DNA of 64,000 bases from Paratrimastix pyriformis (lineage: Eukaryota; Preaxostyla; Paratrimastigidae), in NCBI GenBank assembly GCA_027972325.1, contig JAPMOS010000022.1, positions 62,001 through 126,000 on the forward strand. Reading direction: 5' to 3'. The notes beneath the pieces were generated by a model that was not told the origin of the DNA, did not search any database, and worked only from the letters and a program-made list of their open reading frames with translations. Position numbers and translations under genes: made by a program. Position 1 is the stretch's first letter, and each line of letters begins with the position of its first letter. This document shows, piece after piece, positions 1 to 64,000 of the stretch.

Positions 1-3000
1 CAGGACCACCCGAAGAAGGCCAGAGGCATCAGGAGCGGGCGCACGTCTTCCACCAGAGCGGCGCTGTGCCGCATCAGCGAAGTCAGAAGCAGAGTAGCCG
101 CGCTAGTCGATGGCAAAGAGGTGGCACCGCGAACCAATAGCAAAGGCAGAACGCGGACCTCATGGTATCCAGATCAAATGTGAAAAAGCGCGCGGTGGCA
201 GGCTCGATCAGATCGCGGGCTACGACCCCACTCGGCAGTGTGGGGATCAGAACAGCGATCGCATCCGCAACGGCCGCGATGATTGGTCGGCTTGGATGAG
301 TCCCCAGGGGGAGCAGTGCCCGCAGCAAGCGGGGTGCCTGCACCTTGAAGGCGTCCGTTCTCCCAGAAAGCTCTACAGTCCACCGAGTGAGAGAAAAATA
401 AAGGTGAGAGACGAACCGGCCCAGCGATGCACCGTCCAGGCGCAGCGGCACCCATGATTGATCACCCAGCCCTTCCCGGCACCCGGTGGGCCGCCCTGCT
501 CGACCAGCCTGAAAACAGCCACCAGGAGTGTCCCCATCGCTTGGGAGGCAGCAAGGTCGCCGGCACTTTGAAGGGCTTGCAAACAGATATTCAGGCTGTC
601 CTCAGGACTCATGGTATTCGCGGCTCCTGGCGAATCCTCATTTGCGTGGGTCAGTTGCGAAAGGACCCGTTGGACAGCAGCCGATGCGCCCGGTGGGGCA
701 GTATTGCCCATGAGGGAATTCAAGAGGGACTGCACAGTTGCCTTGCCACCTGCTTCCTCCAATTCGGCCCGAGCATGGTCACGCGCCTCAATGCCAGTTA
801 GCAGTGCGCCGACAATTCGGACAGTGAGATGAGCCGGCCGCAATAACTCTGACCCAGCAAGGTTGAGGATCCGATTGAGAGCTGTGAGACTCCACTGCTG
901 GAGGTGCGCCGAGAGGCGGGGAGCAGCTGCTCCCATGACCGCCGAGAGACCTGACGGGAGGGACACCGGGGCGTCAAGGCCTGTCCGGGGCAGCCCTTGA
1001 AGTACCTCCTCGGCAAGGGCTCTGGTTTGCTCATTTTCCTGGGGTGACATGAGACCCTCAAACAAATGTTCAAGTGGCGTGGTCGTGTCGGGATCCTACA
1101 ATGTGTGTCAGAGGCACGCACATGTGATGGTGGGGAAGCAAACCTGGCAAAAATCGAAGATGGACAGGAGAACAGGGATGAAGACCTCCACCGCCTGCTG
1201 AGCCTCTGACCTGGTGACGGAAATTCCCACCTGTCTGGTCCCGAGGAGTTGGTCTGAGAGCGACTGGTGTCGGGTTGGGTCGCCAGCACCTAATCCCAGG
1301 GCAAAATCACCACCACGCCCTGGGCCGCCGGCTTGGGCCCGCTGGGCTGCTGCCCGAAGTTGCGCACCTTCATCGTGCTGGTGCCAGTCGACCAAAACGA
1401 ACATGGTCATACCCAACTGGTCGAGGAGCTGCCAACCAGCTTGGGCGAGTGATGGGTGTTGGAACGCCGATGGGGGAGGGTCCACGATCAGCAACAGAGC
1501 CTCGTGGAGGAGGCGAGAAAATGCGTGCTGACGGGTGAGCAGATCGATTGTTGAATTGGCCGTTGCTGGGATTGCCGCTCCCAGCGCGCCAGGCCCAGAG
1601 GCCGTCAGTCTCGCCAGCAGGTCGACCCCGCCGAGCAAGGCAGCCTGTGCAACTCGCCAGTTGGGATTGTGAGCGCTGGCTGCAAGTTCGCCAACGAGTC
1701 GATCGAAGTGTCGGGAGATGAGGCTGTTCGTGTTGGGCACAAGGATCCGCCAGAGCGCGTTCATCGAGTCACGAATCCGGTCATTGGGGTCGAACCGGAA
1801 TCGGTACAACTTGGGCAGAATGACTGCCTCCAATTGTTCTGGCGAACGTTCCGTCAGCTCGCGAAGAAGTCCCCGAGAATGATAGCGGGTCCCACGGGGT
1901 GACTCCCACATCGGTTGGGACTCGGTCATATCGAAGAAGCAGTACACCTGGATCAACAGAACATCGGGAGGACGATGAAGGCGACAAAATGAAATGGCGT
2001 CCAGACCATCGGGGGATAGCCAAGCTCCTGCGCCATCCCGGCCAGCTCTCGGTAGGTGATAATGCGTTGTGTGGGCGAATCGGGGGCGTTGCGAGAGTCT
2101 GCGGGACCTTGTTGAAGGCGGTTAACGTGCATCATCTCAGGGTCGGACATCAGCGCAGTCTTCTCGACGGAAATACGCTGAGGGTCAGTGAAAGCCTCGA
2201 TCACCAGGCGCACCAACAGCTTCCGATCTTCCTCAGTTGCAGCCCGGTAGACGGCACCCATCCCTTTGGCGCAGATTTCCTGGGACGAGAAAGGAATTGA
2301 GTGAGCCACGGCGTTCAAGCAGGAGCTTTTTCATCACCGATGTTGCCCCGGGGAAGAACGGAGAGACAAAAAGACCTGGACATACTCGTCGGCCATGCTG
2401 ATCAGTCCCAGAAAGACCTCTTGTACATCGGAAAGCCGTTCCCTCACCGCTGGGTGGCAGCCAGCATGGTGGATGATGCCCAGGAGCCAGACAACGCCAG
2501 ATCTCCGCTGCCCTCGTGAAGAGCGCTCACTAGTGCATTGCTGCAAAACAGCATGAAGAAGGGCCTTGGCGAAGCCGCGCATTTGGTGAACAGGGGGTCT
2601 GGAAGCAGCCGGAGAACCTGCGGCGACGGGGGCACGGAGGATCGCGTTGTCAGTGGCCCATTTTTCCGCGAATGTGACTTCTTGGGCATGAGAACGATCA
2701 GCCTGCGTGATGAGACGGTGAGCTCCGGTGATCCCGACTCGCAGCTCACAGACCGGATGGGCCATGTCGCGCAAAAGGGGAAGAAGCGGGTCGTGATCGG
2801 CGGCTTCTTGGAAGAGCATGTCCTGGGGCGACGGAAGGGTACAAAAGAGCCGAATGCCAGGACCAGCGACCGTCAGCATCTGGGCGAGTGTCTCTCCTGT
2901 ACCCAAAGAAAGTTGAGATGAAGGCAGAGGTGACGAAGGAGAAACGGACCGACAGCCAGCTGAATGAGGTCGTCTTTGACGGATTGACTCAAGTGGGTCG

Positions 3001-6000
3001 TGAGTGTAGCGAGAGCTTTGGCGCCCATCCAAGCGGTGGCCTCACCTCCGCACAGAGCTCCGACGACCTCAAGGGCTCCTTGGGCCACGGACAGGTCGGC
3101 GTGCTTGAGGAGTGGGGGCAACACGGTCGTGAACAAGGCTTCTTTGGACATTCCTTCGGATCCCGATTGAGAAATGGGCAATGGACCCAGGCCGGCCACG
3201 AGTGCCAACGAGCGACAGGCCCCAATGAGCAAGGTGGGATGTTGGCCCGAGACACTCAGAACGTCAAAGAGGCTCCCCAGGGCCTGCCTGAAGACAGGTT
3301 CTGGCAAGCAATGCGCACTTACGCCCTGAGCACAGAGCGCCCCCAGCGCGAGGATGCGCGATTGCAGCTGATCCACAGCTGAGATTTTCGGAGCGCTGGA
3401 CAAGAACGCCGACATCTCCCCAGCGAGCTGAAATGGCAAGTGGCATTCAAGGGGGACAAAAAAAGAAAGCCCGACAGACCCGGGTCAAGGTCTCGGAAGG
3501 ATTGGGAGTGCGGAGTGCGATGATACCGATGGCTTTTGATAGGGCCAATCGGGCGGGCTGGGGTGCAATCTTGGAGAAGAGAGCACCGCAAAGGGATTCA
3601 ACACTCGGCAAAGGAATTCCACTGGGAGGGAGATGGACGAGTATCTCGAGTAGAGCGAAAGCGCCTTCCATGACTCCGAAGTGAAGCGGGGCCATGTTTT
3701 CGCAGAGAGCGGCACGAGAGGCAGAATCGACACCTTGGAGTGGGTCCAGCGCGCGAGCAAGCAAGCCCAAATAGGCCCCAAGGGCAGCAGGGTCGGAAGC
3801 CAAACGGCCTGCCCGGGCAGCGTACTCCTCGGAGGAGCCCGTATGCAGGCAAACGCGAAGGAAGTGAACCAAAAACCCAAGGGCTTGACAAGGGATGGTG
3901 AGGGAAAAGGCACCGGGCAAAAGGTATTTGAGCGCCTCAGAAAAGTCGGGGCATGCCTCCAAGGTTGCGGGCGCCGCTGAAGCTGACGGGGATTCCGCGT
4001 CAGCTGGGTCCATGAAAAAGGGCACTCCGGGGGGATTCAGGCCCTTGCGAGCCTCATCTCGCACACTCTGGTCCGGATCGGCTGCTCCGATGATACACAC
4101 CAGGCGGGCTGTCAGGTCATGGAAGGGACGGGTTCGAAGAGCCCATGAAACAGCAGCGAAACGAGCTTGAGGGGTGGACCGAGGGTGCTGGAGAGCCTCG
4201 GCCATCAGCTGGCTGAGGCGATCTTCAATCTGTGGAGGGAGAGGAGGCGACACTGTATGAGCGAAGGCCCCGCTGAGCATCGAGAGAGCTTCCACCAAAG
4301 CCAGTCGGAAGGAAGCATCCTCCGATCGGAGAGCCTCCAGACAATGAGCGACCAAGGCCACCCCATTGGAGTTGCGTACGACCGCAGGCAGACGACGGGC
4401 CAACGAACCCAGGCACTGATAACCGAAATCTCGCATGGCCGAGTGATGGGGGGCAGTGCCGTGGATTCGCAAACGCTGCTCCAATTGCTGTTGGGCAGGA
4501 TTGCTCTTTTGTCCCTCAGTTTGTGCGGGTCGGTAAACTGAAGTAAGAGTCAAGGCCGTCACATAGAGAGCGGGTGCCATCGCGCGAAGGGAGTCCTCGG
4601 AAGCCTGCAGCAGGACCCATTGGGCGAAGCTCACCGCAGCAACTTGCAAGGAGGGCGTTGTCAAAGGAGGCCCGGAGTCGACTGGCTTGGGACTGTCAGC
4701 AGTGGTTTGTGGGGCAAGACCGAGGGCCTTCATGAACGATTCCGTCTTGGGTCCGGGTGCCACAGGTGGCTCGGGTAACGGAAGAGCAGGAGAAGGAGAA
4801 GGAGGCTGTTGTGGAGTCGCCTTCGGCAGAGGTGGGCCCAACAATGCGGTTCGGAGCAGTGTCACAGCCGCAGGGACCGTATTGGCAGCCCTGACCGATC
4901 GCGACAAGATTTTCATGACGGCCACCTGTGGAGCATCGTGGAAGTGATCGACGCGATTTTGACTGCACGGACCTGGATCGAAAAAGGGGCCCGTTTTTTG
5001 GAATCGGGACCGTCAACAATGGTGGCTGGACCGTCCGGACTGACGGGGCTCGCAGAGCCCAGAGCAAGACGATAGAGGGACGCGACCAGGTCGGGTGCCT
5101 CCAGATCGGCATTGGGGCGAACCTCCTTCAACAGAGTCTCACCCAAAGTCCGAACGGACGACTCGAAGGAGCAAGAGGCCGCCAAGGCGTGTTTGAGGAC
5201 CTGCACAAAGGTGATGACAGGAGGGGGAAATGTCGTCCAGACCAGGTTGGGGAATGGGCGAAAGAGTGTTGATCCCAAAAATTTGAGAACAAAAGTTTGA
5301 ATTGCGACCAAATCTGACGGGAGAGTGGACTGAGCCCCGCAAATACGCGTCCAAGAACGTCCACTGCGTGCGGCTGTTGAAAAAGAGGAGAAGCAGAGAC
5401 TCACTTGCAGACCTGACGCAGGGGGAATCCTTTTGGTCTGGTGGGTTGCACAAAAGGAGATCGAGCGAGAAATCCAACAAAGCAATGAGATTGGACGACA
5501 GGGTGAGCACCTGATCCTTCATCAGGGGATGGTCGAAAGTGTGACTCGTCTCACTCCGAGGCTGCTCTGTGAAAAAGTACGAGAACGCAGCCCGAGCCTC
5601 GGCAAAAGTCGATGGGATACTCAGCTGTGGAAGCGCTCGAACTGCCATCCGAAGGAGCGCGCCCTGTTGGAGATCTTGTGCGGCAGTTGTTCCGGTAGTG
5701 GGGCCGAGGGCCAGGACTACGAGGCGAAATAAGGCAGACTTCTCCAGTGGTGCGAGACGTGCGAATGCCATATCAGCAAAAATCATCGTCAGATTTTTCA
5801 CAACAAAGGAAGGAGAGGTGAGGAAAAGCTCGATCAAGGCCTGCGCAGGGAGGCGAATGTCTGCAGGCGGTATAATCGAAGAATGAGAATGTGAAATGCT
5901 GACCAGGATTTGGCCGGACACGCTTCGTGATGTGGCTGAGCAATTCTATCGCCCGGCTTCGAATATCTTGGTTGTCTGATCCAGCACAATTAAGGAGTGG

Positions 6001-6087
6001 GATCAAGTGAGCCTGGAGCACTACGTCAAGTCCACTGTCATCCGTATGAGCAACATCATTCAAGATTTTATCGAGAGTCGCATCCAT
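1..6087 (-). CDS. ECM29: ECM29, proteasome adaptor and scaffold protein (3' end outside window)
   Basis: HEAT-repeat scaffold that bridges the 20S core and 19S cap of the proteasome. The family signature is visible along the whole stretch: an N-terminal vR.raiELLsHitKRv segment (about 5910-5950), the LLDFSLDLLL segment near 5470, and LPKLYRFRFDPNDRIRDSM (about 1780-1840), which matches the diagnostic LvPRLYRYqFDPN motif of ECM29. A segment with MSPEDSLNICLQAL follows near 570-610. The last visible exon (1-102) ends in a match to the family's vLPLAFlG stretch, so roughly 500 C-terminal residues lie beyond the window. Introns placed by phase and homology: 103-158, 1096-1143, 1948-2006, 2280-2375, 2897-2949, 3428-3479, 4926-4972, 5861-5903. 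One near 5374-5404 (31 bp) is tentative, and one ending at 373 has an unresolved donor. Start chosen at the ATG at 6087; human ECM29 is somewhat longer at the N-terminus. The host proteasome subunit PSMA6 lies 7 kb away. Confidence 0.88.
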
Positions 6088-6599
6088 CTCGTCGCCTCGG
6101 TGGCGCGGAGAAAATGCGATCTTCCGGAAAATGCGATTATGGAAGCGGGTCTATCGACTATGTCATAGCGGTTTTTCGCCCATTTCTTTTTTTGAGTGGT
6201 ATGGATCTGCCCATTCCGCTGCCGAACACAGACGTGATCAACGAAAATATTGAAGCTCGTTTAAAGCCCATTCGAAGGTTCGCCAACCTTCTTCTGGCTG
6301 TTCCCTGTTTGCATTTCCCACAGTTGGGAGGCCCACTTGCTCGACTACGCCAGTCCCAAACAAGGGGCGATTCCTTCCAGAATACGAACCGTGGGGAAAA
6401 AGAAGAAGGGGTCCCATCTTCCGCCCCGTCTGTCATGTTATTGTTGATGTTTCTCGGCCTCACGCAGTTCTTCAGTCTCGTCCGTCTTGGCCGATGGCGT
6501 TAAGGTCTTTCATCCTCTCTCCGCGCACTTCTCAATCCTTCCTCCAAGTCCCAGCCAGCTCATCACAGCCACCGCTCTCGCCCGCTGCACAACCTTGTG
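6088..6599. other. Intergenic region between divergent ECM29 and the Pro-rich gene
   Basis: About 510 bp of lower GC than the flanking Pro-rich gene. It holds a short tandem duplication (GAAAATGCGAT twice, at about 6111-6145) close to the ECM29 start, and one open frame at 6200-6503 (+) encoding about 100 residues beginning MDLPIPLPNTDVINENIEA. That frame has no recognisable family and no supporting splice or homology signal, so I do not call it a gene. A pyrimidine-rich stretch ending in CAG at about 6545-6554 could be the acceptor of a 5' intron of the Pro-rich gene, whose open frame extends upstream of its first ATG. Confidence 0.4.
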
Positions 6600-9500
6600 A
6601 TGGGCCTCCCGACCGCGTCGCCGGCCCCCTCTCCGCGTGGCGGTCCACCCGCCCAACGCTCTCCGCTCAAACTTCCGAAGGTGACCACCCAATCGCAGAG
6701 CCTCCAGCCAGTAGCCGCCCCAACCCCGGCTGGCCCCGCGCTCCCCATCTTCATGCTGCCCAACGGGACCTTGGTCACCCTAGTGGCGGACGATGGTATG
6801 GCCGCGCAGGGGCTCCAGGCGCGCCATGTCGACATGCCCCCGCTGATCCCCCTCGTAGCTTCAGCTCCCCCTCCCCCTCGAAAGGCAACCGCAGGCCCGC
6901 CATACCGCAGGGGCTTCCCCCCGAGAGCGAGGTCCGTTGCTGCGCCTCGTTCCTCCCCTCATCACTTCGGAACGGCCGCTCCAGTTTCGAGCCGGCAGCC
7001 CCTCGCATCCTTGACCGAGCCCTTATTCCACGCTGGCGAGGAGCCCCCAGCCCCCATCAGGCGCAGGCCTCAACCACTCCACGGCCGTGCCCTACCCCCC
7101 CAGCCGCCGCCCCAGAAACAACCCCCCGCACGGAGGGACGGGCCTCAGGCCGAGGCTGAGCAATGCCGTCCGCGGCGGCGTCATCACCATCACCATCACC
7201 ACAGGCGACGACGGACCCCCGAGAGCGAGGCCGCCCAGACCCCTCCCCCGGCCGCCCAGCCCTCGCCCAGCCCCTCCTACTCGTCCTCACTCTCGTCCTC
7301 CTCGCGGTCGCCCTCGCCCTCGGGGTCATCCTCACCATCGGCCAGCCCCACGTCCCCCTCGCCCAGCGGCAGCCGCTCCTCCTCCGTCTCCTCTTCACCC
7401 TCATCCACGTCATCCGACTCACGGCGCGCCACCTCGCCCCCCCCGCCGCCGCCCCGCGCCCCATCCCCGCCCTCGGAGCCTCCCCTCCCCTCATTGCCCC
7501 TCTTGCCCGGGGGGCCGGCCCGGCTTCGCGAGTCCCCGGGGACCCTGCGTGCCGTGCGTCCCAGAGGCCGCGAGCACGAGCCGCCCGTCCCGAGCCCCCT
7601 GGCCCAGACCAGCGGCCACCTGGCCTCCCCGCCCCAGCTGCCGCCCCCTTTCGAGCAATCCGCGGCCGCCTTTCCCGCGGCCGATGCGGCCTTCCCGTGG
7701 GGTTCGGGTGGCCTGCGCCGGTCGCCCTCGCCCCCACGGCCCCTGCCGCAACCTCCGCCCAGCTACTCGGTGACCGAGGCCCTCGGGCCCGGCTCCATGC
7801 CCGGCTCCTCGCTCAAGGAGGGCGCCTCGCCCCCCCAGCCCCTGGCCCCTGCGGCTCCGGCCCCTGCGGCTCCGGCCCCTGCGGCGGCCCCTGTGGCTCC
7901 GGTGCCGCCCCTGCGCGTCGCAGGGTCCAAGGAAGGGGCGCACCCCTCAGCCCCGTCGGACCTGCGACCCGCCCCGCCCCCATCGCAGCCGGCGCCACCC
8001 GCCGGCCCGGCGCCACTCCCCACAGTTGACGTGGCTGGCGGATTGCCGAGGGGATTCGCGGCGCCAGACCGCGCCACAGCGTCCACGCCTTCACCCGCCG
8101 CCCTCATGCCTGTCCCTGGGGCCGTCGGGGCCCGTGTCAGCGAGACGGCGGCTCCACCACAGGCCTCGCCGCCGCCGGTGGTGGCCCAGCACACCCCAGC
8201 GCCCCCCGGCCCCTCCCCGCCCTCATCATCCGCACCCCGAGCCCTGGCTGCGGCTGCCCCAGCGCCCCCGCCCGCCCCCTCAGTGCCGAAACCCGCCGAT
8301 GCCAGCACACATCCCGTCCAGGCCCCTGGGCCCGCGGGGGGCAGCGCCTCCTCCCCACCCGCAGCCCAGCAAGCCGCGCAGGAGCCGCCGCCGATCCCCC
8401 TGGCCGCTACCCGTGGCCCCGCCCCTCCGCAGCCCGATGGCGGCCCGGCAGCCCCTCAGGCGCCCGCGCCGCCCGGTCCCTCCACAGCCGCCCCTTCAGC
8501 GTTATCCGCCGCACCTGTGGTGGTGCCCGCCCCCGCTCCTGCTCCTGCTCCTGCTCTTGCTCCTGCTCCTGCTCCTGCTCCTGCCGTGCCCATCCCTGCA
8601 TCATCCGATGGACAGGCGACACCCCCCCGACCCCAGCCGTCGACCCCCTTGCCCGCGCCCCCCACGGCGGTGCTCTCGCCGAGGGCAGTGGCGCCCGGCA
8701 CCCCGCCTGGCCTGGCCATCGGGAGCAGCGTCCTTCTGAGCCCGCCCGCCCCGCCACCCTCGCCCGTCAGCCCGGCGCCCCAGCCGCCCTTGCCTCCGCC
8801 GCCCCTGGCCCCAGCGGGAGATGCCCAGCCCCAGCAGGTGACCTCCCCGCGCCTCCCGGCAGCCGGCAAAGCGCACCAGTCCCCGCTGTCCGGTGCCTCG
8901 GCTGCCGTGTCGGCCCACGCCGCGCCAGCAGCTGCGCCAATAGCCCCAGCACCAGCCCCACCACCAGCACCATCGCCACCATCGCCGCCATCGCCGCCAT
9001 CGCCGCCAGCGCCACCGGCACCCGCCTCGGCACCCGCCTCGGCACCCGCATCTGCATCTGGACCGACGGCCCCTCAGCATCCTGCCGACGGCCAAACAGC
9101 AGCCTCGGCCCCGGCGGTGGTAAGGGCAGCCCCGGGGGTGGCGGTTCCCACCTCGGCGGCTGCGCCTGCGCCCGTCGTCATGCCGGACGCGGCCCCCTCG
9201 GGTCCTGCGGCCCCCTCTGGCGCCCCCTCCGCGGCCTCCCCAATCGTCCCCTCTGCGGCACCCCTCGCGAACCCCTCGCTGGGTTCCTCCGCGGCGGCGG
9301 CCCCGCCGCCTCCTGCCCCCGTCTCAGTCCCGCCGCCTCCTGCCCAGGCGGTGCCAGCCCCGACCCCCCGACCCCAGCTGATCGGACCAGCCGCGCCGTC
9401 AGCACCCCCCGCCCCTGCCCCCTCCGCCCCTACAGTCCCCGCCCCTACAGTCCCCGCCCCGACGGCTCCCGCCCCCTCTGCAACATCCGCCCCTGCAGAG

Positions 9501-12500
9501 CCGCAGCACCGACGACCCCCCGAGCCCATCCGGCCCGCCGAACCTCCGGTCCCCGCCCCTTCGTCGCAGCCCAACCACCCCCACCCCACCACCACCATCA
9601 CCATCATCACGGCACCCATCGGCGCCACCGCCACTCCCACTCGCATCACTCCCACTCGCACCACTCGCGCTCGCACGCCCGCTTCCCCTCGGGCTCCTCA
9701 TCATCGTCGCCGTCGGGGTCGCGGTCCGGGTCTTCCGCATCGGCCGCCGCCCCCCGCCCGCGGCACCGCCCGGCACCCCTCCGCTGGGCCGCCGAGGCGA
9801 TAGGCCGCCCCGTCCCGCCCGCCCCGTCGCCCTCGGGGAGCCGGCCCCGGTCGGCCACCAGCCGCCAGGAGATGCGCGCCCAGGAGCGGCGGCGCGGCTG
9901 GGGCCCCGAGGCCGACGGCCAGCCGCCATCCGAAGGGGACGACGAGGGCTCCGTGGCCTCGTACCACAGCGAGGCCTGGGGCGGCGGCCTGCTCGAGGCG
10001 GGCGAGGCCGGGGCCGGGGCCATGGACGTTCTCCCGATCCTCCTCGAGGCCCCGCCCCCGCCCGCCCACCCGATGGTGGCCCGCCAACAACCCCTGGCCC
10101 CCGACCAGGCGACGCCTGCCCTTGGCGATGATGCGGCGGCGGCGTCTGCCTCGGTTGCCGCGACTCGGGTCCTCCGAGCCCGGGCTGCCCTGGCGGGTGT
10201 CTGGCCCCCGCTGGCGGCCATCCCCGACCCGTCGCCGGCCTGGGCGCCCCTCCGGGCGACGGCCCAGGCGCTGCTGACCCGGGTCACCCTGGCGGCCATG
10301 CTCGCCCGGCCGGCACCAACAGCGGCCGCGGCCCCCCACGATGCCGCCCCTCCGAGCGGCACCTCGGCGACAGGAGGCCCCGCGCGCGGTGGTGGGGCCC
10401 CGTCAGCGGGGCGCGGGGTGCTGGGGATGCCCAGGCGGGCCCACTTCGCCCACCGGCACCTGCGGGTCCTGAACCGGTCGGCCATGCAGCTCGAGATCCT
10501 CGCGGGCCGCTGCCCCGAGACGCCCCGCGTGGCCCGGCCGGAGTGGCGCCGCCTCTGGGACATGGAGCCGCCACAGCCACAGCCACAGCCACCGGCACCT
10601 CCGGCACTGGCACCAGTGGCTGTCCCAGCACTAGCACCAGCACCAGCACCGGCACCAGCACCAGCACCAGTGGCTGTCCCAGCACCGGCACCGGCATCAA
10701 CGCCAGCACCGGTCCCAGCGGCCGCCCCAGTGGCTGTCCCGCCGCCACCATCACCGGCACCGGCACCAGTGGCAGCCCCAACGGGCAAGCGATCCGGCGG
10801 GCCAGATGCCGAGCCCGCAGCGCCCGGTCGGCCAAACGCCGAGTTGGGCGCTTCCCTTCCTTCCCCTCCGTCTATCCCCGCCCCCGCCCCCGCAACAACG
10901 TCCCAAGTGGCCCCCGAAACCCACGCCACACAGGGTCCGCTTTCCCTTTCCCTCGCTCGCCCACTGGGGGGGGGGGGGGGGGGGGTCCGCCCTGCTCTCA
11001 CCTCGGCCCCTCTCACCCTCCCGGTGCCCCTCTGCTCCTCACCGACCCAGCAGCGGACACGCTCTCCCCGTCCACAGCCTCGCAACCCGCGGCCCTCACT
11101 GCCCCGACTCCGACTTCCCCCGCTGCTGTGGCCCCCGCTGCTCCGACTGCCCCCACTGCTTCGACTGCCCCCACTGCTTCGACTGCCCCCACTGCTGTGG
11201 CACCCGCGGTTCTGACGGCATTCGCTGCTCCGATTGCATCCGCTGCTCCGACTGCACCCACAGCCACTGCCCCCGCTGCTCCGACTGCCCCCGCCGCCTC
11301 CGTCGCATCTACAGATGCTGCCGCCCCCGCCACCCCAAGAACAGCCGCAGCAGTGGATATCCACCCGTCGCCCCCCGCACCGACCCACCCCGCCGAGTCG
11401 GTCCCCTCTCCTCCCCCAGGCGCCATCGCCATCGCCCCGCCCTGTCAGGCGCCCCCCTCCGGCAGGAGCAGCAGCAGCAGCAGCAGCAGCCGCACGAGTG
11501 GCAGCCCCCTGGACCGGACCACGCTGCGGGCCCAGCTGGACGAGCTGCGGGCGATGCAGCAGCGGCACATGGCCCAGCTGGAGCTGCTCAAGGCCGCCCA
11601 GCAGCGCCACGCGGCCCTCCTCGAGACGGCAGCCCTGACGGCCCACCTGGCCGCCCAGCGCCGCGTCAGCCACCAGGCGGCCCTCGGCCCGCCCCCCGCC
11701 GCCCCGCCGCCTCAGCCGCGGCCGGCCAGCCCTCGGGCCCACCTGGCCGCGGTTGCGCCTGCAGCACCCAGGGCGTCCCCGCACCCCCAAGGCAGCTCAC
11801 CCGGCAGCATCAGCCCGGCCCACACGCTGGAGATCCCGCCCGCTGCCCGCTCGGCCTGCGCCGCCTCCCCGCCGCCGAGTGCGCGACCCCCCGACAGCCC
11901 CGCCTGGGTCCCCACCCCCACGGGGCCGTCCCCGCCCTTAACGTCTCCCTCCCACAAACCACCAGCCGTCGTCCAGGCTGCCGCCGTAGCCCCGCCGCCC
12001 CCGCCCTCACCTGCCACCGCCACCGCCGCCGTGATTGCGGGCCCACAGCTGGTCATCCCCATCCCGGCCCAGGCGCCAGCACCGGGGGCCCTGGCGCACT
12101 CGGCCTCGGCGCCCATCACCCCCTCCACGAATCCGTCCCCGCCTCCTGCCCCGGCGCCGCCCGACGAAGAAACTCCTCACCGCCACGGCCCCCAGCCCGC
12201 CCCGCCTGTCCAGGGCCCGGGCCGTGTGCCTGGCGATGGTGTCGGCCGCGGTCGACCCCGGCCCGCCCGGCATGAAGGCGACGAGGCTGAGGCACCCTTG
12301 ACGTTGACGGGCCCCGATCCGGGCCCCGCGGTCTTACCGCGCCCACGCCACGGCCCAGGGCTGCATATCTCCCCACCGGACCCGCCGGGCGGCCCGCAGC
12401 TGCCGGCCACCCCGCCCGCCCCGAGCTCGGCCTCCCTCCTGCTGGGGCCGCTCCGCTCGCCACACCTGCCCGTCGCGGCCTCGCCCCCGCCCCAGTTCCT

Positions 12501-13329
12501 GGCGGCCCCCTCGCCCCTCGCCCCCATGCCGCCGTCCCCGCGGCTGGTCACGGCCTCGCCCCGCCGGGTGCGGCCCCACTCGGCCCCGCGCACCCTGCCC
12601 ACGCCCGCCCCATCGACCCCCTGCGCCAGCCCAACCATCCCGCCGGCCCTCCTCGGGGCCCGGTCGCCCCGCTGTTTCAGTCCCCCCACGGCCGCCACGG
12701 CAGCGGTCCCTCGGCTGGCCGCCACCCACCTGCCTCAGATCACCATCCCCCCCGGTGCCGAGTACTTCTCCTTCGCCGGGCCGCGCATCCTCGCCCCCAC
12801 GGCCGCCGCCCCCTCGGCAGTCGAGCCGCCCTCCCCCCGGCCCTGGATGCCATACAGCCCTGGCAGACCCTCGCCCGCCCTCCCGACACTCCCACCCGCC
12901 GCGCCCGCCCTCCTCCCCCTCGCCGCCGCCCACGGTGGTGGTGGGGGAGGGCCGCTACCGCCGGCGGGGAAACACCAGCCCACCCCGCCATGCACCCCGC
13001 CGCCTGCCGGCCCACGGCCATCGCCTCGCAGGACGGCGCACAGCCTGGGTCCCGGGGCTGGGGCGGGCCCTTTGGTGGCAGCGGAGTGCCTGGGAATCGC
13101 CCTGCCCCCGGAGGCGCCGCCTCCCCGCCTGACCCCCGGCAGGGTCCTGCTCCCGCACTCCATGAGGCCCCATCTGCCGACAGGGTTACCACCACCCGCT
13201 TTCAACGACCCCACCGGCACCCCGCCACCCCCACCACGTCGGCCGGTTGGCGAGCCAGAAGTCATTACGAGTGGACAGATGGCTGTTCGGCGGACACCTC
13301 AACCACTTCCATCGCCTCGTCGAAGCTGA
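6600..13329 (+). CDS. Very large Pro/Ala/Ser-rich low-complexity protein with a coiled coil
   Basis: Not recognised. About 6.7 kb of almost uninterrupted coding potential gives a protein near 2,200 residues. First ATG at 6600 (MGLPTASPAPS), possibly preceded by another exon; stop TGA at 13327. Composition is Pro and Ala, with Ser-rich blocks (about 7280-7430), a polyhistidine tract followed by Arg (about 7182-7210), a second His/Ser/Arg block (about 9580-9700), and a Glu/Asp patch with SEGDDEG (about 9920-9960). Two segments look folded: RAHFAHRHLRVLNRSAMQLE and what follows (about 10435-10560), and a helical Gln/Leu-rich coiled coil LDRTTLRAQLDELRAMQQRH onward (about 11509-11680). The reading frame changes near 9560-9600 (C-rich) and between 10590 and 11450 (a run of 18 G at 10971). 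These may be small introns or homopolymer errors. The composition resembles transcriptional co-regulators, but no domain proves that. Confidence 0.6.
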
Positions 13330-13455
13330 GTATCAAATTCAATACTTTTTGTGACCCAATATCTCCTCACCTCTCCCGGCTTCTGAACCGGCTCGTGTTT
13401 TTTGCGCTGACGAGCACAGTCGACAAGACCTCTTGCCTTTTTTTCTGAACACAAG

Positions 13456-14658
13456 ATGGCCGGACGCTCGGGCTATGACAGGTACATCGCAATCTTTTCT
13501 CCAGAGGGTAAACTCTTCCAAATTGGTTTGTTATATTTGTGGAACGACCCGAGCAAATTCCTCCGTAGAATATGCTTGCAAAGCCATTCGCACCGAAGCT
13601 GTGACTGCAGTTGCCGTGCGGGGGCGTGATTGTGTTGTGATCGCTTGCGAAAAGAAGGTTCCAGTCTGTTTCTCCATCCATCCCCCTTCGGCAATCTTAT
13701 CATTCTCTATTTTTATGAACGCTCGGCGACTGCCTGGATTTAGGACAAGCTGATCGATCCTGATACTGTGAAACATGTTTACAGAGTCACCGAACACATC
13801 GGCGGCCTTTTTGTGGGCATTCAAGGTCTGCTGACCATCCACTCTGACCTTGCCAACAGGTTCCAAACATCACTCGTTCATCGTGTTCTTTAGCTGATGC
13901 CCGGCAACTTCTTCACCGTGTTCGGATCATGGCGGCCAATTTCAAGCTTGAGCACGGCATCGAGATCCCTTGCGACTATCTCGCAAAGATGGTTGCGGAT
14001 GATTTCCAGTTTTTCACACAACACGCATATTCTCGTCCTCTTGGAGTTTGTCTGTTGTTCTTTGAACGGCCGGCAAGACCCACCACAATTCGTCTTCTCC
14101 AGCCCTGATGCTCTTCTCCATTGATGAGGAGTTCGGCCCTCAACTTTTCAAGATGGATCCCTCTGGCTTCTTTGCCGGCTACAAGGTCGGCTTTCTTTTT
14201 GCCTTCCTCCCAAAGCCTGACTGCCGGTTCCACCCAGGCCGCCGCCACCGGTCAGAAGGAGGTGGAGTGCACCAACCAGCTGGAGAAGAAGCTCCGTCCC
14301 AACCCGGCTCAACCCGAACTTCACTATGGTGAGTGTCTCAAGGTCTGCCCTCGGTGATTCAGATCTGGTATCGAAGTTTCATCCCCCCTCCCTCCCCCCC
14401 CCCCCCCCCCCCCCCCCCAGATTGCCCTGACGACCCTGCAGGGTGTCGTGAACCGCGAGTTCCAAGCTGCCGAGCTTGAGGTGGTCGCCGTTCGCGCTGC
14501 TGGCCCTGGTGTTCCCCCCTGAGGCTGTTCGGGCCATCGCTCCCCTCGCCGACCGCGAGGTCGATGCCGCCTTGACGGAGATCGTCGAGGGCGGCGGCTT
14601 TGAGGACTACATGAGGCAGCTGGCCGAGCGCGGCGAAGAGGAACCCGCCGACCGGTGA
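13456..14658 (+). CDS. PSMA6: Proteasome subunit alpha type-6 (20S core alpha1)
   Basis: Alpha-ring subunit of the 20S proteasome. It starts MAGRSGYDRYIAIFSPEGKL, the proteasome alpha N-terminal signature (FSPEGRLyQvEYA), continued after the first intron as IEYACKAIR. Next come TAVAVRGRDCVVIACEKKVP, ADARQLLHRVR with EHGIEIPCDYLAKMVAD, and SRPLGV then FSIDEEFGPQLF, all matching PSMA6 in order. Introns: 13526-13568, 13664-13743, 13826-13893, 14050-14102, one after the codons for FFAGYK (about 14178-14237), and one of about 85 bp from 14334 that contains a poly-C run directly before its CAG acceptor. Two small frame problems remain. The phase does not close cleanly across the last intron. A run of six C at 14513-14518 puts the final 45 codons (ending GEEEPADR) one base out of frame. 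One C fewer would restore the family-like C-terminus, so an assembly error is likely. Confidence 0.9.
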
Positions 14659-15000
14659 GGCGGCGCCTCCTCTTCTTGTTGATGCCTGTGCGTGTATATC
14701 TTCTCCCCTCTCTTTGGGTTGGTGTGGTTCGAGTCCCGGCACGCACGCTCACAACATGCGTGTGTCGTCACGAAAGGAGACGCAATGTCATCACATCACA
14801 CAGGCTACACACGCAGATCAGAGGAATTCACAAAGGAGGAACAAAAGAAGGCCGCGTGGGGGTTCCTGCCCAGGCGATGCTCGGCGCGGGGATGTAAACA
14901 GGGTCCCCCGGCGGGTGAAAAAAAAAAGCCAGACAAAAAAGGAGGGGGTGGAGCAAGGCGATCCGGGGAGGAAGAACGAGCACATCACCGTTCCGGCGGC
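14659..15000. other. Intergenic region between convergent PSMA6 and CDC123
   Basis: About 340 bp containing the 3' flanks of two convergent genes. It has T-rich and A-rich stretches (for example a run of A near 14929-14940) but no coding signal, tRNA or repeat that I can support. Confidence 0.4.
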
Positions 15001-16297
15001 TCACGCGTGGTGATGGCCGCCTTTGACGAGCCAGGCCACGAGCAGCGCCCCGAGGCCAAGAACGGCGGCACCCGCCCAGGCGGTCACGGCCCCAGTGGGC
15101 CGCTTCTTCTTCGGGTCCCTCTTCGTGGCGGGTGCGGCCGGGGCCTGGAGCCACCTCTTCATGTAGAGCGACCAGAGGGGCGCCCTGCTCTCGAAGCGCT
15201 CGACCCAGTTGGACTGGACCAGGGTGTGGAGCAGCTCCTCGGGGGGGATGACCCGCGACTCGGGCGAGGAGGGCGGGATGGCCCCGTAGTAGACCTCCCG
15301 CGTCCGGAAGACGACCCCGTCGGGGGCGGTCGGGTCGCCCCGGGTGAGCAGGTCCCAGTCCCGCTTCCAGTGGAACAGGGCGGCCCCCGTGCAGGGCAGG
15401 AAGGGCGAGAGCTCGATCAGCACGACCCGGTCCTGCTGCGGCAGGTAGCCAAAGTCCACGACGTACGTGCCGTGGTACTCGGGGGGCATGTGCGGATGGC
15501 ATTGCCGCCAATAGGCCAGGATGAGCTCCTTGATGTGGGCCACCTGGGGGCCCAGGTGCCGGTAGAGGGCGTAGTGGTCGTACGACGAGATGGCCGTCAG
15601 CTTGCCCTCCGAGACCCACGCCCGGAATTCGTAGTCCATCCGAAGGCCGGGCTCCCAGGCTCGCAGAGCGACCTGGGTTGGAGCGGCGGTCGGGGGGGTC
15701 GACTCATCCGGGCCGAGCCAGTCGAAGACATCCACGAGGACACGCTCGCTCGAGACGAGAAGGCTCAGGGCCTCCTGCCCTGAGGTGACCCGCAGCCAAC
15801 TCGGGCACTGCGAGATCGCAACCAGGCGTGTGTTGGAATCGTCAGGGTAGCCTTCACTCAGCAGCCGCTGCACTGCGGCATTATAACTGGGTCGTCGGAT
15901 GAAGTGAAGCGGGTTCGACGAAATCGGCAGACCTTTGCATCAAACTCTTTCGAATTGCGGGTGTGGGCTCCCCATCCTTAGGAGACCGCCCGCTGAGCCG
16001 AACAAACGCTCCGTTTTCGCCAAAGGGTCGAATGGCCTCATCGAGTTGACTTTCCAACTTGGCCAGTTCTTCTGCGTCGGCGCTTCGAAAAGTACGTCTG
16101 CCCAAAAAGCGAGTCTGATAGTAGCGAGTAATTGCGCGACCCATGCTCGGGGTAAAGGGCAAAAAAACGGTGGGGAAAGTAAATTGCTTCAAGGGCTCGT
16201 ACCACTTGCTGTTGGAACGCAATTAGAGGCGAATACAAAAAGGTAAAACAGACTCAATGTCAAAAGCGAGATTTTCCTCGCGGTTTTGTTTCTCCAT
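15001..16297 (-). CDS. CDC123: CDC123/D123-family protein with a C-terminal membrane anchor
   Basis: The D123 family has an ATP-grasp fold; its best-known member helps assemble eIF2. Start ATG at 16297 (MEKQNREENLAFDI). Intron 16209-16253 joins to KWYEPLKQFTFPTVFLPF, matching the N-terminal WYp...ilpl motif. FVRLSGRSPKDG follows (about 15975-16010), the family's hallmark FvrLS.RSPKDa. Intron 15868-15919 leads into an exon with EFRAWVSEGKLTAISSYDHY and then YVVDFGYLPQQDRVVLIELS PF, which correspond to the FR.FV...L.aISQ and ...liDfNPF segments. The last 45 residues are unusual: a basic KRDPKKKRP stretch and then a hydrophobic helix of about 20 residues (AWAGAAVLGLGALLVAWLV) ending KGGHHHA. Typical CDC123 has no membrane segment, so this may be a paralogue tail-anchored to an internal membrane. 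Confidence 0.82.
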
Positions 16298-16852
16298 GAT
16301 GAAGGCGGATATGCGTCCAGGGGACTTCCCATCATACGGTGGGATTTGAAGTGGGTGCAAGGGGGGAAAATGTTGGCCCGGGGACAATGGAGCAATTGCC
16401 GAAGAAGAACGAAGAAGGAGGGGAACCTCCGGCAAATGCCCCGCTGTCCCCGGCCTGCAATGAACCCTCATACTTCCTTTCAATCTGATATCGTTTCCTC
16501 GTCCTTTTCGCATTGCCCTTCTTCCTTGAAGAGGGGAAACGGTCCCGGAGAAAGAGAAGCAAGGAAGACGGATGATCCGGTTAACAGTCGCCTTTTTCTC
16601 TGCCTTCTTTCTTCTGAACTGCCGCGGCACTGCTCCTCGGGACGTCGGCCGAACAGAGGGGGAAACGATTGGGGCGATGAGAAGTGATTTAGGAACATTT
16701 GAAAGAGGGGAAGCGTGTTGGCCCGGGATCGAGGCTATCGCCGGAGAAAACCGAAGAAATGGGGAGGGGAGAATACTCTGTTTCTGGATTCCACCGTTGT
16801 TCCACTGTAACGTCGCACAACAGCAAATGTTCAATCTTCCATTCTGCACCTT
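16298..16852. other. Intergenic region with a diverged internal duplication
   Basis: About 550 bp upstream of CDC123 (-). Two segments resemble each other: about 16335-16430 and about 16680-16770, both purine-rich and both containing GTTGGCCCGGG followed by a GCCGNAGAA-type motif and GAAGAA. It looks like an old partial tandem duplication. An open frame runs through on the minus strand in phase with CDC123 exon 1, but its composition is not protein-like and the ATG at 16297 gives the family-like start. Confidence 0.4.
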
Positions 16853-16894
16853 GTCTTGACCGCTCCCATCCTTAACGGGGTAACAGGCCACAAT
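16853..16894 (+). repeat. 42-bp perfect repeat, copy A (inverted partner at 22439-22480)
   Basis: The sequence beginning GTCTTGACCGCTCCCATCCT and ending AACAGGCCACAAT is identical over 42 bases to the reverse complement of 22439-22480. In both copies it is followed by CATGGCTTACA, directly here and after 9 extra bases in the other copy. Each copy points toward the gene downstream of it. It may be a shared leader or promoter element, or the end of an old duplication. Confidence 0.85.
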
Positions 16895-16895
16895 C

Positions 16896-17325
16896 ATGGC
16901 TTACACCCCGCCTCCAAGGGGCCTTGCTCCGCCAGCGCGCGGCCATCGACGGCCGTGGGTGGCATCTGGCGCAGGTCCCCCCGGGGGGACAACTTCTTGC
17001 GAATTGGAACGGTAGTGATGATCAGTACAGGAGGGATGACGGAATAGAGAGAATAGAGAGAATGGGTGAGTGCATTGGGGGCAGGGATTGCGGCCTCCAA
17101 ACCTTGGCCGTTTTTTCGATGGGTCTTGGTGCGCGGTCACGAGCGGGCCCCTGATGCTCGCCGGCCGGTCTGGTCCTTGACCCTGCAAGAAGGAGTAAGC
17201 GGAGGTGGCACGACGACGAAGTGATGCGGCATACAGACTATGGTCCGGCCGCCGCACACACTGACGACGAGGACGGCGTACCTCGGGAGCCCGAAGTCAG
17301 TGAGAAAAGGCGCCCCCTTAAATAG
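16896..17325 (+). CDS. Possible small multi-exon gene (weak)
   Basis: An ATG directly after the 42-bp repeat opens a frame MAYTPPPRGLAPPARG. Other frames further on contain protein-like pieces: LLANWNGSDDQYRRDDG with IERIERM at about 16995-17064, followed by a GTGAGT donor, and DDEVMRHTDYGPAAAHTDDE at about 17210-17280, ending at a TAG at 17323-17325. If joined by short introns these would make an acidic, hydrophilic protein of about 100 residues. I do not recognise a family and could not settle the splice sites. The alternative is that this is 5' flank of the MetAP2 gene. Confidence 0.25.
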
Positions 17326-17406
17326 GAAAAAAGCGCGGGAATACCAACCCGGACACTGTAGCTTGTCTGTCAAAAGATTTTCACCACCACCCCGGGGAAC
17401 GGAGAA

Positions 17407-19793
17407 ATGGAAGCAGGAGCAGCCGCAGAAGAGAAAAAGGCCGTCGAGCCGGTCGCCCCCCAGAACGCCGATGAGGAAGCGGAAGGCGTTTCTGCGGCGG
17501 AGAAAAAGCGTTTGAAGAAACTTCGTCAAAAGCAAAAGAAAGAATCTGAGGCGCCTGCCCAATCGGAGGCTCTTCCCACCGATGGAGCTGCTTCGGCAGC
17601 TGTCCCAGTCACAGCGGCAGCTGCGGCGCCATCTCTAACCCCCAAAACCGAGGCTGATGAAGATCAAGGTTCGTATTGACCCCCATCGAAAACGTTCACT
17701 TCGGCTGATAGAGGAAGCTGGCGACGATGCTCATGCTGGTGAGGCGAAAAAGAAGAAGAAGAACAAGAAGAAGAAGACCGCTCCCCTTCCCTCAGTACCT
17801 CTCTCGAAGCAGTTCCCGACGCTTCAATTCCCCATGGGACGGATCGAGGAATACTCTGGGTCTGGGTCTCTCTCCTGTTCGATGTGTTGGATTTCTGTGG
17901 TATATATCCCAGCGATGCGCGTCGGCCGATCACCGAGGAGGCCCGGGAGCGGGACCGGCTCAACGAGGGCATGCTGAACGATCTTCGCAAGGCCGCCGAG
18001 GCGCACCGCCAGGTTGGTCGTCGCCCTCGTCTCCTCGAACTCCCTTCACACGTTACCCTCGACCAGGTGCGGCGCTGGGCTCGAGCCACCTGCCGGCCGG
18101 GTGTGAAGCTGTTCGAATTTGTGGAAACCCTCGAGAACTCCATCCGGACCATCATCGAATCGGTCGGCCGGCACCCGCCCAGGCCCCTCATGCTCCGCCA
18201 CGATCGCGTCTCTCCTGCCGACCACCGGTTCTCAATTTCTTCGTTTGGGGGTTTGTGGGGCACAGCAAGGGCTGAGCCACATCGAGGCGGGCATCGCCTT
18301 CCCGACGGGTGTCTCCCTGAACCACGTTGCGGCGCACTTCACCCCCAACCCGGGCGACGAGAACGTCACCGTCGGCGAGGGCGATGTCATCAAGATTGAT
18401 ATCGGGACCCACGTCCACGGTCCGCCGTCCCTCCTGGCGAGCCCCCTCCCTCCTTGGCGTGTGCCGATTCCTTCCCCACGGCTGCCGCCGCTCATCCACC
18501 AGGGCGCATCGTCGACTCGGCCTTCTCGATGTCATTCAACCCCGAGCTGGACCCGCTCGTCGAGGCGTCCCGGGAGGCCACCAACACCGGTGTTCGGGTC
18601 TGCACATCCCGCCATCATCGGCCCTCGCCGTACCTCTGTTCCCCATGTCTCCCTCTCCCCCTCTTCTTCTGCTTCTTCTTCGGCATTTGGCATATTCATT
18701 CCTGCGCTTCTTCTCTTGGCGTCTTGGTGGGACGAACTTGGTCCGTCGTGTGCCAGCTGGCTGGCCCTGACGCCCTGCTGCGGGACATCGGCGCCGAGAT
18801 CGAGGAGGTCATCAAGTCCTACGAGGTCACCGTCGGCGGCAAGACCTTCCAATGTCCGTCACCACCACCATCACCCGCCCTTGGGCGCCGCCAGTGTCTC
18901 TTCACCTCTTCATCTTTCCCTCCCGTCCATAGGCAAACCCATCAGAAACCTCAACGGCCACCTGTTGGGCCCATACACCATCCACGCCGGTCTGTCACGG
19001 CGGCCCTGTCCTTTCTTTCCCTTCCCCGAGCTGCTCTAACTTGTCATCTCCATCCCACCCTCGCGCATGGCCCGCAGGCAAGAGCGTCCCCATTGCCGCC
19101 GAGTCGGGGGACACCACCACCCGCATGGAGGAGGGCGAGCTCTACGCCATCGAGACCTTCGCCAGCACGGGCCGCGGTCTGGTGGTCGACGACGGCGAGT
19201 GCTCCCACTACATGATGGCCCCCAACCCCTCACTGGCCAACATCCGGTCTGCCCGCCCCACCCACCGCAACACCGCTGATCGGACCCCGCCTTTGTAGCA
19301 ACCCCAAGGCCCGCCACCTGCTGGCCCACATCCAGCAGAACTACGAGACCCTGGCCTTCTGCAACCGGTCTGTGGTCGTGACTGGGGCTTGTTTGGCAGA
19401 GTGGTGGCGAACAACACCACGAAACACTGCACTGCACTTTCCATCACACTGGCCCCACCGCACCTGTTCCATCGGTATACATCAGACCACCATCCCTCTT
19501 GCTTTTGTCGAAGCGTTAGTGGTATAGTGGCAGCATTTTGCCCTTCCAAGGCAAAGATCCGGGTTCAATTCCCGGCTAACGCATAACATTTTCCTTTTTT
19601 CCATCCCTCCAGTTGGCTCGACACCGCTGGTGAGACGCGCCACCAACTTCAGCTGCGGGCCTTGATCGAAGCCAGGGCCGTGAACCCCTACCCGCCCCTG
19701 GTCGATACCCGGGGCAGCTATGTCTCCCAGCATGAGCAGACCTTCCTGCTGCGGCCGACATGCAAGGAGATCATCAGCGCAGGTGACGACTAG
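17407..19793 (+). CDS. METAP2: Methionine aminopeptidase 2
   Basis: Cytosolic dinuclear metallopeptidase that removes the initiator methionine. Eleven exons: 17407-17668, 17712-17859, 17913-18012, 18067-18207, 18266-18419, 18503-18597, 18757-18853, 18933-18989, 19078-19246, 19299-19367, 19613-19793. The type 2 hallmarks are present. An N-terminal extension has a poly-lysine block ([10 protein letters not shown]) as in eukaryotic MetAP2. Then come [29 protein letters not shown], the metal ligand region IKIDIGTHV and [30 protein letters not shown], the [17 protein letters not shown] segment and the C-terminal [15 protein letters not shown], which ends like the human protein (GDDY). All exon phases close. 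The last intron (19368-19612, 245 bp) is longer than the others and contains a complete tRNA-Gly gene on the same strand. Confidence 0.95.
19513..19583 (+). tRNA. tRNA-Gly (anticodon TCC), inside the last intron of MetAP2
   Basis: A 71-nt cloverleaf: acceptor stem GCGTTAG/CTAACGC, A-box-like TGGTATAGTGG, anticodon stem TTGCC/GGCAA with loop CTTCCAA (anticodon TCC), and T stem CCGGG/CCCGG with loop TTCAATT, followed by discriminator A. It closely resembles the animal tRNA-Gly(TCC) sequence as remembered. T runs at 19588-19601 could serve as the Pol III terminator and also fall in the polypyrimidine tract of the host intron. Confidence 0.96.
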
Positions 19794-20030
19794 TCTGGTG
19801 GCCCATCCCAGGCCCATCTTGCCGGCCATGCGGACCTCTGTGCTCATCGGCATTTCTGTTCCTCTCTTCTTCCCGCAGTTGAGCGCACGGTGCTGAGGCG
19901 ACGACGAGGACCTCCCCTCGTCCCGAGGGAGGTGGAACCTTGCCCCCCCCCCTTTCTTTTTTCGGTGGCTTTGACTTTCTCTTGGGATTATCAGGCTCGC
20001 CCATGCGCACCATCGGTCCGGGGAGCCGCT

Positions 20031-20066
<36 letters not shown>

Positions 20067-20331
20067 GGATAGACCCTCTTTATTGGGGGCGCTCTCTGGT
20101 CGCGGACTGACAACCGGCCAAGGGAAGGCCGGAAGGGAAGATACGTACTGAAAAAAACCGAAGACACGAAGAAGGAAAGAGTTGACGCCACTCCGCGACC
20201 ACAAGGAGAAACGGGAAGGAAAGAAGGAGAGAAGGAAAGAAGGAAGGGGGGGGGGGGGGGGGTAATTCCGCCCTAATTGCGGATCCACTACAGTTGGCTG
20301 TTGCATTTAAGGGAGTGATATTGAGGGAGCT
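19794..20331. other. Intergenic region between convergent MetAP2 and transporter, with long G runs
   Basis: About 540 bp holding the 3' flanks of two convergent genes. It contains a run of 33 G at 20033-20065 and another of 17 G at 20246-20262 preceded by a GAAGGAAA-type purine tract. No coding signal is seen. The first G run sits in a C-rich/G-rich stretch that could form quadruplex structure and is a likely source of assembly length error. Confidence 0.5.
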
Positions 20332-22357
20332 TTAGAAGAAGAACTGCAGGAAGAGCAGGCTCAGCCCGAAGAGCAGGATGAGCCCGTGCAGACAGAAGTG
20401 CACCCAGTAGCGGGTCTGCTCGCGGCTGAGGGCCGTCCGTTCGACGGGGCCCAGAGGCCCGGCCGGGACGAGGGGGGACGCCTCGTCCAGGGTGGCCGCC
20501 TCCGGGCGGACAGGCTGGGCCCCCGCGAGGACCGCAGCCCGAAACTCGACGTGCCGCCGGCGGCGGACGAGCATCTCCACGAGAACCGGCAGCCCGTAGA
20601 TGTACACCAGCCCTGCCATGAGAAGGGTCCGAGACCACAATGGAGTGTGTGTGTGGGAGTATGAGAAGGGGAATGCGCAATGATCGTCACCATGAGGCAG
20701 GTGGGGTCAGATCATCATGAGGCGAGTTGGCGGCGAGGCGGGCGCGGCGGACCGCAAAAGGCGCCCGAGAAGCGCAGGACCAGGCCGATGTTGGGGTAGA
20801 ACATGGCGAACATCAGGGTGGCTCCGAAGAAGAGCACCGTGGCGGGCAGGACCTGGGAGAGCAGGTAGAACTCGGGCTCCGGGGCTGGCTGATCCTCGCT
20901 CGCATCAGCGCCGCCGCACTTGGGAGGCGGCGAAGAGGAGTCGATGGGTGCAGGGGGCGCTGGGGTCGAGTCGGAGGCGTCGATGAGCGGGGCCGTGTCC
21001 GACTCGGTACCTTCATCGGCAGCGGGGGCGCTCGCGTTGATGCTGCCGCTCTCGCTGGCGGGCCGAGCCGGTTGGTCCAGGGCGCCTTGAGCGGAGTCGA
21101 TGCCGCTCTCCAGGTCCGCGGGGTTGCCGGGGCTCACCTTGCTCTGTTCCTGCTGGGCTTTCCGGGCCTTGGCCAGGGCCGTGGTTGCCCGAATGAGGGC
21201 CCCGTTCTTCATCCACTTGACGGGGAGCACCAGCGTGAGGAAGTACTGGCGCATCATCTTGAAGAGCAGCGGGAAGCAGATGGACATCTGCAGCAGCAGG
21301 GCCACCCGGGCGGCCAGGGCCAGGATGTTCGTCTCGGGCAGCATCTTCAGGTAGTTGTCCAGGATGGCGGGCGCGGCGGCCCCCTGGGGGGTGAAGTCGT
21401 GGTAGCCGATGTATCCGATGGCCCCCACCGAGCAGTAGATGACGGCATTGATCAGGAAGGCGATGAGCAGGTTGCGCCCGTTGGTTGACGGGTCGCGGGC
21501 GTTCCTGAAAAAGGCCAGCGTCAGGTTGTGGACGAAGAAGGCAAGCGAGAGGATGCCCAAGGTCTCGGGGAGCTCCATGTTGACCCAGGTGACCGTCTTC
21601 CAGTTGATCCCCCCCGGGACGGTGGTCGTGCAGCCAGTGAAAATGATGACAAAGGTGATAAATACCACCGGAACAATCCCGAAAGAGGAGAGCCGCACCA
21701 GCAACTTGAGGTCCCGGACCAGGGTGAGGGGGAAGAGGAACCCAAACACGAAGAGAGGGGCGATCTGGGCGGAAAACCAGCAGGGCGGGGCGTGCCCGGT
21801 GGCAGGGTCAATGTCTCCGGAAAACTCTCGAATAGCCTCCACAATCGAAAAGAGGTTTGCTGAGATAATACAATGGTAAGAGATCAAGGCGCCAAAGAGC
21901 ACCACCACAGAAACGATCTACATGGTGTGTCAGAAGGTCTCGATCGGATGTGGCTGAGTGTCGCACAAACCTGAGCAGCATAATAAGACCATCTTCCCAG
22001 GGTTTCTTCGCATTTTTCGGCGAAATCGAGGTACCCCTTACCATTACGAATGATGAGCCACGCAGTATAGCAGGTCAGCCCACCCAACAAAAAAACCGAC
22101 ACAATTCCAGCAGCGAGCCCACTCTGGCCTATCCAAAATGGATGACTGAGGGCTGTGAAAAATGGCGCCAGACCAAATGCCCACGGAACAGAGAGAAGGG
22201 TCGCTCCGAGCATTGTAGAAACAATGCTGAAAATGGTTGTCAGACTCCCATTCGTTCCAGCTTTTTCTTGTTGTGACATGGCTTTTCTTTGTTCAGTTGT
22301 TTGGGGGCACCACTCCGGGCCTGTGACAAGTGCCCTGCTTTTTGCAGACTCTGCCAT
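20332..22357 (-). CDS. SLC38A9-like amino-acid transporter (AAAP family)
   Basis: Multi-spanning amino-acid transporter of the AAAP superfamily. Human SLC38A9 sits on lysosomes and signals arginine to TORC1. Start at ATG 22357 (MAESAKSRALV) or the in-frame ATG at 22276 (MSQQEK). Exons: 21971-22357, 20753-21917, 20332-20612; introns 21918-21970 and 20613-20752. Landmarks are STMLGATLLSVPWAFGLAP in the first helix (matches NTMmGtSiLSiPW), LISYHCIISANLFS, PETLGILSLAFFVHN (matches LTGVLTLAFFiHN), LLQMSICFPLLF, and MFAMFYPNIGLVLRFSGAFC joined to GLVYIYGLPVLVEM. That last stretch matches ACFYPNIGgIiRySGAaCGL of SLC38A9. A final hydrophobic helix ends in LQFFF, like IVQFFM in the human protein. A hydrophilic, acidic insertion of about 110 residues (about 20880-21200) sits before the penultimate helices and is not in the human protein. 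Confidence 0.8.
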
Positions 22358-22438
22358 CTTGCGTGCAGGCCCCGAAGCGGGTGCTGCGCGTGCTGGACGA
22401 CGACCACGACGACGAGCCTGTAAGCCATGGTGTTTTTC

Positions 22439-22480
22439 ATTGTGGCCTGTTACCCCGTTAAGGATGGGAGCGGTCAAGAC
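22439..22480 (-). repeat. 42-bp perfect repeat, copy B (inverted partner at 16853-16894)
   Basis: Reverse complement identical over 42 bases to copy A. It occupies most of the gap between the stop codon of the coiled-coil gene (22474-22476, overlapping the repeat) and the transporter start (22357), reading toward the transporter. A CATGGCTTACA motif shared with copy A follows at 22419-22429, separated by 9 bases. Confidence 0.85.
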
Positions 22481-23180
22481 TCTGCCACAAATGTCCCCCC
22501 CTCCGCTTGAAAAGTGATATAGTCCGCACTTGACTTTTCTTTTCCAACTTCAAGCATGGTAACCCTCTTCTCACGGGCTTCAACATCCTCTCTCAAGGCG
22601 CGCACTTCCGCCTCCAGAGCTCGCTCTTCAGAAGTCATCTGTTGCTGTTCTATCGTGCCCCGTAGGAGGTTGCCATTTCTGGAGTCCTCTGGTGTACTTT
22701 TTTTGATCTCAGCGTCTTCAGCCACCGCTTCCTGAAGAGAGTTCTTTGGAAATTTTTGACGTCACGGGCGAGTGAATAAATACGGACCATGAATCGACTG
22801 CGCGTTTTTTGCGAGATTATTTTTTGCTCGCGTGCCTTGTGGGCCAGATGAGCAATCCTCTTGCGCAATTCCAGGTTCTCCTCAGCAAGTGCATTGGTTT
22901 CTTTTTCTTGTGCTTCATTTCTCTCCTCGATTTTGATCATATCATCCATTCTTTTCATATAGTCCCGGAGCGCCTGCACCTCAGTCGCACGGGCTTTCCT
23001 ATAGTCGCACAAAGCTGTCAAATGTGGTTAGACCAGTGGAAATTTGAGCAGGCCTTTATCGTAGACCCCAGCAGCATCTTCGAGCTCAGCATTGATTTGT
23101 TCGAGCTTTCGGGAAGCTTCTTCGTGTAATCTCTGTAAACTCTCGAGCTGCCGAAGAAAATCGGGGCTCTGTTCTTCCAT
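22474..23180 (-). CDS. Small coiled-coil protein of unknown function
   Basis: Not recognised. Start ATG at 23180 (MEEQSPDFLRQLESLQRLHE), stop TGA at 22476. Nearly the whole product is helical with heptad-like hydrophobic spacing: LESLQRLHEEASRKLEQINA, then EVQALRDYMKRMDDMIKIEE, ENLELRKRIAHLAHKAREQK, and a C-terminal AEVRALREDVEAREKRVTML. Total length is about 210 residues. An intron joins SRFM to EAVAEDAEIKK (donor GTCCGT at about 22790, acceptor CTCTTCAG at about 22735) in correct phase. A second intron lies near 23020-23075, but its donor is unresolved. The stop codon overlaps the 42-bp repeat, and only about 115 bp separate it from the transporter start, so the two genes are tightly packed. 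Possible roles include cytoskeletal or centrosomal scaffolding, but nothing in the sequence settles this. Confidence 0.6.
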
Positions 23181-23287
23181 TGGGTCGGGTTGTCTTATTC
23201 CGGACAAAGACGAAGTCCTCGACGTCCGCAAAATAAACGATCAAAGCGAAGGCACAAAAACACCAAAAGCAAAGCGGGGTGATGTGA

Positions 23288-25832
23288 TCAAGAGGCAGCC
23301 GAGGGTACGGTGGCGGCGACGGGCGGTGGAGGTGGGAGGGGAGCACGGGGGGGTTGGGGAGACGGCGTGGGGTCGAACTCTACTGCCGGGGGCGCGAAGC
23401 TCGCCGCCGGTGCCGGTGCGGGCGGGGATGCGGCGGCCGGCGGCGTTGGCGCCGAGGTGGCCGATGGAGCCGACGGGAGCGCGGGGGGGTGGGGCACGAC
23501 CGGGGGTGGTGGTGACAGTTTGGGGGCGGGGGCGGTGAGGTTGGCCACCGAGAGCACCGATGGCGGGGCCGCCACCGGCGGGGCTGGGGTGGAGGTGGGG
23601 GCGGGGACGCTCGTGCCTCGGAGCCCAGGCGGTGGCGGGGCAGGCCCCCCGCGCAGGGGGGGCGGGGGCGGTAGGGGGAAGAAGGAAGCTCCGGGGAGCA
23701 GGCCGGCCGGGGCGGGGGCCGGGACCGGGGCGCCGCGCAGGCCGGGGGGGGGGGGGGCAGTTCGCGGCTGTTGGGGGGATGGTGACGGAGGGGGAGGGAA
23801 CGGGGCCCCGGGCGGCACCTGTGCTGCGGGGGGCGGGATCTGGGGGACGGGAAGCCCCATGGCCGGGGGCAGGACCATCCCAGGGACGGGCATGGGGGAG
23901 GGCGGCGGCACGGGGCCCGTGGGCGGGGTGGCCGGCGAGTACGGGGCCCGCAAGGGGGGCGGGGCGAACCCATACGGGGGCCAGGGAGCCGGGTAGGGGT
24001 ACGGCATGAGGTAGAGGGGGTACGCGGCCGGGGGCATGGGAGTCGCCAGCTCGGAGGGCCGAGGGGGCGAGGGTACAGGCCGCCCGGCCGCGACCACCCC
24101 CGGGGGCGTGGGCACCACCGGGCTTGGGGCCAGGGGTACCGGGGGCAGGGTCCCCAGGGCCGGGAGGGGCAGCGGTCCCGGGGTTCCCAGGGGCGGGGGG
24201 GCGGGCAGGGGCCCGCTGGGCGGGGTGGATCCGCCCCCCGGGGCAACAGCGACCAGCCCGCCGAGGCTCGGGGGCAGGGGCCCCAGGTGGGCTGTGGCCA
24301 GGGGAGCCCCCAGCCCACCCGCCGAGGCAGAGCCGGCGCTCGGCAGAGCGGGTGCCAGGGCCCGGAGTGGTGGGGGAGCGGCCGGCGGGGTGGCGGGCAG
24401 GGGCCTTGGGGGCGGCGCAGCGGGGGTGGCATCGGCGGGGTGCTCGATGGTGGTCACCTGGAAGGTCACCAAGGCCGCCCCGCCACCTCCGGCCCCGGGG
24501 GCGGCAGCGGGCCGGGCCAGGCGTGGGGAGCCCGGCGGCCGGCCGGCAAGGGCGCTGCTGCTGCGGCTTCGGGCGAGGCCCTTGGGCGAGGAGGGCCCGA
24601 AGAGGGCGGGCAGGCCGAACTCGGGCAGGTCGTCGCTCTCGGTGGCGCTGCTGCTGCTGCTGCTGCTGCTGCCGTGACCCGCAGCGGGGGCACCGTGGCC
24701 CGGCCCCACAGCCGCCGGGGTGAACGTGGCCGGCGCAGGGGCCGGCGCGGAGGCGGCCGAGCTGAGCGGAGGGGCAGCGGGGGCGGCGGGGGCAAGTCGG
24801 GTGGGTGGGGTCGATGCGGCCTTGGCCAACAGCGCCCCCGGCGAGGGGGCCGGGGCCGGGCCAGGGTGCGGCGCGTGGGGCTTGGCACGGGCCCGCTGCT
24901 GCTGCTGCTGCTGGGGCTGGGGCTGGGGCTGGGGCTGGGGGCGCCGCTCCTCCGAGAGGGCCGACGAGCCCGAGGGGCTCTGGCTGCGGGAGCGGGACCG
25001 GGAGCGGGACCGGGTCGCCGACGAGCCGCTGGGGGACCGCGAGGCCGACCGCGAGGCCGACCGGGAGCCCGACCGGGACCGGGACCGGGACGAGCCCGAC
25101 GAGCGGTCCTGCTCGTGCTCGGCTGCCGCGCCGCCCGTCTGGCGTCCCTCGTGGGGGGCGCCATGCCGGGCCCGGTGACCGTGGCCCGGGCCCCCGCTGG
25201 CCCCCGCGGCCGGGGGGGAGGAGGCCGAGGTGGGCGGCGAGGAGCCGGGCCCCGAGGACGACGTGGCCGCGGCGGGTGGGCCACCGTGCCGTGCGGCGCG
25301 CTCCAGGGCCGCGGCCGCGAGGGACTTTGCGTGTCGCTGGCCAGTGGGCTCGGCCCCCCCGCTGGGGTTGGGCGAGCCGGCGGCCCCGCTGAGGGCCGTC
25401 GCGTAGGCGGCCGAGATGGAGGCCGACATGGAGGCCGACGAGGTGGCCCGGGCGGCGGCTCGGCGCGAGTAGGAGGGCGGCGGCTGGTCGGCCACGCCCA
25501 GGTTGATCAGCTCCCGGGGCAGGGGGCTCCCCGGGGCCGAGGGGCGCCCGGCGGCCAGGCTGAGGGCCGTCTCGCGGTCCTTGCGGGTCTGGTGGTCGAG
25601 GCGCAGTTGGCGGGCGTGCTCCTCCCGGACGAGTTTCTTCCAGCTGACCTCGGGCCGGTGCAGGTAGTAGTAGGCCACCGCTCCTGCCCGATCCGGTAGA
25701 AGTCCTTCGGGTGCTGCATGAACCTGTGCCGAGGCGGCCCGCCATCAGCGCCAGGAGGAGGATCATTGAGTGAGCCGGGATGTGCTTCGAATGCCGCCGC
25801 GCCAATGGGCGGGCCAGGGGCTCTGGGGCCAG

Positions 25833-25866
<34 letters not shown>

Positions 25867-26070
25867 TGCAGACTGCTCGACGAAGGTCTCCTTCTCGGCG
25901 TCGGACCACCGGGCGCGGGCTTGATCGCCCGCTCGGCCGCGACCGGGTCCACGATGAGCCCCGTCCGGTCCTGTGCCCGTCCGCCGCCACACCCGCAGCC
26001 ACCCGCGACCGGCCACCGGCGCCCAGAAGGAGAAGAAGAGGGGTCAGCGTTTTGAGGGATGGGAGCGCAG

Positions 26071-26104
<34 letters not shown>

Positions 26105-29100
26105 TGGCGGACGTCGTATTGGATCTCAGACGGGGGGCGCAGGGCCGGGATGGGGGCCGCCCGGGCGCGCCAGTACTGCAGGGTGCGGTGGTCCTCGCCC
26201 AGGGCCTGCCAGGTGCGGGCCACCCGGTCCCCCGAGGCCATGTGGGCCCGCACGTAGCGCGAGGGCGGGGCCGGCAGCAGGGCGGCGAGCTCGTCCAGGT
26301 CGGCCTCGATGGCCTCGCGCTGCCGGGGGTCCACTTGGGTCGCCGCCTCGGCCTGGGCCCGCGTCTGCCGGGCGGGGGCGTGGCCCAGGCCCGGCCCCAG
26401 GCCCAGGGCGTGCAGGAGGGCCGGGTTGCCGGACGACAGGTCGGCCAACCGGGTCACCAGGCGGGCCTCCACTTGGTCCTGCAGTCCCCACCCAACCCAG
26501 GGAAGCGAGCGGGAAACGGATGAGCAAGCCAGCGCACGGTGGCAACAAGGCAGGCCAACAAGGTAGCAGGCGGGACGGGGAGACGGGGAGACGGGGAGAC
26601 GGGGAGACGGACGGCGCGCGTGCGCTCTGCCTTGGCGGTCTGCCTGCGCCAGGCCCGGTGGAGGGCCAGGTAGCGAGCCCGCGAGGCGGTCGCGGCTGCA
26701 TGGGCGGCCTGCTTGCGGCTGACCATGGCCGCCACCACCCGGGGCCGGTCCCGCTGCAGCTGCTGCAGGGTCTGGGCGGCCAGCCCGGGTAGGGGCGGGG
26801 CGGGGGGCGGGGCCACCAGGCGACGCCAAGCCGCCTCGAGGGTCTCGGGGGCGAGGAGCGACGTCAGGGTGGCCGCGGCCGGGGCGCCCCCGGCGGGCAG
26901 GCCCGTGTCGAGGGGCGCGGCCGTGGCGGTGTCGAGGTTCTCCTCGAGGACGGCCAGCACACGGCTCCGGCAGCCCACCGGCAGGGCCAGCAGCGCGGCC
27001 GGCAGCGGGTCCCCCGAGGAGAGCCGCGTCACCCCCAGGGACGAGGGGGCAACCGCGGGGCGCGCGGGCCGGTGTTCCTGTGGGATGTGAGGGTAAAATT
27101 TGAGGGAGGCCGGCCCATGGGGGGATGAAGATGGCGGGGGCTGGAGATGGAGGGGGGCGCGGGCGCTACGAGGGGGGGCGGGGGCGGGGGGGCGGCCCTG
27201 ACCCTGACGAAGCGGAGCCGCTTGAGCTCCTTCTCGATCATGGCCAGCTCGGTCTCGAGCTGCTCGATGTCCCGGAGGACCTCCTCCTTGCCGGGCAGCG
27301 GGGCCGTCGGGGCGGGCGGGCTGGGCGGGGGCGGGGTGCAGGGCACCATGTCCGAGGGGGCCGGCGAGGGGCTCGGGATGAGGGGCGACAGGGACATGGG
27401 CGAGGAGGTGTCCTCGTGGGTCCCGCCCGCCATGAGGAAGGAGGCCGGCCCGCCCAGGGCTGCCATACCCGGCAGCCGGGCCACCGGGGCCACCAGCACC
27501 AGCCCGGGGGCCGGGGGCTGCGCGTTGACGGGCAGCGGGCTGGTGTCGTCCCCCCGGGGGGGCGACCGGCATCCCTCGGCCGGGGGGCCGCCAGGGCCCG
27601 GGGCCATGGCGATGGCGACGGCATCGGCCGGCAGGAAGGGCACCGCCGGGCCCGAGGGCAGGGCGGAGGGGAGCGGGGAAGAGAGATCGGCCGGGCCGGG
27701 GCGGCCGGCCGGGCAGAGGGGCAGCACGGAGGCCTCCACCAGGGAGCGGGTGGGCGCGCTGGCCGCCAGGAGGGGCGTCGCCGGGGAGGAGAGGGCGGCC
27801 GGGGGGGCCGGGCAGCCGGCGGGCGGGGAGGCACCACCCGACCGAGCATCACAGGAGGCCGGGGCTGCGGGCGCGGTGGCGGGTGCTCCCGAGGCGGTGG
27901 GTGCAGGGGGGGAGGCGGCGGGTGCAGGGGGGGAGGCGGGTCCGCAGCCGGGCGGCCCGATGGATGGAGAGTTCGGGGCCGGGGCATCCGTGGGAGTGGG
28001 AACCGCTGCGGGCACCGGCAGGTACGGGCCGGTGGCCGCCTGCTGGGGCTGGGAAGCGGCGGTGGCCGGGGTGGCGGAGGCGGTGGCGGGGGTGGCGGGA
28101 GCGAGGGCGGTTGGCGGAGACTCGGGGGCGGCTGAGGCGGCTGAGGGGGGAGGCTGCAGTCCGCCAGGAAGGGGGCCGCGGAGGTCAGCCCGCTATCGGG
28201 ACGAACGGGCAGCCCGGGGGTTGTGGGTGCGGGCGGTGAGGATGGGTGGGTGGGCGGGGACGGGGCCGGGGGTGGGGACGGGAAGGGGAAGAGCGACTGG
28301 GGCGCGCAGGCGAGGGGGGCACTGGGAGTCTGAGGGAAGAGGGTGCTTGCAGAGCCGGGGCCGGGGGGCGGCGGCCCGTCCATGTCCCGCACCCGGGGCA
28401 CCTTGGCCCTGGTGGCGGGGCTCTCGACCCCCTCCTCGGGCCCCCGGCCCTCGCGGGGCGGGCTGGGTTGGGGTCGGGGCTGCCCGGGGGGCGAGTGCCG
28501 ACTGAACCCGCCCGGGGGTGGGGGCGGTGGCGGGGGGAGAGGGCTGCTGCCGGGCATGCGGGGGGTCAGCCCGCCCGGGGCTGCAGAGGAGGAGGGCGAC
28601 CCGGTCGGGGGGTAGTAGGGGCTGCCCGGGCGCCGGTGCAGAGGGTGGTGGTGGTGGTGGTGGTGGTGGTCGTGGGAATGGTGCTGCCGGTAGGGGCCCG
28701 GGTGCGTCTGCATGTGGGGCCCGCCCCAGCCCTGCTGGCCCGAGGGCAGGCCACCGGCCCCGTAGGGGCGACGGGAGGGGGGCGGCGGGGGCGGCGGAAG
28801 GGGCGAATACCCCACGAGGCCACCGTATCCCAGGGGGCGCGCCGGGCCGGGGGGGTACGGGCCAGCGCCACCGGCGCCCGGGGGCGACCCGCCAAATCGG
28901 GACGGCGAGGGCGAGGGGGAGGGCGAGGGGGAGGAGCTGCTCGAGGAGCGCGACCGGGACCGGGACCGGGAGGCTGACCCGGGCGAGGGCGAGCGGGACA
29001 GCGAGGAGCGCGACGAGGGGGGGCTCGCCGAGGGGTGGGCGTGGGGCGAGGCGGGCGACCCGGCGGGGTGCTGAGGCGGCGGGCCGTCGGGCGGGGAGCG

Positions 29101-29958
29101 GGTCCGCTTGGGAGGCGTTGGGCCCACCCGGTCGGACCCGCAGGAGGGGGAGCAGGAATGGGCGCCGGGGGAGGAGGCCGGGACCAGGCGGCGCGGCTCG
29201 GCTTCGGGGGGAGGGAAGCCCCCCGGGGCCGTAACAGAACCTAGTCCCATGGGGGCCGTGGCCCCATCGCCCGCGAAGGGGAAGGGGTGGCCCAGGGGGA
29301 GCGCCTCCTCGGCCAGGGCAGGCGAGGGCCCGGCAACCTCAGGGCCGGGACCGGCGGGCGGGCTCCGGGCCAGCCCCGACGGCATGGTCGGGGTCCCTCG
29401 TGGTCGGGGCGGAGGCGGCGGTCGGCCGTAAAATCTATCATGACAGCCGGGGCGGGAGGGGGCGGGCGCGGGCAGGCGGGCGGGCGGGGTGAATGCTAAC
29501 CGGGGGGGCGCCTACCGGGCAGGCGGACCGAGCGCCATCCTCGTAAAAATAGGATTCGCGCCCCTTGGGGGGCGGCGGTGGCGGCGGGGGCGGGTAGCGC
29601 TGCTGCCGGTCGAAGAGCGACCGCTCCGCGGGGATGCCCACCGAGCGGGGGCCCCCATGGTGGGGGTAGTGCTGCTGCCGGCGCCCCGGTTGGCGACACA
29701 GCTGGGACAGGCAGGTGAGGGGATTGTGTCAATGCCGAAGCGCCTCGACAGACGTCATATTGATAAGACTCGCCAAATTGCGGAGGAGCCGGCGCGTGCG
29801 GCGAGAATGATGGGGCGGCACGGGGACCGTTATCACCTGGAGCGGGAGAACCCCGCGGTAGTTGCTTCCTCTGTGACCCTAACACACAGACCCATGGGCC
29901 CACGATAATCCTGATGGATTGGAGCTTGTAATACAACAAAGTTTGGGCCATCGGTCAT
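23288..29958 (-). CDS. NCOR: NCoR/SMRT-like transcriptional corepressor with SANT domain
   Basis: Nuclear corepressor scaffold that recruits and activates class I histone deacetylase (Set3C/NCoR type). Order from the N-terminus: Pro-rich start including [20 protein letters not shown] (about 29560-29640); a long Pro/Ser/Arg region with a His8 tract (about 28640-28665); coiled coil KEEVLRDIEQLETELAMIEK (about 27230-27290), matching the KEELiq.mdrvdrEI.mvEqqI helix of NCoR; a deacetylase-activation-type region in 26613-27077 and 26113-26478 ending APIPALRPPSEIQYD; DRTGLIVDPVAAERAI (matches INMNGLMaDPmkVY); then SANT WSDAEKETFVEQ joined across intron 25724-25873 to FMQHPKDFYRIGQ (human: WSEQEKETFREKFMQHPKNF) and AYYYLHRPEVSWKKLVRE. 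A Pro/Ser tail of about 780 residues with RS and QP repeats ends at 23288. Other introns: 25971-26112, 26479-26612, 27078-27208 and one near 29390-29535. There are frame breaks near 25675 and 25912. The 5' end is uncertain, and no second SANT domain is seen. Confidence 0.8.
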
Positions 29959-30428
29959 GCTGGGGGGCGATGGAATCTCGCCGTCTTCTGTGGCATCGTC
30001 ATTAGCCTCGCTGGGATGGGATAAAATATCTCCTTGACTCGCCCGGGATCCATGAACAACCCTAGTGGCGGAGGGAAGTCGTGAAAAACGTGTATGGGAG
30101 AATGACAGACATTTGAGGTACATCGTCAGTCTTTTCTGGACAGGCGGGAATATAATCAGCCCCGGATATCATACGAGCATCCTGCCAGCGAAAGTGGGAG
30201 GGGGGGAAATATCGATGGAGGGATCGAAAGAATCCACGCAAAAATAGCAAATGTTAAAACAAAACAATGATTCCAGCATGGGAGAAAGGTTAGTCATCGG
30301 CAAATCCGTTTTGGTTGCCGTCAGACCGTGGAAGAGATATTCGCTGAGTCTGCCTAGAACCCGAGGAATCATCCACTCGATATATTTGTTTCCCGCAAGT
30401 GGGACTTCATTTTTCTCGCATTCCCCAA
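29959..30428. other. Intergenic region between divergent NCoR-like and NMNAT genes
   Basis: About 470 bp of AT-richer sequence. The first NCoR exon may extend into it: an open frame on the minus strand upstream of the ATG at 29958 includes ANDDATEDGEIPSPPSMTDG. There is no tRNA or repeat. The T-rich stretch around 30400-30420 precedes the NMNAT start. Confidence 0.35.
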
Positions 30429-31329
30429 ATGGAAGGGACTTCTCCAGATGTCTCCTCGCCAGAGCTTCAAAAACTTGCTCAAGCCCTTCGATCCATCCCC
30501 GAAGGCCCAGAGCCACTCTATTGCTTGCTTTTGACGGGTTCGCTCAACCCAGTCCACCGGATGCATGTGTCTATTTTTGGTTTGATTGCCTTTTGTGATT
30601 TTTTTTTTTTTGACCGATTCCCAAAAGATCTCGCGAAACGGCATTTGGAATCAACGTTCCCCGGTATGATGGTGGTAGCTGGTTGGATTTCTCCGAGCCA
30701 CGATCAATATGTCTCTCACAAGCTCGGGCACGATTTTATTCCGGGGTCTGCGAGATTGACGATGTGCCGTCTTGCAGTGGCCCAGCATCCCTGGGTCAGC
30801 GCATCTGCTTGGGAGACGGAACAATCCGGCTTTGTCGACTTCCCCGAGTGTACCGAAAGGATGCAGCAATGGTTGAAATTGCAGTTCCCTCGGCGAAACC
30901 TGAAGGTGAGTTCCTCGCCTCTTCTCCTGTCGCTTCTACCCTTCGGCATAGGTCCTGTTCATTTGCGGCGCGGACCATGCCGTCAGGTGTCATATTGTCC
31001 CGCCACACCACCGCAGGTTTGGTGTGGTGTGTCTCACCCGCGACGGGAAGGAAGATGAAATCAAGGTCCGGAACGAGGCGTTGTCCGACATCAACGTTCT
31101 TTAGAGGCAAATGGGCCGTTTCGGCGTGACTGAGGGCACCGGGCCCGCCCCTTTTTTCCTTGTTCCCGGGGAACCAGCCGCAGTGAGTTCAACCGAGGTT
31201 CGCTGCAGGCTACTGCGCGGAGAACCAATGGGTGATCTTCTCCATCCCGATGTCGAGCAATGGCTTCGGCGCTTTTGGGACGAGACACACCCGAAGCTTC
31301 CCGAAGTTCCGACTGAAATTCCCAAGTGA
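30429..31329 (+). CDS. NMNAT: Nicotinamide/nicotinate mononucleotide adenylyltransferase
   Basis: Joins NMN or NaMN to ATP to make NAD or its acid precursor, the common last or next-to-last step of NAD synthesis. Four exons: 30429-30579, 30628-30905, 30952-31065, 31105-31329, with all phases closing. Motifs in order: LTGSLNPVHRMHVSIFDLAK (the GSFNP..nMHL nucleotidyltransferase signature, containing the H-x-x-H-type element), VVAGWISPSHDQYVSHKLG, GSARLTMCRLAV (human R..M..lA), WVSASAWETEQ (human WVeVDtWE), VLFICGADHAV (human LLCGADLLeSF), RFGVVCLTRDG, then FFLVPGEPAAVSSTEVRCRL, which is the ISSTKIR motif. Length about 256 residues is slightly short of animal NMNAT3/1. The first exon adds an N-terminal stretch MEGTSPDVSSPELQKLA. 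Confidence 0.92.
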
Positions 31330-31446
31330 TCTTCCTGTCTTTTTTTCTGTAAATTGGGGACGGGGGGGGGGGGGGGAAAGTTTTGACGATTCCGGTCGCT
31401 CCTGGCTCCTCGGGTGTGAGTGGCTGTTATCTCATCAGGCGAAGCG

Positions 31447-31850
31447 ATGTCTCGTCCCGTGCTGTTTTCCGACGTCAACGACACTGTTTCCGCATTTAAT
31501 GTGCGTCTCGATGGCGCCCCTGTTGTTTTAAAGATCTCCATGTCCGGGTTCCGCGTTGAAACTACCGAAGGGGTCTGCTCCCGCTCTTCTTCCTTCCAGC
31601 CTCATATTTGTCAAGACTTTGCTCAACTCCTTCTCGTTCCCGATCGTCCATTCGTGGGGGTCCGATCCAGCATCGGTCTGTTTCCGAAGGTGTGGTGAAC
31701 CTTCTCTCATTTCACCTTCGCTCCGTACAGTTCGCGTTGAGATACAAAGAGGGTGAAGAGTATCTCACAAAGAGGTTCGAGACGACGGAAGGCTCCAAGA
31801 TCATGGGTCAGTCTCGAATGAAGTCCCACCATTTCGACATTTCCAACTAG
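31447..31850 (+). CDS. Small conserved-looking protein, family not recognised
   Basis: Not recognised. Start ATG at 31447 (MSRPVLFSDVNDTVSAFNVR), stop TAG at 31848-31850. An intron beginning GTCCGA at about 31662 and ending CCGTACAG at about 31728 joins PDRPFVG to FALRYKEGEEYLTKRFETTE in phase. The stretch from GTCTGC (about 31578) to TTCCAG (about 31604) looks like a 27-bp intron but is also in frame, so it may be coding. Product length is about 100-110 residues with alternating hydrophobic strands (APVVLKISMSGFRVE) and an amphipathic C-terminus, suggesting a small beta-rich globular protein. A run of G lies just upstream (about 31361-31375). It follows NMNAT on the same strand with a gap of 117 bp. 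Confidence 0.55.
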
Positions 31851-32419
31851 GTATTATACAACATATCGTCGGCGTTGTTCTGAAGACCCGGAAGACCCCG
31901 GGATCCTCCTGAACATCGCGTTGCCACAACGTGGTTGGCAACGTGTTTGAACGTTTTTAATCATGCAGTGGATGTGGTGTGGGGTGTGGTGTGCTTCTCT
32001 TTTTGATTTTTATTTCCCGACGACGTCGTTGTTCCATTTTTGTCCGAGGTTTCGCGGGTGTCGGGCCCGTCGAGGACGACCGACGGGGGAACTGTTCCCG
32101 TGGAAGACTCACGGAATTCGCAGAAGTGAAGGGCCCGCTTCAGCAGAGCAACAAGAGCGTCGCTCTTCTTTGAGTGGCGGCTCTCAGCCGGAGAACGGTC
32201 GGAAGACACACGGGCACGGAGCCCGCGGAGGGGGGAGGTAAGGGGCCCGACGGGGGTGATGGCGACGGGAGATCAGGGGGGGTGGGGGATGAAAGCCAAG
32301 GACAAAAGGCAGCTTCGCGTGTGTGCGCGCGCACGTGTGCCAAGCAGAAAGAGAGAAGGAACGGGTGTGTATGCGCGTGGTGTGTGTTTAAAAAGAAAAT
32401 CGGGGAGGGTCGCGCGGGC
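31851..32419. other. Intergenic region between convergent genes
   Basis: About 570 bp with GTGTGG-type and GCGCAC-type simple sequence near 31970-32000 and 32315-32390. Open frames on both strands here are of poor composition and have no recognisable homology. It contains the 3' flank of NUP107 (-). Confidence 0.35.
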
Positions 32420-35400
32420 TCAGGCGCGGAGGAGTGCCGTGGCCGAGCGTGCCAGCAGCCCCAGGAGGCGCCGTGTCTCGTCCCGCGAGAGTACCTTGGC
32501 CAACCCCCGGGACTGGTCGGCCACCAGGACGGCCACCTCAAGGAAAGCCGCGTCGAGGCCCGTCTCGTGGCACACCCGGTGCAGCAGGAAGAGCACAGGG
32601 GGCAGGCAGAGGCGCCGCAGGGCTTCGAGCTCGGCCTGCCGCTGGGCCGCGTGGTCATGGTGGGCCGGTTCGGGGAGGGTGGCGGGGGCGGCGGAGGGGT
32701 CCTGGTCGACCAACCAGCCGCCCTCGAACTCCAGAATGGCTGCACGGGGGAAGGGATGGGGAAAAGGAAAGGGTGAATGCGGGCGAGGGGATGAGATGCC
32801 GATCCTCTCGAGCTGCAGAATGGCGGCCCACACAGAGGGAGGGGAGGGAATGAGCAGCCAACTGGGGCGGCACCAGTGGCAGCGGTCCGCTTGGCCGTGG
32901 CTGGGCATCCCACGATCAGCCGGAGCGTGTGCGTGCGAGAGCCTGCACGGACCCTGGAGGGAGGCCGTCAGCTGGCTGGTGGCCTGCTGCTTCTGCGCCT
33001 CCCAGGCCCGCAGGGCGTCCTGGTAGCGGGCCTGGGCCTGCTTGGTGAGCATGTCCTGGGTCAGCGGGTCCTCCCTGCGCCGCCCCAACCGCCCCAATAT
33101 CATCGGTGAGCACATTCTATGGGTCGGCTCGCACCCCCCACCCGCGGCCACCCATCGCCGCCACCCATCGCCTGTCCCGTCCCGTCGGGCAGCAAGCGGC
33201 CCATGCCAGGGCCGGCGAGTCAATCGCAATGGGGTAGCGGCACAACCAACACAAACGGGGTCAAGAACCCGGCGGGCGGGCGGGGTGGGCGGGCTGCGGA
33301 CACGGGGGGCAGGACGGGGGGCAGGGGCTGCTCCTGGCGCAGCTTGCACCAGCCCGCGTAGAGGTCGTGCACATGCACGTGGGCCCGCAGGGAGAGGCAC
33401 TCCTTGATGGCGTTGCGCTCGATCAGCGAGGGCTGCCCGGCAGAGAGAGCGAGAGAGGAGAGGGTGAGGGAGATCAGCGTTTTTTTCCTCTTTTGTTCCC
33501 CTTCGACGGCCCTGGGGCTCGGTTTTCCGAAAGACCGGAGAGGACGAGGGGCTGTGGGCACGGGGCAGCGGGAGGTGGGGGCATGGGGCAGCGGGAGGTG
33601 CAAGGGGCAGCGAGGTGGGGCAGCGGGAGGTGGGGCAGCGGGAGGTGGGGCAGCGGGAGGTGGGGCAGCGGGAGGTGGGGCAGCGGGAGGTGGGGCAGCG
33701 GGAGGTGGGGCAGCGGGAGGTGGGGCGGGAGGCGGGTCAAGGGGCAAGGGCAAGGAGCAAGGAGCAAGGGGCAAGGGGGGGGGGGGGGGGGGGGGGAGGG
33801 GGCGCATTGGACGGACGGTGCCCTCGGACCAGCGCGAGCGGATCATGGCGATGGTGCCGGCCGGCAGGCGCTCGTCGTAGATCATTCGCACCGCATCCAG
33901 GTTGTGCAGCACTGTCCGCCCATCGCCGCCACGCCACACCGCCGCAGCCGCCCACCACCACAAGTACCGTCCACTGCGTCGGTCAGGTTGGCGGGAGGAC
34001 CCACCGCCATTCTGTCGAGGCACTGGCGATCTTCAGGCTGGGCCGGCGGCTCAGGAGCTCACATTTCTCACGTCATTTTCTCCCTTGCTCGGGTCCCGCC
34101 CGCTCTCAGTTCCCGGAACACGAGGGGGCTATGCACACGATGCGATGCGGGTGGTGGTGACCATGCGGGGTGGGGGGATGCGGACCGGTGAAGTGGCGTG
34201 CCATGGCGTTGGCGTGGAGGAGGGCCGCCAGGCGGGCGGCGGGTGCCTGGTCGAAGGTGAGCCACTCCAGGGCCCCCACGTAGGCCAGCTCGGCCTCGCT
34301 CAGCCCGCCAGCAAGCCCCTGTCGCCACGCCACCAGATATGTCCGCCGGGTGGCCGTGATGGTGATTGCGGGTGGGGATGGGGATGGGGCTAGGGGGGTG
34401 GAGGAGCCGGGACGGACGGAGCGGGCGGGTGCCTGGGGGGGCTTGGGCTGGTTGTCCAGGATCCACTGCACCAGGCCCATCGGGTCGAAGCCCTGGTCCA
34501 CAGCCAGCCGGAGGCCCTCCCGGCGCGCCTCCCTGCAAGCGGCAACCGCAGGCACGGCCAGTGAGGAAAGACAGACGAGTGTGGAAGGCAGCAGACGGGC
34601 GCGGAGAGGGGGGCCGAGGGGGGGGGGGGGGGGGGGGGGGGGGGTGCGGACGTTGCAGTGAGGGAGGCCAGGAAGGCCCCATGGTGGGCACGTGCAGCTC
34701 CTCGGGGAGCAGCGCCGCGTGCTGAGCCACCAGCTGCCCCTGCTGCCCAAGATCAGACTGGGCCACGACACCCACATTCACACACCAACAGACGAACACA
34801 GGCACGCACGCAGACACAGCGGAGCATGTTTGGATTGTGAGCAGCAGGGGGGGGGGGGGGGGGGGGGGGGGGCGTGCAGTGCGAGCCGGGCGGACGGTTT
34901 TGGTGGCGGTGAGGTGGCCGATGTAGCGGAGCAGCAGGGCCGTGCGGGGCTCGAGGGCCACCGGGACGCCCACTTGCTCGAGCATCAGGCACAGCTGCAC
35001 CAGGAAGGAGCTCAGTGCCCTGCCCCGCCAAGGTCAGCCGGCCGGTCGTGTCAAGATGAGTGTGGTGGTGACGGCTGTGCGACGGCAGGGGGTGGTGGGT
35101 GGTGGCGCGGACGGACCCCTGCTGGGCGGCCGCCAGGGCGACCATCTCGTCCATCAGGGGCCCCCACTGGCCCAGGGCCAGCCGTCGCTGGATCAGCCAG
35201 AAGGCCTCCCTGTCCCAGACCGGTGGCGCGTCAAGGGGAAGAACCGAAGAATCAGCATCCAGGCTTGGCGGTTGCTGCATCGGCATCACACGAGTCGGCA
35301 TCAACGGATCGGCACCCGCAAATCAGAGATGCCACCACAAATGGATGCTGACAACCATCTTGGTGGTGGTGGTAGGAGCCCACCCCAGACCCGTGATGTG

Positions 35401-37102
35401 GCCCCCCCCCCCCCCCCCCCAAGAGACAGGGCGGGGGAAGAGGGACTGGATGGAGGACATGCAGGCGGACATGATCTCATCCTTCTTCGCCGCGGCCGCG
35501 GCGGCCGCCTGCTGCTGCTGCTCGGCCCACGTGAAGAGGGCCTCGCAGGCGGCCGCGGAGAATCCCTCGCTGGTCAGGGCAGGGGCGGGGGCCCCCAGGG
35601 CCGCGGCGGCGTGGGCGTCGAGAGCGTCGAGGAAGCCCAGCGGGCCATCGGTCAGCCCGGCCTCGGTCACGTCGCCCTCCGTCCGGCTGCGCGTGCGGCG
35701 GCCCTCGGGGCCGGCAGCGTCCTCAGCCCCGTCGGCCTCGGCAGGCTCGTCACGCAGGCGCGGATGGCCTCGTCGGGTGGGAGCCACCGCCTGCGCCCAC
35801 CCAGGCAGACACAGCGGAGCGATTGATGGCGATGCTGGTCAACGCGAGGCGCGAGGAGGGAGGCTGGCGGCGGGGCGGGGCGGCAAGACGGACGGCCCGC
35901 TCGCGGGCCCGGATCTCTGCCCTGAGGGCGGCCCAGAGGAAGTCCTCCTTGCTCTGGCAGAGCGGCACCGCAGGCTCCAGCCAGCCGGCCAGCAGCCCGT
36001 ACAAGCCCCGCTCGGCGGCCGTGCGGCCCCTCTGGAAGAGGCGCCAGGAGGCGGGTGATGACAGGGCGCTGAGAGTCGTGCGGGACGGACCTCGGCAAGG
36101 ACGCGGCAGGTGTCGCTCCAGAGGCCCTCGAACTCGTTGCCCGTGCTCTTCTCTGCACACCCACATCCAACAGCCCCACCGCCCGCCCATCCCACCACCG
36201 ACCCAACCAGTGGGTGACCCAGCCAGCGAAAAGCCAGCACGGACGGTCATTTGGCATCGTGGTGGGCGGCAGTGAGGGGAGGGGGAGGGGAGGGAGGGAG
36301 GCGGACCCCCGTCTGTGTCGAAGGGTGCCCCACCACCGAGGGATGCGGCCCGCCACGGCTGGCCCGACTTGCGGAGCAGCTCCTGCCAATCCGGTCCGCG
36401 GATGCCCCCCGGGGCGAACCGGACGAACGAACGGGGTCAGCGGCCAAAAGGCGCGATTGGGGGTGGGGGTGGGGGGGGGGGGGGGGTGGCACCGCCGCGG
36501 ATGTGCCCCTGAGGGGATGCCTCGCGGACCTGGGCGTCAGCGAGTCGGCCGGCGCGCATGAACTGCCACAGGGTCATATGCAGCCGGGCCTCCGACGCCT
36601 GCATTGCCCCGTGCCGGTGTGGTGATGTGAGTGTGATGCCGACGTGCCGTGGGCGTGGTGGGGCGTAGTGCAAGAGTCATGGCGTGCGGGTGGGGGGAAG
36701 GACCTCGTCCTCCGAGTGAAGCATCTCCAGGTGGCGCAGGGGCCCGTCAGGGTCCAGCGACGCCGGGTGCCTGCTGAAGGGCCCCGCCTGGATGGGGCCG
36801 AGGGCCCCCTGGGTTCGCAGGAGACCCTGGAGGGTCCGACCCCAGGAGTGCTGCTCCTCGTAGTAGCGAACATCTTCAAAGTAGATGCTCTCCAGCCAGC
36901 GGGCCACGAGCTTTGGAGGGATGAACGGTGTGTGGGAGGAACACCAGACCTCCATGTGTCGCACGACGGGGTCGCGTTGGTGCAGCTCGGCGATGATCTC
37001 GAGGGGATTCTTTGGGGAAGAAGCCTCCGGCTGCAAGGGACTTTGCGGTCTGATGTTATGAATGACGGGACGCAATGGGCGAGGAGAGGGGTGCATGATC
37101 AT
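32420..37102 (-). CDS. NUP107: Nucleoporin NUP107
   Basis: Structural subunit of the Y-complex that forms the scaffold of the nuclear pore. Start ATG at 37102 (MIMHPSPRPLRPV), 166 bp from the eIF3e start. The order of segments follows human NUP107: PKLVARWLESIYFEDVRYYE followed by SWGRTLQ (about 36830-36920) and ASLDPDGPLRHLEMLHSEDE (about 36705-36765; human sELDPDAPirq...DReDE). Further on are ERGLYGLLAGWLEPAVPLC (about 35960-36030), AFWLIQRRLALGQWGPLMDE (about 35150-35210; human iVQKFLILGDIDGLMDEF), EWLTFDQAPAARLAALLHAN (about 34210-34270; human DWLvFDPAQRAEALKQgN), AILEFEGGWLVDQD (about 32700-32745), and LPPVLFLLHRVCHETGLD (about 32550-32605; human LPMLCFLLHTILHsTGqY). It ends in a leucine-rich C-terminus with a TGA at 32420. 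There are at least ten introns, several with sense-strand poly-C (34618-34644, 34847-34872). Exact limits were not resolved. Confidence 0.85.
33614..33796 (+). repeat. 15-bp minisatellite and G run in a NUP107 intron
   Basis: About seven tandem copies of the 15-mer GGGGCAGCGGGAGGT (33614-33724), then GGGGCAAGGAGCAA-type repeats and a run of about 22 G ending at 33796. The tract lies between recognisable NUP107 exons, so it is intronic. On the sense strand of the gene it is C-rich. Confidence 0.7.
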
Positions 37103-37268
37103 GCAGCGCGGGGAAGGGGGGCGCCCTCGACAGACTCTGTTTGGAGGAGGGCCGGGCCAACAAGGCTATCCGCGAGTAGCGTGCGCGTTAGAAGCCACGT
37201 ATTCCGTTGCGCACGATCCATCGTCCCCACTTCGCTTTTGCTTGCTTTCCCCTGGTGTGGTTCCTCAA
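37103..37268. promoter_or_regulatory. Divergent promoter region NUP107 / eIF3e
   Basis: Only 166 bp separate the start codons of NUP107 (-) and eIF3e (+). The eIF3e-proximal half is AT-richer and pyrimidine-rich (TTTTGCTTGCTTTCCCC at about 37229-37250). No TATA box is evident. It probably holds both core promoters. Confidence 0.5.
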
Positions 37269-39235
37269 ATGGCGAGCGCATCCCCAGTGTCTCATTTGAT
37301 CCCGTACTTGGACAAACACTTGACGCTGTCCTATGTTGAGTTCCTCTTGAGCAAGGAGGTATGAATATTCATTTCCCACTCATTGAACACAAACTCCCTT
37401 TTCCGCTCATCCACAGATCTTCCCACGGGAGCAGCTCCTCACTGCGAAGTTCGACATTCTGAAAACCACTCACATGGTTGACGCTGCTATTGACACATTC
37501 AAACTTCTGCATCCCACGGATGCCATTCCTGAAGGTCATTCCGTTACCTTCCGTTCCTCGCTCACTGTCATGTGCGGGGGAAACTGGATATAGACCTGAC
37601 TTCCAAGAAGGCCGATATCCAACAAAAAACAGCCCAGTTTGACGAAGACATTCGAGAATTCAAAGATCTTCTGTCCCAGGATTCCCTGAAGGAGGATGGG
37701 ACTCTTGATGCGAAGATTTCCGAGGCATTTGCTCGGAGGGTCCGCGAAATTCTTTCACCGCTCGCAAACAGTCCACCTCCACAACCACGATATCTTCTTC
37801 GCCCCCACAGGATCCTGCCCGCACCTTCGACCTCATTTATTCCTATGCCCGGTTCCAGTACGAGTCAGGCAACTACAAGCTCGCCGCTGATTTCCTGGCG
37901 CTCTTCCTCTCTCAGTACTCCCTTCTGCTGGGCGCCGACAAGGCAGCCACCTCCATTCCCCTGGACGACCCCTCGGCCAAGGAAAAGCGCCTTGCGGCCG
38001 CTCTTCAGGCCGCCCAGGCGCTGGTCAGTGAGGAGAAGCGCGGCCAGGTGCTGTGGGGCAAGCTCGCCGCCGACATTATGCAGAAGAACTGGGACTCGGC
38101 TCTGCAGTGCGTGACCGCCCTGAAGGAGTTCATCGACATGCAGAAGGGCGTCTCCACCCAACTGCAGCTCCTCCAGCGTACTTGGTTGGTCCACTGGTCC
38201 CTCTTTGTCTTCTTCAACCACCCGAACGGCCTCAACCTCCTCCTCGACCTCTTCTTCAACGAGCGGAACGAAAGGTCAGTCAAGGAGGAGGAGGAGGAGG
38301 AGGAGGAGGAGGAGGAGGAGGAGGAGGAGGAGGAGGAGGAGGAGGAGGAGGAGGAGGAGGAGGAGGAGGAGGAGGAGGAGGAGGAGAGGAGGGAGGGGGG
38401 GAGGGGGGGCACGATCGCAGCAGCCTACTCACTTCCCTCTCGCTCTACCTCTCCACCATCCCGTCGCTCGCCTGACAGCAAGTACCTCAGCACCATCCAG
38501 ACTACCGCCCCGCATCTGGTGCGCTACCTTGTTGCCGCCCTGGTGTGCAACAAGCGGAGGCGCTCGATGCTGCTGAAGGACACAGTGCGGCTTCTCCAGC
38601 AGGAGCACTACCACTACGGGGACTCCCTGACGGCCTTCGTGCTCTCGCTCTTCTCCGAGTTCAACTTCGACGCTGCCCAGTCCCGGCTGGCCCAGTGCCA
38701 GGAGGTCGGCCCGCTTCCCCCTGCCTCCTCTCCCTCACCCCTTTCTTGGTCCCGCCAGGTTCTGGTGAACGACTATTTCTTGGCTCCCCTCAAGGACGAG
38801 TTCCTTGAGAACGGCCGCCAGTACATCTTCGAGATCTCCTGCAAGACCCACGAGCGCATCGACATCGCGTCTGTTGGCAGCCTTTGTTCGGCACCTGACC
38901 TTTGATTCACATTTTTTTTTGTAGCACAATCGCCCAGCAGCTTCACATGCCCCCCGAGCAAGCCGAGCAGTGGCTTGTAAACCTGATCCGCAACGCCCGT
39001 CTCGATGCCAAGATCAACTCCCCCTCTAGCATCAGCATGACCATCCACACCCCCACAATGTCTGTCGCCTCTCTGTTGCCGGCGTTCCTCACTCCTTCCG
39101 CGCAGTTTCCGGCAAGTGAAGGACAAGACTCGCGGTCTCACCTACCGCAGTAATGCTCTCCTCGCCAACGTGGAGAAGCGGCTGAGCGAGCGCGCTGCTG
39201 CCGCCGCTGCTGCCGCCGAGGCCCCCAAGTCTTGA
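37269..39235 (+). CDS. EIF3E: Translation initiation factor eIF3 subunit e (INT6)
   Basis: PCI-domain subunit of eIF3, which brings the 43S complex to mRNA. Exons: 37269-37358, 37417-37534, 37594-37739, 37811-38274, 38479-38704, 38759-38868, 38925-39059, 39106-39235. Phases close throughout. Matches to human INT6 in order: [117 protein letters not shown], and the PCI core [21 protein letters not shown] final [20 protein letters not shown] is followed by an Ala-rich tail ending APKS. The fourth intron (38275-38478) contains a GAG/GGA trinucleotide tract of about 100 bp, so the poly-Glu reading through it is not part of the protein. Confidence 0.95.
38285..38391 (+). repeat. (GAG)n microsatellite in an eIF3e intron
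   Basis: About 35 uninterrupted GAG/GGA units inside intron 38275-38478. It is purine-rich on the sense strand, the reverse of most intronic tracts in this window. Confidence 0.9.
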
Positions 39236-39549
39236 ACTCCTCTCGAGTCGCCCGCCTCTGCGGACCGTTAATTACTCTTCTCCTTCGATCGAGCTATCAT
39301 CTCCCGTTCGCCACCCCAAAGGGAGACTTCCCCCATCGGCGATCGTGGCGTGGCGATGAGCCGCGAGGATCGCTGTTTTCCCAACCATTCCAGTTTATCC
39401 TTCTTGTTTTTCTCATTCGAGCCTCAAGACGATCGGTGCGCTTCTTCTCTTGGGTTAGCGTGGGTTGGGTTCGCGGCGCCTGCGGCTCTGGGCTGGAAGA
39501 CTCGGGGTTATCTGCTCATTCGCTTTGTGTCAAGAGCGCACCACAAAGG
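39236..39549. other. Intergenic region eIF3e to cullin-3
   Basis: About 310 bp, mixed composition, with T-rich stretches near 39395-39420. No gene, tRNA or repeat seen. Contains the eIF3e 3' flank and the cullin-3 promoter. Confidence 0.4.
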
Positions 39550-41543
39550 ATGTCGAAGGGCTTGTTTGTCATTAAGCCGTACAAAGCTGCCCAGGCCCCC
39601 GAAAAAGATTATGAAAAGAAGATCTGGGCCATCCTGGAACGTGCCGTCAACCAGATTTACGATAAGAATAGCTCCGAACTGAGCTACGAAGAATTGTACA
39701 GGTTTGCCCTGTTCTGCACGAGTTTCTGACGCACCCCTCCCAGACATGAATACAATCTTGTCCTTCAGAAACACGGCATGTTCCTCTATCGGGAGCTTCA
39801 GAATTGCATCACATCCCATCTGGCTGCAGTTGCCGAAAAGGTGTTTGCCTCTCGAGATAGCCTGCTGATGACATTGAATGGGCAGTGGGTCGAACACCAG
39901 ACCAATATGCGGATGATTCGCGATATTTTCTTGTACATGGTTCGTTTGTCATCTCGGGTTCCGTCTCTCACCACATCATGCGTTCGGTAGGACCGGACCT
40001 TTGTTGGGCAACACCACTTGCCATCTGTGTATAACATGGGCATGATCGCCTTCCGCGACGCGGTCATCCATCAAGCCAAGGTCAAGGAGCGGCTTGTCGC
40101 GATGGTGCTCGACGAGATCGACCTGGAACGAAGAGGCGAAGGTCCGGCAGCCACCCAGCGGCGGTCCATCACCTCACCTGTTTCGCCAGTGATCGAACGG
40201 AGCGTCCTGAGGAACATCACGAAGATGTGGGTCGACCTGGGCATTGACGGGAAGGGCGTCTACGAGGCCACCTTCGAGGAGCCCTTCCTGGCCAAGAGCA
40301 CCGAGTTCTACCAGCGCGAGAGCCAGCAGTACATCGGCCAGTGTTCGTGCCCGGAGTACCTCCGGCGGGCCGAGAGCCGTCTGACGGAGGAGCTGGCCCG
40401 GGTGGACCACTACCTGGACTACATCACCACCAACAAGATCCGCAAGGTGGTCGAGACGGCCATGCTCGAGACCCATCTCAAGCTCCTCATTGAGGTCAGA
40501 CCCCCCCCCCCCCGCCCCCACCACCACCACCAGCCCCACCAGCCACCACCAGCCACCACCAGCCACCACCAGCCACCACCAGCCACCACCAGCCACCACC
40601 AGCCACCACCAGCCACCACCAGCCACCACCAGCCACCACCAGCCACCACCAACCACCACCACCAACCACCACCACCACCAACCACCACCAACCACCACCA
40701 GCCGCCACAAACCACCACAAACCACCACCTCCTTCGGATGTGCCGACGTGCGCATGAAGACTGACGGTCCTCCTCCTCCTCCCCCTCCTCCCCCCTCCTC
40801 CCCCCCCCCCCCCCCCCCCCACACACACACACAGATGGATACGGGCCTCGTCGCCATGCTGCGCGACGAGAAACTGGAAGGTCTGCGAGGCATCTGCCAT
40901 CCCCGGCCCATTCCAATATGCTTCCCTCTGGCAGACTTGGCGCGGATGTACCGGCTGCTGGGGCCCATCCCCGGGGGCCTGGCCCTGGTGAAGCAGGTCC
41001 TGTGCGAGTACATTTTCCAGACGGGCACCGACCTTGTGGTCAAGGACGAGGAGAAATCCAAGCAGTCCGGCCCGTTTGTCGAGGCCCTGCTCGAGTTCAA
41101 GGTTCGGCTCCTTCGCCTCCATTTGTGCTTCTCGGTGATCGGTGACACCGTGTGCACCCCCGCCCATTTTTGCCTTCCACTTCCTGGCTGCTCATTCTCT
41201 TACCCCTTCCTCGCTCGGCCCCCCAGGCGAAGGCCGACCGGCTCCTGGAGGGCGGCTTCTCCAAGGCCGGAAAAGCCGACCACGAGTTCGTGACGGCCGT
41301 CAACGAGACCTTCACCCGGTTCATCAACCAGAACGCCAAGGCCCCCGAGTTCGTGGCCTCGTACCTGGACGAGAAGCTGAAGACGGGCACCAAGGGCATC
41401 ACCGAGCTCGAGATGGAGGCCCTCTTCGATCACGTCCTCGTCCTCTTCCGCTTCCTGAACGACAAGGTCCGGCAGCCCTTCCTGGACGGTGAGCGGGCGG
41501 GTCGATGAGATGAGTGAGCTGGTCGCCCTCCTCACTGCTGGTA

Positions 41544-41575
<32 letters not shown>

Positions 41576-43570
41576 TGACCTGGCCTGGCCTGGCCTGGCC
41601 TGGCCTGACCTGACCTGACCTGACCTGACCTGACCTGACCTGACCTGACCTGACCTGACCTGACCTGACCTGACCTGACCTGACCTCAGGACATTTTCGA
41701 GAACTTCTACAAGCAGCAGCTCGCCAAGCGGCTCCTCCTGAAGCGCACCAGCAGCGACGAGCTGGAGCGCATCATGATCGGCAAGCTCAAGGTCCCCCTG
41801 GCGCACTCTTGGCCTCCGTGTTTGCTCATGCCGCGTTTTCCCCCTCGGTGGCGCCGGGTCCTCGGGCACGTCCAGCAAGAGTGCGGGTACAGCTTCACGA
41901 GCAAGCTGGACGGGATGTTCACCGACATGAAGGTGTCCGACGACCAGATGGACGAGTTCAAGCAGTACCTCGAGGGCGCCGAGACCCCCGTCCGGGTCGA
42001 CCTGCACGTCTCCATCCTGACCCAGGGCTACTGGCCCAACCAGGTCCGCCCTCGCGCCCCATCCTCCGCACGTTGCGGGAAGCCACGAAGGAAGTCAGCG
42101 GCACACTCACCGCGCCATCCCCCACCGACCGGCCGATTTCCCTGCAGATCATGGCCAAGTGCAACATGCCTCCCGAGATCGATACGGCCATCCAGACCTT
42201 CCAGTCCTGGTACCTGGGCAAGCACAGCGGGCGGCGGCTCACCTGGCAGCCCAACCTGGTCCGTCCGAGGCGATGGCGACTCCGCTGCTCCGTCCCTTGA
42301 CCTCGTGCCTCTCACAAACCCCGCGTCGCCCCCGCCCCGCTCGATGTTGCTCTACCCCAGGGCACGGCCGACTTGAAGGCCCGCTTCCGGGGCAAGCTGT
42401 ACGAACTCAACGTGAGCACTTACCAGATGGTCATCCTGATGCTCTTCAACGACCGGGACACGCTCACCTTCCGCGAGGTCCCACCCGCCGTACCCCCACC
42501 CCCCACCCCATCGCTGAGCTCCCACCCAGGGCAGTGCCGTCACGTTTACTTCTCCTGCCGCCCTGTCCCGTCGCGTGCAGATTCTCCAAATGACGGACAT
42601 GCCCGACAAGGATCTCCGCCGCGGCCTGGGCTCTCTGGCCCTCCAGAAGGTCAAGGTACTCCTGAAGGAACCCGACAACAAGGAGATTGGCGACGTCTGC
42701 TTCCCTCCTCCTCCTCCCTCCCTCCCTCCCTCCCTCCCTCCCTCCCTCCCTCCCTCCCTCCTCCTCCTCCTCCCCTCCCCCCCCCCCCCCCCTCCTCCTC
42801 CTCCTCCTCCTCCTCCTCCTCCTCCTCCTCCTCCTCCTCCTCCTCCTCCTCCTCCTCCTCCTCCTCCTCCTCCTCCTCCTCCTCCTCCTCCTCCTCCTCC
42901 TCCTCCTCCTCCTCTCTTCCTCTTTCTCGCCCCCTCGGCCGGATCCATTCTCGTCCGCGCCGTGCCCTGACCGGGGTTGTCCCCCAACGCGCAGGCGGAT
43001 GTTTTCCGGTTCAACGCCGAGTTCAGCAACCCCCACCGGCGGGTCAAGATCAGTACCTTCATCACCCACAAGGACAAGGTCGATCCGGTCGAGACCCGCA
43101 CCAAGGTCGACGAGGACCGCAAGCACCTCATCGAGGCCACCGTGGTGCGCATCATGAAGGCCCGCCAGCACATGGACCACCAGAACCTCGTCTCGGAGGT
43201 CATCAAGAGCCTCTACTCCAGGTCCGCACCTTCTCCGCCTCCGCCTCCGCCTCTCTCACTCCTTCCTTCCATCCTTCCCTCCCTCCTTCCCTCCCTCCTT
43301 CCCTCCCTCCTTCCCTCCCTCCTTCCCTCCCTCCTTCCCTCCCCGCGTGGTGCCGGACTGTGCCCTCATGGTGGTCGTCTTGATAACCGGGTGGGATGCA
43401 GATTCCAGCCGGCACCCAAGGCCATCATGCAACGGATTGAGAGTCTCATCGAGCGCGACTACCTGGAGCGCGACAAGACGGACCGGTCTGCTGCTCCGGT
43501 CGGGTTGGGCCGTCTCTCATCGCGCCATCTCCCCGCGTTCCTTAGGCGGCTCTTCCACTACTTGGCCTGA
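39550..43570 (+). CDS. CUL3: Cullin-3, scaffold of CRL3 ubiquitin ligases
   Basis: Scaffold that binds BTB-domain adaptors at its N-terminus and RBX1 at its C-terminus. Fifteen exons: 39550-39701, 39744-39939, 39991-40141, 40190-40494, 40835-40880, 40935-41101, 41227-41466, 41690-41791, 41876-42043, 42148-42258, 42361-42477, 42581-42694, 42995-43221, 43402-43485, 43546-43570. All phases close. Landmarks: ELSYEELYR joined to HEYNLVLQKHG (CUL3 LSFEELYRNAYTMVLHKHG), IRDIFLYMDRTFV, GVYEATFEEPFL, DIFENFYKQQLAKRLLLKRT, ECGYSFTSKLDGMFTDMKVS, GYWPNQ, and the C-terminal neddylation winged helix TKVDEDRKHLIEATVVRIMK. That helix includes the VRIMK motif whose lysine accepts NEDD8. The tail IESLIERDYLERD is followed by FHYLA (human YTYVA). 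The overall match favours CUL3 over other cullins. Confidence 0.93.
40500..40834 (+). repeat. CCACCA-type and TCC-type simple repeats plus poly-C in a cullin-3 intron
   Basis: Intron 40495-40834 is almost wholly simple sequence. It begins with a C run and continues with about 200 bp of (CCACCA) units with AGCCACCACC subrepeats. Next come (TCC)n and a run of about 20 C, ending in ACACAC before the AG acceptor. Confidence 0.85.
41545..41689 (+). repeat. Poly-C (31) plus TGACC/TGGCC minisatellite in a cullin-3 intron
   Basis: In intron 41467-41689, a run of 31 C (41545-41575) is followed by about 22 tandem 5-mers, first TGGCC and then TGACC, up to the CTCAG acceptor. The unit resembles a branch-point sequence (TGAC), so many candidate branch points are stacked just upstream of the acceptor. 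Confidence 0.9.
42717..42912 (+). repeat. (CTCC)n and (CTC)n tracts in a cullin-3 intron
   Basis: Intron 42695-42994 carries tandem CTCC units (about 42717-42765), a C run, and about 40 CTC/TCC units to 42912. A similar CTCC tract fills 43262-43340 in the next intron. All are pyrimidine-rich on the sense strand. Confidence 0.9.
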
Positions 43571-43763
43571 GACGCCACCAAAAGCGCCTAGGCTGTCCCA
43601 GGTTGTTTCTTCTTTTTGTTGAGGCAACGGGAAGGCTCGGATTACGTCGTAATCTCGGGGGAGGAAGGAGAAGGAGAGGACAAGCGGCGGGCGGGGCAGA
43701 GAAATCAGGGGAAGCCATCCGAAAGGAGACAACCGGGAAGCAGATGGCAGGAAGAGGGTGGCA

Positions 43764-44245
43764 TCAAAGCCGAATTCCCTTTTCCTCCAGCTTCCGTCTC
43801 AAGGTGATCGCCGTCATTGGTTCGTCAAGGCCTAGTTGCGCGAATTGAGACTCACAAACGAGACGATGATACAAACAGACTCAGGGAGGCTTGATGTTTG
43901 CCATCGCTCGCAACGCAGAGAGACGGAAGTCGCCAGATGTGCATCGCATCAGCAATACGCGTATCAGAATGGTCAACATCAATATTCAAAACGCGGGTTC
44001 CCGAAGTTGACGAAATGTGCTGGACATTTTGTTGATGTTGGTGATGGTGGACGTCGGAACCGCGGAAAAAATAGACGAGGGTTGGATGGGATGATTGCGT
44101 CAGTTTTTGAAATTCATCAAACGAGGACACATCAACTAAACTTCCGTACCCTAAAGGAGATCGCGATCACTGGATGGACGGTCGGCAGACCTTGCGTGAC
44201 AAAGCTTCGTGTGAGTGGAGATCCCACAACCGGAGAGCCAACCAT
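43764..44245 (-). CDS. Small thioredoxin-fold protein lacking an obvious CXXC
   Basis: Start ATG at 44245 (MVGSPVVGSPLTRSFVTQG). Intron 44151-44190 joins to YGSLVDVSSFDEFQKLTQSS and then HPTLVYFFRGSD, the beta-alpha-beta opening of a thioredoxin domain. This is followed by TRVLNIDVDHSDTRIADAMH (matches kvDvDe...ia..y.I) and WRLPSLCVASDGK, aligned with the cis-proline strand PT....dG. Intron 43832-43880 leads to the last exon, LDEPMTAITLRRKLEEKGIR, which resembles the terminal helix. Stop at 43764-43766. The usual CxxC after the first strand is replaced by FFRGSDVHHH, so a redox role through that motif is not expected. The basic, Ser-rich N-terminus could be a targeting peptide. The assignment rests on fold-like pattern only. 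Confidence 0.55.
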
Positions 44246-44520
44246 CGGAGATGAAGAAAGAAAAGGCGAACGGGCCATAGGGATTGCACGTTCGGACATT
44301 CGATACCTGTCAAAATACGGTGTATATACCGGGTGGGTGAGCCTCAGTCGATTCGGAAATTGAGTTGCCTTCGAAAATGGGTAACGAGAAAATGTCTGGG
44401 TTACTTGTCTGTGGCCCCTGTTAGGGTGATTCTTCTGCGCACAGGCGGGCGCTCCACCCTGCGAACCAGCCGGATGGAACTCGAACCTCGGGGTATTTGC
44501 CGCTGGTCCACCACCTAAAG

Positions 44521-45874
44521 ACCCAAACTGCATTCACTCTTTGGTGTCTGGCTCTTGGCCTTTCTTTTTTGCGTTGTGGGATCTGCTGGGAAGATTCGCG
44601 TATCTTTTCCCGAAGAGGGGGGCGTGTTCTACAAGCAGCAGCAATATTTTGTGAAATGGAGCTGCACGCCAACACCGTGCGATCCTGCATCCCATATTGT
44701 GTTAGCACTCGCTCGGAAAGGTGACGGAAGCATTGCTTATTCTTTTACCACTGCTATTCCGAATAATGGCTCGTGCCTCGTCATCCCGCCCGATTACCTC
44801 CCTCCGGGCGCCTATGTCTTTCGTGCTCTGGACTCCAACGAACCCTCAACGGCGATTGACCTCCTTCCGCCAAACATCACGGTTGATAGCGCACTCACGG
44901 TGACGATGAAAACCCCCGCATTGGGGACTACCCTGAGTGCCGGGGTCCCGATCGCCCTCGAATGGACGAGCTTCCTCGGTCTGCCTGTTGGGACTCTTTG
45001 CCCACATCTGTACCGATACCCAACTGCAGGTTCCCTCTCGCCCCTCGGCTGGGAGCCGGCTGTTTCTCTGGAGCTGCGTCATCCCTCATTCGCCACCCCG
45101 CAGCTGCTTACCTCCCGGACGAACAGCACATCCTTCCAGTGGGTTCCCGAGGCGGCTGCGACCGGGGAGGGATTCCGCGTGTGCGCCGTTCCTGTGGGCA
45201 TCCCCAACGAGATGATCGTGGGCACTTCGTGCTCGTCCTACTTCTCGATCGTGGACCCCCACGCCAGTCTGTTCTTGCTCCTCAGCCAAGTCATTTTTGA
45301 CCACACTGGGTTGCCCGCAGACCTGCTGACGGTGGCCTCGAATCTGACGGGGCTCACTTCCCATCCCGGGGATCGTCTGACGGTACACTGGGCCCAGTCC
45401 TCCCCGCCTGCCAGCAGCACCGTTGATGTGCTCCTCTACCTGTTGGGCGCCCCCGTCCGCACGCTGGGCGATGGGATCGATGCCGCCAAGGGCATGGTCT
45501 GTCGCCCCACCGACACGCGTTGACGGCCTCTCACGGTGCCTCCTAGCTGGAATGGACCGTGCCGAGCGACCTGCAGACGGCCGCCTTTTACCGGATGCGG
45601 GTCCTCTGGCACGGGACGGAGGGGCCCATGATCGACCCCACGCAGTTCTCGGGCTTCTTCACGATCGCCCAGCCCAGTCTGTTCCCTCACACCCCGCCTT
45701 CCCTCACCCCTCACCCCTCACCCTGTAGCTCCTTCCAACGTGCCCCTGGGAGGGTGGCTGATGATGGGGGGTGGCATCCTCATGGCCGTGAGCACTCTGG
45801 GCGCGGCTTTCTTGACCTTCTTCTGGTGCCGCCGGCGGGGCACCCGAGGAACGGAATACCAGTTGGTGAGCTGA
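44521..45874 (+). CDS. Type I membrane protein with Ig-like (Kre9/Knh1-type) repeats
   Basis: A hydrophobic stretch GVWLLAFLFCVVGSAG near the first visible exon start is a likely signal peptide; the initiator ATG must lie in an upstream exon I could not settle. The ectodomain has repeats of the pattern seen in fungal Kre9/Knh1 and Ser/Thr-rich membrane-anchored proteins: GKIRVSFPEEGGVFYKQQQ then FVKWSC, and later SAGVPIALEWTSFLG and RLTVHWAQSSPPASSTVDV followed by LLYLLG and GMLEWTVPSDLQTAAFYRMR. Introns 45497-45546 and 45677-45728 close in phase; 44979-45029 (51 bp, GTCTG...CAG) is in frame and may also be an intron. The C-terminus has a single membrane helix GWLMMGGGILMAVSTLGAAF, a stop-transfer CRRRGTRG and a short tail EYQLVS, a possible sorting signal. 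Stop at 45872-45874. Confidence 0.65.
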
Positions 45875-46058
45875 GGGTGCGTGCTCTTGCTGTGCGTTTT
45901 CTGTGTGATTTTGAGAAAACAGGCAATGTCCCCCGCGAAGGCGAGAAGAGAGGGAGAGAGAGAATGTGGGGATGAGAGGAGGGAAAAAAAAGAATGGTAT
46001 TGAAAAGATATCCGCAGATCGCCCCGGCAGAAGAAACGCCGAAGGTCACCGAGAACGC

Positions 46059-46801
46059 TCAAAAGAACTGAGTCAACCACCTCAAACCGTCACCATAACC
46101 ACGCCGCTTGATGACACTGCACATGAAAAGTTCCAGAGGGCGGACACCACGGGAAATGCCCTGGCCCTGCGAAGATTCAACATGATAAGGCGAAAGGGGA
46201 AGGCAACTCAACTGACCTTGCCGGTGGTGGCCAGACGAAGACCCAGAGCAGAGCGAAGTTCGTCTTCGCTCGCAGCATAGGGCATATCAATCTTGTTGCC
46301 AAGAACAAGGAATGGGACATTGGCGATGGACTCATCGTTCAGCAGGCGCTACCAGTAGCCCAGAATGAGCAAAACCCATGAGATTCTTTTGAAACAGACA
46401 TCAAGTTCGCGCTTGGCCTCGGGGAAACGCATGCGGTCAACAGCATCGACGATGAAAACGACAGCATTCACTCCGTGGTAGTATTCCTTCCAAACCAGGC
46501 GTGCCTCCTCATGACCGCCAAGATCATGAGCGCCGATGCGAAGGTTGCCAATCTTCAGCTCTTCGTAAACTGTGAAAGGAGAAGAAATCGGAAGAGAAGA
46601 ATGAAGAAAAAGGGAAGGAAGTGCGAAAAGCAACGAACTGGGCATCTGAGTGGGTTCCTGAGGAATCACGCCGTCATACTTCAACATGTGCAGCAGAGTC
46701 GTCTTCCCAGCGTTATCAAGCCCCAAGAACACCAACTTGCCGCGCTTGTTGAGAAGGCCAGTCCATTCCAGGACCGACTTAATAAAATTCCAGATGAACA
46801 T
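46059..46801 (-). CDS. SAR1: SAR1 small GTPase (COPII coat)
   Basis: GTPase that starts COPII vesicle formation on the ER. Start ATG 46801 ([20 protein letters not shown]), the amphipathic N-terminal helix. Then [20 protein letters not shown] (P loop), the switch regions [20 protein letters not shown] with ARLVWK, and [20 protein letters not shown]. Intron 46349-46399 leads to [15 protein letters not shown] (NKID guanine-binding motif), and intron 46167-46216 to [20 protein letters not shown] with GLRWLTQFF, the family C-terminus. The first intron is 46570-46638. All phases close. One difference from most SAR1 proteins is HDLGGHEEA in place of fDLGGHeqA at the DxxGG motif; the catalytic histidine is kept. 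Confidence 0.95.
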
Positions 46802-47214
46802 GATTGTTCTAAAAAATCGAGCGGGTTTGCCACGTGGACAGGCTTGGCGAACTCAACAAACCTCGGTCAGATGTGCCGGGGGAATATCCAACCGTGGAAA
46901 ATTCGGACCCGCCGCATGAACGATTTTTTGTTTGTTTGGTTGGATCATGATGTGGTGGTGGGACGGATTCCAACGCTCTCATGGCCTAATCGGAAATTGG
47001 TCCCCGAAAAATAAAAAACTGGATGCTCCGATGTCCGAGTGCAGCACTCTTCGTGCGTCGTCGGACAGTGTCTCTTCAACACTTTCCAAGCGCTTCGATA
47101 ATATCAAACAGAAACGGGAGGGCGAAGCCATGCAAGCACCCTCCCAGCAACCCAGTCGATGTGAAAAGGCGGAGGACGCGCGCTGAAGACGGACGTCCAG
47201 CAAGGCCCGGGGGT
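46802..47214. other. Intergenic region upstream of SAR1 and downstream of PRP40
   Basis: About 410 bp. Contains the SAR1 promoter (minus-strand gene) and the PRP40 3' flank. No coding signal, tRNA or repeat that I can support. Confidence 0.4.
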
Positions 47215-50200
47215 TCATTCCGTGGCCATGGGGGCTGGGCTGGGAGCCGGGGCCTCCTTGTCCTCCCGTTGCTCCTTGCTCGCATGGCGCTCGCGCCTCT
47301 CGGGGTCCTTGCCCTCCTTCTCCTTGCGGTCCTCCCTGCGGTCCTCCTTCCGGTCCTTGTCCTCCTTCCGCTCTGGGGCCGAGTCGCGGCTCTCGTCCCG
47401 GCGGCTGCGTTTGCTGCGCTCCTTCCGGTCGTCCTCCTCCCGGTCGCGCCGCTCCGAGCGGTGGCTGCTGTGGGCCCGGCTGCGGCTCCGGTCGCGGCTC
47501 CGGTCGCGGCCCTCCTTGCGGCTGCTGCGGCGCTCGGAGCGCGAGCGGCTCCGGGTCCGTCGGTGGCCGGCGGGGCTCCGCGAGCGGGACGCTGATCGGC
47601 TGTGATGGTGGTGGTGCCGCTGCGCAGGGAGGACGGGCAGATCATCGAACCAACAGTCGCAAGTGAGCATCATGGCGGTGCCGAGGGGGCGCGGACACGG
47701 GTGAGATCGAAGGACGACCGGGGATGGGGGGCGGACCTTCTTGTGGTCGTCGTCGTCGGCCTTGCGGTCCTTGCCCTCGTCCCGGTCCTTGTCCTTCTTG
47801 TCCGCCTTGGGCTCCTTCTCCTCGCCGCCCCGCTTGGCCTCGTCCTTCTCGGCCTTGTCGTCCTTTTCGGCCTTCTTGTCCTCGTCCTGCAACGTGGGCG
47901 TGGGGAAAGCAAATCGGATCGGGACATCCGGCGAGGCGCACACGAAGCGCAGGAAGGACACCTGACGGGAAGGGCCGGCCGGGGCAGCAGGGGGGCAGAC
48001 AGACCTCGTGGTGCTTCTTCTTCTTGTGCTTCTTCTCCTTGGGCTTGTCCTTGTCCTTGTCTTTGTCGCCGCCCTCCTCCTCCTCCTTCTTCCGGCGCTC
48101 GTGGCGCTCCTTCCGGCGGCGCTCCTTCTCTTCGTCCTTCTCCTTCTTCTCCCGGTCGGCCTCCTGCTCCCCCGGGTTCGCCTCGCCCGTGGCCGTGGCC
48201 GTGGCCGTGGGGGCAGCCTCCTGGCCCTCAGTGGCCGTGGCCGTGGGGGCAGCGGCCTTCTCCTCGCGCCTCTTGCGGTCGCGCTCTTCGCGCTGGGCAG
48301 CCTCCCGGTCGCGGACGTACTGCAGGTTGGCCACGTAGGCGGTGAAGACCTCCCGGGCGGCCTCCTCCCCGAGCAGGTTCAGATGGGTGGCGCTCGCCGA
48401 CAGCTTCGGCCGGCACTGGGGGGGGGGGGGGGGGGGGGGACAGAAGAAGTGGGATGAGGATGGGTCGCGGCCGGGCGGGCGGGCGTTGACGGAGGAGGGA
48501 GGGGGCGCGGACCTCCTCCCAGGCGGCCTCGGCCGTGACGAAGGCGGAGAGCTTGAGCTGCTCCTTGAACCGCTCGACCAGCTTCTCCTTGCGCTTCTCG
48601 GCCGCCTTGGCCTTCAGCTTGGCCTTCTCCAGCAGCTGCAGCCCCCGCGCCACACCCGGCCCGGCCAGAGGGAATGTGGTCAGCAAACAGTCAAGGGCCG
48701 CCGGTCGGCCAGCGGGCAGAAGGAGCGCATAGAAGGAGCGCACAAGGACAGAAAGAGCGCAGGGGGGGTGGGACGGACCTCGGTGAAGAGGATGTCGAGG
48801 TTCTGAACGGAGATGCTCTTGAGGCGGTCCGCGTCCAGGGCGCCCATCCACTCCTGCTGGCTCATGGCCGGGGTCACCTCCACCCGGCGCTCCTGCGGGG
48901 GGCGCAGATACACCGCGAACTCAAATTGAGGACACTGCCCTGGCCCATGCCCCCCCCCCGGCAACACCCAACACCCAACGAGAGGGAAAGGAAGGGGAAG
49001 GGAGATGCGGCACGGACGGTCATCATCTCGGTGACGGCCCGGCGCTGTTCGGACAGCTGCCTGCTGAGGTCCTCGACGAAGTCCTCGAAGAGCCGGCCCG
49101 GGGTGGTGGGGTCCTGGGCCAGCACGTCCAGGTAGCGGGGCTGCTTGTCGATCGCGGCCAGGTACTCGCGCCACTTGGTGGTCGGCGTCAGGTCGCCCGC
49201 CTCGTAGGCCTCTTGGATCATTTGCTGGGGGGGGGGGGGGGGGGGGGGCATGGTTGAGGACGGAGCAACAGAGGTGCAGGGCAGTGAAGGCAGACGGGAA
49301 TGTGGGGCAGGGCTGGGGGGGCATGGACATGGGCAACGGGGCGGGCAGCCTGCGGACCCTGAAGTCGTCCCGCTGCTGCTTCTCGAGCTTCCGCTTGGCC
49401 TCCTTGGCCTTCTGGTACTCCTCCTGGGCGCGCCGCTCGAGCTCGCGCATGTGGTCGTCCCAGACGGAGAGCCGGTCGGCCTTCTCGAGGGCCGTGTAGC
49501 GGGGGTCGTGGTCGAGCAGGTCCTGGGCCTCCTTGAACTTGGTCCGCAGGGTGATCTGGGTGGTCTCCTCGAGGAGCTCCTTGAACTTGACCATGTTCTC
49601 CTTGCGCTCCGTCTTGGCGCGCTCCTGCACGCCCCCCCAAGCCCCGGGGCACCCGACGGACATGGAATGGTGAGGTGAGGTGAGCAGATGGGACATGGCA
49701 AGTCGCCGCTTCTCGAAGCGAGGTGGGGGTGGAGGCGGGGGTAGGGGTGGCTGTGGGCACTGCGGGCGGACCTTCTCCTTGACCTTGAGCTCGACGAGGA
49801 ACTCCTCGAAGAGGTCCTCCCGGGTCCGCTCGTCGTCCACAGCCTGGAAGCGCTCGTCCTCCTCCAGCAGCGGGCTCACCTTCCTGCACGCGGGGCGGGG
49901 ACGGGACAACCGATGAAGCGAGGGAGCTCGGGCAGAGGGATGGCCATGGGAGTGGAGTGGAGTGGAGTGGAGTGGAGTGGAGTGGAGTGGAGTGGAGTGG
50001 AGTGGAGGAGTGGAGTGGAGTGGAGGAGTGGAGGGAGTGGAGTGGAGTGGAGTGGAGTGGAGTGGAGTGGAGTGGAGTGGAGTGGAGTGGAGTGGGAGGC
50101 GGGGGGACGGACGCCCACTTGGAGGAGGACGTGAGCTCGGTCATCTCGCCCAGCATGGTCACGAAGTCCTCGCGGGTCTTGCGCTCCTGGCGCCGCTTGT

Positions 50201-51647
50201 CCTCCTTCTCCTTCTGTCTCCCCCCCAAGTCCAGCCCACCCCGGCACATCCCAGTCCGAATCGCGTCGTGAGTAAGACCGATCGCTGGCGCTGCAGGCGC
50301 GTGGAGGAGGAGGAGGAGGAGGAGGAGGGGGGGGTAGGCAGATTGGTGACCTTGCGCTTCTGGACGATGAACTCAGTGAATGCCTGCTTCTTCTCGCCGA
50401 TCGAGCGAAGGCACCGGTAGCGGTCGTCGTCCTGGATGGCCTTCATGGCCTGGTCCCACGTCCAGCCCGACTCGACACCCTGCCCCGCGCCCACGTCCAC
50501 CGACCGTGCAGAGTGATCAGCTGGGAGAACGGAGCGAATATCGCGGAGGAGGGCGCGGAGGGGGGGGCGGACCATCTCCTCGAGGAGCTCCTTGAAGGTG
50601 GTGACCCGCTCCTTGGGGGTGCCCCAGTCCTTCTCGGGCTCCTTCTTCGCGGGCTTGCCCGGGGCCGGCGACTTGGTGGTGGCGGGGGCGGCAGCAGGCG
50701 GGGTCGCCGTCGGGGCCGGGGTCCCGGGGGTGGAAGTGCTGGCAGGGGGGCTTTCAGCCCCGGCGGCAACCGCGGGCGGGGAAGCGGGCGATTGCGGCTC
50801 AGGGTCAGGCGTTTTCGCGCCGGCGGGGATGCTGTCCGCCGCCAGGGGCTGCTGACTGGGGGTGGCCATCAGAGGCGGGGAGGAGGCGGGGACGGGGACG
50901 GCAGTACTGGGAGCCGAGGCGGCGGAGGTGGCACCGGCAGACGTCGCCGAGGCGGCCGCAGGCGCGGCGCCCGAGGCGCCCTTCTCGAGGGCGGCCAGGA
51001 CTTCGGGGGGCAGCGTCCAGACGGTTTTCTTGGTGCTGACGTGCATCCAGTACTTGCGGCCCTCGGGGGTGCGGTACTCCTTCCACTCGGCCAGGGCCAC
51101 CCGCTCCTCGGGGGTCTTCAGGGCGTCGGGCTTCTCCCAGGCCGACTCACGGGTGATGTTATTGAAGTAGTACGTGCGCCCGTCGGTCGCGACGTGCTCC
51201 GTCCATTCGGACTGGGCGGTCTTGGCTGCTCCGGGTTGAGGGGCCCCTGCAGCGGGCATTTGAGGCGGCACCTGCTGTTGAGCGGCTGCAGCCTGCGGAG
51301 GTGGATAGGCCCCAGGCGCCATCTGTGGGGGGAGCTGGGGAGGGAATCCAGGCATACCACCGCGGGGGCCACCCATTTGTTGGGGGGGAGGGGGAAACGG
51401 GGATTGACCCTGGCCGAAGGCCGGAGGAGGAAGTCCCATGCCACCCTGAGGCATCTGCAAACGGGCATGTGCATTTATCGCATGGACGAGAACGGAAGGC
51501 GCGAAACGGCAGACCATGCCAGATGACAGAAATGATGGTGGCGGAGGGATCCATTGGCCACCTTGTTGACCACCTAAAGTGCCCACATAGAGCGCTTAAG
51601 GGGTATGGGTGCGAACACAGACCGGGTGGGAAGAACATCCCAAACAT
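47215..51647 (-). CDS. PRPF40: Pre-mRNA processing factor 40 (PRP40) with RS-type tail
   Basis: U1 snRNP-associated splicing factor. Start ATG 51647 ([16 protein letters not shown] across intron 51574-51622); intron 51455-51514 follows. A Pro/Gln-rich N-terminus leads to two adjacent WW domains: [20 protein letters not shown] (about 51145-51210) and [20 protein letters not shown] (about 51030-51100), the PRP40 arrangement. Then come an Ala/Pro linker and a series of FF domains: [11 protein letters not shown] plus [30 protein letters not shown] plus [40 protein letters not shown] plus [29 protein letters not shown]; and a divergent [13 protein letters not shown]. The C-terminal 250 residues are charged KE/KD repeats followed by an RS-rich segment (RSASRSRSP) with a His5 tract. 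Stop TGA at 47215. Introns contain poly-C on the sense strand (48418-48439, 49227-49248) and a CTCCA minisatellite (49951-50093). Confidence 0.9.
49951..50093 (+). repeat. (TGGAG)n minisatellite in a PRP40 intron
   Basis: About 27 units of the 5-mer TGGAG with two short interruptions. On the sense strand of PRP40 it reads CTCCA, a pyrimidine-rich array between recognisable FF-domain exons. Confidence 0.9.
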
Positions 51648-51807
51648 CTGCGGCTTTATGAAAGTTTGATGAGACTTGTGCTAATGAAATATCCGTGACA
51701 AACCATGCCCTGTCCCTGTGGGGGGGGATTCAGCATCTGCTTTCAGTGATCTTTATTACCCGGGGATCGCAGGCTAGTGCAAACGTTGTTCTGTGCCGGC
51801 CCCTCTG
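51648..51807. promoter_or_regulatory. Divergent promoter region PRP40 / CHD1
   Basis: 160 bp between the start codons of PRP40 (-) and CHD1 (+), AT-richer than both genes, with an 8-9 base G run near 51720. It probably holds both core promoters; no TATA box is obvious. Confidence 0.5.
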
Positions 51808-62562
<10,755 letters not shown>

Positions 62563-62765
62563 GTCCCGCCTGCAAGAGGGCAGCCCCACCGCCGGCACCA
62601 CCGGCAGCCTCCACCCGCCTGCAGCTTGGGCTGCTGCCCCTTGCCCCACCGGGGCCCCCACCGGGGCCTAGCGGGAGGCCATCCTCCTCGCCCTCGCGCC
62701 TCTTCCCATCACCCTCCCCACCCACCGCCGCCCTGCCCCTGCCCGCCGCTGACCCTGCCCCACGC

Positions 62766-62813
<48 letters not shown>

Positions 62814-62816
62814 GGC
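62563..62816 (+). other. Gap between CHD1 and the next Pro-rich reading frame
   Basis: About 250 bp, GC-rich, without a clear signal. The CHD1 stop TAA overlaps a good GTAAGT donor, so the possibility that this is an intron and the downstream frame belongs to the same transcript cannot be excluded. A CAG/AGC trinucleotide run (about 62769-62811) lies at its end. Confidence 0.35.
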
Positions 62817-64000
62817 ATGGGCGACCCATCCGCTCCGCCCCTCACGGCCTCGGCCACTGTCGCGCTCGCGCCCGCGCCACCCACCGCCACCACCCCACCT
62901 GCCGCCCCCGGCCCGCCCCCGGCCGCCATCATGCACAGCGAGTCGCCAGGCCCGGAGGCGTTCTGGGTGAGCGGCACCTCGCCCGTCCCGCTGCCCTCGC
63001 CCGCATCGCCCGCGGCCTTCCTGGGGGCCCCCGCCAGCACCCCGCTGCCCTTCGGGTTCCTCTTCGACCCGCTCGACCCGCGCCCGCTGGCGAGCCTCCT
63101 GGGGGCCAGCCCGCCCCCGGCCCCCTTGGCCCCGCCCCTGACGCCCCCCGGCGGGCCGGCCGATGAGGGCACCCCCCCATGGCCCCTGCTGCTTGCCGAG
63201 CCGCTGGCTGAGCTGGACGGCCTCGGCCCGGGTGCCGGCCTGGGCGAACTGGGCCTGCTCTCCCCCCACGGGGCCATGTCCCTGTCCTCGGGGGGCCTCC
63301 TCTCGCCGCGCCCGTCCCCCTCCCCGGCCAGCCTGGCCCTCGGGGTGGCGCCGTCCATCATCCCGTCCCCGGCCGTCCCCGGCCCGGCCACCGGCACCCC
63401 CCCGCTCCCTGACGTCGCGACCGCAGCAGCGGGGACACCGGCATCGGCGCCGCCACCTGTGGCCGAGACGGCGCCCCGGGCACCCGAGCATCCGCATCCC
63501 CCGCTCGTCCCTGCTCCCGCCCCGCCGCAGGCGGCCAGCAGCGGGGCGGCTTTCACCGCACAGGAGCCGGCGACCGCCCCCTCGGTCGGCGGGCCGGCAT
63601 CCTCCGCCGCCCCCTCCGCGCCTCCGCTCGGCTGCGCCCTGCGTCTCACCTCACCCCCGACGCGCCCCCGCCGCCCCCGCAGCGCCTCCCGACCCCCGCC
63701 ATTACGTCTCCATCGCCCACCCTGCCTCCACCCTCCTGCCCGGCCCTGGCCGGCGGCGAGAACCCGCCTCCGCCCCTCGCCGCCCCCGCCCCGGTCATGG
63801 CCCCGCCCCCTCCGGTGGCCCCGCGCGCCCACCTGGCCCACGTGCGCCTCCCCAACGGGCTGTGCTCCTGCGGCCGCTTCCACCGGGATGCCCTCGGCCA
63901 CCGGGCCGCGCCCCCGCCCCGCCGCGCAAGCACCGCCGCCGCCACCTCGGGGGCCCAACCGCACCACCACACCCACAGCCACCGCAGCCACCGCAGCCCT
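62817..64000 (+). CDS. Pro/Ala-rich protein, 5' part only
   Basis: Not recognised. A frame starting at the ATG at 62817 (MGDPSAPPLTASATVALAPA), preceded in frame by an alanine run encoded by GCA repeats, stays open to the window end. Early parts have some non-random hydrophobic content, such as PEAFWVSGTSPVPLPSP, FLFDPLDPRPLASLLGA and LLAEPLAELDGLGPG. After about 63645 a different frame looks more protein-like, with RAHLAHVRLPNGLCSCGRFH (about 63826-63885) and a His-rich end. A frame slip in a C run or a short intron is therefore likely. Whether this is a separate gene or a 3' exon of CHD1 is open. It resembles the 6600-13329 protein only in composition. Confidence 0.4.
   Translation, partial: MGDPSAPPLTASATVALAPAPPTATTPPAAPGPPPAAIMHSESPGPEAFWVSGTSPVPLPSPASPAAFLGAPASTPLPFGFLFDPLDPRPLASLLGASPPPAPLAPPLTPPGGPADEGTPPWPLLLAEPLAELDGLGPGAGLGELGLLSPHGAMSLSSGGLLSPRPSPSPASLALGVAPSIIPSPAVPGPATGTPPLPDVATAAAGTPASAPPPVAETAPRAPEHPHPPLVPAPAPPQAASSGAAFTAQEPATAPSVGGPASSAAPSAPPLGCALRLTSPPTRPRRPRSASRPPPLRLHRPPCLHPPARPWPAARTRLRPSPPPPRSWPRPLRWPRAPTWPTCASPTGCAPAAASTGMPSATGPRPRPAAQAPPPPPRGPNRTTTPTATAATAA

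What the first reader, a model, noticed from the sequence alone, without database searches (positions are those of the whole stretch)
1..64000. Splice donors follow GTCYG, not GTRAGT
I placed 63 introns by protein homology and reading phase in ECM29, PSMA6, CDC123, MetAP2, the transporter, NMNAT, eIF3e, CUL3, SAR1, PRP40, the two small genes at 43-46 kb and the one at 31 kb. About 59 of these have a pyrimidine at +3 and about 49 have C there. The commonest forms are GTCTG and GTCCG, often followed by T or C. Only about four have the usual purine (GTGAGT at 14334 and 30906, GTATGA at 37359, one tentative in ECM29). The G at +5 is kept. In most eukaryotes +3 is A or G and pairs with (or wobbles against) U1 snRNA, so a genome-wide C at +3 would be a marked departure.
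Basis: partly seen in the sequence, partly recalled or inferred. Interest (0 to 1): 0.85.

Follow-up and report, generated by a model that had tools for sequence, protein, structure and literature searches.

The report
Rewritten U1 RNA and intron-start code
In the protist Paratrimastix pyriformis the letters that mark the start of introns have changed, and the small RNA that recognises them (U1), whose recognition end is nearly constant in the other eukaryotes studied, appears to have changed two letters to match.

Summary
The window is from Paratrimastix pyriformis (Preaxostyla). With introns placed by protein homology and only GT..AG required, 44 of 45 GT donors have a pyrimidine at +3 (38 C, 6 T, 1 A), and 42 of those 44 have G at +5. 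A gene finder given no donor preference puts C at +3 in 515 of 629 introns. The 8 U1 snRNA genes found in the 56-Mb assembly all begin AUACAGACCUUG, not AUACUUACCUG: nucleotides 5 and 6, which face +4 and +3, are A and G. U6 (4 of 4) and U5 loop 1 (7 of 7) are canonical. So this looks like a compensatory rewriting of U1 and 5' splice site. The changed letters are the only two at which canonical U1 (AUACUUA) differs from the U6 stretch AUACAGA, so both RNAs now carry the same 7 nucleotides and UCUGU (+2..+6) complements both. That this was selected is inference. RNA-level proof is not available here. The open-access library showed no earlier report (searches listed in the full report).

The parts
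14186..14237 (+). PSMA6 intron, GTCGG..CAG
14343..14420 (+).
   Evidence: the second mode disagrees
18013..18066 (+). MetAP2 intron, GTTGG
18163..18265 (+). MetAP2 intron, GTCGG
   Evidence: GT-AG mode; second mode differs
18420..18502 (+). MetAP2 intron, GTCCG
18598..18756 (+). MetAP2 intron, GTCTG
18854..18932 (+). MetAP2 intron, GTCCG
18990..19077 (+). MetAP2 intron, GTCTG
19247..19298 (+). MetAP2 intron, GTCTG
19368..19612 (+). MetAP2 intron, GTCTG
37359..37416 (+). eIF3e intron, GTATGA: the one placed exception with a purine at +3
   Evidence: sequence; match to a PDB eIF3e chain, ungapped over the junction; end counted by hand
38275..38478 (+). eIF3e intron, GTCAG
   Evidence: GT-AG mode; second mode differs
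38705..38758 (+). eIF3e intron, GTCGG
38869..38924 (+). eIF3e intron, GTCTG
39060..39105 (+). eIF3e intron, GTCTG
   Evidence: GT-AG mode; second mode differs
39702..39743 (+). CUL3 intron, GTTTG
   Evidence: GT-AG mode; second mode differs
39940..39990 (+). CUL3 intron, GTTCG
40142..40189 (+). CUL3 intron, GTCCG
40495..40834 (+). CUL3 intron, GTCAG
40881..40934 (+). CUL3 intron, GTCTG
41102..41226 (+). CUL3 intron, GTTCG
41467..41689 (+). CUL3 intron, GTCCG
41792..41875 (+). CUL3 intron, GTCCC
42044..42147 (+). CUL3 intron, GTCCG
   Evidence: GT-AG mode; second mode differs
42259..42360 (+). CUL3 intron, GTCCG
42478..42580 (+). CUL3 intron, GTCCC
42695..42994 (+). CUL3 intron, GTCTG
43222..43401 (+). 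CUL3 intron, GTCCG
   Evidence: GT-AG mode; second mode differs
43486..43545 (+). CUL3 intron, GTCTG
54795..54930 (+). CHD1 intron, GTCCG
55132..55273 (+). CHD1 intron, GTCCG
55906..56002 (+). CHD1 GC-AG intron, GCCCG
   Evidence: second mode only
56260..56388 (+). CHD1 GC-AG intron, GCCCG
   Evidence: second mode only
56551..56678 (+). CHD1 intron, GTCCG
56807..56966 (+). CHD1 intron, GTCCG
57106..57338 (+). CHD1 intron, GTCCG
57559..57653 (+). CHD1 intron, GTCCG
57809..57971 (+). CHD1 intron, GTCCG

Best explanation
In P. pyriformis the 5' splice site recognised by the major spliceosome has moved from GURAG/GUAUG to GUYYG (mostly GUCYG), and the U1 snRNA 5' end has changed with it, from AUACUUACC to AUACAGACC. 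Nucleotide G6 pairs with C at +3 (or wobbles with U), A5 faces a pyrimidine at +4, and C4, A7, C8 and C9 pair as elsewhere with G+5, U+2, G+1 and G-1. Shown: the donor pattern in the sampled sequence, the U1 gene sequences, unchanged U6 and U5 loop 1. Inferred: that the RNA made has this 5' end, that it pairs in vivo, that the rest of the genome follows, and that the two changes compensated for each other in evolution.
For: U1: 8 copies by covariance model (E 2e-10 to 4e-13) and the same 8 by DNA search (96-100% identical); all 8 share an identical first 57 nt beginning ATACAGACCTTG; no other U1-like match was listed up to E 10. The genes look real: the word CCCATAA lies 59-60 nt upstream in 8 of 8, and also upstream of 7 of 7 U5 (52-54 nt) and 4 of 4 U6 genes (66-67 nt). 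Donors: 44 of 45 homology-placed GT introns have a pyrimidine at +3; flat-donor gene finding gives C in 515 of 629; training from a flat start converges on GTCYG, and already its first pass shows C 0.69 at +3. Predicted duplexes: homology donors pair better with the own U1 end than with a canonical one in 43 of 44 cases (mean -8.05 against -3.89 kcal/mol); ab initio flat donors in 560 of 629, equal in 7, worse in 62. Of the 16 choices of nucleotides 5 and 6, AG ranks second in both donor sets and UU (canonical) 15th or last. A relative, the oxymonad Streblomastix, keeps A, U, G at +3 to +5 (21 introns; PMC1501061, passages read).
Against: No RNA-level evidence was available. GG at nucleotides 5-6 would pair better than AG, because C is common at +4 (21 of 44), where it meets A5; so U1 does not explain the +4 C by Watson-Crick pairing. 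Random GT sites inside introns also favour the own U1 end by composition (373 of 483, canonical better in 101; mean -3.68 against -1.93), so the preference count alone is weak; the size of the difference and +5 G carry the weight. The unconstrained minimum-energy fold of the U1 gene pairs nucleotides 4-8 with a GUUUG at the presumed Sm site; I take the Sm proteins to prevent this, untested. U1 hits score below Rfam's gathering cut-off (50.8-60.2 of 69.5 bits). Only the best 41 of 992 first-look candidates were scored, and the assembly is a draft slightly smaller than the published one (56.06 Mb; 56.63 Mb). The +3 A eIF3e intron shows that exceptions exist.
Confidence: 0.92

Rival explanations
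1. Base-composition drift only: in a GC-rich genome +3 and +4 drifted to C without U1 involvement, as weakly paired positions do.
For: The sequence is GC-rich (66-70% in three samples) and intron bodies are 45% C; C and T at +4 are enriched about equally over intron background.
Against: G is as frequent as C after GT inside introns (0.38 each) yet rare at donors (0 of 44; 0.04 trained and 0.10 flat); T is used as well as C; and U1 itself changed at exactly the two facing nucleotides in 8 of 8 genes found.
Confidence: 0.03
2. Artefact of gene finding: introns placed so that a codon-derived GTCYG looks like a donor.
For: Ab initio training can reinforce itself; free placement breaks many junctions differently, and the second mode differs at 7 of 44.
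Against: Flat donors give the same result; homology placement ignores +3; an NCBI protein of a genome annotated with RNA-seq hints gives 6 of 6 pyrimidine with no loss of score against free placement; U1 is independent evidence.
Confidence: 0.02
3. Two U1 populations: the changed U1 serves most introns while a canonical U1, missed here, serves a minority such as the eIF3e GTATGA intron.
For: A real +3 A intron exists; the diplonemid S. specki has two U1 types (PMC12621601, passages); the assembly is a draft.
Against: 8 of 8 copies found are changed, by two search methods; single off-consensus introns occur in many species (established knowledge).
Confidence: 0.1
4. The 5' splice site is really set by U6: donors evolved to complement the unchanged U6 ACAGA box, and U1 followed or matters little. 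(Compatible with the best explanation; differs in what came first.)
For: UCUGU is the exact complement of ACAGA; U6 is unchanged in 4 of 4 copies; Entamoeba, said to lack U1 snRNA (PMC13292270), uses GUUUGUU, and its students suggest U6 may activate it through high complementarity (PMC6085484).
Against: U1 is kept in 8 near-identical copies with promoter-like elements and matches the donors, so it seems to be under selection; U1 and U6 now demand the same letters, so the data cannot separate them; homology donors match UCUGU at 3.57 of 5 positions on average, not 5.
Confidence: 0.25

Closest known systems
Canonical U1 snRNA (Rfam RF00003), 5' end AUACUUACCUG
   Same: Full-length covariance match (model 1-166), multi-copy, 5' end complementary to the species' own donors
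   Different: Nucleotides 5 and 6 are A and G instead of U and U (pseudouridines in human and yeast). A U1 structure paper calls nts 1-10 invariant from yeast to human (PMC4383343, passages)
+4 A/U switches in 230 yeasts and 10 outgroups (PMC10581693)
   Same: Genome-wide change of a 5' splice site letter facing U1; the authors name pseudouridine-5 to A as a possible compensation
   Different: There ACUUACC was invariant in every U1 recovered and the switches were tied to METTL16/SNRNP27K instead (passages); here U1 did change and both those genes appear present
Cyanidioschyzon merolae (as cited in PMC10581693 and PMC11732430)
   Same: An snRNA letter facing the 5' splice site has changed
   Different: There it is the central A of the U6 ACAGA box, and U1 is absent (passages); here U1 changed and U6 did not
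Entamoeba histolytica GUUUGUU donors
   Same: Pyrimidines at +3 and +4, G at +5; complementary to U6
   Different: U1 snRNA reported absent (PMC13292270; PMC6085484); here U1 is present and altered. Entamoeba is not a close relative (recalled)
Diplonemid S. specki alternative U1 and larvacean non-GT introns
   Same: Unusual 5' splice sites with attention to U1
   Different: S. specki keeps a canonical U1 beside one with a C run; in Fritillaria the two U1 versions have identical 5' ends and the proposed changes are in snRNA methylation and U2AF
Yeast A3C 5' splice site mutants
   Same: C at +3 pairs with U6 G50
   Different: In yeast this hyperstable pairing hinders passage to the second step (PMC11331412, passages); in P. 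pyriformis C at +3 is the usual letter

Membership tests
U1 snRNA | Covariance match over the whole RNA with the cloverleaf helices | tested here: met
   Model 1-166 matched, E 2e-10 to 4e-13, although 9-19 bits under the gathering score of 69.5
U1 snRNA | 5' end complementary to the 5' splice sites of the same genome | tested here: met
   Own end pairs better than canonical in 43 of 44 homology donors; predicted energies only
U1 snRNA | The letters ACUUACC at the 5' end (usual diagnostic sequence, not the function) | tested here: not met
   ACAGACC in 8 of 8 genes found; I therefore call it U1 by structure and likely role, with an altered recognition sequence
U1 snRNA | Sm site and U1-70K loop | tested here: inconclusive
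   CAUAAUGUUUGG and GAUCACACAGG lie at the matching model positions, near but not equal to the consensus
U1 snRNA | Transcribed, capped, assembled with U1-70K and U1-C | not testable with these tools
   A U1-C zinc-finger match is present; U1-70K was not searched; no RNA data
Major (U2-type) spliceosome | U2, U4, U5 and U6 snRNAs present | tested here: met
   U6 4 copies, U5 7, U2 9 over cut-off of 10 matches, U4 2
Major (U2-type) spliceosome | GU-AG introns with G at +5 | tested here: met
   42 of 44 with G at +5
Minor (U12-type) introns | RUAUCCUU donor | tested here: not met
   None of the 44 tabulated donors has it, nor does the eIF3e GTATGA; AT-AC introns were not looked for; U6atac- and weak U12-like matches exist

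The most novel reading that the evidence does not exclude
U1 has converged on U6. Over seven nucleotides the P. pyriformis U1 5' end (AUACAGA-CC) is identical to the U6 stretch AUACAGA-GA, and the two changed letters are the only ones at which canonical U1 (AUACUUA) differs from it. One donor sequence, UCUGU at +2..+6, is thus the exact Watson-Crick complement of both the RNA that first finds the splice site and the RNA that takes it over. In other eukaryotes the donor is a compromise, well paired to U1 at +3/+4 and poorly to U6. Here the U1-to-U6 handover would be between near-equal partners over these positions, and the C at +3 that stalls yeast spliceosomes after the first step is normal. 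Such a spliceosome would read few introns of other eukaryotes well, and the reverse.
Probability: 0.4. Interest if true: 0.93.

Novelty: new variant of a known kind. Interest (0 to 1): 0.88.

Why it matters
The U1 5' end is one of the most constant stretches of RNA in eukaryotes; a survey of 240 species (U1 recovered in 236) that looked for compensatory U1 or U6 changes found none (PMC10581693, passages). A natural genome in which U1 and almost all sampled donors have moved together would show that this code can be rewritten, would be an evolutionary counterpart of the classic suppressor experiments, and would give a living test of how U1 and U6 share one splice site: here both want the same letters. 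It also gives a practical warning: gene finders and U1 searches tuned to GTRAG/ACUUACC may fail in such lineages.

Tried and rejected
Considered and rejected: drift alone, gene-finder artefact, U12-type introns (see rivals and membership test). Amoebozoa (from the CUL3 hits) and Mastigamoeba (from the tryptophanase gene) were considered as the source and dropped when one search gave a 99% match to a P. pyriformis protein on a contig of the same length (1,099,988) as C441. 18S rRNA identification did not complete. A branch-point motif was sought and not found clearly. Learning donors with GC allowed gives 72 GC of 646 introns, but in so GC-rich a genome I trust only the two homology-placed ones. 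METTL16 loss as the cause of the +4 pyrimidine: not supported, the domain is present with the letters NPPF (that these are the catalytic motif is recalled). PRP8 was not searched.
Full report
Source. The window is bases 62001-126000 of contig C135 of a 56.06-Mb, 495-contig assembly. A tryptophanase gene on contig C441 is 99% identical to an NCBI protein of Paratrimastix pyriformis on a contig of exactly the length of C441. P. pyriformis is a free-living flagellate of the Preaxostyla. The genome paper (PMC10703272; only search passages read) reports 633 scaffolds and 56.63 Mb, so the assembly held here is slightly smaller; it used RNA-seq as intron hints, and the terms searched there (intron, splic, snRNA) turned up no discussion of splice signals.

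Are the donors really unusual? I wrote a gene finder in which only GT and AG were fixed and trained it on 264 kb. Because training can reinforce itself, I then kept the trained exon and intron models but made donor and acceptor flat apart from GT and AG: C at +3 in 515 of 629 introns, T in 44, G in 63, A in 7, summed over the window, stretches of two other contigs and the flanks of 19 snRNA genes. Inside intron bodies the base after GT is C 0.38, G 0.38, T 0.20, A 0.04, so the shift is towards C and away from G as much as from A.

Placement by homology. A spliced aligner that scores only the protein match, with GT..AG required and nothing else, gave: tryptophanase 6 introns against the NCBI protein (score equal to that of free placement), CUL3 14 against a profile of up to 70 homologues, MetAP2 8, Rpt3 3, eIF3e 4, PSMA6 2 and CHD1 7 kept of 12, each against a stretch of one PDB chain. 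Of these 44, 38 have C and 6 have T at +3; 42 have G at +5; +4 is C in 21, T in 17, G in 4, A in 2. A second mode that rewards but does not require GT and AG agrees on 37 of the 44. Fully free placement scores higher than GT..AG placement in CUL3, MetAP2, eIF3e, PSMA6 and CHD1 and equal in tryptophanase and Rpt3; in CUL3, where its breaks were printed, many lie a few bases from the GT..AG ones. The eIF3e intron at 37359 (GTATGA) is a true exception, so 44 of 45 are pyrimidine. Two CHD1 introns use GC (GCCCG).

U1. The Rfam U1 model finds 8 genes and a DNA search finds the same 8. All begin ATACAGACCTTGC and are identical over their first 57 nt, where the Rfam consensus reads AUACUUACCUG. Counting from the 5' end, nucleotide 6 faces intron +3 and is G instead of U; nucleotide 5 faces +4 and is A instead of U. 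The genes carry the word CCCATAA 59-60 nt upstream in 8 of 8, shared with 7 of 7 U5 genes and 4 of 4 U6 genes at distances typical of each class, which supports both their being genes and the position of their 5' end. U6 keeps GAUACAGAGAAG in 4 of 4 copies and U5 keeps GCCUUUUAC in 7 of 7. U2 and U4 are present, as are LUC7 (two loci), U1-C, SNRNP27K and a METTL16-type domain.

Pairing. By ViennaRNA, 43 of 44 homology donors bind the own U1 end better than a canonical one, on average by 4.2 kcal/mol; flat ab initio donors do so in 560 of 629 (7 equal, 62 the other way). Random intronic GT sites lean the same way (373 of 483) but more weakly, by 1.75 kcal/mol on average. The consensus CAGGTCTGTAT gives -14.3 kcal/mol with the own end and -8.8 with the canonical one, CAGGTAAGTAT -6.7 and -14.0: nearly a mirror image. 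Against a simple reading, GG at nucleotides 5-6 would suit the donors better than AG, because about half carry C at +4. An A facing a pyrimidine that GC pressure moves from U to C is my explanation; it is not shown. Folded alone, the U1 gene hides nucleotides 4-8 in a pairing with the presumed Sm site, which the Sm proteins should prevent.

How it probably works. U1 finds the donor by C4-G+5, A5-Y+4, G6-Y+3, A7-U+2, C8-G+1, C9-G-1. The donor then passes to U6, whose ACAGA meets the same letters: A41-Y+6, C42-G+5, A43-Y+4, G44-C+3, A45-U+2 (human numbering; A43 facing +4 is from PMC11732430 and PMC10581693; the U6 G facing +3 from yeast G50 in PMC11331412; the rest from general knowledge). AUACAGA is now common to U1 and U6, and both changed U1 letters are U6's letters. 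In the usual system the A at +4 pairs strongly with U1 and only weakly with U6 (PMC11732430). The identity of the sequences is a fact; that it arose by selection for a common donor is inference.

What is known. A U1 snRNP paper calls U1 nts 1-10 invariant from yeast to human (PMC4383343). A 240-species survey looked for exactly this kind of compensation at +4 and found ACUUACC invariant in every U1 it recovered (236 species; PMC10581693). Giardia U1 has ACUUAC with GUAUGU-type donors (PMC3510501). The oxymonad Streblomastix has A, U, G at +3 to +5 (PMC1501061), so the change probably arose after P. pyriformis parted from oxymonads, on the evidence of 21 introns. In yeast C at +3 hinders the step between the two reactions by over-stable pairing with U6 (PMC11331412). 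I found no report of an altered U1 in Preaxostyla in searches of an open-access library; subscription papers and supplements were not seen. All papers cited were seen only as search passages.

Verdict.

Noticed in passing
window 19513-19583 and 59601-59672: A tRNA-Gly gene lies inside the MetAP2 intron 19368-19612 and a tRNA-Met gene inside a predicted CHD1 intron (59537-59721), both on the strand of the host gene.
   Followed up: partly
G000:C432:103343-103517 (-) and G000:C445:22122-22254 (+): A U12-like match (44.9 bits, under the cut-off of 53) and a U6atac match (46.6 bits, over the cut-off of 33) suggest that a minor spliceosome is present.
   Followed up: partly
upstream of L001-L012 and L033-L039: The word CCCATAA (often GTCCCATAA after a T run) precedes U1, U5 and U6 genes at class-specific distances, like a common snRNA promoter element.
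   Followed up: partly
ab initio introns, all samples: No clear branch-point motif (YTRAY in the last 45 nt of 55 of 475 introns) and G-rich words enriched near the 3' ends.
   Followed up: no
window 55906 and 56260: Two GC-AG introns (GCCCG) in CHD1; ab initio training with GC allowed gives 72 of 646, so GC donors may be common.
   Followed up: partly
donor positions +4 and +6, facing U1 A5 and A3: C and T are enriched about equally at both positions over intron background, although A pairs with U only; a modified adenosine or tolerance of A-C could explain it.
   Followed up: no
U1 genes, e.g. L001:1501-1656: The unconstrained fold pairs U1 nucleotides 4-8 with a GUUUG at the presumed Sm site; whether such a closed form exists is unknown.
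   Followed up: no
G000:C441 about 153.9-156.1 kb (L018): A tryptophanase gene; among the 120 listed relatives the named ones are mostly archaeal and bacterial, with Monocercomonoides, Blattamonas, Pelomyxa and Mastigamoeba among the named eukaryotes.
   Followed up: no
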